Assembly: GCF_947623445.1 (NCBI RefSeq) | Contig: NC_135246.1 | Coordinates: 15,607,856-15,671,855 of the forward strand | DNA: 64,000 nucleotides | Direction of reading: 5' to 3' | Source of the DNA: Clavelina lepadiformis | Lineage: Eukaryota > Chordata > Ascidiacea > Aplousobranchia > Clavelinidae | In this document: positions 1-64,000 of the stretch, piece by piece | Layout: every line of letters begins with the position of its first letter | How positions within the stretch are numbered: position 1 is the stretch's first letter | Program-made: the position numbers and the translations under genes | Notes under the pieces: generated by a model | What the model was told of the DNA's origin: nothing | The model's input: the letters and a program-made list of their open reading frames with translations, nothing else | Database searches by the model: none

Positions 1-556
1 GTTATTGGCTTAAAACTAAAGTAAAGTTATTCAATCTGACATATAAGTCATATATATGACAAATTTGTATGATTGATCTTGACATGCAGTTGCACACCGA
101 AACTAAATGGAAACTTTGATTGTTACATACAAGCTGATAGAAATGAGGTTTTATCTTTCTTTTCAATTCATTTATAGGTCCTCACCCTGTTGATAAAAGA
201 ATTCCCAAGACTAAATGCAGAAATCTGATTCTCTTTCAATATTTTTGCAAGATAGAAGTCTCGATTCATCGGACGAATGATGGGTGACATTTCCTAACAC
301 TTCATTTTCGAAAGGATCCGCAGATGTCACTACATAGAAGGAAAACGTTTTCATTAACAGCAAAAGAAAATCTGTTTCGATTACCATACGTCACCGCAAA
401 GTTACAAAGTTACCAGCTAGCGTGTTTAATCATGGCTTGTGTACAATAAATGTTATTGAACAAGGCAGAATCCAAAAATCATGTTTGTCAATTTCGTGAT
501 GCGGAAAGGCTTATTTTATTTCAAGAAACTGGCAACGAAGATGCACAGCTATGTTG

Positions 557-1231
557 TCATAAACAAGCTACAATTGAAGCCTGTGCAGAAGATCCAGTCA
601 CATTACAATATAAAGTTGCTATACAGAAGCCACTACTGTATATCTAAAAAAGCAATCGCTAAGTTTAACTATGGTCTGAAACCGTGACTATATTTTATGA
701 CTTTTTGTGTTTGTTAAGTATATAGTGGCAGGTTTGTAAGCCCTGGCGTCTCTTTTAACTTTTTAAAATAACTTTTGTTTCGTGCAAGATTCATCGTTTA
801 TACAGATTTTGAAGTGCTGAAGCGTCCATTAGATACAAAATTGTTTATCTGTTCTGCTGATAAGGCGCTAAAACCTCGGAAAATGTAACCGCCAAAGATA
901 GAGACGATAAACTAACAATTAAAATGGTCAAGTAAAGGAATTAATATTTGTGGAAGAATATTTTGGTAAGATGTATAAACTTAACCTGCCAATTCTTTGA
1001 CATCCAATTGGGTAATGTAAACATATATTGTTTCTTAAAATGTTTGCTATATCATGTTATTGTTACTTTATTAAAATATATACAGCAACTCGAAATAGAC
1101 AATAAAAATGCCATTATACTTTACATTACGAGCAAATCTGAACAAAAAATTTAAAAAAAAGTTTGCTTACCAAAAGGTGGTGGTGCCAGAAGGAGGCAAG
1201 TCAAGGCCAATGTAGCAAAGATGGCTTTCAT
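557..1231 (-). CDS. Possible three-exon secreted peptide gene
   Basis: The best part is exon 1 at 1171-1231, which reads MKAIFATLALTCLLLAPPPF and stops in phase 1 at a good GTAAGC donor. This is a clear signal peptide with the phase used by every other peptide gene in the window. A compatible exon 2 lies at 804-853 (EQINNFVSNGRFSTSKS, phase 0 end, GTATAA donor). A compatible last exon lies at 557-643 and reads IYSSGFCIATLYC, then on to VACL and a stop; it has three cysteines. An AATAAA signal lies about 40 nt past the stop, at 511-522. The joined product would be 65 aa. The cysteine spacing (x5, x13) does not match the main families, so exons 2 and 3 are tentative; exon 1 alone is considerably more secure. 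Confidence 0.35.
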
Positions 1232-3470
1232 CTTGGTAGTTAGATTTTCACGTACAGTACACAACTGTATTAATTTGTGAAGGAAAAACTTACCAATGTC
1301 ACTTTAAGATCCTGCATGAAAAGAGTTGTTTGCATACTTTTGTTGTAAACATTACAGAAATCATAACTAGACACAAACGCGCGTGCTCTTCCTCTTGAAG
1401 TCAGTTAAGGAAGATTAGAACAACGCATTTTTAATTACGATCGATCTCGCGGTTTGGCGTGCATTGCCAGTTGGCCAGACGTTTCTCTTGAAAAGATTTG
1501 CATCCAAACGATCAAATCACGTTTATTAAATTTTAAATGGTCTGATTTCTACCAGTTTGCCAAGGGATGACTTTGCCACCCCGCAACTTTGTCTGAGAAT
1601 ATTTGCTACAGTGCCCTTAACGCTGTTGTTTTTATTGCATTTTTTTGCGCCCAATTAACTATGTAACGTGGTTTTGTACTTTAAATTAATAATCTCATTT
1701 TTCTATATTTAAAACTGTTATTGTTAATAGCAAACAAATTTATTGATTTTAACAGCAATTGCAGAATCACTGGTTAACTTGAAGATATTAAATCTGGATT
1801 TCATTAATTCATTCCTAATGTATCAGAAATCGCAAAAACACCTGACGCCAATATATGCTTCAGAATTAAGGAAATCTTCGATATTTGCCTGGGTCCTATC
1901 CACCAGACAATGCTGCTGATGACAGACTTGCTCTTTGTCTGTTTCTTATATATGAAAGCTGCAGGATGCGAGTTAGACTCTTTGCCAAGAAACGTGATTG
2001 TCTCAAATTAGCTCGCTTGCATTCGCTTCCTAGTTACTGAGCACGACGCTAGCAATCCGTTGGACCGTAATTAACTTTTCAATGGCTTTAACATTTACGT
2101 TGTTTAAATCTGGTTAAAATTAATCACGACATACTAGTTAAGTTCCAGACGTGTCAATTTCATTACGTATGTAGGATGCTGAGATGTATGAGTGTTGCGT
2201 CACCTTTTCTCGACACCATCACCATTTAAGCCTGAATTTTTGGCAAACTTCTCCTCATGGAAGTTCTACCTATGGCAATCATCCAAGTTAGGAGTTAAGC
2301 CACTTACAGAACTTAATCCGGCAATTTATTAGAAGTATTAATTTCATTTTTCAAAAATTATATATATAAAGATTGAGATGATAGAATTGATAGAATCGAT
2401 ACAATTGAAATCATAACTAAAACAAAGGATTTTCAACTGGAATTACAGGAATTACATAAATAGAAGTATACAGAAAATTCTTCTCGCGTAATTCAACAAA
2501 ATTTCATTATAATAACCGTTTTCCTAATATTTTAGATTTTGTTGCCAAAGGAAATTTGATTGGCAGACAGTTGATGAAAATGTGCGACAGGAAATCCTTT
2601 TAAACAGGAAGGAACCGGAAACTACGAAACCCGACAGGCATATACACTGCTATTTTTGTGCTGATATTGATAAGTATGAAATTTTTCAATTCTTTTACTT
2701 GTCCATGTTGAAATTATAAAAATGCAATATTCAAATAAAAAAAAATTTTCGTGTCCAATAAGATGCTTCCGGCAATTTTAGTGCAGTTTAGCAAGTTGTT
2801 AAGAATATTGTCGGTAATTGAAATAATAATATTGTCCAATATTGCTGACCAGTATACTTTCAAATGTCTTCTTATCAGTTCACATCTTAAGTGTAAACCA
2901 GCCCACCATGAAGGTTATTGACATTGCATGTGGAGTTATGCAATTAAACAGGTTTACATCGTGATTTAATAAAACAAAAATTATATAAAAATTCAAATCT
3001 GATCGTTATACTTAAACAATCCATTGAAAAAACTGATATGACTTTTGGTCTACAAGTTTGAAACGCTGTATACTAAAATTCTGTCACGCCGTATAGTCAC
3101 GGCCTGACAAATGACATGTGTTGTTTTGGGCTTTATAGTTTTTAGTGATGATAACTTCTGTGTTGGGACTAGGAGGGTTGGTTTGTTAACCAATTTATTG
3201 GTAAGCTTCAGTGCGTTGCTAGCAACAGGATAGTTATGCTTGTTAAAAAACCTATTTTTCAAGGATCTACCAAGCTTTTCCTAAAAACAAGATCATACAT
3301 TTTTAAGATTATGTTCTATGATTGTTTTTTGAAAATACAGTTGTAAAAAGATTCAATCGATAATTATGCGAATGGCACAAAAGCTATCGAAAAACTCGAC
3401 TGCCTAAAATCAATCGAGCTGTCAGATTCAGCAGAAAAAAATCATTCCTGTTTCTCCATTTTTACGTTTG
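1232..3470. other. Intergenic, no gene seen
   Basis: AT-rich sequence with no supported exon. A TATA-like TATATAAG on the minus strand near 1950-1962 could belong to the gene at 0.6-1.2 kb. A short minus-strand reading MKLILLINCRIKF ends at a strong GTAAGT donor near 2300, but nothing family-like follows it. Confidence 0.4.
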
Positions 3471-3479
3471 TTTTTTTTT

Positions 3480-3720
3480 TGCGCCTTCCGTAACTAGCAA
3501 CAGACGCTTGCTTTGGTCTCCTGCATCGTGACGCTAACGGTCTATAACCAGATTAAAGTGTAGAAATACGTGTAAAAGTATCGTTTACGTTTTAACGCAA
3601 TGGGGTTAATTAAAAACAATTTCCTGATTGGACCCATTTGACATTTACCATTTTGATTAACAAATGTTTTGAGTCGTGTCATCAAAACTTACAGCGTGTT
3701 CATCAACAATTTAATATGGT
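3480..3720 (+). repeat. Block P, copy 1 (3' of gene A1)
   Basis: One of four diverged copies of a roughly 200-bp block found just 3' of each A-family gene. It holds GCATCGTGACGCTA, then a TATA-like TCTATAAC, then a conserved GACCCATTTGACATTTACC segment. The other copies are at 11290-11490, 20310-20560 and, inverted, 34620-34800. In all four the TATA-like motif points toward the 3' end of the neighbouring A gene. Confidence 0.6.
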
Positions 3721-3999
3721 TATAAAGGTTTATGACTATACACTATATTGTTAAAAACATAATAAAAAATACAAACCATTCATCATTATAATTAGTTGAT
3801 TGTAATAATACAATCATGTCTTTTCTGCAAAACTATGAAATAAAAAGTGGAAGTTTACATATAATAGGTCATCAGGTCAAGACACACGATGATCGACACT
3901 CACGTCTTGTAAACAGCATATATCCCAAAACATAGTATGACGTACATAGTGACCTGATATCAGCAAACACACAAACAGTTGGCAGTTTTCTTACGTTGA

Positions 4000-4083
4000 A
4001 ATAATAACCGGAATAATATTTGAATAATTTCACATGAAATAATATTTGTGAACGTGAAATAATTTTTGTGAATGTGAAATAAT
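4000..4083 (-). repeat. Short tandem repeat in A1 3' region
   Basis: Right after the A1 stop codon, a unit of about 22 bp resembling GTGAATGTGAAATAATTT is repeated three to four times. A2 and A4 carry only a single or partial unit at the same place, so the expansion is specific to A1. No AATAAA signal was seen close by. Confidence 0.6.
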
Positions 4084-5258
4084 TTAAGGTCCAATATTCG
4101 AGGATATTGTTCTGCACTTAAGGACGAATCGGCAGACCTGACAAAGCACTGAAAAATAAATGATTCCATAAAAGCAAAAGTTATTTATTTGTCAATGGCT
4201 CAAAGTTTGTGTTTTAGAAGCGCCGTGATTGCAATTTTCAAATACAACAATTTTTTAAGTAACTACTTAGTCAGGTAAGATGTTTGTATAAACAAAATTA
4301 ACTACAATAAATAAAAAAATTGTTAAAAGCCAAAACTGAACTTACATCGTCGTCTTTTGTTAGTAGGACAGCTACCTCTTGACCTGTAGAACGCGTTATA
4401 TCTGCAGTACGGTGTGCAGTCGAACTACAAACATTTTAGCATGGGTTCAGAATATTTCAGCAGAATGTTTTGCATTAGCAAAAATATCTCCAGTTTTCGA
4501 TGTATTATCACACTTTGCATTTTGATAAATTAATTATTCAACACACGTGTTATAAATATATGATCAAAGAACAACTGAAGTCTTGTTATAATAGTTTATA
4601 CATTATAACTAAAAATCTGTTTTTATATCCAGTAAAGCAACGGTATGGTATGACGTCATAATTTTCTCCTCGAACTGAGAAAAGTCACACGACTTAATCT
4701 CGACGCTGATTACCGGCGCTTGTTTTTGTGCAACGGTTGGAGCAAAACATTGTTCTTTTGGTTTTCTGGTGAGTTTATATTGTATTGCCCGAATTTAGAA
4801 CTGTTCCCAGGACCACTGAACAGGAGCAAACGTCATTAATTTCTTGCCATTACAGTAGAGCATTAAAAGGTCAGTGCCGCTGGTTGTCGAGTACGACCGC
4901 ATTATTGCAAGTCCAGCGCTCCAACCACACCGCTACCGAGTTGAGTCAATGGCAGCAGTTTTCGTATTTTGTCTTACTGTGATCTTTTTGCGCGATGTTG
5001 TAGGCCTAGTTGTAGGTTGTTCGGTGCTTGCTGCTGTCGTTGTGAGTTCATTTACAGAATATTTGCTTACTTGCTGTTGAGGATCTGCAAGAATTATACG
5101 TTGTGCTTTTACCGACGTCGATTAGTCTCATATAGTGAGATGTTTATACATGCAGGTGGTTAAGGATGAATCGCTTGCAACTGGCAGCCATCTCACTCAC
5201 CTGCGTTGACTGACAAGACGAAGCAGAGAAATGCGAACAACATAACGCAGGTCTTCAT
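4084..5258 (-). CDS. A1: secreted six-cysteine basic peptide precursor
   Basis: There are four exons, at 5201-5258, 4978-5084, 4346-4424 and 4084-4148, with introns of 116, 553 and 197 nt, all GT-AG, and phases 1-0-1. The product is 102 aa. Signal peptide: MKTCVMLFAFLCFVLSVNA. Exon 2 is a Thr/Ser-rich propeptide ending PTTSRKKIT, a basic processing site. Exons 3 and 4 give the cysteine domain FDCTPYCRYNAFYRSRGSC then CQVCRFVLKC, spacing C-x3-C-x11-C-x9-C-x2-C-x5-C, tail ISSNIGP. A run NKRRR in the C3-C4 loop sits at the exon 3/4 join and might be cut. Net charge of the mature part is about +9. Secretion follows from the signal peptide; a host-defence role is inference. Paralogues: A2, A3, A4. 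Exon limits are well supported because four copies agree. Confidence 0.9.
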
Positions 5259-5589
5259 TCTTTCGATCGTTCACAAAACTTTCAAATACAATATAAAAAA
5301 ACTAAAATATGCAAAGTATTTTTCACGCTTTTAGCGTTAATTACGTCTGCAGGGTAAAACAAATATAGTTTAAATTAAGTTTAAGTGATTACCCAATAAT
5401 ATGCAGATGCTATTTAAAACACATTTATGGCTTGCACAATGCGCACAATGGAATGCATGCATGTAAACCTGTATGCTCATTCTTTCAGACAATGCAAGCC
5501 ATTTTAACCCAAAGCTGAAATACCAGTATTAGATATATCTCTTTCCGCTTACGCTCGACACATACCGAAGCAAACTGATTGATCGAACG

Positions 5590-5630
5590 ACCGATATTTG
5601 ATACCACTTACGGAGTGACGTAATATATTT
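5590..5630 (-). promoter_or_regulatory. A1 upstream element (CRE-like)
   Basis: About 340 bp upstream of the A1 start codon, the minus strand reads ATTACGTCACTCCGTAAGTGG, followed by GTATCAAATATCGG where A2 has a good TATA box. The block is shared by A1 to A4, which argues that it is the promoter. The distance to the ATG implies a long 5' UTR or an untranslated first exon. Confidence 0.55.
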
Positions 5631-5639
5631 TTGCCGTTA

Positions 5640-6220
5640 GAAAATAACGTGCATATTTTTTTGGCTTTCTTGCGCAATATGAATGGAAGGAGCATATACC
5701 TGAGCATTTTTTCATGGAGATATTTTTCTGAGCTAAAACAATGAAAACAATCATTTTTTCGGGTCAGGTTTTATTGTTTTCAGACACTTTGTCTGGTATT
5801 TTTGTGCCGGTATAATTTAATAATGGTATTTGTTATGTTTGAATAATACACTACCTGATGCTTAAGATTTATTTTCATTTCTTTAACGTTTTAGTAACTT
5901 TTATTTTTACGCACTTTTTCCTTTACAATACTTTTCTTAGCACTTTTGTTACGCATTCTTTAATTTATCCACACATCTCGTTTATTGCCTCACATTGTTC
6001 AAAAATTCAGACCTTACATATATTTAGCCTTTTTTGTTAATATGCAAGGTGGTCGACACCGTTTTGGTTTCGCTTAGCTGCTGTAGTCGTCATTTCTGGA
6101 GATGCTGCATCATGGTTACCAACGTGTTCTATTCAACGAAGGCCATTCCTTAGTAGTTAGCATTGTGCATTATGGAAAGATTATCAATACTGTATATATA
6201 TAAGTATATATATAGCTTAA
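5640..6220. other. Intergenic, simple AT sequence
   Basis: No gene seen. T-rich sequence lies at 5860-6020, and a TATA dinucleotide run at 6184-6215 adjoins the retrotransposon scrap. Confidence 0.4.
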
Positions 6221-6224
6221 AAAA

Positions 6225-6620
6225 GGAGTTTGGCAAGTCGTGGGTACAGATGTTAAAAAGAAGAACAGCCAGAACCGAGCCTTGTTGGAGGCCCTTTTCA
6301 AGCTTAGGAACCTACGTTTCTTTTCGTGGCCGACGAAGAGGGTGAAGCTGCGGTTATGGACAAGCTCCGTATCAGGCAGTTAAGCGAGAGAAGTTTGTAG
6401 GTATGACCACGGTGCCATATTGTGACATATATAGGCGGCCTGAAGGTCGACGAACAAGGCACTGGCCTTTTTCTTGCCCTCGAAAGCAACTCTCAATGTC
6501 TCAGTAAAAAACTTGGTAAGGCTCCGGGCGTCGATGCTCATTCCCACCCCATCCCGTTTTCCCTGCTATGGCTGGCCTGGGAACAGCTCAACTCTTTGCG
6601 TTCTGACATCAGCTGATTTT
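6225..6620 (-). mobile_element. Non-LTR retrotransposon (LINE) reverse transcriptase fragment
   Basis: The minus strand encodes pieces of a reverse transcriptase in the right order. First comes ALFVDLQAAY, the metal-binding motif A region, at about 6429-6458. Then comes GLQQGSVLAVLLFNICTHDL, the conserved GxxQGSxLxPLLFN region, at about 6230-6296. These are typical of LINE pol genes of the Jockey/CR1/I type. The frame changes between the two motifs, the motif A aspartate context is damaged, and both ends of pol are missing. The stretch is clearly richer in GC than its surroundings. It is a dead, truncated copy. Confidence 0.75.
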
Positions 6621-7420
6621 GCTCAACGCTTCACAAGTGGGAAATGAAATACTCTGTGCTTTCCGCTATGTACCGCTAAAGAGCAAACTACAAACTACAT
6701 CTGGCTTCTTCATAAACCTTGTTAAGTCCATACCGGTAACTCGAGCAAACTGAATATGATCAAACAAGAAGTGAACGAACTGTATTAATTTGTGCAGGAC
6801 GTTGTCAAATTGGACAGTTCCAAACAAAAAAACTCGAAACGTACCAGAACAGAAACTAACTTAGTCCATATAGAATACAGATATTCTAAACAGGAAACTA
6901 GTAAATGAGATAATGTCATATACAAGAAAAATAGTTCATTGTAAAATTCAAGTACAGAACTAACTACACTGGCAAACCTTAAACAAGAAAATGCGCAATT
7001 GAGAGATGTGCGACTTCTTCACCACTTTAAATAAATAACAAATAAATAATTCATTGCACAGGTCTCTTTGTCTCCAAAGTTCTGTCGCGATAGGGTACAA
7101 GCGACGGGAGTAAATCTAAGATGATGTTGGTAGCTCCTTATAGCTTAAGCAAACATAAGCATAAGCAGATAAGCTACGTGATCGCATGAACGTTCTGTTA
7201 AGCCGTAGCATATAGGCTAAGACTAAGCTACAGTACAAGGAGACGATCCCAACTCTTGAAACTTACTGTACAGCTTTCTTTGTTCCACGTTCTCATTTTG
7301 GTTTCCCGGGTTTAGTATACAAGTCTTACACTAGAACTGCAAATATTTCAAATTCAAACACTTCAATGACACGCTCGGCTTATTTCTACTGTTGAAGTTG
7401 AAGTTTCTCTTAGGTTAACT
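6621..7420. other. Intergenic, no gene seen
   Basis: No supported exon. At 7137-7240 the motif TAAGC/AAGCATAAGC recurs loosely many times, a degenerate simple repeat. Nothing else stands out. Confidence 0.35.
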
Positions 7421-7424
7421 TTGT

Positions 7425-8165
7425 TTTGGAAAATGCAAATGTTTGAAAAATCCCTATCATATGTACAACGAACTATAGAAACGTACCAACATGCAGCTAT
7501 TGCATGAATTTTGCTTTGTTGTCAAAAAATGAAGGAGTACATGAAGTTTTGAGAAACTCTGATTTTCCGATGACGTCTGAAGATCTTATTGACGCTGCAA
7601 ATTCCAAACACGAGGTATTTTCAATTGCAGTAAAGTTTCTGAGTTGTAAAAGTAAACGGCTGTTTCACGTTTTTACTTCCTACTGTCACGCAACGTAACT
7701 TAATGCGACACTTTTTATTCATTCTTACTAAAGAGCATTAACACGACATAGACTAAAACGCTTCCACTTCGTGATCAAATTGGAGACATTGAAACAAAAC
7801 CGGTCGCCATAGCGTGAGGTGTAACAGGTGCCAGTTTGGCTAATTGCGGTTTAGGTCGTATAGTTGGAAAATGATGGCATTCACCAACGAGTTAAATTGC
7901 AAGTTAATTTCTACGTATAAGTAAAATTACAACTTATTTAAACTGCTTCATGCTTGTTGCCTTTCAAAGACAGACGTTCAACTAAATTTTTTCGTTCAAC
8001 TTTTGTGATTTGTGTTGAAATTAAGAATACAATGCAACCAGACTTCGTTGGGTCATGTAGGATGAGCTTAACGTAAATTTTTGGCCAAAACTGCAAAGTC
8101 ACTTCGTACTAAATCCTGATTTGCGTTTATTCGCAGATGACGTGAATCAGCGTCCCAGACCTTTT
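7425..8165. repeat. Inverted duplicate block K, left copy
   Basis: This block matches the reverse complement of 14268-14955 in several segments. These are a GATTTTCCGATGACGTC segment near 7558, CACGTTTTTACTTC with GCAACGT near 7670-7700, and CCTGATTTGCGTTTATTCGCAG at the right end near 8118. By eye the identity is roughly 70-80% in the best parts. No coding exon could be supported in either copy, although short ORFs run through it. Confidence 0.6.
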
Positions 8166-9830
8166 TATACCATGGACCGGTATCATGCAGGATAATTGTG
8201 TCACAGGAAGGTAGAAATTTTTTTTCCTTTTTTGGCGGGTAAAGCCTAAATTAATCTAATTAAACACCTTTAATAACACACCTTTATCCAGCAGGCCAGG
8301 TAAACACATGCCGTGAATAACAGATAAAGATTTGATATGGGGGTAAATGTCTGTGTACATTATAAAATGTTTTCTATGTAAAGTTTGTATACTTGACTGA
8401 CTTGATAAAACACATCAATGTTTTCACACACAAAACAGTTCCGGAGTTCCGGGTATTAAAACATAAATATCAAAACATGGCCTGCTTTCCAGAGAATGGA
8501 ACCTACAAGTCATCAGCACTAGGCATTTTATGCTCCGCACCTGGCGTTGCAAAAAATGTAACATTGTTTGGAGGTTATTCTGTTGCAGTTGAACGTTCCA
8601 ATGTGTGGTGAATGGTAATACAACAGCAAACAGTTTGCTGTAGTGCAATTGGCTGACAAATGTTTTGTACTTTTCACTTTTTGCTTCTGTCATTAGTCAA
8701 TGCAAAAGTGAACTTCATTAAAAATACAAGTGAAGGTTTAGAAAAAAGTTGATTTGCTATACAGTAAAATGTTTTATTTGAATGATCACAAAACTGCAAG
8801 GAAGCTTTTCGTGCTACACTCTAGCGTGAATAGTATTTCCCTGCACCCTTGCAGAGTATAACTTAAAAAGGATTAAAACATAGCCCCAAAGAAATTGTTT
8901 TCTCTGACGCATTCCCCTTCGTTAGCATTCCTAAAATTTAATTTGCCTTTTCTTGTGTTATGGCGAGGAGATTTTTGCGCTGACTAGGCACGTTTACATC
9001 CCTTTTATCGGTCCACTCACAGCCAAGCTTCAATTGCAAAACGCACCGTTGTTTGGTATTGTTTGTGGCTAAAATTGGAAACCTTTACAAGTCAAAAGTC
9101 GCCAACGGACTTAGAAGATGCGGCTACAACAAAAAGTCTACTATGAGGTTTCGGAATAACGGACCCATTGAGCACTATTCCAACACTATTCCTCACTTTA
9201 AGCTCTCATATCAACAATCTCAAACGCGATCACCGGTGACTTATTTCAGATAGCCAATGGGAGAAAGATGCGTTATAGCTAACGCAATTAACCGTACAAA
9301 GCAATGAAGCATTCAGGGTTAACAAACTGTACTGTGTTACTAAAAGCAAAAAATGTAAACACCACATATTGTATATTGGAAAAATTAAGCCAAATTTTCA
9401 CAAAGTAAAGTTAGTTTTTTCCTGGAAATACATTATAGCTATTTGACTTATTTTAGAATGTTAAAGTTTATTTTTAGAAAAAGTTTTAAATCATATAACA
9501 CTTTGCATATTTTTACGAACAACTTTTTGCTTTTCATTTTGCGCACAACAACCTTATGTGTAAAACCCGTTAAATTTGCTTTTGCTGTTAGATTGTGACG
9601 TTTAAAATAGCTGTATATATTTTCCGTTAATGACGTCAAGAAAGAAAGATTAATATTGATTTTTCTTCACTGCGTTTTTAGTTTTTTCCTATGAAAGTGG
9701 AATCAATTGATAACGTGAGTCACAAAATGTTCCGTATATAAAAGCATCTTTTGTCCCAAAATTAACCTCAGGTCGTTTATAACCAACTCGCATAAACGTA
9801 AAATGCCGTCATAATTTAAAGCGGCGGTAG
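8166..9830. other. Intergenic, no supported gene
   Basis: Short ORFs occur on both strands at 8390-8700 and 9050-9250 without splice context or family resemblance. A CGTATATAAAAGC TATA box with an upstream TGAGTCAC AP-1-like site lies on the plus strand at about 9715-9745, but no gene follows it. Confidence 0.35.
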
Positions 9831-9834
9831 ATGG

Positions 9835-10165
9835 CACACTCATCTTTGTGCCTAAAAAGGTTGCTAGATTGTTTTAAATCCATTTCGTAAAACTGTCAGT
9901 AGAATCAATGAGTGTCTGGCAATTGTTTCTTAGAATTCTTTTTCAAACAATTTCTCTGTCGTGTTGCCAGATTAAGATCGTGAAATCGTGTCGTCATGCA
10001 CGTGTCAGTGAGTGCAGATGACGAATACGTCAAAAAAAATTATAGTTTGTTATGCAAATGTGTTTGATTACATCACTTCCTACCAATCTTTCAGCTAAGA
10101 TCGTAAGGAAGCTAAAAGAAATGCTTTCAAAACTTTGCAAATTGCTCGAGGTTACCTTTAAGCTT
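9835..10165. repeat. Dispersed duplicate block Y, copy 1
   Basis: This block is similar in the same orientation to 31540-31835. It shares TCGTGTTGCCA, a CRE-rich middle, and a right end reading ATGCTTTCAAAACTTTGCAA. Copy 2 lies 5' of A4, while this copy lies 3' of A2, so it has been shuffled relative to the genes. Confidence 0.5.
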
Positions 10166-11289
10166 CTTTTCAACTGGCTTATAAATGAAAAAAACGGAAA
10201 AAACTTTTAAAAAATTTCACTTTATCACTATTAACTTTATCAATAACTTTTATTCTGCATAGATTTAGTCCAGAAAAAAATCTCCTGGCAAAGTTCTAGA
10301 CTGCACAATTAAAACAGGCTCAGATGAAGAAGAGTTGAGTGTACTCCAAAACTATTCAGTCAGCTTTTCTTGTAAAATGTAAATGTTTAATTATGAACTT
10401 GCTTACCTTAAATGTTGCAATTGCAACCACACATGGTATCTGAAACCTACTTCAACTCTTCTTAAGTTATAGGAAATAGTTAAAAAATCTTTGAATTTGT
10501 TTCAATTTATTTGCACAGTTTTTTACTTTTTTAATTTTATATATTTATGTAAATTTAAAAGATATTGTTTCAATTTATTTAAAATCATAATTTTTACGAC
10601 TGTTTGTAAGTAATTTCTCAAGTATACCAGTTGGATTGCGTACATGAATTGGGCAGCGGATTAGTTTTGTAACAGACTCTTCTTACTTCACGGTTAGGTT
10701 TTCTCAAAAATAGTAATGGGCTGTCAGCGGGTACCCAAGAACACTCAATTCGAACTGTATAAAACGTAGTTTATTGTTAAAATAAAAGGGTAAAACGAGA
10801 TCTAAAGGCATTCCCGTCCGACTTACTACCATACATCAGAATCGTTAATGACTTCTTCACATTCAGCATGCGTGGCAGGGTCACATACAGCGCTATAGAG
10901 ACTTTTTAATAAACAATGTATAACAGAATAAGTTCCTATACACGGAATTTACGGTAACCAATTTCACGTTTTAAAAATTTCATCAGAGAACAGACAAGGA
11001 AGTTCACGCCGTTGTTAAACCTTTATTTTGAAACATATCTTCTCAAGGAAAACGACCAGCAGTGAATAAGTGTTACTATATTAATAAGAAATTTACATTT
11101 CATGATATGTGTTGGAAAACGCAAGTTACTATCTTATGCATTTATCACGTTTTTCGGGCTACAGCTGGGGCAAGCGATTAATATGGTAACGTTTAATCAA
11201 GAAACGTTTAAGTTTAATCAAGAAGAAAATATTAGAAGAGGTCATTCTTGTCATCTGCATCTTACATTTGTTTTTTGCCTCTTTCGTGA
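10166..11289. other. Intergenic, no gene seen
   Basis: A 12-bp inverted repeat (AAGAAGAGTTGA and TCAACTCTTCTT) brackets 10327-10463, and a 14-bp palindrome GTTGCAATTGCAAC lies inside it near 10420. A plus-strand ORF at 11102 starts with a hydrophobic stretch but has no acceptable partner exon. Confidence 0.35.
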
Positions 11290-11490
11290 CAATGCCGCTA
11301 TATAAACGCATGCTCCGTGTTTTGTATCGTGCCGCTAACGGAATATAAACGGTTTTAAAAGCGTTGCCATACTTAAGTAGTCGTTTCTGTTGTAAAGAAA
11401 TGAGGGCTGATATAAGCACGATATCTCAAACAGGGTTCAACTGACATTTACCGACTTAACCATCTGATTGTTTAGGATGAATTTTCAAAA
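11290..11490 (+). repeat. Block P, copy 2 (3' of gene A2)
   Basis: Shares GTATCGTGCCGCTAACGG, the TATA-like AATATAAACGG and CAACTGACATTTACC with the other three P copies. It lies about 560 bp beyond the A2 stop codon. Confidence 0.6.
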
Positions 11491-12051
11491 CATAGCGTTA
11501 TACTTATATCGATCCAGCAACAGTTATGAGTTGTAAAGCTATAACGTATATAGCTATAATTACCATGCAAATTCAGCTTATTTACCAGTCAGTTAACATT
11601 TTTGATAGAAATTACACTAAACACATGCATCAAATTACTAATGCATCACTTTTGCTTTTACTTTGTTGTCTTAAAAATAAAATTGTTCAAAAATCCTACA
11701 AGTGCCCGGGAACAAAACGGATAAAAATTGGAAAACGACATAATCGCAGCTAAATTTGACATATTGGCAAAGATCTCGCAGTTCACACTTTTCTAAGTAG
11801 TCCAACGAAGTTAAAGTTTTGTATTAGTAATATGCAAAGCTCTGCAAAACAACAAACAAAGAAAGTATACAAAGCGTGTCTGTATATCTAACGACACTCA
11901 TGTCATACATAGGAACACTAAGCCACAAAGTTGCGTGTATGACGTAGTAAAGCGTTGTAGACAATCGCATAAGTATTTGGCAGTTGGCCAAACCCCAAGC
12001 ACATAAATAACGATCAATTGCATGAAATGATATTTGTGATTGTGAAATAAT

Positions 12052-12857
12052 TTAAGGTCCGATCTTCGATGGTACTGTTCTACAGTTAAGGACGTATCGA
12101 CAGACTCGACAAAACACTGAAAAATAAATAAGCAGTCGATTAAAATATTGTTAATTTAGCTGTCAATAAATTGCAGTTTGTATTTAAATGCACTGTATAA
12201 ATCCTTGTAGTGTTTGTGACTATCAAACACAACGACATTTGCGTAGAATGTTTGCAGAAATAAAAGTATTTTTAAACATCAAAAAATCTTTACAAGTAAC
12301 AAAAACAGCTTACATTGTCGTCTTCTGTCAGTGGGGCAGCTACCTCTTGACCTGGTGAACACGTTGTATCTGCAATACGGTGTGCAGTCGAGCTACAAAG
12401 TATATGAGAATTTTTTGTTAAAATCAGAAAAAATGTCTAAAATATTTTTCCATCTCATCTATATTTCAAAAAATGCAGTACCAATGTTTATTATTAAAAG
12501 CGAAAAACAACTTAGTTTGTCGTATTTATATTATCTTACAGTAATTGATTCATCATTTTTTATTAATTCGAATTTGACTTACTATAAATTTCTTGGGCCG
12601 GGGTGTAGTCGTAGGTTTTTCAACACTTACTGCCGTTTTTGCGAGTTCTGTTTCAGAATCTTTGTTTACTTGTGGTGCGGGAACTGCAAAGTTATATATT
12701 GTAATTTTTACCGACGTCGATTAGTCTCATATAGTGAGATGTTTATACATGCAGGTGGTTAATGATGAATCGCTTGCAACTCGCAGCCATCTCACTCACC
12801 TGCGTTGACTGACAAGACAAAGCAGAGAAATGCGAACAAGATAACGCAGGTCTTCAT
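12052..12857 (-). CDS. A2: secreted six-cysteine basic peptide precursor
   Basis: Four exons: 12800-12857, 12583-12683, 12314-12392 and 12052-12116. Introns are 116, 190 and 197 nt, phases 1-0-1, product 100 aa. Signal peptide MKTCVILFAFLCFVLSVNA. Propeptide VPAPQVNKDSETELAKTAVS, ending in TTTPRPKKFI; unlike its sisters it has lost the SRKR/SRKK motif and keeps only PKK. Cysteine domain LDCTPYCRYNVFTRSRGSC then CRVCRYVLNC, with the same spacing as A1, tail VPSKIGP. The tribasic DRRRQ precedes cysteine 4. Exon 1, exon 3, exon 4 and the first and third introns match A1 closely in length. A secreted, probably defensive peptide; that role is inference. A 143-aa plus-strand ORF over this gene is an antisense shadow. 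Confidence 0.9.
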
Positions 12858-13199
12858 TCTTTCGATCGTTCACAAAACTTTCAAATATAATATAAAAAAC
12901 TAAAATATGAAAAGTATTTTTCACGTTATTAGCACTGTTGTAATGTCTGAAGTCTGAAAAATGAAAAAAAATTAAATTAACATTTATTATAACTTCCTAT
13001 ATAATGCATACGCTACGTTAAATCCATTCATTGCTTCAAGCGCTGTGTAACACATGCATAAGTCGGCAAGCTAGTTGCTCAGGCTACACATTAAAATTGC
13101 TTTATCAGCAAGAGCCGACGTGTAGGCTACCGCTTTTTGCAGACTTTTTTCCTATTTGGTCACCCTCGACTTACCGAAACTGTTTGAATCAAACTGATT

Positions 13200-13240
13200 G
13201 AACTGCCGCTTTTATACCACTTACAGAGTGACGTAATATC
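13200..13240 (-). promoter_or_regulatory. A2 promoter: CRE-like site plus TATA box
   Basis: On the minus strand TTACGTCAC is followed 11 nt later by TATAAAAGCGGC. This is the best TATA box among the A genes. It lies about 355 bp upstream of the start codon, so a 5' leader of about 325 nt or a noncoding first exon is implied. Confidence 0.65.
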
Positions 13241-14265
13241 TTGTTCGTTTATAAAAAAAGCATGCAGATTTTTTCGATTGCCTTGCCTAAAATAAACGGA
13301 GGGAGAATGCATGAGAGACCGTCGACATATTTGGACAAATTTCAATGCATTCCTTTTTCGGGTTTTAAGTGATAAGCAGAATTCGTTTGCAACATTGTCT
13401 TTACAACAGAACAATTTTACTGCAAAAAACGGGCGTTACTTTTCGCATTTGGAAAGGCAGGTGCGTGCAAAAATAAAAGCAAAAACTTGTTCGTATAAAC
13501 TTGCATAAATTTACGGCATTGCATTGCTTTGCATTTGCTTTAACTTCATATAAATTCGCAATATCTTGTTCGTTTGTTCGTACCTGAACTTGTCAGTTGC
13601 CTGGAAACTATTTCTAAAGAAAGATTTCAACCTTCAAAAAGAAACTTATGACCACCGTTTCCCAAACAAGTCTAACCCACGCGGTCGCAGCCCCTGTTCA
13701 TCAATATGTGAGTTACTGTATATGGAAAACCCTCAAGCCAGTAGTATATACAGTACATGCTTTGCAGGTGACCGTTACTGTCACGAGGTGCATGGGCGAG
13801 ATTGCCTGTGAATCTAAAATTTTTCAACCTCGAGATCTGCTTGCAAATTCGGAAATGACGTGTTGTTGCTGCGTAAGCGAAACTACACTTGATGCAACAC
13901 TCAATACATTACATTCTAAAGTTAGCGCCTGAGTATAAATTAAGCAAGTTGTCTTTAAAATGAATCACAGCGCTGTGAGACAGTATTGCAAAAAAAAACA
14001 GATACAACGACATCTTATTTTTACATGTCTGAGTCAACAACTTGATTGTATTTTGGATAGTTTTCTACAGACATGAAAGTTTTAGTTTAGAAATTTTAGG
14101 CTAAATATAATTTATCTTACAACTTAAAGCCAAATATAGGTGAGTTTTTTAAAGTAGTTGCTTGGCAAACATAAAATGTTTCATTGAAATTGAAAACAAT
14201 TAAATGTTTCCTGACGTCTAGAAAAATGACGTATCAAGTTTTGAATAGGCTGGAAGATGCAGATA
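13241..14265. other. Intergenic, no supported gene
   Basis: Overlapping open frames at 13311-13932 on the plus strand show no signal peptide, splice partner or family motif. I see nothing else. Confidence 0.35.
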
Positions 14266-14267
14266 AT

Positions 14268-14955
14268 ACATCGGTTAGCACAAATGTTAAAAAAGAAGTT
14301 CACGTCATCTGCAAATAAATCCAAATCAGGAGTTACTATAAAAGTGATTTGATAGTTTTTTCCCAAAATTTTATTTACCAGTATTTAAATGATTCCTTAA
14401 TTTAAATATGAGCAAAAAATAAAGTAAATTTTGCTAAACGTCTGGCATTGACATGCGAAAAAGAGAAAAAAACGGTTATATACTATGTCGTAGTTAAGTT
14501 ATCTGGAGACTGATTAGAAGCATTTTTCGGCTTCAAAACACGGATCGATGCACGCAATTTAAATCTTTGCCTTTTAGTTTGTCTAATCCGCTATAACGCA
14601 ACGATCACGAATAGGAAACACTGCCGTCTATATCGTGATAATCATTTCTTTATGAATAACTCAAAGGCTACGCATTAAAACACGTTGCGCGATGGCATTA
14701 TAGTAATTAAAAACGTGGAACCACCGTTTGCTTTTACAACTCAGCAACTTTACTGGAATTGAAAATGCCTCGCGTTTGGAATTACCAGCGTCAGTATAGG
14801 AACTGATGACGTCATCGGAAAATCATAGCTTCTCACAACTTTGTGCCTTTCTTCATTTGTGTTGTAAACAAACCAAAACAAAATTGACCAAACCAACGCC
14901 GATATTAATTGCTTAACACGACGCAGCAAAAATAACCTTAACACAAACGTCATCT
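14268..14955. repeat. Inverted duplicate block K, right copy
   Basis: Reverse-complement partner of 7425-8165. In plus orientation it holds TTCACGTCATCTGCAAAT and then CTATAAAAGTG near 14330, a CRE plus TATA arrangement that the left copy keeps only in part. No gene could be assigned. Confidence 0.6.
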
Positions 14956-17025
14956 TAATATCCTGTATCGTGCCATGAAACCCACAGCGTGTCGTTGGTG
15001 TGTTTGAATTCTAAATACCTGCTGCAGTCCCTTTTTAAAAGATCGTTTACGAAAACTGAGAAGTCAAAATAAAAACCCTTAACAGTAGATTCCGAAGTCC
15101 TGGTGATTTCTACATATACAGTATATGATATTGTTTTACATCAAAGTTATTACCAATATTTTACCTTTGTACTGACAGCTACACCCCGGTTTGCTGAAAG
15201 GCTTGCTGCACATTCATGCTGACGGGCAGGATTTTAAGATTTGGATTTCGCTAATTATAATTATACATAACTTTTAAAGAGTTACTGCAATTTTTTTGTT
15301 CCAGTTGTAGAAGTGTATATTTTGAGAAACCTTTTCAGTCAGCAAAACACCTAACACTATTTATTTGTGACGAAATTTTGTCACATGTTTATTTATGTTT
15401 GGTATCATTTTACAGTATAATACAAATTTCAAACGCTTATAATACGGTTTTCCCTATAATATAACTATACTGTAGTTCTTCTTACAACTATCCTTTAATG
15501 TAGTTTATCCCTATTGCTGTAAAAGCTGTTAATCATTCCAGTTTTATTATATCTGGTCGCTGGCTGCAAGATAAAATTTTTATCTCTGAGCTTGTAGCTT
15601 TTTCCACGGTTCAGGGCAAATGTGGAAAGATCCTGGGATGATAAGGACTCAGAATCACCTGTCATATGCACTCACGCAAATGCTTAACGTATATTGTGAT
15701 TTGCTCTTTATTATGGCGGCATCATTGCGTTAGGGTGCATGAGGGCTACCATTAACCACACTTATCAGCATCACAACCGTGTTTTCCATTATGAAGCTAT
15801 AAGTATGCAATATAGTTTGTCCAGTGTCCACACGGTATATTTTTCTCACGACCAAAGTACAATTGAACTTGTTATTGCCTGTCTGTTCCTATTTAGTTTG
15901 GCTTGACAGCTCAAAGGGCACTTTCCAATGTTTGCTGATACAAGTCCCAGCTTGATTTGCGTGTGGTGGCTCATGCACCGTTTGTTCCCGGGCTTTGTAT
16001 CTCCTTATTCCAAGTTTTCGAGCAATGTGTTCTGCATATGAGCTTTTGAGGTAAATATGCAGCGGCGTTTCTTTGCGTGGTGTTTTAATATATCACGTCG
16101 ACTTCCACGTGATAGATGTAATTTTTGTTTTTTTTTTGTTTTTTTGTCTTTTCCAAATTTGAAACTGTTCATTGGAACCACGGGACAGAAGCAAACATTA
16201 TATACGAGTTAAAAGAATGTCATTCTTGGCCACATAACTTTTTATCAAAAGTAACAACCTCTTATCGGTCACCTTCTGGCCTTACCTGGTTGACCGCAAA
16301 TTAAGAATAACAAACATAAAGCGTGCTTTAACTCGTTGACAACAGTGGGACTATATAGGACCAGCATTTTCTTAAAGCAGTTCTTCATGAATCTTATAAT
16401 CAATAATAAAACATCCCAGAGTTTATACACAATTTTATTAAGCAGAACGTTGCCATCAGAAAAAATGCGTTTCGGGAAATTGGGTGGATTTCGGCAAAAC
16501 GCAGATCAGGAAATAAAATTTACAAAGTACTAACAAACTCCATCAGAAATCGTTTTAAATTTACAAAAAAACAAAACTTTAGCCATGATAGGGTGCGCCG
16601 ACCTATAATTATTATTCTATATACGATTGACCATAGAAAATGACAATGAACGTCTATAATCTATATAGTAATAGGCCTACTACTTTGTGCGGTTGATGCA
16701 AACTGCCCATGAGAAGTCAAACAATAATAATATAATACTTAGTTTTTTGTCGGATGCAGACTGAGGGAATAAGGAGATGCAACCTTTAGTCTTCCGGCAA
16801 AGGTCGACGTCTGCTGTCTATAATCCGCCCTCATTTTTCCAAGAACTATATTCAAGTTAAAGAAATGCGACTGATTCGTGCATGCAAAACTACATTAATC
16901 AAAAGTCGTGATATAATGAGATGGTGTACATAGGCCTATACTCATGTAGTTACAGGGCAAAACGCTATTGGTAAAAAAACGAAAGCGTTCTTCAAATTGA
17001 ATATGCGTATGATGCGGACATCATA
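14956..17025. other. Intergenic, no gene seen
   Basis: A two-kilobase stretch without a supported exon. T runs lie at 16124-16150. The 15560-16110 part is somewhat richer in GC and may be an old transposon, but I could not find its ends. Confidence 0.35.
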
Positions 17026-17824
17026 TTATTCTTCGAAGTCGATATCTGGAAAGTCGACTTGGGCGGTCCGAAAATAGGCAACAGGTGTGTTGAATTTGCA
17101 GAAGAAATAACGGCAGATCAAGCATCGTCCTGCATTGTCAATAAATAACTTACTATATTCTATATCCAAATGCAACGACCACTACTGCGTAGGTTTTACA
17201 GACTTCAGTCCAAGCCGAAAGCAGAGCACTTCTATCAATTTTAAGTGTTAGAGACCGTTATAAACGTGTTGGATATAGAGCATTGCTCGTCACTAAAACA
17301 TTACTAAAGTAATTTCAATACATCCTGCCTTACTTGAGATTTCTTCGGAAAACGAACCGCATTTTTTCGCGTATTCTCCTCCAAATTTTAGTCGACAATA
17401 ACCCGCCTCCTTGCATTTTTCAATCTTAAAATAACAAAATAGAGCAAGGGTTATTATGCACAACATGATGTAATGATAGAATGATGCTGTAGACCATGAT
17501 GTGACAAATAGGTGATTTTGTCGTTTACAAGTTTCAGTAGTTTACCTTTTTTAAAAATAGATTGCTACTGAAGCTTTGTGAATCTAAATTAAAATTTAAA
17601 GACCGTTAAAATTTAATAAATAGATATACTGTGTTTAAATACACTGATATAAACAAAGTAATGCCATAAAAAAGCATGTTGTATATAAATATACATATAT
17701 ATAGAAGTTTAAGTTGAGTGCTATTTTGTAGCCTATAAAATGTAATGCTATATGTTTTTGAAACATACGTACCAGCAAAGTAAACATATGTTGAAATTAC
17801 GAAGACAAAAATGACAAGTTTCAT
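17026..17824 (-). CDS. D1: secreted six-cysteine peptide precursor with acidic tail
   Basis: Four exons: 17773-17824, 17546-17583, 17334-17424 and 17026-17129, introns 189, 121 and 204 nt, phases 1-0-1. Product 94 aa. Signal peptide MKLVIFVFVISTYVYFA. Exon 2 is only DSQSFSSNLFLKK and has no furin motif. The cysteine domain is IEKCKEAGYCRLKFGGEYAKKC, followed by ISRRCLICRYFFCKF, spacing C-x5-C-x11-C-x10-C-x2-C-x4-C. A C-terminal tail ends in VDFPDIDFEE, so the basic core is balanced by acid and net charge is only about +2. The exon 2 acceptor was chosen because it gives the same DSQS start and correct phase in D2. The acidic tail could mask the basic core or be removed; that is speculation. 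Confidence 0.86.
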
Positions 17825-18119
17825 GATATTAAAGAAGACCTTTGCCGGCGATTACGTCCTGGTATTTCGAGTATTTATCTTTGGTTCTCTTAAATAAAAT
17901 ACGAAAGTTGTTTTTAAGGTGTCTTTAGGGACCAAAACGGTCTGCTAAAAGTTTCCAACGGTGTCCGAAAATTACATCTGCAACTGCAGCAGGAAAGCAT
18001 TAGTTAGTCTTTAAAAGTTGCGGTCACTTAAAATTTCTTAGCGGTCTCCAAAGTCAAATCTGAAAAAATCTGGACCCTGAAGAGCCTTGAAAATCATACC
18101 CATAGTTGCAGTAAACTTT

Positions 18120-18640
18120 AATTTTTTCTCCTGTTGCTATACTGTTATACAATTCTTGTACTCGAGATAACTAGAACAGAACCCAAGATTTTAAACATAC
18201 TTGTGTACAATACAGTTCCTGCTGTTTTAAGTTACCTGGGGCATACGTTTTCATTGTTATTAAAGTATTTACAACTCTTCATACCTTTGCCTAATTAAGC
18301 CTACTGCACCCGTTTACTCTTAATAAAACAAAAATAATTTCTGGTTTCAAAACAACTTTATGGCCGTTACTACGCTCATTGCTTTAACTGGTTTTGGTCA
18401 TGGCATGAACTGCCCTCAACCATCAAATGACTTTATACTATAAAGTAATTTCGCTAAAATATGATACGGCAACTTTACAGCCTGTAAAGTGCGTAAACGT
18501 CTTGAACGTAATGATTTCAAAATGTTTTTTTATTTGGCGTTTCGCTACAGATCAAACCGTCTTGTTTACCTTCCGTTGGTGTTTTTACACGTCGTTAACA
18601 ATGCGGGAGAACTTTAACAACAATGTATTATAGAGACTTA
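18120..18640. repeat. Block Q, copy 1 (upstream of D1)
   Basis: Shared with 24445-24985 and 30470-30770. Landmarks in order are TAATTAAGC, GCATGAACTGCCCTCAACC, TACAGATCAAAC and GAACTTTAACAACAATG. It starts about 300 bp upstream of the D1 start codon and probably holds conserved regulatory sequence or simply marks the duplication unit of D genes. Confidence 0.6.
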
Positions 18641-20309
18641 GAGGTGTCTTTTTCTCGGAATGTCGTAGGCCTACATTATATTACAATTACCTTCATAAAC
18701 TGTGTGCCGGCGACTTGCCTTGATTAATTATACATACGAGCAGAAACATCGCAGACACCAAGCAAGTTTCCATGAGAAAGTGCATGTAAGTACAGTACAA
18801 TATAAGGTGGTTAAAAAGGTCAAATGTTGACGTTAGTAATGTATCCAGAAATGTACACGTTTGTTTACTTGCTTCTTACACGCAATTATGTTAACGAATT
18901 ACGCGATTTTCTTTTACGACAGTGTTCGTTTTGGTAAATGACATGTGAACTGCATAACCAATTATACCATGCTATTTCAGCCACTTTATTACAGTCTCTG
19001 CAGTCTAATTGCTGTTCCAGACACGACAAAGGCTTGGCGTGATGCATTTGCTACATTTTTTGGTAGCTGTGCCATCTACAATATGTCACAGGTGATGTCC
19101 AAGAAAGTTTTACTGAAAAATTGGCACTGCGGTTTCCCTAATTTCAGCAGAATCTGACAGAGGCGGTGCAATTTCTCCATTACTTGACCTCTATCTATGT
19201 AAAATATTTATGTTCAGAAAAGAGGGCAGAACTGATACGGTCAGGATACGATTAAGGTGAAGCTTGTTGTCGGTTTCCAGGTTACTAATTCAAAATTGGT
19301 AAACTTTTTCGGTAAAATCGGTAAACTTTAAGATAAATTGGGTGAATAAGTAACTGTGTACAGCATGTAACCAACTTCATCTGCAAACAAGTAACTGCAT
19401 AAGAAACCACATGGCATGTGATGAAACTTCTGTTTTGAATATAAGTAACTAGGGAACCGGCAACCAGATTCACGCCGGTTATGATATGCTCTTTTACGAT
19501 GACAATAATTGATCATGTATTCAATAACTTTAAAATAGAAATCGACATTTGCATGAACTGTCCGCTGACATTTTAGTTCTCACGCTTTTTGGATTAACGT
19601 TGATGAAAGGATTAAATTTGGAATTGTGATAAAGCAATTTATCTATAAGAACTATGATGTCTGAAAACTTTTGATGGAAAAATTTCCCTGAAATCCAGCT
19701 ATAATAAGTATATGTATTAATCCCAAAAAAGCTCTTTTGCTTGACTTAATTACCAGTAACTACATACCATATCTTCGAAGGTATAACTAAGCAATACTTG
19801 CCGGGAAAGAAAATCCGCTTGGTTTGTATGACGAGTAAAAGATTTCGGATTGTGACAACAAGCAGATGTTGATTTGATCATAAGATTTGTGCTGTTTAAA
19901 AACGATATTTGTGTTTTACAGAAACATTAGTCGAGTTTACACCCTTTGGCCCGTGCACCTTTCTTGTGTCACTCACACGCTTTTTTGGCATAGTAAGACA
20001 GGATGGGTGTATGCCATTAAGCGATCCAGTATATTGCTTTGAGATTTACGCAAGCCTGGTTGATCAGTTGTGGTCTATGTTTGATATCGTTAAGTTTTGA
20101 TCTTGTACTATACTACTACTGTATACATAAAATATACGACTTTTACAAATATTAATCTACCCACATGTAAAAAAGATTTAACCGATTATTACATAACTGT
20201 TGCAAAGTCTAGCGGAAACTAACACAGCCCAAAATTAATAGAAACATGTCAGAATCAGGAGAAATTAGTCTTCCCATCTGCATTTTGACGTTTGCGTTTT
20301 GCGTGCTCC
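18641..20309. other. Intergenic, no supported gene
   Basis: Plus-strand frames at 18945-19157 and 19909-20100 begin after plausible AG acceptors but lack family cysteine spacing or a linked signal exon. Nothing else is seen. Confidence 0.35.
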
Positions 20310-20560
20310 GTGACTAACTATAGACTCGTGCGTCGGTATCTTGCATCGTGACGCTATAGTGGTCTATAAAACCGGCATTCGAGCGTAAAAACGTGCAAAG
20401 TAGTCGTTTCCGTAATGACGCAATTGGGGCCAATTGAAAACGATATGTAGACCGGACCCAGTTGACATTTACCAATTTAATTAACCGATTTTTGAGACAA
20501 ATCATCACGCCGTACAGAGTAGGGTTTACCAATCTACTTATATGCAAGAATTATCATATA
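20310..20560 (+). repeat. Block P, copy 3 (3' of gene A3)
   Basis: The best-preserved TATA-like motif of the four copies: GCATCGTGACGCTATAG then GGTCTATAAAACCGG, followed by GACCCAGTTGACATTTACC. It lies about 1.5 kb beyond the A3 stop codon, farther away than in the other copies. Confidence 0.6.
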
Positions 20561-22060
20561 TACCATGCTAATCTATCTATAATTTTACTTTAAATCTTTT
20601 AAGTATTGAAAGAAAGCTTGCTCGTAATTCCTGCGTGCTTCCGTTAGAAAATTCCGGATCATAAAGTAATTTGTCGGTTAAACTTAACACGCTGCCCATT
20701 CCGACAATGTCAATCGGCAACTGTAATGTTCGGCAGTTTAATTTTATTTAAACTTTTTTACTCTGGCGTAAAAGTAAAAGCAAACTCGGAATCTTAAAAA
20801 CTTTAGGTTGTTTGAAGAAAATACAATATAATAAATTGTCTGCAAGGCTTGGTAAGACAAGAAAATAAAAGTGAAGTTTTCAAAAGAGGTGTCATGAAAT
20901 ATTCCTTTCGAGATGTGTTGTTATTGTTTTAATACATGTGTTCATACATTGCACAAATATCTTCACGTTTGGGATTATTTTAACCATGTTACATAGGCTT
21001 GTGCTTTAGGCTCAGCATTCTGGCTGGAAGATATGCATATGACGTATATCTACCTACAATTATACATGCTGTATTTATACTGTACTCAAGCTTTTATATA
21101 TTTGACACGTATTTGCCTTTTACAGCAGCTTCACATTTTAACGGTTTTTAAATCTTATATTTATTCAGTGCGTGTGCTTTACATTTGTTGAAATAACCAG
21201 TTTTAACACCTTTTATCTGCCGTAACGGTTGTTAATTACTATATCAGATAGTACTATAACTATAGCCGGTAATATATCAGAAAGTTGAGAGTAAATTGAT
21301 TTAAGACTTAATTACGATTTAACGATTATATATGTGATTATTATTCGTAATTATATGTGATTTGTTTCTTCAAGTCGTTTTTGACCATTTTAGGTCGATG
21401 TTGGATCTCGGCTACGATACCCTAAAGCCAATGATTGGCTAATAGCCGCATTATTTCGACCAGACTACACTACGCTGCAAGCCTAGCAATACTGTCACTT
21501 CAATGCAAATGTGTAACCGCAGCTCACAACACAGTGTTGCCAACCACTTGGTGTTGACAAAGAGTAATTGAAGCTCTATCATGCATAAGGACTCATTTCT
21601 ATCACCTCACAAGGCGTGAAACGTTGTTCGTTTTAGTTCGAACCTAAATTAACTTGTTGGACGTTTATCGTTGGGGGACAAGGTCGGTTTGACCTTGGCC
21701 TGTGTCGTTTTTACAAACGGTTTTACTGTATGTGACACAAAGAAAACGTTAGATACGTTTCCTATATGAATTGGTTTATTTTTTATCTTGACCCTATGAC
21801 AATTTATGACTGCATAGTGAGAGGCTATCAACAACAGGCGGAACAGGGAAGATTAAAGGTCTTTTATACAGGACAAGCCGAATGATGACCGATAAACATA
21901 GATACTACCATTAAACCACAACAAAAAAGGCGTCTATGAAGTTAGGACGCAAAATAAACAAACGCACAAACATTTGGCAGTTTTTACCCCGACCAAAAGT
22001 CAAGCACATAAAACATTGTCAATATAATGAAATAATTAACGTATTTGATCGTGAAATATT
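20561..22060. other. Intergenic, no gene seen
   Basis: 21380-21730 is richer in GC and CpG than its surroundings and could be part of a decayed element, but no termini or coding motif are visible. The remainder is plain AT-rich sequence. Confidence 0.35.
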
Positions 22061-23098
22061 TTATGGCCCCATCTTCGATGATATTGGTGTGCATTTAAGG
22101 ACGTACCGGCAGATCTTACAAAGCACTGCAAAATAAATGAGACCTCGATTAAAACCTGCCAGGCTATAACTAACTAAATGGTCAAGTGGTACGTGTTTGT
22201 ATGCATGGATGAATGTAATAAAGTATTAAAAAATAAAAAAAAGATCACAAAACACTGTGTAACTTACATTGTCGTCTTCTGTCAAAAGGACATCTATCTC
22301 TTGACCTGGTGAGTACGTTATATCTGCAGTATGGAGTGCAGTCGAACTACAAAGTACGGTAAACAATTATAACAAAAATTTTCGCGTTAGCAAAATTATC
22401 TCATGTTTTTAATCTTTTATGAAACTTTCTGTCCTTAGATTATAACCTGTTTTTCACAATTCATATCGCTTTGTCATGGATATTAACTGTGCGGAGCGAA
22501 AGGTTATACCAACCCTTATACATCGAATAACTACAAAACTAAGCATATGTGCTCACAATAATTAAATAAATTGGAAAAAGTAGAAAAATGCAAGAAATTA
22601 AAACGTGCAGAATGTTTAAAGTGTACAATTTTGTTATAGCCTACTGTATACGATGGTCAGTTAGTACGACCACCAAACCACAATTAACTTCTAATCAAAC
22701 AGTATTAGTTAATTAGTTAATTTAATCTACTACGTTATTATCACCATCTAGTATATTAATAATTATTATTGCAAACAGCCAGGTCACGTTCTCGAATCAT
22801 TATCTAAACTTACAATGATTCTCTTGCGCGGAGGTGTATTACTTGTAGATTTTTCAATGTTTGCTGCTGCCGTTGTTGCGAGTTCTTTTTCAAGATCTAT
22901 GTTCACTTGTTGGGGAACTGCAAAGTACAATGCATTGCACTTTTAAGGGTGTCGGTTTGTCTCATATAAAGAAATGTTTCACAAAATACAAGCAAGTGGT
23001 TAATGATGAATCTCTTGCAACTCGCAGCCATCTCACTCACCTGCGTTGACTGACAAGACAAAGCAGAGAAATGCGAACGAGACAACGCAGGTCTTCAT
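22061..23098 (-). CDS. A3: secreted six-cysteine basic peptide precursor
   Basis: Four exons: 23041-23098, 22814-22917, 22268-22346 and 22061-22125. Introns 123, 467 and 142 nt, phases 1-0-1, product 101 aa. Signal peptide MKTCVVSFAFLCFVLSVNA, with a serine in the hydrophobic core. Propeptide VPQQVNIDLEKELATTAAAN, ending NTPPRKRII with a clear RKR site. Cysteine domain FDCTPYCRYNVLTRSRDRC then CKICRYVLKC, same spacing as A1. The tribasic DRRRQ precedes the exon 3/4 join, tail ISSKMGP. The stop codon TAA follows CCA where the sisters have CCT. Its upstream element has decayed, so it may be expressed differently from A1, A2 and A4. Confidence 0.9.
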
Positions 23099-23414
23099 TC
23101 TTTCAATCGTTCACAAAACTTTCAAATATGTTTTAACAAAACTAAAATGGGTGACGTATTTACACACTGTCCAGCGCTAAGCAGGTCTGCCAAATTAGAA
23201 TAAAAAAAATTAACATTTATTAGTCCTTAATGCATGTCCTTTTAAAACACATACACTGCTTGCAGGCAACGTAACACAACCATAAGCCAGTATGTTCATT
23301 GCTCAGGCTACAAACCGAAGTCAATTTACAACCCAAAGCAAAAATTTATATTATTTATTTCCGGCTATGCCGGATTTACCGAAACTTTTTTTACTTAAAA
23401 CAAAATGATTGAAC

Positions 23415-23465
23415 CCGCGATTGAAAAACAGGTTTGCTTACATGGTGACATAGTACATTGCTTGT
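23415..23465 (-). promoter_or_regulatory. A3 upstream element, decayed
   Basis: Aligns with the A2 promoter, but the CRE reads TATGTCAC and the TATA box is replaced by a segment reading CCTGTTTTTCAATCGCG on the minus strand. The flanking TGTAAGC and GGTTCAATCA remain recognisable. Confidence 0.5.
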
Positions 23466-23569
23466 TGACAGAAAAGACAAATTTAATATTGGCTAAAGCG
23501 GAGGATATAGATGTACATGTATGTTTTTCTGCAATACATGGAGAATAAACATATGCAATGCGTTTGCAA

Positions 23570-23715
23570 GACGGGTAGCACCTAGCAAATGCTGCTTGAT
23601 GCGCGGGTAGTTTTGCCAGGTGCGCAAGCTCTCACGGCAAACCGTCATCCCAAAATCACCATGCTAGTGCTGGTGAATTGAAAGATAAACATAAATAAAT
23701 AAAATTATTACTAGG
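23570..23715 (+). mobile_element. Possible SINE or LINE 3' end with AAATA-rich tail
   Basis: A GC-richer stretch ends in GATAAACATAAATAAATAAA, the sort of A-rich simple tail left by target-primed reverse transcription. No tRNA-like boxes could be recognised and no clear target duplication was found, so the class is uncertain. Confidence 0.35.
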
Positions 23716-24239
23716 TTAAATAAAATCATTAAGTTAAGTTAAGAGAATACTAAAAATCTCTGCGACATCCCGGTTTTAACACAGGGGAACTATAATGATC
23801 AGATCAGAGAAGCTCACAGAGAAAACGAACTGCACAAATAAAAACTGTTAACTCGAAAGCACTCACTACTCAACTAACCCAATTTTTCCGTGAAACGCGA
23901 GAGCAAAAAAAGCGGCGGGAATTTAATAATAATCAGCAGGAAAGCCGAGTACGGCATCATTGTGGCGCTGGTGACAAATGTGACTAAAGCACAACAATAA
24001 TAAATTCCTACATAAATAAAGGTAGACACTATACTGTATATATGATAAACACAGTAAAATAAACAAATCATCACAACATGAAGATGCAGAACAATTGTGC
24101 AAGCTGCAAAGCACGTGAACATGTAAGCGAGCACATGTAACAAGCAAAAACACGAAACGATAGATTAGAGGGTATAAACAACTATTGGATAAATCAAGGT
24201 GTAACAACTAAAAGTGTTCAAACAAAACCGTAAATATTT

Positions 24240-24285
24240 TGTGAAGTCTCCTCACATTTGTTACACAGACAATAACCAATTTCAT
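24240..24285 (-). pseudogene. Remnant of a third D-family signal exon
   Basis: The minus strand reads CC ATG and then MKLVIVCV, closely resembling the D2 start MKFVIVCF with the same flank, an AAAGCCAA-type leader then TTTACCATG. After about eight codons it diverges, and no D-like exon 2, 3 or 4 could be found down to 23.1 kb. Block Q lies upstream of it just as for D1 and D2. It is best read as a dead third D gene of which only the start and its upstream block survive. Confidence 0.45.
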
Positions 24286-24444
24286 GGTAAATAAAGTTGG
24301 CTTTGACAGCAACGTCGACATATGCTATCGTATTCAACTTGTTATACTTTAACTATTTTTCTCTACTTATGTTCTGTTAAATAACTAAAAAAAGATAACC
24401 ATGTTTGAAAATCATTTAAGTTACATAACTTCAGTCTACTTCAA

Positions 24445-24985
24445 AACTTTCTTCCACTGCCACTGCTATATAATTCTTGTATTTAAGACAACTTGAAAAA
24501 TAACCCTGAGTTTTACATATGCTGCTCTACAATTCAGTTCCAGCTATATTAAGTCATCTGCAGCTTGCGTTTTTGTTGTTATTACCGTAAGGTATTTGCC
24601 TATCTCCCTACGTTTGCCTAATTAAGCTTGAAATAGCCTATCGCACTCGTCATAAAACAATAATCATCGCTGGTTTTAGCACTATTTTATAGGATTTTTT
24701 ATGCTTCAAAATTTAAATTGGTTGTTTTTGTCACGGCATGAACTGCTCTCAACCATCCAATAACATTATACTATAGAGTAGTTAAAGGTTGTATATGATA
24801 GGATATGCTTTATAGCGTTTATATATGTGCCTGTCCAAACGATTTCACAAGTTCTTTTCATTTGACATTTCACTACAGATCAAGCTTTATAGCTTTTATT
24901 AGGTGTCATTTAACTTTCGTTAATGTGCTTATAGGTCGCATGCAGTGCCCAACAACTTTTACAACAATGCATAAAAGAAGTTTTT
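24445..24985. repeat. Block Q, copy 2 (upstream of the D remnant)
   Basis: Shares TAATTAAGC, GCATGAACTGCTCTCAACC, TACAGATCAAGC and CTTTTACAACAATGC with copies 1 and 3. It begins about 160 bp from the remnant start codon. Confidence 0.6.
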
Positions 24986-25548
24986 CGAAATTTAATAAGT
25001 TCGAAAGTTGATTGGTCAAAGCTATTAACTTATACGCGTATTATTGGGCTGATTGTAAATGATTAATGGATTAAGCAGCCGTCAAATTAAACTATGTTAA
25101 CAAACTTAAAAACGCTTCTCGGACCCCATTTGAGAACCACCACTGCTCTTTGCATTTGTAATTAAGTTGCTTTTACTCGTGGTTTCCATCGATGATGACA
25201 GATCCACCGAATCGAACAACGACTCGATCATTCGCTCTGCGCAATTTAATCTTAACATTCTTTCAATTTCTCTTTGAAGGGTATACACTTGCATTCTTTT
25301 TGAGCAACACTTAATTGGAGGAAACCATGTTTATTTTCGTTTTTGAATAACACACTACAATCCAGAAAAACGTCTGGATGCAAAATCCACACAAATGATT
25401 CCAAGTTACAAAAGATATTTTTAACAAAGCCAGTTACACTAACGCAATTAAATAATATGGTAAATGCATTATAATCGCTGATATAATAAATTTGTTTCAA
25501 CTTAAGTAACTTAAGTTTGTTTCAAAACTTCTTCTCTGAATAAAAGAG

Positions 25549-26697
25549 TCAGCCCGACCAATAAGACGTCAATCTGCAAAGTTTCTGTTGGCAAAGCCTG
25601 CAATCTGCAAAATGACAAACAATGGCTTTTGGAACTATTGAATTTTCATAAAAATAGATAACAATGGAAAACATAAGGAATGGGTCGGCTATATACAAAA
25701 GTATATAGGTTATTGTTCGACCGGATCCAGGTTTTTCACAAAGCCCGGTACATGCGATTAGTCCGGCAGGTTGGTTTCAAATGACATTCGTCACCTGTAC
25801 ACTACCATCTAATTAGATTTTGTACAGGACATGTAACTAAACGGGAATATTGCCCTTGGGAGGTTGTACGCTTTTTAGCCGAATATTTTCCAGAGCCACC
25901 CTGCACGTTGTAATACCGTATACGTTGTTTTAGTATTTGATCCACCACTTGTCAATCAAGCAGAGATTTAAAATCGAGGGCTTGGGACACTGCCGGGAAG
26001 TTACACCACAGAAAAGACCGTTCTATGACAAAAGTGACATTGTCACGGTCCTTACCATAATTATGCTTAAAGCACAAAACTTGCTGGCAAATTGTGCCGG
26101 ATATTTTTCAAACTTGAATACAATAAAATTTCTAAAAATTGGCAAAATTTTTGTTTTTATAAAAAGTATTGTGTACACTTACCTTTACGCCAGGAATATG
26201 GGAAAACTTGGCAACTGAAATAGTAATTCCCTCCTCGAAGCGTGATACAAAAGTATTTTCGACATTTCGTATTCTGAAGATAAACTTTGTATTTATATAT
26301 ATTCATAAATGTATAGAATGCAACAAACGAACAATAGTTTCGTGGTAAGAGCGTCAATAAACAAAGACAAATTCAAAGAATTTGTTTCCTGTTTCGATTT
26401 ATTTTTATGTTTCTGTTATTTTATGAAGTAAGTGATTGGATACAAAACGAACACGAATGATCAAGTCCAAGCCATGTTAATCACAACAGAAATAAGAGCC
26501 AACAAGCTATTGTTTACCTTACTTTGGCCAGCTACATTTCTTTTCTGTCCTGTCAATTAAAACAATTGGAGTTTAATAGATGAATGTAAACTGGCATACT
26601 GCTCCATGCTTTTTAGGCATGATGTACACGATAGTTCAGTGTTACCTATGTGAAGGAGCAGCAGGAAGGCAACCAACAGCACCATAAAAGTTTTCAT
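25549..26697 (-). CDS. C1: secreted six-cysteine basic peptide precursor
   Basis: Four exons: 26646-26697, 26518-26549, 26183-26273 and 25549-25604. Introns 96, 244 and 578 nt, phases 1-0-1, product 76 aa. Signal peptide MKTFMVLLVAFLLLLHI. Exon 2 is short, GQKRNVAGQSK; its KR could release the mature peptide. Exon 3 reads NTKCRKYFCITLRGGNYYFSC, then VFPYSWRK. Exon 4 reads DCRLCQQKLCRLTSYWSG. Spacing is C-x4-C-x11-C-x10-C-x2-C-x4-C; net charge of the mature part about +9. Exons 1, 3 and 4 have good splice sites. Exon 2 is the least certain, because two overlapping donors exist and only GTAAAC keeps the phase. It is the only C-family member in the window. Confidence 0.8.
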
Positions 26698-28192
26698 CTT
26701 GCTTCAAATATTTGTTGTAAAAAAAGTTTTTCGAAATAATCAGCTAAAAACAACAAAGTCTAGCGGCAAAACACTAAATAGGTATTTTTAGCTAGTTAGT
26801 TAGCAATACCGTGCATTAAAATACATTCGCAGAATGGTTTATTTTTTGAATAAAATACAATAATCTTATTTATTGCTTGTGAATTACTCAGCTGCTACAA
26901 ATCTGCCTCAAAATATTTTCGTGTCCCTACAGCAGTTAATTTGTTAAGTTATCAACCGTTTGCTCTTAAAAAAATGACAGCAAGTTTCCATTTACCCAGT
27001 CTCTCTCTATCCTACTCTATGCAGACTTCTTTTCAACCACAGGGAAATCCGTTAAAAGAATAGACAGAAGGAAGCAATACCAATCTCTTATCATCTGCCT
27101 GTCGTTCTGCATCGGCAAAAGGCCATCGTGGTAAATGTTATCGCTAGCTCAAATAAAAGCTTCCCTACCAATAGCTATTACTAGCAAACAACTTTTAGAC
27201 AACAGCCTAACAAAAAAACAAAAGAATTTCACCAATAACTAAACTTTAAAGAACACACATTTGCAAAGTCCCTTATACGTGCCAAGGCGAAAGAAATCTG
27301 AATTGTGCACAGAAATTTGACTAGAAGTACAACATGATAAGATTTGTTTGGATTTTTTTCTGTCTTATGTCTTGGTCGATCACGGCAAGGACAACCAGGC
27401 GATTGGAGACGACCTGTAGAAGACAAGTTAAAACTTTCCCGTCATCTATACGTTCGCTTTCTTTCCTTGTATGCTTAATCCATTGTTATCACAGTTATGT
27501 TAAAAGGAAAGTTATCAAAGGAGTGACGTACACCCTCATTACGTTTCAAAAGTAGCTTCTGGAAAGAATGGACCCATAAAGAACTTGAGTTTAAACCTAC
27601 ATCCTGCCCAACATCTTCATAACTTCACGTCGTCCAGTTAAGCATGTCGTGGGTAGCTTAACACTCAGTGAGTAGTTAGTAGCAAAAGAAGTCAATTATA
27701 CATCCGACATTGCAATCATTTTTCACACGTAAACGAGAAGTTTTATGAGGCCCTTATGTTGGTTTAAAAGTTGGTCTTATGTTTGTGCTTTACACTCTTA
27801 TAAATGTAAGCACTCTGACTGAAATTTTAACAAAATTTCCCAGAAAACATATTTATTCGTTATTGTGCACCTTGTTTCTTTGACGACCCTATGGTCTCTC
27901 TAAAAACGTTCAGTAATTAGTTTCCCACGATTACTCCCTATATGCAATGTGATGGCTTGAGAATTCTGTTTAGTCGGTTTTGTCTTTCTCCGATTTCTGG
28001 GTCGTAAACGATTTTACGCTTGGGATTTGAGATGTAACCACAGCTGTAAACTAGGATTGAAAGTTTATTTGTTAAATGCTTGTAAAAGAAAGTTCTTTAA
28101 TTACTTATCAGGGTAGTGTGGTTATTGCTATAATACAAGCCCAAGACACTTTTAAGAAAAAACACGTTCTTCTTTGGTGGAATCTCGGTATG
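26698..28192. other. Intergenic with one possible small ORF
   Basis: At 27334-27555 the plus strand encodes 73 aa beginning MIRFVWIFFCLMSWSITA, a fair signal peptide, followed by a basic stretch RTTRRLETTCRRQ. It has no exon structure like its neighbours and no paralogue in the window, so I do not call it a gene. Nothing else is seen. Confidence 0.3.
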
Positions 28193-29525
28193 TTATGCTT
28201 CGTCACGTGAAGTTTGTATAAACGGATCGTCCGCAAATAGACCACTGCCGATGAAATTGCAGAGAAAATAACGACAAATCAAGCAATCTCCTGCGTATAA
28301 TAAAAATAAAACTAACAGTGTAATATGTTCTTTATTGGCATTGCCTTGCGGTTAACAGGATGCACAGTTTGAATCAAAATCGAAAGCAGAATACTTCAAC
28401 AGATATTTACAAAAAATAGCTTAACAGTTGTAATCGTGCTGAATACAATGCATTACTTTACTACAACATTGTTAAATTTATTTTTTAGTACTGTTTTACT
28501 TGATTTTGTTCCAGGAAATAAACTACAACCCTTCGTGAATTTTCCTCTGGATTTCTGATGACAGTAACCGGCGTCTTTACAGGTCTGAAAAATATGAGGT
28601 TATAAGATAAAGGACAGCACGAGGTATAGATATATTCTGCAGCAGACTATAGCGTGCGAACAATTTCGTATAAAAATTGTTATTTTACCATTTTTGAAAG
28701 TCGCATGCTGTTGCTCTGTGAATCTGAAGTAAATAATGAAAACGTTTAAATTTTGGTCATATTTCAACAAAGACTAACCCATATGCTTACTTTGCTCAGT
28801 CCGAGGATAAAGCTTCGAATATCATATATCATAAGTATATTGATATAAATAATAGTAATACCATCGTAAAAATTAGGAATTGTGTGAACGTCGCCGTTTT
28901 TAAGCGTTTTCACCAAACGGAACTTTTTTTTTGTTTTTTTCCCCGAAAGTTTCTTTTTTGACAAAAAATACAAAAAGGATATAAGTGATTATTCTAATAT
29001 TTGCTACCGAGAACACAGTTTCTAATCTTGTTGTGCCCATCGAAAGTTCAAATAATTAGTGCAGGGGCCCTTAATAATATGTCGCGCATATATAGGTGGT
29101 GTCACTGGAATGTTTCTGTTTTCTATTTGTTTCATTAAAATTGTAAACGCAAATAAGTTATACATACAAAATAGAAAACTTTCTTTGCTAAATAATTCCT
29201 GTTATTACATCAATTAAGAAACACGTATAAATATGTCTTGCTGGACATAGACTTCGAATATAGCCAACTGTACAACGATAAGGACCTTTCCGCCTTCACA
29301 AATTTGTTTCTTTGTTCGTTTTATTATGACGTCATATGTTTAGGCTCGGATCAGACTCGCAAGGGCCCCAAGTTTGCTTAAAAAAATACCCTGGTACAAA
29401 TGCGTTGCATAAATTTTCGTTCATCGCTGTGTTTATTATCTAACATGGAATATTCTTCTTTTTCAATACGTACCAACAAAGTAAAAACATATTGCTACTA
29501 CGAAGCAAACGATGACAAATTTCAT
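28193..29525 (-). CDS. D2: secreted six-cysteine peptide precursor
   Basis: Four exons: 29474-29525, 28689-28723, 28500-28584 and 28193-28290. Introns 750, 104 and 209 nt, phases 1-0-1. Product 89 aa. Signal peptide MKFVIVCFVVAICFYFV. Exon 2 is DSQSNSMRLSKM. Cysteine domain TCKDAGYCHQKSRGKFTKGC, then KSRDCLICRYFLCNF, spacing C-x5-C-x11-C-x10-C-x2-C-x4-C, identical to D1. The C-terminal tail FADDPFIQTSRDEA is acidic like that of D1 but differs in sequence; net charge about +4. The first intron is four times longer than in D1. A hAT element has inserted about 90 bp upstream of the start codon and separates the gene from its block Q. Confidence 0.86.
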
Positions 29526-29613
29526 GGTAATCCGCCAGCAGAGCTTTGGCTTTGACTTTGACTTTCCAATGATCAACAGAAGTTACTCCAGTTATGCCGT
29601 TATAACTTATAAC

Positions 29614-30250
29614 TAGGGCAACCAAAAGTCAATATGGTCAATTTTTTTTTACCTGCTCAGAATGCTATGAAACAAGCACAAAACAAATTTCAGCTTTGTA
29701 CGACGTGTGGTATAGAAGTTATTAGGTCAGATAAAGTCAAAATGTTACGTTAGGTCAAAATACGGTCAAATTGTTTCGTTAGGTCTTTTTTTTAGGTCAA
29801 AATCTATTAAACTTGTAATTTTGTAACCATTTTGTAATATTATTCTTCCGTTTTTCTCTTTTCTTGTACCGCAAACAATTCCAGTCCCGCAAATTTTACT
29901 TAGAACCCAAGCCACAAAGAGAGGGAAGGCTTTTCAGCGCGTTTAGTGACGTCACGATGTGACGTCATTGCATTTGAAACTGCAAGTTGTCAATCTTAAT
30001 ACGCAGAAACGAAAAAAAAGTCAACACTAGAAAAGCATTTTGTCATTTTTAAATGCAGCTTTAGATTAGAAAGTTGCTGTAGACAGTGTAGAGACTATCA
30101 GTATAGCGTTTTTCAAAATGAGGTCAAAATTTAAACTTTTTAGGTCAAAATAAGGTCAAAATGTAGACTTTTTAGGTCAAAATGAGGTCAAAATTTGCAA
30201 ATTTTAAGGTCAAAATTTAAAATTTTTAGGTCAAAAAACTGGTTGCCCTA
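29614..30250. mobile_element. Non-autonomous hAT transposon (637 bp), 8-bp target duplication
   Basis: It begins TAGGGCAACCA and ends TGGTTGCCCTA, perfect terminal inverted repeats that fit the hAT terminal consensus YARNG. It is flanked by an exact 8-bp duplication CTTATAAC at 29606-29613 and 30251-30258. It has no transposase ORF. Both subterminal regions are packed with AGGTCAAAA repeats, at least ten in total, and the centre holds two CRE palindromes near 29950-29975 (TGACGTCA type). The intact target duplication suggests a fairly recent insertion. AGGTCA is the nuclear-receptor half-site, but tandem subterminal repeats are also normal transposase-binding sites in hAT elements. Confidence 0.88.
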
Positions 30251-30469
30251 CTTATAACTTCACTTTATTGTTGTTCTGTTAAAATATGATAAACCTGAAG
30301 TATGTAAACCATATAATATGATTAAATCTAATCTAGCCTATACTTTAAATCTTCCAACAAGTGCTACAGATGTATTCTTTAAAAAGTTCAAAATTTTTAG
30401 CATGCTGAATAAACTGCATTTCAATTCCATCTGTGTTGTATTATACACGGCTATACATAAGATGCAAAA

Positions 30470-30770
30470 GATACATCTTTCCAATTAAGCTTATACACCC
30501 TTTTATAGTTTTTAAAACCATAATTACTTCATGCTAAAGTCACTTTTAGTGGCCTCATTTAAGTTCGTTGCAGGATATTTTAAGTCGTTTTGTCATTGCA
30601 TGAACTGCCCTCAGCAAATCATTAAGCGTTTACAGCTGTGCGTAAAAGTGTTTGTGCAATCGATCTTTTACCCGAGTTTTTCATTTTGACGTTTACCAAG
30701 ATCAAACAGGTTCATTAATACCATATTATTGTGTTTTTGCAGAACTTTAAAACAATGTTCGACAGCTCTT
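30470..30770. repeat. Block Q, copy 3 (upstream of D2)
   Basis: Shorter and more diverged than copies 1 and 2, but with the same landmarks in order: CAATTAAGC, GCATGAACTGCCCTCAGC, CAAGATCAAAC and GAACTTTAAAACAATG. The hAT insertion lies between it and the D2 gene. Confidence 0.55.
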
Positions 30771-30887
30771 AACAACATTTAGTAACGTAACATAAGTTGT
30801 TTTTTATTAGAATATCAAGCAACTAATTACATTTTTCCGTCGTTTCTGTTTCACACTACTTTTGTATGCACTGTTGCTGTTGTTTTA

Positions 30888-31190
30888 ATGGATGATTTTA
30901 TTCTCTTCATGCATTGGTTTATTTCACCTCTTCGCGTACTATCACTAATTGTCGCTAAATATCTCAAAGCTTACGCAACCGAGGTTGATCGCATTCGATG
31001 TTACGCGTCCGCCTTCTATATTGGCTACCTCAATTACATTATCGGAGTTACATTTACTTCCGGCCAAAGCCGCAGCATGGCCAGTATCCATTATTATATG
31101 TGCAAGATTGAAGCAAGAACCTTTTTGTGGAAATACATTGCAATGATCCACTATGCAGATACCGTTATTCGACTTTCTATGGTGTAGTTA
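30888..31190. other. Unidentified segment open on both strands
   Basis: The stretch is richer in GC than its surroundings. It has a 99-aa frame on the plus strand (30888-31187), a second plus frame of 65 aa, and a 68-aa minus frame at 30945-31151 that includes EVANIEGGRVTSNAINLGC. Several frames open together suggest a fragment of a conserved gene or element, but I recognise none of the translations. Confidence 0.3.
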
Positions 31191-31539
31191 TCCTGAAAAC
31201 CCGCTGATACATTTTGTGTGTATTAGATTAACGAGTCTTTATCAATTATACCTACACGCAACACAATACAATGGTGTTTTTATCCATGTTCGTGATGTTT
31301 GATGGCTGGGTGCCCTGTAAAAATCCTGTCTCAGTGCTTAACAGGTTCCGCGATTCAGCGTAAATGTGGAATTCGTTTGACAACGTGAAAATCGACAGAA
31401 TCTTTTGCTGCAAATCAAACCATCATTTCACTAAAGTTAAATGAGGTCATACAATTAAAAGCGTCTGTCGGTGTCCGACTTATTTTCCTTAAATGGAAGT
31501 GACAAATGGTTGCAGTCAATACCTGGAAGGTGGAAACCC

Positions 31540-31835
31540 ATAAAAGGAATAGCTAAATTGTTCTATCTCATTTCTGGGAGTTGCGTTCATTTCGTGTTTG
31601 GTAATTGTTCGTTAAATGCTAATTTAAAAGAGCTTTGCCTTCGTCGTGTTGCCAATTAGTTAAGGTCTTGAAATTATTATGTTGTCTGTCAATGAAATAT
31701 CAGTGTGAGTTGATGACGTAAATTATTATGCAATTGTCGTTATTACGTCACTTACAAGACTGAAATGCATGAAATAGAATGCTTTCAAAATTTTGCAAGT
31801 TGGGCAAAGTCCTTCAAACTGCCGTGTAGGCTACA
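31540..31835. repeat. Dispersed duplicate block Y, copy 2
   Basis: Partner of 9835-10165, with shared TCGTGTTGCCA and ATGCTTTCAAAATTTTGCAA. Here it lies upstream of A4 and includes a TTATTACGTCACTTAC site near 31733. Confidence 0.5.
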
Positions 31836-32180
31836 GTATACATGATGCGGTAGCATGCGTAACACATACATTTCATAACCAGTTTAAGCAAATACCTTTG
31901 TTCTGCATTGTTTTAACATAAAAAATTATAATATTTTTAAGCAAAAGTCTAGACAACGTGACACGTAATAATGCTCGTTTTGAACCCATTCCATTTTCAA
32001 ATCAGCATTGGATGTATCAGTTGCTAAAACCTTTTTTGCGATTTTCAGCAACTTTTACGTAATGTATATGCTTAATCAACATTTCGCCAAATATGTCGAA
32101 TATATCTTGCTAAATATTTCTGCATTCTTCTTCCTGATAAAATAGTCAATTAATTATTCCAGCCTTTTTCTGCGTTCAGA

Positions 32181-32225
32181 CAATATATCATGTCACTCGA
32201 TAAACGGTATATTTAGATCGGGCGT
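32181..32225 (+). promoter_or_regulatory. A4 upstream element
   Basis: Aligns with the A1/A2 promoter block: ATATATCATGTCACTCG, then GGTATATTTAGATCGG in the TATA position. The CRE core is changed to CATGTCAC. It lies about 280 bp upstream of the start codon. Confidence 0.5.
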
Positions 32226-32491
32226 TAGGTTATAAGGATTAATATGCATAAAGAGTGGTATTTCTGAACTGGTAAAAAAGTGGTTTTTACTTGTAGTCTG
32301 AGCAATGAATATACAGGCTTACGCTTGTGTTACATTGTTTGCAATACAAACGTTTCAAATATTGGAAAGGGTGAAAATGTTGAAAGTTTCTTTTTAATTT
32401 TTCAGTAATTTTTTGCTAAAAAGCAAAAAAAGATATTGTATGTTTTAATTTTGTTATATTGTATTTGAAAGTTTTGTGAACGATCGAAAGA

Positions 32492-34046
32492 ATGAAGACC
32501 TGCGTTATCTTGTTCGCATTTCTCTGCTTTGTCTTGTCAGTCAACGCAGGTGAGTGAGATGGCTGCGAGTTGCAAGCGATTCATCCTTAACCACCAGCTT
32601 GTATTTTGTAAAACGTCCGTTTTTAAGACATCGGTGTAAGTACAACATATACCTTTGCAGTTCCCGCATCCCAAGAAAACAAAGATTCTGTAAATGAACT
32701 TGTAACAGCGATTGCAAGCGTTCAACAGCCTGTCACCTCTCGCAAGAGAATCATAGTAAGTTAAAAACAGAATACGAAAACTTTTATGAATACATTGGAT
32801 GATGAAGATATGGTTTAAATTTAGTTGTTTTTCACTTATGATACGATAAAGGTTGGTTAAAAGCCAAGTTCATTATCACTTTATCGGCGAGTTGTGGCAA
32901 CACAAAGATTAAAAGGGATTTAATAAAAATAATAGGAACGGTTCAGTTAAAAAAACAGTTAAGGTATAAACGAGAAAATATCCACAAGGGCCGGAACCGC
33001 GGCTACTACAGCTACTAAAAAGATAGTCAACACGACAACACGAAAACTACCAGAGTACGGGCACTGAGACAATCAGAATCAAGCTCTAAGTCAGTACAGA
33101 ACTAAAAACACCCTCCATTTTCAGGACCAACGCTAGTAAACATCTAAAAGCCAATGCAGCAGTCTGGAATACTGGGCATGTAGCGATAAGAAAGACGGAG
33201 AATGTTCAAAGCGTGTGTGGTGCACAAACTGCATCTTAAATAGGTAAGGGTGACAAAGGCTAAAACAAAGGTGGGAACGGTAAACCTAAAAACGTAATAA
33301 AATTTTTTAAAAGGTACAAACAACCACAAACGATTACACAGAAGTATCAGAAACACATTAAACTACAAACAAACCATTCCCGTGGTAGTTTCCGTCACGT
33401 CGTCGCTCTAGATGTCCCAAAATGCTCGTTTCACTTATAGTAACATAAAGTGATTTTAATTGTTAATGTTTATTAGTTTTTAATCTTATAACTATGAATA
33501 GTTGAGTTTTTTGAAGCTGAAAATACAGAAATAAAAAGTGCGCTATAAATCGTTGAAACATTAAGCGTAGTAAAGTATAAAAGGTCGAAACTGGAGATAC
33601 TTTTGCTGATGGAAAAAATCTTGATAAAAAGTTCTGATATACTTTGCAGCTCGACTGCACTCCATATTGCAGATACAACGTGTTCACCAGGTCAAAGGTT
33701 AGCTGTCCAGCTTATAAAAGACGGCAATGTAAGGTTTTTGTGGCTTTTTGAAAGCTTTTATTACTTTTTAAAATACTTAGAAATTTATACGTATATACAT
33801 TTGATGATGCGGTAACTTCACTGTTGTGGTGTTTGATGGAAAATGTTTGACGGTTTGATGGATGTTTGTTGTTAATAGAAAATTCTGCAATTGCACATGC
33901 GGAGTGACCTAAGATGCAAAATGCAGTTTATTACTAATAAAACAATCCATGTTGTTCAGCTAATTCCAAATTAATTTTCAGTGGTTTGTCTGGTCTGTCG
34001 ATACGTCCTCAACTGCGGAACAGCATCATCAAAGATTGGACCTTAA
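32492..34046 (+). CDS. A4: secreted six-cysteine basic peptide precursor (inverted copy)
   Basis: Four exons: 32492-32549, 32661-32755, 33650-33728 and 33982-34046. Introns 111, 894 and 253 nt, phases 1-0-1, product 98 aa. Signal peptide MKTCVILFAFLCFVLSVNA, identical to A2. Propeptide VPASQENKDSVNELVTAIAS, ending TSRKRII with a clear RKR site. Cysteine domain LDCTPYCRYNVFTRSKVSC then CLVCRYVLNC, A-family spacing, tail ASSKIGP. The C3-C4 loop reads PAYKRRQLV. It is the only A gene on the plus strand, and its 3' block P is inverted with it, so gene and flank were inverted together. A 74-aa minus-strand ORF over exon 3 is an antisense shadow. Confidence 0.9.
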
Positions 34047-34619
34047 ATCATTTTACAATCACAAATATCATTTCATGCAATTGATCATTGTTTATGTGCT
34101 TGTCGTATCTGGCCAGCATGTATAGGAAAACTTGCAAATGTTTGTGTGTTTGTTCGAATCAAGTTAGTACTTCATACTCGTAACTATATGTGTCATACTC
34201 GCTATTTTGTGGCTTACCGTTTCAATGTACTTGAGTGTCAGCCATGAAGCAGCTTGACCTGGTTTATGTAAACTTTGCCTTCATTTTGCATAGTTTTGCA
34301 AAAAAAGCTACGATTGGTAGTTACCTTATTTTGTTGTAAAAATCTTTTTTTAATGTTTTTTGTTTAACGTCGAGCCATGTAGCAAGTTTGCCGGTTTTGT
34401 CAATTTTGAATGCATGTTGGCGTAATGAGCGAATTTATCTTTCAAACATAAAAAAGAATTAGAGTATGGTGATAGATTGATATGCCTTACTTTACCGTAT
34501 ATGCAAATTGTAACTGAGACGTATATATACAGTATATTTGCATGGTAGCTTTGTAACTACTGTATACATAACTGTATAAAAAAATCGATAAAATTCTTTA
34601 ATGACTCGACTTCAAAACT

Positions 34620-34800
34620 TAACTTATAAAAATGGTAAATGTTAACTGGGTTTGATCAGCACGTCGTATTTAGTCAGTCTCATTTTGTTAAAACGCGAAC
34701 GACAACTTTTATGTCTTTCTATCAGTCCTAATGTCAGTTATACATCGTTGATCACGACGGAAGACAACGCCAAAGTTGATTGCTGTTTGTCACGGAATAT
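34620..34800 (-). repeat. Block P, copy 4 (3' of gene A4, inverted)
   Basis: On the minus strand it reads TTGTCGTTCGCGTTTTAAC, then CCCAGTTAACATTTACC, with GACATAAAAG at the TATA position. It lies about 580 bp past the A4 stop codon and points toward it, as in the other three copies. Confidence 0.55.
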
Positions 34801-37800
34801 AAATGGCAAGATTGATATTTAAAGAAGCTGACAGCACGTTTGATCTTCGGCAGTGTAGCAATTGTCTGTTGTTGTTTGTTCATTTTCCATTTTATTAATT
34901 CGTTTCACATATTTGTCTATCGCTTCAATTTTGTGTAGACTATTGGTTCGTAAGTTTGCCTTCTTTAAAAAGTATTTTCAATTATCAGACGTGATTGCAT
35001 GACTAAATTGCTTAATCACAACTCCATATTAATCCCTTTAACCCAACGCTGACCCTAAACGGCGTGAGGAATGAAATGCTCAAACCAGTAAAATGAAATG
35101 TCAGCAAAGATTTCATGCACTTGTCAATTCCTATTTTGTTATTGTTTTAAACATGGTTAATTATTGCCGTCGTAAAAAAGGCATGTCATGATGGTGTAAC
35201 AGTTTTTCTTTCCATACTGAACAGACATGTTCTATTTAAAATATGGATGTTAAGTAATGGAAAATTTTAAGTGAGGTTACTTTTCTCTGTGTAGAAATGA
35301 ATCAATGCAATGCTTTCGTTCAGTATATCAAACGTGATACCGGCGACACAGCTCGTAAGAAAATACATTCAAAAAATTATAAACGGCATTCTAAATACAT
35401 CTTTCAAGGAACTACTTGCTCACAAGCGGCGCTTTTACTCGTAAATTCTGTCCGAGCTACTCCGAAGTAAGTAGTTCTCGCAAGTTAATTGGAGTTACGT
35501 TACTGAGAGTATTTACAAGTTCTTCAGACCACTCTTAAACGCATCGCCAGACGAAGTCTTTTGGTTTCTGTAAATGACATACGTCATAGGGCAATGGCAG
35601 AACATGTTGCATTCCCACGTGAAGTCTTAACGAAAAAATGAAAGGAAATTTTTAAATAATTTACTTTACCTGCTGTTGCGTAATTAATTGCAGAATATTG
35701 ACTTAGCAAAAAGAGAAATTATTCTTACTCATACAAAGACGCTTTCAACAGTAACTTTTAAAGTTTCATCAGACAGAGCGTATAGGCTGCTGCAATATCA
35801 CTGTATGCGTATTATATAATATTTGCTGCAAGTACAACTATGAATACTTGAACACGTTGGTGAGACAAACCAAGGAAGCATTATGTAGCTATAGAATTAG
35901 GGCGCAAAGTGCTAGCAATCTTTATTAAAGGTGCGTGACAAAGTCCACAATGCCAACTAAGAACTCCACGAACAATTCAACGAATTTTGTGATCTTGTTA
36001 AAATTGTAACACAACGGCAAAATCCCTTGCAAATATACACACTAAATGTAGACAAGCGTATCATTTCAGGGAATTAATAAATCAAATGAATGCATTTATT
36101 TCTCTGAAGCAGTCAGGTCATTTCAAAGATTGTTGAAAAATTGTAAAATGTTTGGCGAAACAATTTGGCTATAGCCATTTGATAAAACCAAGAAATGTGC
36201 TTTTATCCGAAAGTTTGGCTGCTGTCTGGCTGTTACTTACAAAAGAGTTTGTTAGTTTTCAATCCATGAAAAAGATTATCCTCTGTTCTCACGTAAAACT
36301 TAAATATACACCGAAATATGAAAATTACAACAGGAAGGGCCCGTCGATAAATTTGAACAAAACGTACCTAATTTCATCAATAACACCGATCGTAAATGGT
36401 TAACAGTAGTTTACATAAAACAATCGGCTTCACATTTTTTATTCCAATTCGTTTTGAAGCGAAAATCAAACAGTGCACTCTCGCATAAACCGTGTACAAA
36501 AGCGACAACACCTGCAAGTGACCAGAACCTGTAACACATAACGCCAAGGCACGTGTATAATAAATTCAAGTTTTAAAGTCAAGCTTTCTTGTGAATTATA
36601 AAGACAAATATTTTGCTTAGACATAAAGCGATAAAATGCTTAGTTTGTGGTATAGGAAGCTTCGATCAGCCACCATTTATATGGATTTTCATCAAAATGG
36701 CGGGTTATATGCATGCAGACGTTGATAACTGTTTAATATTATACGACACGTTTTTCGGTTACAGTTATATAAGAGTTAAGTTAAGAATTTTTTGGCAACC
36801 TAATGTTTTTATCATAAAATATTATTTAGAAAGACGACAAACATATATATTTCAAAAGCTAAATTAAATTTATTTTACCGTACACGCTGTGGTTGCTTAA
36901 ATTTATACTTTTTTAAGCGAGTTTAAAGAGTATTTGATAACGACAGAAAATATGAATTGAAATGACATTTCACGACATAAGAACGCATTTGACAATGCCA
37001 GACACATTTTATAAAAAGCTGCTTATAATGCAACACAATTGCCGGAACTATAATATGCATATACAGAGATAAAAGGTTCTATCTCGCACGGAAGGACACC
37101 ACGATATATCTGAGTTCATTTAGCATATTTTCGTTGCCACAAACGTTTTATCTGCATGCACGCAAACCAGTGTTGTCAGTTTGCCAATTTCGTTATTGCC
37201 TCCATGATATATTTGCATGTAATAAAGTGATGTTATAATGCCATCGTCGATAGAACGATGATAGAACAAACAAGTTTTTTTCTACAAACATTATGACGTA
37301 TATAAAAGGTTTTTGTCAGAATTAAATCCCCATAGCACCCTCATGCGGCACTTGAAAAGTCAGCAAAGTAAAAGGAAGATAAAGTTACTTGGTTTTAAAT
37401 GAACATATACATATATAAAATTTAAAGGCAATAGTGGTGGCTGGTGAAGTACACCAGGTAACCATTCCACAAGTATATATAAGAACTATAGGGTATGCAA
37501 GCATAAGCAAAACAGCGTTGTGTATTTGCTTTGTTTTAGGTGGAGCAGATTCTCTTGTCCTAATAATAGAAAATGTTTTTTTTTTCAAAAAGTGATTACT
37601 GACATCTAACCAGAAGTCGAAAATTATAGGCTCCCACAAAATGTCATTCAACCCGGTCATCGGGAGAACTGCGACGGATTTTTATCTCACAATGAAAAGC
37701 TTTTTCTCTTTTCAAATGTGAAAATGCCTCTGTGACTAAAGTCAGGATTTAGCTGCTTTAAAATAAAGATTTTTATCTATTTTTTAATTTATATGTACCT

Positions 37801-38041
37801 TATATGTTACAACCAAAGTTTTTATTTGTTTTTACTTTAAGTCGAGGTTTAAGTTTATACATATTCACTTGAAATGTTGAATTATATAAATATTTTGCTT
37901 CCTTTTTAAATCTGGGTAACTAACTTTATACGTTTTCATTTAACATATGCCTAGAGTGTTGTTGTTGTGGCCCAAATAAAAAGACCAAAGAAAAACTTAT
38001 TGCACAATGGCTATAGCAATTAAATGCTATTTCTCAATAAT
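34801..38041. other. Intergenic, no supported gene
   Basis: About 3.2 kb without a convincing exon. Short open frames at 36152-36403 and 36613-36867 have no splice partners. The second contains KCLVCGIGSF but in the wrong phase for an exon 4. T-rich and A-rich runs are scattered through it. Confidence 0.35.
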
Positions 38042-38398
38042 CTAAGTTATAAATATTGTAAAAGCAAGTGTATAACATCCACAAAGAGGTGTATGAATTT
38101 TTAACATGTATTGCTTTATTTCGAGAGCTAACACTTCCAATATCTTTAATTTCCTGTGGTTTATTTTAAAACCTCTACAGTCTACAAGAACGCGTTTAGG
38201 TTCTTTTAAATCTGTTCCAGAAAAATTGTAAAGTTTGTTTGCAAATTTTTTAATTCTGTTCTTCTGGCATTGGCGCAGATGCAATACCAGCACAGGTCTA
38301 TCTACAATATTAATCGACACAATTCCGATGCATTGTAAACTGTACCCCGCTTCACACAACACCTTTAGACCGGAATGCCAGCACAGTTTAAAATCCAT
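38042..38398 (-). other. Unassigned 118-aa open frame
   Basis: The longest single-exon frame outside the shadow ORFs. It starts MDFKLCWHSGLKVLCEAGYS and includes HLRQCQKNRIKKFANKLYNF. It has eight cysteines and many basic residues, but no signal peptide, no paralogue in the window and no recognised domain. It could be a real short gene, an exon of a larger one, or chance. A 63-aa frame overlaps it on the other strand. Confidence 0.25.
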
Positions 38399-38399
38399 C

Positions 38400-39960
38400 A
38401 GTATTGTGTTTACTGATAGTTGTTAATCTGCCGAGCCAGTTATGGTCATGCGTCAATAAACATTTTTATGTAAATATTTTATAGTTACCATATAGCATGA
38501 ATAATTTCTAAGAAAATTATATTTAAACTTGGATTAAAACAAAACAGAACTTACAGTCTACCGCTAGTGGTCACTGCTTTAATAGTTATATTACTGTGAA
38601 TACAAATCAATGCCAAATTTTTCGAAAATGATAAACCCTGACTTATTAATCTTACAATTTATTAAACGATATCATGTCTTTAAGAGTCGACAAACTATAC
38701 TTTTGTTAATAAAACAAAGTTCTTAACACATTTGCCATGTTGCATCCTAAAAAAAGCAAACTATCTTCAAATTAATCTTGTTTAGTACTGACATGAGTAG
38801 ATTCAAAATCCGTTTGTGTTAATTAAGGTGTTGTATATTCTTAGACGTATAAGTATAACGAATTCGAATAGATTTTATTCTCCGAACAGTAGTTGAGTTA
38901 AATGGTCTTTTGCGATACCTTAACCTCAAACTAGCAAGATTGTAAATTTCAAGCAATGAACCTTTCGTAAATATACCGAGAGACTCGTAACCAAAATTAT
39001 ATGACGTCAGTGTCATATAAAGCTGTGATGACATGACGAAATCATGTATGATTGCACATCACGAGATTTCCGGAGCAACAGGGGTCGGCCGATTCACCTC
39101 TGAGCGCATTTCAGGTTATTTTCGCGTTACCAGGAACTTCAACTCTAAACTTTAGCTGTTATCGGAAATATTGCTCAAGATATACTGTAGAGTGTAGAGC
39201 AATATATACTGTTTGTCGGAAGTAAAATGTTTCCGCCATCTTTGAAGTTCAAAGTACCCGGTGTTGATACGCCAACGGTTTCTTGTTCAATAAGTACAAT
39301 ATATATAATATGCCAACGAGTTAAAATTTTACGAGGTGATAAAGAGTTAATATTGCACTTTGTGTGATTTCAATTCAAATACGGTCAATGAAAGGATTGT
39401 CACACTTTCAACAAAAATATTTTTAAACTTGCAACTATTTTTTATAGGTTTTTGTTAACCTAACTTAAAAATCGTGACACAAAAAAGTATTGGAAACCTA
39501 AACCTAACTTAATTCTATTTTGTATTCTACTGTAAATGTAACACAACCCTGAATGACTAAGATCCACTTACTGTATACCACAACAAGCTTAAATCATTTT
39601 TTAACCAATTTAAGAACAATAGAAAAATTAGGTTAGCTGTGCACTGGTTATTACACTGTATACTGCACTATACTACCATAGTATACTAATTATTATTATT
39701 TTGTATATTATTATTAATAATAAATTATTACTATTTGTTTTGCTATCAAGATAGAAGTATATATCTAGTTATAGTGATAGTGCAAACAAAGTTCTCCAAA
39801 TCAAGACAAACACGATAACGGTAAAGAAAGTTTTTAATGATTACTGCGTATTACAGAACAGGCCGAGCACTTTACATACTACACTATACGAATACTACGC
39901 AAATGAACAGCAATATTTTCCTGCATATATGATAACTATTGTATAAATGAAACATGCGTA
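38400..39960. other. Intergenic, no gene seen
   Basis: An ATT-type microsatellite lies at 39687-39735. A minus-strand frame at 38819-39034 is not recognised. Nothing else is supported. Confidence 0.35.
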
Positions 39961-40728
39961 TTATTTTCCATTCCAGTAACTCCCCCCACTAGGGCAATAT
40001 TTTCTACCCTTTGGTGATTGACAGAACATGCAGACTGAAACAAAAAGAACACTTGTAGATGACTTGGTAGAGAATTAAAAACAGTTCAATTAGCAAGCCT
40101 CCTAATAAAAAATGTTACAACTCACAATAGTAAATTTAGATAGGCTACGTACAGTCTTTCGTTGTCGCTGAAAGTTTATTACAGTTGTATAAGAACACAC
40201 CCGGGCTTTTCATGTAGCAGAATGACTGCGGACATCTCTATAAAATTTAAAATTGTTTGTGATAAGAATCACCATAAGCAGGCTCTAACGTTTGTAATGA
40301 TTTGACCCACGCTATACCACACTCTAATGTAAAAGCTTTAGGGTTCAGTTTATTGCTGATGGATCTAGCTAAATATAACAAATTTTCGAATTAATTTATA
40401 AATCCATATATGTACAGTATGTACAAAACGATAAGACTAGATAAGACTTACGAGTGTTCCGCCGCTCACGTTTGGCAAAGTACCTATAAAAAGAAACAGT
40501 AATTAATCGTTAACTATACCGTATGTAAATTTGGCAACAATGTTCCGACAAAGTGGCAGTAAGTGTTATTTCAAAAATACAGTGATTAACACAAGAAAAA
40601 TGAAGTGGTAAACAAACCTTTATTTTCGAGAAGAACCATTACAAGACTTGACGCATAGGCCTACACTACTTACCTATGTAAGACAGAAAAACAACCACAA
40701 ATAGCAGTGCCGGAACACACGATCTCAT
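39961..40728 (-). CDS. E1: secreted six-cysteine basic peptide precursor
   Basis: Four exons: 40674-40728, 40452-40483, 40153-40237 and 39961-40034. Introns 190, 214 and 118 nt, phases 1-0-1, product 81 aa. Signal peptide MRSCVPALLFVVVFLSYI. Exon 2 gives only GTLPNVSGGTL, with no furin motif. The cysteine domain reads RCPQSFCYMKSPGVFLYNC, then ATTKDFCMFCQSPKGRKYC and tail PSGGSYWNGK. Spacing is C-x4-C-x11-C-x10-C-x2-C-x8-C, the longest C5-C6 loop in the cluster. Charge is about +7. After CxxC it has Q, not the CR[YRF] seen in A, B, D and F; C1 shares this Q, so C1 and E1 may be the closer pair. A pseudo-exon at 44.4 kb resembles exon 3. Confidence 0.86.
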
Positions 40729-42040
40729 TTTGCCGTTTTTACAGATGTTAAAATTCAATTATTTAAGTCAATTAAAACTATTAAAACTTTCTGCTTAAAA
40801 ATCTAAAAACATTAACTTAAACAGACTTAAAGTGGGATGATTGGTTGTAGGTTGTTTAATAACCTGGCGCCATTACGCATTCGTTAGCCTCATATCAAGT
40901 CAGTCAGAAGGCATTCTTCATATGCCGTGGTTCGTTGAAGCGAACTTGCATTGATACAAGTTAAGCAAAAACGGAGTTCTGTGTCTCCACACTGTAAGCG
41001 ACCGCCATAAACAAACTGCGTGAATAACAAAACACACAGTTTTACTGTTGTAACCTGGTCACTAAATGCGTCAAGGGAAATAGTTTAGTCACACAACACG
41101 CAGCATAAGACAACTTGGCCAAAAAAATAGCACAGCGTTTAAAAATCTTAGACTCTATTTCTCGGTTGCCTCAGACACCTTATATTTGAGAAGGAAATAA
41201 GGAAAAACAACCCGATCATATTACAGTCATTATAAATGATAGGCTGTATTCCTTTCTATGTGTTAGAATGTGTTTATAATTAATACAGTATGACCCATGC
41301 CGTCGTCGCTTTCCTGCAGAGGAGACAAAACTCTGATAAATCTTCCTTTCCAGCTTAATAATAAAATTTCCTCGTATTAGCAAACGCAAACTAATAGCAG
41401 TGGATAAGAGTTTATATGAAATCTAAAAAATATGATACTATGTCAAAGTATATACAAAATGTATACGTAGAATTGTAGAGGTTGGGGTCGTTTTAGGATG
41501 TAGAGGTTGATGCCGACAGATGCAGATACAGATGCAGAGTTTATCGGTCTTAGCTTTACGTTACGTTATTGACTTAGTTAACCTACTACATTAGTATCTG
41601 ACTCTATTGTTGCGTGCGGTTAGAATTCTCTAACCTTTCTGACAGCCGAACGTTCGTATTATATTATAACAAATACCGTTTGCCAGAAAAGGCTTTTATT
41701 GTAGGTGCTGTACACTTTCTCAACATTACAAATAACCAAGAACACAATTCATGCGACTGTTTGCACGATGTCTACTGATTCACGTCTGCGTCACCGTTTG
41801 TGTCTGAGGCTCTCCGGAGTCTCGCACAGAAGTTCAAGCTTATAAAACGTGCTGCGATGTGGCGGAAATATATGACAAAAAAAGCACGAACATTTCAAAG
41901 CGTGTGAACGAGAAAAACAGTGCGTTTGCAGTTTCTTGGAAGCGACTTGGCAGGATGAATATAAGGAGCTTTCACACGAAATTATTCGTAGCAAGTTTAC
42001 AAATATACCAACGGTAGTTTGCAGTGTTCTGAAAAGCAAG
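40729..42040. other. Intergenic, no gene seen
   Basis: A GATGCAGATACAGATGCAG simple repeat lies near 41518-41538. I see no exon and no clear TATA box for E1 within 400 bp of its start codon. Confidence 0.35.
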
Positions 42041-42044
42041 ATTA

Positions 42045-42155
42045 TAAACTCCAATTACTAGCTGGAAAACTCCTTCCTAAGAATGACGTGGCGGAACTGA
42101 AAGTTTAAAAACTCCAATTGTTCTGGAAAACACATTTCCAAGAATGACGTAACGA
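42045..42155. repeat. Imperfect 60-bp direct repeat with CRE half-sites
   Basis: Two adjacent copies begin AAACTCCAATT and continue CTGGAAAACTCCTTCCTAAG or CTGGAAAACACATTTCCAAG. Each then reads AATGACGTGGCG or AATGACGTAACG, giving two spaced CRE-like half-sites. Confidence 0.6.
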
Positions 42156-42881
42156 TTTTACAAAGGTCACCCAGGCCGCCACATTCCTCCCCCGCTACGG
42201 AAGGAAAAAGATAACAATTAAAATATAACGTACTGAAGGTGGCAATGGTGAGCAAGCACAAACAACAAACTGAAGCTATATACAAATGAATGAATTGTAA
42301 CAGATGCTTAAAATAACTGATGGTAATATAGCTACATGTTGGAGGGTATCTCCAAGATTAACCGGGCATGCAAAAATTGTTTGAACTGTTCGTATTCCAG
42401 GGTTTCGTCTTTATCCCTGTCGGATATATACTTCAACAAGGGGGTCATGTGGAAAGCAGGCGTGGCTGCTACCATGGTAAGGATTTTGAAATAGGAAATA
42501 GACCGAATTTAAATTGACCATATTTGCGTCATTGTCAAACAAGTTATACAACTGATGCTGTAAAGAGTAAACTAATTTTTAAGAAAGCAAAAGCCAAAAA
42601 TATCTTCTATTACAGTCTTGCAATGAGCGTTTTCTTTCCTGTGTCGCATAAAAGCAAGTCAAGTCACCAATATAATCTATTAAGACGGTGACACTGGGGT
42701 AAAACCAAGGAATGCCACCAACTTGGTAAATCCATTAATTAAGTTATAACTTCCCCTTTTGCTTGATAATTTTCCTGTCCGACTCAAGTTTCACTTCACG
42801 CAATAATTGAGCAACTTAGTTTGCGGCAACTTCCTCAAATTAAGCACAAATATCTTTGCAAAGCTGCAGCGTTACTTAGAC

Positions 42882-43358
42882 CAGGGCTTCCCAAACTGGG
42901 TGTCGCGACCCCGCAAGGGGTCGCGTAACGAACTTCAGGGGTCGCAGAGCTTATACCAATTTTACACGAAGTACAAAATACAATCGAAACAAAATATCGT
43001 TCTAGCCTAATCAACATTGAAACCGCCTTGAGACCAGCATTAACAGATATTGAGCCACGGCTGGACTTGCTTTGTAGCAGAAAGCAGTCGCACCAATCAC
43101 ACTGAATAAATGTGTGCTTTTTGCGCACACTGCAGTGTGTGCTTTTTTGTTTCCAGTAGCCTATATATGTGTAAAGTAGTAAGTAGACTTTGAGTACTGG
43201 TTGCTTGAAGTCAGTCTTTACTCTTTGCATCTCAATAAATGTCACTAATGACTAATGTATGCTTCGCACTGCTAATTTAATCAATTTAAACGTGAAGGGT
43301 CGCGGAAAACTTCAGAAGTTTGAAAGGGGTCGCGAGCAAAAAAGTTTGGGAAGCCCTG
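42882..43358. mobile_element. Non-autonomous hAT transposon (477 bp), 8-bp target duplication
   Basis: Starts CAGGGCTTCCCAAACT and ends AGTTTGGGAAGCCCTG, exact 16-bp terminal inverted repeats. The flanks carry an exact 8-bp target duplication ACTTAGAC at 42874-42881 and 43359-43366. Subterminal GGGGTCGCG repeats lie at both ends. There is no transposase; the 136-aa minus-strand frame inside it matches nothing I know. The CAGGG ends fit the hAT consensus. Confidence 0.88.
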
Positions 43359-43679
43359 ACTTAGACCACAGACAAAACAAGTTCGTTCTCAATCAACAAA
43401 TCAGTAAACGCTTTATTTACAACAATTGCAGCTTGCAATAGCGCAGCAAACTGCGGTATAGCCATCCTTTCTCTCTTTAAACATCACAAAACAAACGTGT
43501 CGTGATTGTGTGCATAAAGCTAGATAAAAGTCTCATTACATCACTACGTAAACTTCACCGAAGAAAAACAGGAAGTAACCTGTGAAAAGAAGGAAATCAC
43601 GAAGCAAGTCGGATAGGGTTGAGAGGCTTTCTGAATCATAACATAATTAATGTTAAGACCTGTTTCATGCGATTCACGC

Positions 43680-46600
43680 GATGACGTTCATCAAAATTTG
43701 ACGTAATGAGAAACTCCAACTCGCTCAAAAGCAACTGTTTGTTTCCTCTCCTTATCAGTAGCCTGCCAACTTCACTGGTTTCGGGGAATTTTGATACAAG
43801 CCATTTTCAAAAGTTAATAAAGCGAATTGAAAACTGGGCCAGAAATGCAATGGTATGTGATACAAAGGTGGCGCAACTTGGTGCGATGGATATTTCCTGT
43901 CTTAATTATAGATTACCAAGAACTTAATCTTGATCTTGACGTGGCGACCAGAGTTGACACTATAGACCTGTAGTTTGACTGACATAACACATGAACAAAG
44001 CAAAAATAATTCATAGTGCTTTCTGAACGTCGTGAACAGATCAGAATTAAGAGAGCATAATTTGATCAAACTATATACAGGATACAAGGCTAAGTCATTC
44101 AAACGCGAAATAATCTTAATACTACCGCGTATAGTGGTGAATAAATGCCGCTAACCAAGCAAACGAACGCATTATAACGCAGCATACAGAAACTTCTTAA
44201 GATCTTCCACCAACATCAGTCCAGTAAGAGAAATGTAACAAATACATTGTGTTTTTATAATGTATTAACTTTTCTAGCATAAAAGTTAGAAGATCAAGCA
44301 TTTGACAATTTTTACCTCATCGTCTTTAAAATATTACACTTGGAAATTAACAAATTTCTCCAGCGGTTCTACCATTGCAGGCAAGAACACCCTGAAATGT
44401 TTTTCTCTAGAATGCTATGACAGCTCCCCGGGCGCTTTTCTCATAACGTCTTCTCATGACTGAAATCACTTCTATTTTAGCAAGGTTTGGAAAACATTTC
44501 AAAAAACACACAAGTCAGGCTGTATACAAGACGGGAGGTTAATGAGCCTGTTTAGGAACTTGGATCGCGTTGGCTGTGCAATACGAGTGAGCGCTTTGTT
44601 GTGATGAATTTGCCAATTCTTCGTCGGTGACAGGTCTGAATGCTTGCTAGCCACGCCCAAAGGTGACGTAATATCTCCGGGTAGTCTTTTTTATTGATTG
44701 TTCGAGCTAGTAGTGATTATTCATGATGCATTAAACAAAAATTTTTAAGGCAACAATTCATTACTACTTTTACTTTGTTGGGAAGTGTTTATGCTTTTTT
44801 CAACCTTGTTGGTGCCAAATGCTTCCAAGACTGGAAATTACTTCCTGGTTTGGGACCAAGTCTTAAAACCAGACATAATAGTCTTCATACTAAGGCTTGC
44901 TGAGTTTTCTTAATTATTGCGGCTTGACTACCGTCAGTCAAGCTTTAGGCAGAACGTAATATGACGTCTTTATCTACGCTACATGTCTCTGAATACACAA
45001 CATAGAAGGAAGAAAAAGATGCCGCCGATAAGCTCGAATGATGATGAACTGAAGACGAAATCACCACATGCTACAAACAACTCGCCCACGAGGCATTTAT
45101 TTTTTGGAAAAAATTTAAATTGAATACTTTCGATACATCTACGAGCACGTACGTTGCTCCAGTAATAAGCTACGATCTGGTGTAATACTTCCAAAAACCA
45201 CCACGCAGAATGTGTTTGTATCGGCACTGACTTTATGCACAAACATGTTCACCGTAACAAATAATATGTCAAGCTTGGTAAGAAGAGTTACCTCTCAATG
45301 CGCTTTTCTGACGCGCAAACCATAAAATGTGAATGAGTGAAATAAATGACATTGCCGTAGGTATTAAACCGGAATGGGGTACTTCACGGTCTATTACCAC
45401 TATCGCCCCATACAAATGTGCAGTTGCAGTGGATCATTTCCCATGTTTTTTTTATCATATATGATATTGTTTTGATAATACTGTGTGTAGTGTTATAACA
45501 ATATAAACCACTGTGTTGTCATAAAAAATCATAAAATGGCGAAATATAAATGTGATGGTTGATTACCAGTTTTCACAGTACTAGTGACAACGCTATCGTT
45601 ATGATAACACAAATAGCAGCAATATAACCGGAAATTATTTATCATTAATATACAAAATCAACAACTATGCTTTGAAAAAGTTTCCCAAGTAAGTGAATAT
45701 ATCACTTGGTTTAACTTGCACTTGGAACTGCTATGACTTGGTCTGTGTGTATCTTGCACAGTTTTCCGCACAACCAAAACACTATAAACGGATAAAGTGA
45801 ACGAGTCACTCATTGATCCTTGCTCTGCATGGTGAAATTTCAGTGTTGCATTTTGACCACAAGCCGAAACCGAATGTAAGTTTTACAAGTCCTGGAGACT
45901 AGAGCGCCGCCAGTGACATGATATCAAATTAGCATTTCTCCGCATGCTGTCGCCACCGAAGCAAGTGTTTTTTGGCTGGCTGCTGACAATCTGTCAGCTG
46001 TGCTAGTAAACATTCATATGGGTGTTGAACTGAAAATGAATACAAATTAAAGTGTTAAGTTTAAAAACGTCAAAGGTTTGTTTTTGTCTCATTGGTTTGT
46101 AATTAGGTTTAACAAAAAGTGGTAGATCAGAAATCTGCACACCCACAACCACGTGATTACTTTGCATGCTTGTAGGCACAGTAGTTAAATATAAGCTATT
46201 GTTTCGTTTTTTAAGTTTATGTCGTAATTCGTTGCGCCAGACATTTTTATGCCAACTGTCGGTCCTCACTCGACGATCATTGCCTTTTTCGTAAAACCAT
46301 GACATAATACTGAATATACCAAAAAGTTGTAACACGAAAAACATCGCAAAAGATCGAGTAGAGAAAATATTCCCATATAAGTATAGCACTGCATTACCGT
46401 TTAAATGCGAATGTTTTTAAAAAGGAAACTGTAGCTGTTGTTCTTTAGTTATCTTTAGAAATGATGAATCAAATATTTTTAGCTGTCAAGTGGAAATCGA
46501 GAATAGAAAATGAAAAATTTTTATAACAATTGCCGAAAAATACATGCCGTAAATGCAGTATATTACATCATGTGCAATCCATATTTGTATCTTATTTGTT

Positions 46601-46960
46601 TTTGTCGAAGGGATTTTTTAAACCTGACCCCGGTTTATTTATAAACATGATTTTTAAATATAAAAAATGCTTTTTTACTGTAATCTCTTTATCTTTGTTC
46701 GGTTGATAGAACTTTTCAAGTTTGTTGTAGAAAACTAAAAACAAAAATAATTTGTATAGTAGGCGGTCGTCTATGATTAGTGACCAAAAAAGCTACAGAA
46801 GCAGTCATATTTCACGCAAATGCGGTTTACAATACACAGTACACACCACGACTAATTATCAAGGTTAAATCATTTAAATCGATGCGACAATCTTCTCCGT
46901 ACAAACATTTGTTTGGACGTGAGTGAAACAACTTGCCTGCGTTGCATAGCTTGAATTCTT
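43680..46960. repeat. Segmental duplicate G, copy 1
   Basis: This matches 49380-51220 in the same order and orientation. The shared segments are CTGCCAACTTCACTGGTTTCG with AAAGCGAATTGAAAAC at the left end, TCCGCATGCTGTCGC near 45940, AACTGTCGG with ATCATT near 46257, and GGCGGTCGTCTATGATTAGTGACC near 46763. Copy 1 holds about 1.7 kb extra (roughly 44.0-45.8 kb). That extra part contains an orphan cysteine exon and a 46-codon plus-strand frame at about 44983 rich in basic residues. A 128-aa minus frame at 46003-46389 is not conserved as a frame in copy 2. Confidence 0.6.
44365..44455 (+). pseudogene. Orphan E-like exon 3, cysteine 3 lost
   Basis: After an AG acceptor the plus strand reads NTLKCFSLECYDSSPGAFLI, which parallels E1 exon 3 (RCPQSFCYMKSPGVFLYNC). 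The C-x4-C spacing and the CY..SPG.FL core agree. The third cysteine position holds serine and a stop follows within a few codons. No convincing signal exon or exon 4 was found nearby. I read it as a degenerate fragment of an E-type gene on the opposite strand to E1. Confidence 0.35.
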
Positions 46961-47525
46961 CTTCTGACTTTTACCTGGAATACACAAATGAAGATTTTGA
47001 CCTGATCTGCAGTTTGTTTCACAAGTCAAAAAAATTCACAAATTAAGCCGACAGCTAGAAGTTCTGCAACTATGTAAACAATCTTGTTATTTATCAAAAA
47101 TTTTAAATAAAAATCGTGACGTTGTACTTGACGTAAGCATTAAATTGGGCTTGTCTGGTTTGCGTGGGTTTGGTAATCAGTCCACTTAGGAATATAGTTT
47201 GATCCGTTTTCGATAAAACTTAAAATGTTTCTAGACGTTCAACTAACAATATATAGAAATGACTTTTTCGAAGAAATTTTGAGGTCAGATAAGTCTAGTA
47301 ATCTCGTTTATTTTCTTTAAATGTTGTCATCAACATTGCAGTCTAAATATATAGATCAAAATACTGTGCGCACTATAATGGGATTGCTTTTTTAGGCATA
47401 ATTCTATATACAAACTTTTTTTATAAATTATATCACATGTGGGTATTTGTTGCGACGAAGTAGCAAGCTTGCACCAATTCAACATATTTCCCTGATATAA
47501 ATAGCCGTGCATTATATATTTTTAG

Positions 47526-47728
47526 AAAGCAAGGATTTAAATAACATAAACCGGTCTGTACAACAGCTTTACAACTTTATTAAAAATATCCATTCAAAGA
47601 AATTGACTGGATGTTTTGGCTGTCGTGCAAGTGGAACAGAATACAGAAAACGAAAACCTTTAATGTTCCCAGTAATTGCTGAACGATGTGCAGAAGCAGA
47701 CACGTGCCCTTTGGCTTACAGTCAATAA
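47526..47728 (+). CDS. Possible last exon of a cysteine-bearing secreted peptide
   Basis: After the acceptor TTATATATTTTTAG an open exon of 67 codons runs to TAA. It enters in phase 1, the phase left by every signal exon in this window. It reads SKDLNNINRSVQQLYNFIKN, then IHSKKLTGCFGCRASGTEYR, a basic run RKRKP, and ends ERCAEADTCPLAYSQ. Four cysteines are spaced x2, x23 and x5. A polyadenylation signal AATAAA follows about 80 nt past the stop. I did not find its signal exon upstream. RKRK is a possible convertase site. The family is not recognised; it is not the six-cysteine type. An ATG exists in frame at 47507, so a short single-exon reading is also possible. Confidence 0.4.
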
Positions 47729-48920
47729 GTATAGAAACTGACATCTGCTACACGTTATTTTCGTAAGCCGAGTAGGCCATATTTGTCAGCTATTTTAAAA
47801 TAAAAAATTTGTTGTTTGTGCGGCAATTGCATCCAGCATGCTAAACATAGATGAAAATGACACAAGAATATGTCGGTCACCTGCTAGGATTATGAATTAT
47901 GGTGTCACTGTTAATTATGCACGTGTAACGATCCATATATATGCAATGACATTCCTGAAATGAGATACTAATATATTAACTGCAAACGGCCAATAACCTG
48001 CAAATAATTTTCATTCCCTTCAAACAGCTCAGCATGTAACCTAAACACACCCTGCAAGTTCAGACACAATACATGAGCATGCCCAAATGTCGAAGAATGT
48101 AACACACATTGACGACGCTTCATAATTTTTCAGTAGTGAGTTTTTCTTGAGATGTGGAAAAAATTTGTTAATAACCAACAGAGCGTTTAGATTTGTCTGA
48201 TTTGCGTAAATTTATCCAATTCTGCAAAGGATGTTTGGAGTGAACAAACTAGGCGAGCGTTAAGCATGCCAGCATCGCCAGAATACGTTTTAAAGTTGGT
48301 TGAAACTTGAATTTCTGCAACATGCCAGGTGTTCTAAAGCGCCCAAATCTATTTGTTGTGGGTGCATATTCCCAACGTTACCACTCGGACAAATTCACTG
48401 ATGACAACGACGGAAGAAAAGTGATTTTACAAATAAACTTACGTGAAAAATCATACCAACATCAATCATAACAAGATAAGATATAAAACTTGCAATTTTG
48501 GCTTAAGTATCGTTTAGGCAGTTTTTGCGTCTCATTTGTGAGTTAACTTCTTCAGATTTTCCGTGATAGTAGAGCTTGCACGTTTGCAACGTTTATCATC
48601 ATGCAATTCCATTCGATGGTTTCATAGTTTCCATGGTTTTAAATGTCACGTTTTAGTTTTAATATTTTATTTATTTCTTATACCATAGTTTATCTTTTAC
48701 AGTTTACACGTTTAATAACATTTATATTTCAAGATTAGTATTACGAGTTTTATTACGAGACTTTGTTTTACGCAGTAATTGGTGGTACCAGCATGGTGGT
48801 GGGCCCAAAGGACCAGTGCATACGCTAAAATGACCAAGTGTTGTGATTCAGCAAAAAATATTTAAATTTTTATAGACAAATTGTTTAAAATTTTACATTT
48901 CAAAAATTTTGCATATTTTA
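47729..48920. other. Intergenic, no gene seen
   Basis: AT-rich sequence without supported exons or repeats. Confidence 0.35.
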
Positions 48921-48929
48921 ACGTTTACA

Positions 48930-49315
48930 TATATCTTTGCAACATTTAGATAAATTGAAAGTGCTGCTGGTAATACAGCGAAAATCTGAAGCACTAAAGG
49001 CCGCCTTTGAACCGGTTTGCAAACATTGTCATCAGTTTTAGCGCCAAATATATCAAAAATAGGAACATTACATAAAATGACAAACCATCTGCTTCACACG
49101 AACAGTCGTCATGGGACTACGAAGATTTTGCAACCGAAAGTATGACGTCATTTCCCTAGCTTGCGTGAGAAGCATAACACGCTTGAACAGAAGTCACGAA
49201 AAATAAAAAATCATAGGAAGCGGAATAAATTGCGTTTATTTATATCACTGCATTATCCTTGCGCCCTTCGCTTTATTTTTAGAAGACCTATATAATATAT
49301 TCTCAATTTTAGGCA
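48930..49315. repeat. Block X, copy 1
   Basis: Matches 60430-60905: CACATTTAGATAAAT-like start, AACATTGTCATCAGTTTTAGC, TTGCAACCGAAAGTATGACG, GGAAGCGGAATAA and a right end GCTTTATTTTTAGAA. It lies directly left of segmental duplicate G copy 2. Confidence 0.6.
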
Positions 49316-49379
49316 TTATCCAATCAACTTTTATTGAAATCCAAATTTTGCGAATTTTCACGCGCCTTACACGATGAAG

Positions 49380-51220
49380 ATAACCCAAGTTTGACGTAAT
49401 TAGAAACCCTACTAGCATATAAGCAAGTGTTTGTGTCCACTCCTTGCCCCAAAGCTTGCCAACCTCACCGGTTTCGGAGATTTTTCATCAAAGCCGTTTT
49501 CAAGAATTATTACAGCGAATTGAAAACTTTGCCAGGAATACAGTACAATGGTATATGTGGTGTCAACTATATCAATGTGACACAATAGGGTTCCATTAGA
49601 ATAGTGGCTGTATAAAGTTACAGCTATTGAGTTCTTACGTGGCAGTAGCTGGAAAATAATCATTTCACAGTCATACTTTAACAATATTTCCCAAATGAAT
49701 TTATTAGTAGGCCAATATTTGTCATTACGATTGTCATTTGTCATTATTATATTTCACAGTCGTTACACAAATAAAATACGTACCACAGACAAACCAGTCA
49801 CGTGTACTTCATAACAGATAACAGTTTTGCAAGGCATGGTATCATTTGACTGTTGTATTCTAATCACAAGCCGGAGTCTGATGGATATTTTTCACGTCGC
49901 GGAGGAGCGTCAGCAATAAGATAATAATAGATCAATATTTTCCGCATGCTGTCGCTAAAGAAACAAATACGGTTAGCTGACTGCCAACGTACTGTCAACC
50001 GTGCGTGTTGAATAAAAATTTCAAGGCCTTTAACTGACAAATAATATAGTTAAATTGTCTTGAAACTAATGGTAACAAAAGCCTAAAAAAACTTTTTTTA
50101 ACCATCTGTTATCAACATCATAGTCATAAGATAACCGAAAGAGTATCAATTTTGTGTATTTGCTCGAGAACGTAATTATTTTTGCATCCCTTTGGGCACA
50201 ATTGTAAAACGTATCTGATTTGACTTAGTTTCAAATTTTATCATGTTTATTTGCGTCAGACAATTCTTGATGCGAACTGTCGGCCATGACTCAGCACAAT
50301 CATTCCTTTTTTGGTGAAGTTAGATGAAACGCTTTAGACAAATGCTGAAACATGAAGAAAGATTGCTGGGTCGTCCAGGTTCAAAGTGTCTACAAACAGC
50401 CGTGCATCATAATTTTAGAATGCGAAAGTTTAAAAAGAACAACTTGGTATAAAATAGTTTTTAATTTTTTTTTAAAAACCTGAGTCAAAGCTTTTTTGGT
50501 TGTCAAGTAGCATGTATAGAAATCGTAAATATAAACAAGAACGTTTTCGTGAACATGATATAGACCGTGATGCAGAAAAGACTTAAACATTATATTTTTG
50601 TAAGTTCATTAAATCTGGAATTTATTTCATGTTTTGGACCAAAGTTTTTGTAGCCGAATTTTTTACAATTTTTACAAAGTCATCCTTACATGCAGACACG
50701 ATTTTTTAAACAGTTTACAAATATAAGAGAGTATTTCTATCCCGTTTGGGTATAAAATTGAGTTATATACTAAGGTTTTGTCGGTTGGGAGAAAACATTT
50801 TATTTTTGTAGCAAAATCTTGAAAACCGAAGTACTTAGCTTACGATGTGATACTTGCTTACAAACATTGTTTATGACATGGGAGTATTATTTTTTATCCA
50901 TTTTTATACTAAAAATATTTTATTAAATTTTAAAAAGTTACCGCACCTGACACACCTACAAACTATTTGATCAACAACGGATAAATTAAATCAGTTACTT
51001 TTATAAGGATAACGCGTGCCCTGCGGCTTTGCGGTACAATAAAACTTAACTGGAGTGGGCGACCGCCTATACGATTGGTGACCAGACGATATGACGAAAC
51101 TGTCGTATTTAGCACAAACTCTTGTTTGAATATATGACTATACTGAGGTTTGGTCATACATCGTTGTGCCCAACTTCTCCTAACAAACATTAGTTTCGAT
51201 GTGAGAGAAATAACCTGCCA
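49380..51220. repeat. Segmental duplicate G, copy 2
   Basis: Partner of 43680-46960, shorter because it lacks the 44.0-45.8 kb insert. Its left end has TTTGACGTAATTAG and then CATATAAGCAAG, a CRE plus TATA arrangement pointing right, also seen near the F1 promoter. No exon of a peptide gene was recognised inside it. Confidence 0.55.
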
Positions 51221-51263
51221 GTGTTACTCATGGTTCGAACTTCACCTCATTTCGCCTAGTACT

Positions 51264-51335
51264 TGGAGCTCTTTATAAAGAGCTTGATATAAGCAAGTTC
51301 ATGTCATAAGTCTACGTTCATGTCATAAGTCATTA
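51264..51335 (+). promoter_or_regulatory. F1 promoter with palindromic TATA and tandem 19-mer
   Basis: 51267-51284 reads AGCTCTTTATAAAGAGCT, a perfect 18-bp palindrome centred on TATAAA. It is followed by GATATAAGCAAG and two tandem copies of GTTCATGTCATAAGTC at 51297-51333. The start codon lies at 51406, implying a leader of about 100 nt. Confidence 0.6.
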
Positions 51336-51405
51336 AGTTTACTGACCCAACGGCTACTGTGTCTACAACTGCGTGTGGGAGCAGATTATTTGTCAAGATT
51401 TTAAA

Positions 51406-52354
51406 ATGAAGAACGTGGTTTTTGTGCTTACGCTGATTTTCTTTGTCGCCGCCATTTGCGCAGGTTTGTCCATACTTAGTTATTACAATAGGGTTGATGG
51501 TAAACAAAGCCCACTTACTGTGATAAAATTATCATATTTCCTTGCGTTCAAGTGCTGCATGACAGCAGTGTAGATCGCAAGTTAAACTTCTTTGGAACAG
51601 ACGTATAATTGTACCTTTCATTGCTAGTACCTCTCGGCTAAAGCTTGCCTACGTAGTATAATCAGAAGTAGGCTGTAGCTATAGTATCCACTAAAAGCGT
51701 GGCTTAAGTGAAACTGAATTTTAATTAACCTAAATTTTAGTTGGATTTAGCATAAAACGCGTAGGTGACTTTACAATGTTATTCACTTTCATGGTAGTTC
51801 CACTTGACAAGAGAAACTCTTACAACGGATTAGTCGAAAAGTCGTCACGTGATTCCTTGATTCGTAGCAAGCGATCCTACCATATCATGAGAGTTACGGT
51901 GAGTTATGGGGGCAAGATAAAATATTTTGTTTTGTAAGTAATTATATAAATTTTTGAAGATAATAGCGTAATGTGCTGCTAAAGAATAAAATAGTGCTTT
52001 GGGCACTTTTTTTCATTCAGATAATGTGTGACAACCCTTGCAGACGGCATCCACAGACGAAAAAATATATGGGATCATGCATTAATAAACCATATCCACG
52101 TAGGTTACTCGTTTCGCTTTGTTTTTTCTGCTTATTTTTCTAAAATATTATTGATCAGCACCGTTTTTTAGCGTGAATAAATTTGTCTGTTAGTTTATAT
52201 TCTTCATTTTAAACTTACTATTCTTGTAACTCTGTTTAAGTAGGTTAGCTTATTATCCATGTAAATCTACATACATATATTTGTAATTGCAGATCTTTGC
52301 AACTTTTGCCGATACAGTTTTCACTGCGGACAATTTAGTTCTTACGTGGCGTAG
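51406..52354 (+). CDS. F1: secreted six-cysteine peptide precursor with RSKR site
   Basis: Four exons: 51406-51463, 51798-51898, 52021-52099 and 52293-52354. Introns 334, 122 and 193 nt, phases 1-0-1, product 99 aa. Signal peptide MKNVVFVLTLIFFVAAICA. Propeptide VPLDKRNSYNGLVEKSSRDS, then LIRSKR, a textbook furin site, and SYHIMRVT. Cysteine domain IMCDNPCRRHPQTKKYMGSC, then HLCNFCRYSFHCGQFSSYVA. Spacing is C-x3-C-x12-C-x8-C-x2-C-x5-C; net charge about +6. It is closest in spacing and in CxxCRY to the A and B families. An in-frame ATG 33 nt upstream would add 11 residues in front; the MKN start gives the normal signal peptide. The first donor is GTTTGT, the weakest in the gene. Confidence 0.9.
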
Positions 52355-54480
52355 GCATCATTCTGTTTTTAATTGGCCTTCCCCGTATAAGAAGATGTAT
52401 TAAAAAGATATGTATTTTTGAAGGTTTGGTTTTTCTGTTTTGTTTTATTGCGTGTTGTTGTTATGTTTCACATGAGAACAGCGATTGGAGGTGTGATGTC
52501 AACCGTTTTCAAATAAACACTGTGATTTTGCGTAATTATCCGCTTGTGCGTTGTAATATAATCGAACTATAATACAAGAGTGTATTGGGTTTGAGAGCTG
52601 TATCGACGTTGTATACTTAGAATCATTATATATCAACAAACATTCTGTCCTTATAAACCCGGAGGGCTTTGCCGTTATTCATTGCGCAAAAGCATGTGAT
52701 TTTATTGTATTGTCGCAACGATCAGCTTCAATTTACTCCCTTTTCCTAAGTTAATAGCAAAAAATGAAAAACACTAAAATAAAGTTACTGAGAAAAAGCA
52801 GTATCAAGATATTTAGATATACCTGTGACGTATCTAGCAGTATGTATTACCTCGAAATATCGAAAACATTATTCGGATCAACGTTTATAACTTATTAGCG
52901 AGATGAGATAGATATCTCAAATGCTGTGATATATAGATAGCACCGAGACGAAAGAATTACAAATTCTAAACGAGTGAAGCCACGTATATCACCAAGTAAG
53001 TAGTGTATCTTTATCACTGACTAGAGTTCAGCCATAAGGCTGGCTTATGCACGTTTAAGGTCATTAGTGTGTTAGTAACATATATGTATTTATAGCACCG
53101 CAATCGGAAATTGACTGTTCACCCGGATTCGGTACAAGTGTTCCTGTATGATCGATTAATCGTATATAGTTGAATTAGAAACATGGCCTTTTGCAATGGT
53201 GGTTCATGCAATACCTCAATCTTATGACAAAAGTATTACGTCAAAAGCCTAGAAATTCCAGACTTCCCAAATTATATCGTATGGCTTTAATATAACTGCA
53301 AAAGCAAATACGCAAACATGGTTATAGTTTTTATGGTTTTGACGGTAAGCAATAGTGGCCTTATTTGGCTACCACGCCTTACACCAAATCTCAGACCGGT
53401 TGTAGTAGACAAAACGGTAACAACCTTAAAATAATTCAGAAAGTTTAAAAGCGCTTAATTGATACATATCACGCCACGTGACGTAGCTTGAGACACTGCG
53501 CCAAACTACTGATTTCCTTATTTGAAACAAATTGCACATCAAAATCCAGACTGGAAAACTACATGACGTAATGTTTTACGCAGAGGTGCTGTGGCAAAAA
53601 TGTATAGTACGGTATGTTTTCCATCCCCTTTCCATTTCATTTTATTCTCAGATAAACCTATGCTGACATGAGTCCTGATTAGGCCGAATTACTCCTTTTT
53701 TATGCGATTGATAAACTGGAAGGGTGTTTATGATATCACCGATGGACTTGTTGTTATCGATTTAAGCATGGGAAAGACCGATAAAGGACGCAGCAATCGA
53801 TTATTCCAACAGCGCAAGCACTGGAAAACGTTTGGTAACGTCAGCAGCAAATACCAGCGTATAAAAGCGCATCAGTCACAGACGCTCCAAAAGCCTTTAC
53901 ATTTATTACCTACTGATACTGCGGAGTGGAATAAATAATGTTTACCAAGAACTGATTGAAACAAGAAAATATTTTACTCAAGCATTACGCCGAACAGACA
54001 ATTATTATAGAAAGTAATCAGTAATATAAATAATCTTTATAAATGTTGATAACCAGCCAACCATGAGCAAAAAACGTTGCTCAATTTTAACAAATGGGTA
54101 CAAATTTTCAAATAGCATTCAAACAAGAACAAAGTAAACCAATAGGTTTATTACAGTATTATGCTAACATGGTGCTTATGTATATGGAAAAATTATTGAA
54201 GTTTTTACCTTTTTTGAAACTTGGCTGAGCTCATACAGAACTTTCTTGCCTTGTGGGTTTTATATTTGTTTAACTTAACAAGCTCGCAAGCTCAGTTAGC
54301 TCAACAAACAAGTGAAGTTTACAGATCAAAAGTTTCTGTGCGGTCGTACACGTGCAGTGTTTGACCAAGGAATGTACTTAGAGTATTTTCTTTCAACAGA
54401 CTATGGAAAGCTTTTCGCTGGTCTATTTGCTTGCCATATATATTAATCTGCAGTTTTGTTCATCGTGCCCACGCCTAACT
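52355..54480. other. Intergenic with a promoter-like site
   Basis: No supported exon. At 53850-53870 the plus strand reads ACCAGCGTATAAAAGCGC, 26 nt after AACGTCAGC. The same ACCAGCGTATAAAA recurs at 62318-62332. A 78-aa frame at 53702-53938 overlaps this site and ends next to AATAAATAATG; I do not recognise it. Confidence 0.35.
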
Positions 54481-55504
54481 CGCACACCTACTGCAAAAAA
54501 CGGACTTAGTTGAATGGTGTAATAATTGCCGTGCACGACAATAGAATGTGAGGTATTCTAACAATAGAACCATTTTTACAAATAGGTTTCAAGCTCAATA
54601 ACTTTCGTCAACCCAAATAATAATTGGCTGAAAATAAGTCATTGTAAAAAAGTTATGGCATTGTTGAAAGTCAACAAGACAATACAAAAGCGTGGGATTG
54701 TATATATCGTGATGAAATTATAAAGAAATGACGAAGATATGCAGATCAAAACCACTTTTTTCACAATAGTGGTAGCCAAAGAGAAATCCTAAACAGAGAA
54801 GATTAATATTATTAATTCTTTCCATGAAATATCGTAAAACTTCATACAATATTTACTGAAATTAATTCACAAATTTAATTTATTTAAATTATTCACATAA
54901 CTATAGCGGCTACTTGTGCGGTTCAATAGGCTACATCACTGGATTTACACTACGCCAAAGCTATAAACGCCAATTTGTACAATCCATGACTCGTCGGTTT
55001 ATAGTTATACTTATTCTTTATACTTTATATATACTTTATACAAAACCACTTCACCAAAATCTGTTTTTAAACAGGCGTTAGAAAACTGAAATTATTTTTG
55101 GCAACTTTACGATAAACAAATGACATAACAACGAAATCCCTGACGACGTTCATCCCCACTGATTGATGACGTGGTAAGCTTTGAAGTCACCGGATTCAGT
55201 TAGACCCGTTTTTTTTTTTTGAATGGTAAATTTTTAGCAAGCCTTGCTCAGAAAGTAAGTTTAGAAGTCAACAGAAGGACAAATATCACAGAATCAGACA
55301 AAGTGGAGCATGTCGTGCTGTGACAGTCGACGTTTCTGACGGTCAACAAGAAAAGTTGCCTTTAAAGTTGTCTTATCCGTGCTTGGTATAATCGAGAAAA
55401 GATAATGAAAAGAACAGATAAAGTTTGCGTTTTACGTTTTTAAATATAGGCTAACCCCGTTTACCCCGAGCTGAAGTAAAAAACAACATTTTGTTTTTCA
55501 TTCC

Positions 55505-55940
55505 AGGTGACGTCAGGTTTAATTAGTTCTTACTAACAAACAAAATTTGGCTAGCAATGTTTCATGCTTCCCTAAACTATGCTTTTTTTTAAAAAAAGTT
55601 TACGTAATTGCAACGTCATAAAAACAATGATACGTATTGTGACCTGTATTCGACATGTCCCATGTAAACGCAATTTTACGAAATAAATCATCAATTTAAC
55701 AGCGGTTATATGGTCACGAAGCCAAAAACGTAAGATCTAGACTTCGAAGGTTGCATGCGGCCATATGTGAAACAGCATACACGAGACGTTCCCATATCTC
55801 TAAGGACGTCACACTTCACTTTTTCCTAAAACGTGAACAAGTCTTACATGATTGCATGCGAGTGCAGCACACAGTGAGCGTTTAGTCATGAAATCGCTGT
55901 AGCTATTTCCGTTCATGTGTTTCTGTTCTATAAAGGCTGG
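55505..55940 (+). promoter_or_regulatory. B1 promoter: CRE sites and TATA box
   Basis: A perfect GTGACGTCA lies near 55507, GGACGTCAC at about 55804, and CTATAAAGGCTGG at 55928. The start codon is 148 bp past the TATA box, implying a leader of about 115 nt. Confidence 0.65.
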
Positions 55941-56075
55941 CGGGCGCGTGCTACCATTCACATGAAAACTTCCTTGAAGCAGACAAGACTTAGAATTCTG
56001 CAACTGCGTTTACAGACCAGAACTTCGTTGCGTTTTCGGTAAAACTTTAAAACGGGGCTAATATTGCAGAAAATA

Positions 56076-56912
56076 ATGAAGTCTGTTGTTGTCATGCTCG
56101 CTTTGGTTTGTGTATTTGCTGTCATCCACACAGGTGAGCTGAAGCATTGCTGTTTGAGTAGAACAATTTTTAAAGAATCTTGGAATTAGACAGTAAAATC
56201 TATCATCAAATTTTACAGGACAATTTCGCTCTTCGTTTTATAAAGAAATGCTTTTACTACATCTTTGTAACGTTACGTTGTTCACGTTGTTCTTAATGAT
56301 GTTTTATGTTTTTACTTATAGTGTCGATTATGTTGTGCAGTTTCCAGCGAGGAATCGGAAGCAACAAATCTTGCTCGAGCCAGAGTAAGAAGGGCGGCGC
56401 AGACAATTGCAGTTACCGACAAGCAAAATCAAGTATGTTGCATATGGATCTTCTCGTAACTTGCTGCTTACAATTATGCAACAGTACTTTATTTTACCTG
56501 TAATCTTATTTGTTTAAAACTACCCGAAAAAATGAATGTTTTTGAATTTATTTTTTTATCGGATGAAAGCAAAGTTTAGTAACATAGTAAATGCAAGGTG
56601 TCTTTGTTGTAAACTCTGACAGATATCCAATCACTGTGACAATTGCTTTGCTTTTTGCAGTTTAATTGTCGTCATTACTGCCTGAGAAGCAGTTTAACCA
56701 AAAAATACATCGCAATTTGCGACAAAGGTAAGTTTAGTTTGTTGTAATACATGAATAACACTTCAGTTTACTTTAGCAATGAATAATATTTAAGACGAAT
56801 TAATAAAGTCATTGTTGATGTACATCACCAACTATATGTTTATTTGCTTTTAGTGAAATGCTATATTTGTCGGCGACACTTGAAGTGCAAAACGGTCTCA
56901 AAGATGTTTTAA
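56076..56912 (+). CDS. B1: secreted six-cysteine strongly basic peptide precursor
   Basis: Four exons: 56076-56133, 56341-56432, 56661-56727 and 56854-56912. Introns 207, 228 and 126 nt, phases 1-0-1, product 91 aa. Signal peptide MKSVVVMLALVCVFAVIHT. Propeptide VSSEESEATNLARARVRR is acidic at its start and ends in a furin-type RVRR. The mature part begins AAQTIAVTDKQNQ, then FNCRHYCLRSSLTKKYIAIC and DKVKCYICRRHLKCKTVSKM, ending F. Spacing is C-x3-C-x12-C-x4-C-x2-C-x5-C; charge about +10 over 54 residues with no Glu. The acidic propeptide plus basic mature peptide is the layout of many antimicrobial peptide precursors, so a membrane-active defence role is a fair inference. B2 is its tandem twin. 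Confidence 0.93.
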
Positions 56913-58499
56913 GAGCCGTCATGGTGACACCAAAAGCATTCTAGCATTCATTTCAAACGTCACTCTATAGTCTATGCCACTGGAAAAATTACTGTTGGAT
57001 TTCATTCATTTGTCTAATACAGCACAGACATCTTACTAGGCCGTATTTATTTGCTTACTGCTGCTGGATTGGTTCTTGCGACTAATTGCATCAACGATAT
57101 AATTCATCTGTAACCGATAATAACAATTAAAGCAAATAGCAATCAATTGAAAGTGACAATTCAAGCCTATATGTAAAAATATTGTAATTTTCTGTTTGAT
57201 TGTAACTCAACTTGCAGCAAATCTTATTTTGTTCTTTTTTTTATTACGAACAAATTGTTTTTTGAAACAACGATACCAAGTGACTAACATTTACTGATCA
57301 TAACATCTTTAAATCATGTTTCATTATTTGTCCTAAGACCTATAGTGCCTTTAACTTTTAGTTTTGACTACGGTGCTTTTTGCATAAATATATTCCACGA
57401 TTGTCAAAATAGGTGTTGTTTGTACTATTTCTATGTGTTTGGAAATACAATTAACTTATAATTTTAAAAATATTCATTGATTTTTGCATGGATCGAGTCC
57501 TTTGGACCAAACCTTGGCCACATTTAGATAAATCGAAAGCAGTACTAGCACGACAATACTGCAAAAACGGACTTAGTGTGTGCGGCATTCTAACAATAGC
57601 ACCGTTTTACAGATAGGTTTCAACTTTCAAGCTCAATAACTATCGTCAACCCAAATAATAATTGGCTGAAAATAAGTCATTGCAAAAAAGTTATGGCATT
57701 GTGGAAATTCAGCAAGACAATACAAAAGCGTGAGAATGTATATCGTGATGAAATTATTATGAAATGACGAAGATATGCAGATCAAAACCAATTTTTTCAC
57801 AATAGTGGTAGCCAAAGCGAAATCCCAAACAGAGAAGATTAATATTATTAATTCTTTCCTTGAAATATTCTAAAACTTCATAGAATATTTACTGAAATTA
57901 ATTCACAAATTTAATTTATTTAAATTATTCACATAACTATAGCGGCTACTTGTGCGGTTCAATAGGCTACATCGCTGGATTTACACTACGCCAAAGCTAT
58001 AAACGCCAATTTGTACAATCCATGACTCGTCGGTTTATACAAAACCACTTCACCAAAATCTGGTTTTAAACAGGCGTTAGAAAACTGAGATTATTTTTGG
58101 CAACTTTACGGTAAACAAATGACATAACAACGAAATCCCTGACGACGTTCATCCCCACTGATTGATGACGTGGTAAGCTTTGAAGTCACCGGATTCAGTT
58201 CGACCCGTTTTTTTGAATGGTAAATTTTTAGCAAGCCTTGCTCAGAAAGTAAGTTTAGAAGTCAACAGAAGGACAAATATCACAGAATCAGACAAAGTGG
58301 AGCATGTCGTGCTGTGACAGTCAACGTTTCTGACGGTCAACAAGAAAAGTTGCTTTTAAAGTTGTCTTATCCGTGCTTGGTATAATCGAGAAGAGATAAT
58401 GAAAAGAACCGGTAAAGTTTGCGTTTTACGCTTTTAAATACAGGCTAACCCCGTTTACCCCGAGCCGAAGTAAAAAACAACATTTTGTTTTTCATTCCA

Positions 58500-58890
58500 G
58501 GTGACGTCAGGTTTAACAAGTTTTTACTTACAAATAAAATTTGGCTACCAATGTTTCGTGCTTCCCTAAACTATGTTTTTTTTTTTTAATTTACGTAATT
58601 GCAACGTCATAAAAACAATGATACGTATTGTGACCTGTATTCGACATGTCCAATGTAAACGCAATTTTACGAAACAAATCATCAATCTAGACTTCAAAGG
58701 TTGCATGCGGCCATATGTGAAACAGCATACACGAAACGTTTGCAAACCTTTAAGGACGTCACACTTCACTTACTCCAAAAAACGTGAACAAGTATTACAT
58801 GATTGCACGCGAGTGCAGCACACAGTGAGCGTTTAGCCATGAAATCGCTGTAGCTATTTCCGTTCATGTGTTACTGTTATATAAAGACTG
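58500..58890 (+). promoter_or_regulatory. B2 promoter: CRE sites and TATA box
   Basis: Same layout as B1: GTGACGTCA near 58500, GGACGTCAC at about 58754 and TATATAAAGACTGG at 58878. It is nearly identical to the B1 promoter, so the two genes are probably co-regulated. Confidence 0.65.
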
Positions 58891-59026
58891 GCGGGCGCGT
58901 GCTACCATTTACATGGAAACTTTCTCAAAGCAGACAAGACTTAGAATTCTGCAACTGCGTTTACAGACCAGAACTTTGTTGCGTTTTCGGTTAAAGTTTA
59001 AAACGGGACTAACATTGCAGAAAATA

Positions 59027-59842
59027 ATGAAATCTGTTGTTGTCATGCTCGCTTTGGTTTGCGTGTTTGCTGTCATCCACACAGGTGAGCTGAAACATTG
59101 CTGTTTGAGTAGAACAATTTTCAAAGAATCTTGGAATTTATCATCAAATTTTATAGGACAATTTCGCTCTTCGTTTTATAAAAAAAGATGCTTTTACTAC
59201 ATCTTTGTAACGTTACGTTTGTTCTTAATGATGTTTTATGTTTTTGCTTATAGTGTCGATTATGTTGTGCAGTTTCCAGCGAGGAATCGGAAGCAACAAA
59301 TCTTGCTCGAGCCAGAGTAAGAAGGACGGCGCAGAAAATTGCAATTACCGGCAAGCAAAACAAAGTATGTTGCATATGGATCTTCTTCTCGTAACGAGCT
59401 TCATACAATTATACAACAGTACTTTATTTTTACCTGTATTTGTTTAAAACTACCTGAAGAAATGAATGTTTTTGAATTTATTTTTTTATCGGATGAAAGC
59501 AAAATTTAGTAACATAGTAAATGCAAGGTGTTTTAGTTGTAAACTCTGACAGATATCCGATCACTGTAACAATTGCTTTGCTTTTTGCAGTTTAATTGTC
59601 GTTATTACTGCCTGCGAAGCACTTTAACCAGAAAATACATCGCAAATTGCGACAAATGTAAGTTTAGTTTGTCGTAATACATGAATAACACTTCAGTTTA
59701 CTTTAGCAATGAATAATATTTAAGACGAATTAATAAAGTCATTGTTGATGTACATCACCAACTATATGTTTATTTGCTTTTAGGGAAATGCTGTATTTGT
59801 CGGCGATTCTTGAAGTGCAAAACGATCTCAAAGATGTTTTAA
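59027..59842 (+). CDS. B2: secreted seven-cysteine basic peptide precursor
   Basis: Four exons: 59027-59084, 59273-59364, 59591-59657 and 59784-59842. Introns 188, 226 and 126 nt, phases 1-0-1, product 91 aa. Signal peptide and propeptide up to RVRR are identical in protein to B1. The mature part differs at many positions: TAQKIAITGKQNK, then FNCRYYCLRSTLTRKYIANC and DKWKCCICRRFLKCKTISKM, ending F. A Tyr-to-Cys change next to cysteine 4 gives seven cysteines and a CCxC motif. An odd cysteine could pair between chains and make a dimer, or alter the fold. Three changes in exon 1 are all silent. It is strongly basic like B1. A 150-aa plus frame running through exon 1 and intron 1 is not the real product. 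Confidence 0.93.
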
Positions 59843-60429
59843 GAACCGTCATGGTAACACCAAAAGCGTTCTAGCATTCATTTCAAAAGCGTCACTCTAT
59901 GCCACTGGAAAAATTACCGTTGGATTTCATTCATTTGTCTAATACAGCACATACATCTTACTACGCCGTATTTATTTTTTTACTGCTTGATTTGTACTTG
60001 CGACTAATTGCATCAACGATATAATTCATCTGTAACCGATAATAACAATGAAAGCAAATAGCAATCAATTGAAAATGACAATTCAAGCCTATATGTATAA
60101 ATATTGTGATTTTATGTTTGATTGTAAGTCAACTTGCAGCAAATCTTATTTTGTTCTTTTTGTTTTATTATGATTAAATTGTTTTTTGAAACAACGATTC
60201 CAAGTGACTAACATTTACTGATCATAACATTTTTAAATCATGTTTCATTATTTGCCCTAATACGTAGTGCCTTTAATTTTTAGTTTTGACTTCGGTGCTT
60301 TTTGCATAAAGATATTCCACAATTGTCAAAATAGGTGCTGTTTGTACTATTTCTATGTGTTTGGAAATACAATTAACTTATAATTTTAAAAATATTCATT
60401 GATTTTTGCATGGATCGAGTCCTTTGGAC

Positions 60430-60905
60430 CAAACCTTGGCCACATTTAGAAAAATCGAAAGCAGTACTAGCACGACAGGAAAAAAGTTAGGCAGTAAAAG
60501 CCGCTGTTGAATTGGGTGTGCATTGCGCAAACAAGCTGCAACATTATCACCAGTTTTAGCTCCAGTACAGTAATCTAAAATAGCAACATTACACAAAATT
60601 AACAACCAGCATGCACGATATCAGCTTCAGACGAACATTCGTCACCGTGCTATAAAAATTTGCAACCGAAAGTATGACGTCATATCCTGTTTGCGCAAAG
60701 AAGTTCTAAATGCTCTTTAAAAGCAAGTCACTAACAATGGAGTCAACTTCAGGAAGCGGAATAAGAATAAGAACGGATGAATAAATTGTAGGAAGCCGAA
60801 TACAAATTGCATCATGTCGCTGAAACATGACAATATCTTTGCGCTCTTAATTTGCTTTATTTTTAGAAAACAATTTATAATATATAAGCTAACCTCCGGG
60901 TTTTT
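60430..60905. repeat. Block X, copy 2
   Basis: Partner of 48930-49315: AACATTATCACCAGTTTTAGC, TTTGCAACCGAAAGTATGACG, CAGGAAGCGGAATAA and TTTGCTTTATTTTTAGAA. It overlaps the right end of B duplication unit 2. Confidence 0.6.
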
Positions 60906-63900
60906 GCATTTTTAAAAAGAAACTATAAGCAGTATAAACATCAAAAACTCGTAGAAAACTAAAGTATATATTATATACAAGTTACACAGGCAAAAGCATA
61001 TATAGGCAATTTTCGCCAGAGTTTGATAAGACACGTCATACATAGTGAATTATTGAAATTGTAATTTAGACCAAAATGTTATGACGGCTATTATATAACA
61101 CAAAAAACCTTTTGTATGACTTTTACATCTCCAATGCCAATGTTGTTTCTATACCAAACATTATAGGTGACGACCTAAGATTTGAGTTTGCGAAGGCGCG
61201 TTTAACAGTGATGTAGTCAGTAGTGTTTGTTTTTATATCCCAAAGCATAAATACAAAGCCAGATACGAGTCTCAGCAGATACTAACAAAAGTTATTTATT
61301 GTTTTACACGTTTCTGCAAATTAGTGTAAACATTACGACTAAATATGAAACTAATCTGTTGACGTATTTACAATGTGTATAGGTTAAGAATTAAACGCGT
61401 TATTGATGTATGTAAAGTTGGTTTAAAATAAAACAAACTGCAAAACGTATTCACAATGGAGCTTTATCGATCGTTCAAGAATGTGGATTTTGATAATCCT
61501 AACAACGTTTTCTCAACAAAATTGACACAACACAGATCACATTTAACACCAGACCGCAAAGGTTTGAATTCCACTGTGCTGACTCTTTGCCGGATTTACT
61601 TATGCACTGTGAATAATATAATACTTCCGCAATTGCCTAGTATAAGATTCACGACGTGTTGTTTGTGTTTGTGAGAGAGTTGTTTTGGGGAATTTTCCAA
61701 ATAGAAATGAACGGGATTTTCCCGATCAAAACTTGAAGCCTCAACCACAGGAGGTCAATGAACTAATAATATCGATGCCCGCAACTCCGAATTGCGTTGG
61801 CCGAAAGTGAAAGCAACAAATCGCTTTTGGAATGAAATTACCAGTTACCAGTTTGAGATAATCAAGGGGATGACGTCATCAGTTCCGTTTAGTACAAACG
61901 TTTGAAAGCTTTTATCGTTGACCTAAAATCAGCCACAGTCCAAAGAAGTTCTATTTTCCGACTATTGTTGTGCTCCATTCATTCAATCCTGCTTTATGCA
62001 TTCAATTATACGCATAGGGGAAAGGTAACGGCGAATAGTTTTTGCCAACAGCACATCCAACCTTTGACTGTCGTATGATATTCAACGTGTGACAAGGGTA
62101 TAAAGTCACAGCAGCACAAACGTCTGCGACTGATTCATCTTGACACTTCATATGACCACTTTATACATGCGTTCACCGCCCTCCCACGAAACACAAGTAC
62201 AGTAAGATAGTGCAAATAACAAAGCTCGGGCAAGAACAAGACTATTAATTTCACCAAACTGACCTAAGAACAAAGATTAAAAGCGGAAAAAAATAAGTAT
62301 TGGAATAGGGACACCACCAGCGTATAAAAAGGAAACGAAAATTGAATAGTTTAAACTTTAAAGCATTTATCCAGGTCATTTTGAACTTGAACCAAGTCAT
62401 TTTGAACTTCATTGATTATTATTTATATATAATTCTGTAGTTGATTTAAAAAAGCGTTCCTTATGCTTTCAGGTTATTCTTTCAACGACAGAGTTGACTA
62501 TAAATAACAAATACAAAATATTATAACACTTGTAAGCTTAGCAGTCCAGACACAAGGCCTGTAAGTTACAGTTATCACAGTTACAGACTATGCGTGTAAA
62601 TTCTAAACACTGTTTGAGAAAATGATCTTAAAATTTGGTGCAGAATGCAGATTACAAGGTACTAATACCAGTTATCTTTAAAGATTACAATTTAAAACGC
62701 GATATCTGACGAATCGTAAAATTCTAATCGCGTAACTCAGTAAACGCAATGTTAGGGTAAAAAGAGTTGGGGGAATTTGGACTTTGTGAAATTTAAACTA
62801 ACACATTTTAACAAAAAAAGTTTTCGAAAATGGTAATTTTTGATGAAAACCAAACTTAGCGCATTTACCGGACTTGAACTCGTCCAAAATTTTTTCTGTG
62901 AGGGCGTCTCGAAAATAATGTGCACCAAAAGAGTTCTCACACGATTGGTGAACTACAAGCAGTGATATAAGCAAAAATGAAGGAAACTCCCAAAGGGAAA
63001 GGTGTTTCAGTATTTGACAGCCTTGTGTGACGTAGGTAAGTGTGTCTCAAACGCCGCTTCCTGTGCAAAGAACACGGCTTTTATGTAAAGCGATCAAAAG
63101 ATTGCTGAAACTTTAGGAGACATTCCTTAACAGGCTAAAGTTCGTAAGTTCAACCAATTTCTTAAAAATTGCTGGAGCTTGGCAAGATTTAATAAAATCA
63201 TTATGAGGTTTCGCTTTTGTTTTGTTTTAGCCAACTTGTACAAACCTGAAGTCCCTTTTGTTTTATTTTTTATATGGGAAGTTAACAAATACTTTCTAAA
63301 GTTTAAGCTTGAAATCTCTTCACTATTACTTGTTGGCATCAACATTTCTTTTTCCGTATGATGGTAAGTAGCCTCAATAACATTATTCGGTTACGGGACA
63401 GAACACATTAAAATAAAAATGTTCAGGTCTCACTGCAGTAAGCCGTATGTTTGACCATGAGTTTCAAGAAAATAACGGCGACCTCGAACAAAATTTTATG
63501 GACTGAAAAGATAACTTATATTAACATTCACAACAAATGTCTTTCAAAATCGCACAGCATTAGTGGACAACACATGTACAACCATTTTAGGAAATTCTAA
63601 AGCAACCCACGGATGGAAACAATTTGACCAATATCCTGTATACTTCTATATAGGCTTATAAATGTGGATGGGACAGTCTCAACCTATAATGGTGATATCA
63701 TTTTTAGACATCACGTTCTTGCATATGAGGTAACTGCAGGAAAGGCGCAGTCATAAAAAACGGAAAAGGAAATGATATAACTGTCTCTTGGGTTACGTAA
63801 AGAAAGTAACACAATCACGGTTTTATATGCAGGGCCGGCTATTGGAGACGTTGAAAGTTGGAAAGAAATTAAACCGGGGCGATCAGTAATGAGGGAAAAT

Positions 63901-64000
63901 CGTGCTAGACATCGACCTTTGGACCAATTAAAAGCTGATTAATTGATTAACTTCGATTAGAATTATTTTTAGCACGTGTACGACCAATGAACTGCACAGG
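60906..64000. other. Intergenic, no supported gene
   Basis: Three kilobases without a convincing exon. It has GATGACGTCATC near 61868 and a TATA box in ACCAGCGTATAAAAAGG near 62318-62334, pointing right. A consensus TTTCAG to GTAAGT pair around 25 nt lies at 63011-63035. CAGGGCCGG near 63831 resembles the end of a hAT element but its partner would lie outside the window. Confidence 0.35.

Follow-up and report, generated by a model that had tools for sequence, protein, structure and literature searches.

Synoicum belongs to the same order of ascidians as Clavelina. Turgencins A and B of Synoicum turgens are reported as cationic peptides of 35-36 residues with six non-adjacent cysteines, bridged C1-C6, C2-C5 and C3-C4, and with a demonstrated C-terminal amidation; their gene and precursor have not been described, attempts at cDNA having failed (PMC7024374). 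St-CRP-1 and St-CRP-2, from the same species, are reported as neutral peptides of 18-19 residues with a CC-C-C-CC pattern (PMC13208793). The ascidian cysteine-rich defence peptides that we found reported amount to a small number of purified molecules, with no gene assigned to them.

The alpha-, beta- and big defensins are encoded by clustered genes, each product consisting of a signal, a propeptide and a cationic six-cysteine core, and all three terminate in adjacent cysteines. Cone snail and other fast-evolving clusters of cysteine-rich peptides combine a conserved signal exon with a variable core. The genes of the aplousobranch ascidian Clavelina lepadiformis described here resemble defensins in their clustering and in the succession of signal, propeptide and cationic six-cysteine core, but an intron splits the Clavelina core between Cys C3 and C4. 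They have the same conserved-signal/variable-core layout as the cone snail-type clusters, with which no sequence relation is claimed, although in Clavelina the conserved stretch extends into the non-coding intron 1.

The window, i.e., the whole stretch of 64,000 nucleotides that was analysed (contig NC_135246.1, positions 15,607,856 to 15,671,855), holds eleven loci that a first-pass annotation had assembled into four exons at GT-AG junctions with phases 1-0-1. All eleven were rebuilt in this form, with four coding exons, a length divisible by three and a terminal stop, and their reality is confirmed. The longest coding exon (A1 exon 2) measures 107 nt, in keeping with the statement that none exceeds 110 nt. 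The claimed spacing range was recovered exactly over the eleven loci, C-x(3,5)-C-x(11,12)-C-x(4,10)-C-x2-C-x(4,8)-C, and the CxxC is followed by R in most of them, as had been noted (nine of eleven, with Q in gene C1 and E1). Their description as six-cysteine genes holds for this spacing in every locus, but D2 carries a seventh cysteine in exon 4, and only there are cysteines adjacent.

Type A is represented by A1 (4084..5258, minus strand; exons 5258-5201, 5084-4978, 4424-4346 and 4148-4084), with the core C-x3-C-x11-C-x9-C-x2-C-x5-C, A2 (12052..12857, minus; 12857-12800, 12683-12583, 12392-12314 and 12116-12052), A3 (22061..23098, minus; 23098-23041, 22917-22814, 22346-22268 and 22125-22061) and A4 (32492..34046, plus; 32492-32549, 32661-32755, 33650-33728 and 33982-34046). 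B1 (17026..17824, minus; 17824-17773, 17583-17546, 17424-17334 and 17129-17026) bears an acidic tail past C6, and B2 occupies 28193..29525 (minus; 29525-29474, 28723-28689, 28584-28500 and 28290-28193). Gene C1 (25549..26697, minus; 26697-26646, 26549-26518, 26273-26183 and 25604-25549) and E1 (39961..40728, minus; 40728-40674, 40483-40452, 40237-40153 and 40034-39961) terminate in YWSG and YWNGK, respectively, the only two among the 17 complete models of the cluster in which a C-terminal amidation signal is possible (terminal G and terminal GK). F1 is found at 51406..52354 (plus; 51406-51463, 51798-51898, 52021-52099 and 52293-52354). Finally, D1 (56076..56912, plus; 56076-56133, 56341-56432, 56661-56727 and 56854-56912) and D2 (59027..59842, plus; 59027-59084, 59273-59364, 59591-59657 and 59784-59842) lie within a tandem duplication of ~3 kb (54547..60477, unstranded), whose copies, 54547-57555 and 57579-60477, are 90.5% identical.

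Protein records establish C. lepadiformis as the species, whereas the organism markers COX1 and GH6 had no match in the genome and were uninformative. Public protein records produced by other pipelines are identical, letter for letter, to A1 (P0002, LOC143465489), A2 (P0001, LOC143465490), A3 (P0003, LOC143465382), E1 (P0012) and F1 (P0005). The D2 model is wholly contained in the longer record P0007 (LOC143465795), whose start is further upstream; B1 reaches 96.8% over 94 aa with P0008, and B2 97.0% over 66 of 89 aa with P0009. Exons 1-3 of gene C1 agree with P0015 save a few residues, while the end differs, as compared by eye. A4 and D1 had no record of their own among the 12 proteins compared, the best being P0001 for A4 (72%) and P0007 for D1 (85.7%, i.e., 86%). 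Taking into account that nine of the eleven loci have counterparts in public protein sets, all uncharacterized or unnamed, these genes are unnamed rather than missed, and the words "hidden" and "probably missed" of the first-pass annotation are not supported.

The estimate of at least eleven genes proved to be conservative, since the cluster runs on for ~41 kb to the left of the window, with six further complete models. This left-hand part also holds two A remnants and one frame-broken G copy (G4). A7 and A8 consist of exons 3-4 only, and their fifth cysteine is replaced by tyrosine; the first two exons of G4 lie in the window (186..1231, minus strand; exon 1 1231-1171, exon 2 329-186) and exons 3-4 to its left, and its exon 2 is five bases shorter than that of G3, which breaks the frame. 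Altogether, ~20 small genes or gene remnants, 17 of them complete models, stand side by side on one chromosome. A 61-base A-like piece with a stop in its translation occurs on another contig and may be read as a relic, and weak scattered tblastn matches are also present outside the named members. Whole-genome searches missed known members (the P0008 query matched B1 only, not B2), so the failure to find a further cluster in the rest of the genome carries little weight.

A scan for exon 3 plus exon 4 returned the 11 loci in the window and 7 loci in the 41.5 kb adjoining it on the left, compared with none in 148 kb of real flanks (75,356 + 72,745 bases) and a mean of 0.02 loci (never more than 1) across 100 first-order Markov sequences; as its pattern derives from the claimed signature, this control speaks to clustering and to a chance origin rather than to discovery. 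It covers exons 3 and 4, to which exons 1 and 2 were added in a second step on the basis of start codon, hydrophobicity, splice sites and phase. Rfam searches at gathering scores were empty, and ARAGORN detected no tRNA.

The A-type genes have in common a near-identical 5' module, which takes in the non-coding intron 1, while their cores have diverged, a pattern that suggests gene conversion. The similarity of exons 3 and 4 amounts to 74-86% in seven A pairs, versus 51-67% for the initial 100 bases of introns 2 and 3, and in eight pairs of type A cores dN (0.10-0.21) is lower than dS (0.28-0.65), as would be expected of working proteins. D1 and D2 are a young pair, whose cores differ by 10 replacement changes and 1 silent change, a number of sites insufficient to demonstrate positive selection. 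The proposal of a single expanded family, built on one exon plan and with secreted-looking cationic cysteine cores, is supported; its expansion would have proceeded by duplication on one chromosome.

From Cys C1 to C6, the net charge (K+R-D-E) ranges from +3 to +9 in all 17 complete models, with F2 and B1 the lowest; if the acidic tail is retained, the charge is only +1 in B1 and +3 in B2. Exon 1 is hydrophobic in 17/17, partly because it was chosen for that, and signal peptides were called by hydrophobicity alone. At least two adjacent basic residues are found between residue 18 and Cys C1 in 14 of the 17 models (the exceptions being B2, E1 and F2). A basic run also separates Cys C3 from C4 in five of the six complete A genes which, if cut, might give rise to two-chain peptides. 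The predicted model of A2 has a mean confidence of 81-89 per ten residues over residues 51-90, with the CxxC on a helix, and of 63 over the last ten residues, which include C6; that of the B1 type consists of a pair of long helices, of which the first extends across the signal.

Protein searches retrieved no relative outside C. lepadiformis, except the turgencins included in the query itself, and no credible match came from Pfam, from PDB or from the one fold search. The eight record proteins had no Pfam match above cut-off, nor any to the mature-defensin models; Defensin_propep aligned below threshold with residues 1-25 of P0002 (12.9 bits against a cut-off of 23.6, E 0.14). Foldseek with the A2 model, the sole model searched, retrieved no chain from PDB with an E of 10 or less. 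Several candidates were discarded: the best PDB sequence match (E 0.055), four matches in the viral library (E above 5), and EBA-175, Anophelin, Protamine_like, zinc-finger and other Pfam names under cut-off. The alpha-, beta- and big defensin spacings fit none of the 17 cores, as had been anticipated for the classical defensins, and 16 of 17 fit none of the CS-alpha-beta, Kazal, ShKT and EGF-like spacings; D2 fits loose CS-alpha-beta and C-x-C patterns via its extra cysteine. An insulin-like spacing, raised by the x11 between two cysteines, was dropped by eye.

Beyond gene structure, clustering, record matches, cationic cores and the type A selection pattern, which are direct observations, these genes probably encode precursors of cationic host-defence peptides. 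Each would give a secreted precursor in which a signal peptide (exon 1) and a propeptide of short or long form (exon 2) precede a compact six-cysteine core, encoded half by exon 3 and half by exon 4 and presumably disulfide-bonded. A cationic core of ~39 to 51 residues (59-61 in B with the acidic tail kept) would be freed by signal peptidase together with a proprotein convertase that cuts at basic residues, and may bind and damage the membranes of microbes, the probable sites being blood cells or epithelia. Upstream kappaB-type sites showed no excess (1 found versus 1.8 expected in 17 x 500 bases). A bolder version, which we put forward tentatively and with more doubt than conviction, is that of a chordate family of antimicrobial peptides not described before and restricted to some ascidians, with a fold of its own and a two-exon core, in which a shared 5' module (the end of the promoter, the signal and the propeptide) has been swapped onto diverged cores.

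Signals, inhibitors and channel ligands are also found among small, secreted, cationic peptides rich in cysteine. The signal-like exon, the basic sites and the possible amidation of gene C1 and E1 would suit equally well processed ligands, such as cytokine- or chemoattractant-like molecules or gamete or self-recognition factors acting through the animal's own receptors, and type A cores are constrained. Nevertheless, a set of ~20 divergent copies, variable in their loops and C-termini, is more typical of defence than of ligands that address a few receptors, and together with the absence of Pfam matches above cut-off among the eight record proteins, it makes this role unlikely. Protease inhibitors or ion-channel ligands, stored in the tunic or the blood as a protection from predators, parasites or settling organisms, would agree with the fast change of the D pair and with a scaffold without adjacent cysteines, common among such molecules, but Kazal- and ShKT-type spacings fail in 17/17 cores and neither PDB nor Pfam offers a credible match, so this possibility seems quite improbable. 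That the loci are chance exon-like stretches or dead copies finds an echo in A7, A8 and G4, broken copies that lie beyond the window or on its border; the chance control, the exon-intron contrast and the records, which already contradict it for nine loci, leave it hardly any probability.

A relationship with the turgencins, which would be compatible with the other readings, is rather unlikely. Turgencins and the Clavelina family share C4-x2-C5, a C1-x3-C2 spacing that in Clavelina characterises types A, D, F and G, a cationic nature, non-adjacent cysteines (except D2) and an amidation demonstrated in the former and possible in gene C1 and E1; turgencin loops are shorter (x4 versus x11-12 between C2 and C3, x3 versus x4-8 between C5 and C6), and the pattern C-x3-C-x4-C-x7,8-C-x2-C-x3-C occurs in 0/17 Clavelina cores. 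On the family profile, turgencin A scores 6.2 bits, reached by few shuffles (9/500 cysteine-held and 3/500 free), while turgencin B scores 0.6 bits, reached by 93/500 and 80/500, respectively, and a search with turgencin A, run without a positive control, found no match in the Clavelina genome. St-CRP-1 scores -0.4 bits; St-CRP-1 and -2 resemble the family as ascidian six-cysteine peptides, but they are shorter, neutral and have cysteines paired as CC-C-C-CC.

The family has no recognised relatives outside the species, and its function as a host-defence arsenal is putative. Few animals are more closely related to the vertebrates than the ascidians. This clustered split-exon family provides ready candidates for synthesis and testing, and its four-exon plan offers a comparison template for the turgencin genes.

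Each of the eleven loci in the window (A1-A4, B1-B2, C1, D1-D2, E1 and F1) could be rebuilt as four coding exons with GT-AG junctions, intron phases 1-0-1 and a terminal stop, which bears out the exon plan proposed in the first-pass annotation; the exon 2 boundary of the C1 gene was revised in the final model. Six cysteine positions (C1-C6 of the core) are invariant across the alignment of the eleven cores. A scan for exon 3 plus exon 4, with a pattern composed from the claimed cysteine signature, hit the window at 11 loci; 100 first-order Markov sequences averaged 0.02 loci (at most 1), and 148,101 bases of genuine flanking DNA gave none.

The models of A1, A2, A3, E1 and F1 (5/11) are letter-for-letter equal to public protein records, and that of D2 is contained whole in one. 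B1 and B2 match records at 97% (B2 over 66 of 89 residues only), the sequences being presumed alleles of these genes, and the record match of the C1 gene covers exons 1-3, while A4 and D1 had no record of their own among those returned. This agreement shows that the same exons have been drawn by other pipelines. A protein-record search with eight models yielded nine records, every one from Clavelina lepadiformis, an aplousobranch ascidian. The earlier suggestion that the genes had been missed is thus too strong, since nine of the eleven already have matching records, labelled uncharacterized or unnamed. In the literature, judged mostly from index entries, no published account of the peptide family was found.

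The window corresponds to bases 15,607,856-15,671,855 of contig 7 in a 209 Mb genome (the published assembly is put at 210.1 Mb in PMC10884593), and the cluster continues leftward to about -40.8 kb, counted from the window start. The complete models in this part are F2, A5, G1, A6, G2 and G3, those of A6, G1 and G2 being equal to public records. A6 (-22076 to -22893) has two record isoforms, P0004 and P0006, with a 12-residue difference at the start of exon 2, a pair that suggests alternative splicing of the propeptide. Among the broken copies, A7 and A8, about 8 kb apart, keep exons 3-4 alone, and in both a tyrosine replaces the fifth cysteine; each is 94-95% like A1 over the 3' half of that gene, and the A1 5' half used as query found no match beside them. 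G4 spans the left window edge, and its exon 2 is five bases short. In total, the cluster spans about 101 kb and comprises 17 complete models plus three broken copies. Beyond it, no member was accepted as far as -117 kb and +134 kb; the one candidate of a looser scan, at -108 kb, was discarded on inspection by eye. In genome searches with one A and one G precursor, all the matches listed (26 and 14, respectively) fall in the cluster, but searches of this kind also failed to return known members. The only family trace seen off contig 7, by DNA search, was an A-like exon 4 relic carrying a stop on contig 9 (L028:5290-5364).

Other features were observed in this region. On the minus strand left of the window, two near-identical frames about 8 kb apart (-10054 to -10689 and -1632 to -2267), among the A and G copies, look small GTPase-like by eye, and a long frame to the right (window coordinates 116638-121782) resembles, likewise by eye, a Ty3/gypsy-type retroelement. 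A two-copy repeat (18141-18555 and 24462-24883, 69% identical), the first copy of which lies directly upstream of B1, had no third match in the genome search and is possibly the remnant of an additional gene. Further repeated pairs in the window are located at 43663-43849/49356-49542, 48935-49228/60435-60764, 7509-7776/14878-14603 and 3345-3697/20170-20520.

D1 and D2 sit within a 3 kb tandem duplication. In seven A pairs, identity is 97-100% in exon 1, 73-97% in intron 1 and the 60 bases upstream of the start codon, 51-67% at the start (100 bases) of introns 2 and 3, and 56-83% in the first 100 bases past the stop. A2 and A5/A6 are 95-98% alike throughout exon 1, the non-coding intron 1 and exon 2; likeness falls at intron 2, to 58 and 67%, and the silent divergence of the cores is 0.65 and 0.36 despite the near-identical 5' part. 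These comparisons are most simply read as gene conversion, or as the swapping of a 5' module between genes, the alternative being constraint on a regulatory stretch. As for the cores, dN was lower than dS in all eight A pairs examined, and G1/G2 gave 0.19 and 0.68, respectively. G2/G3 show two replacement and no silent changes, and the D1/D2 core 10 replacement changes and 1 silent one, too few for claiming positive selection.

From C1 to C6 the core has a charge of +3 to +9 in all 17 models, and dibasic residues precede cysteine C1 in 14 of them. Among the six complete A genes, all but A6 carry a basic run in the C3-C4 loop of the core, where exons 3 and 4 meet; cleavage there would produce two chains joined by disulfides. 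Shorter dibasic pairs occur in this loop in B1, the C1 gene and G1-G3. The B genes have an acidic tail, and the C-terminal ends are G in the C1 gene and GK in E1. Exon 4 of D2 (59784-59842) contains a seventh cysteine adjoining C4, absent from D1, through which dimers could be possible. The predicted structure of the A2 precursor (whole-model mean confidence 66.9) is moderately confident at residues 51-90, with a helix carrying the CxxC, and matched no chain in the PDB.

As had been claimed for the classical alpha-, beta- and big defensins, their cysteine patterns fit none of the 17 cores; neither do those of Kazal, ShKT and the turgencins, six-cysteine antimicrobial peptides of the ascidian Synoicum turgens. 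Turgencin A lies closer to the family profile than most cysteine-held shuffles, 9 of 500 of which reach its score, and turgencin B does not (93 of 500), values which do not prove kinship to the Clavelina sequences. Three protein searches, whose reach was that of shared five-residue words, gave no non-Clavelina protein besides the turgencins, which turned up in one of them because they were included in its query.

Turgencin kinship is a separate question, compatible with each of the functions considered here. That the peptides act in signalling seems unlikely, and that they are inhibitors or deterrents less likely still. The best explanation, which we regard as reasonably probable, is that these peptides would serve Clavelina as host-defence agents acting by membrane damage.
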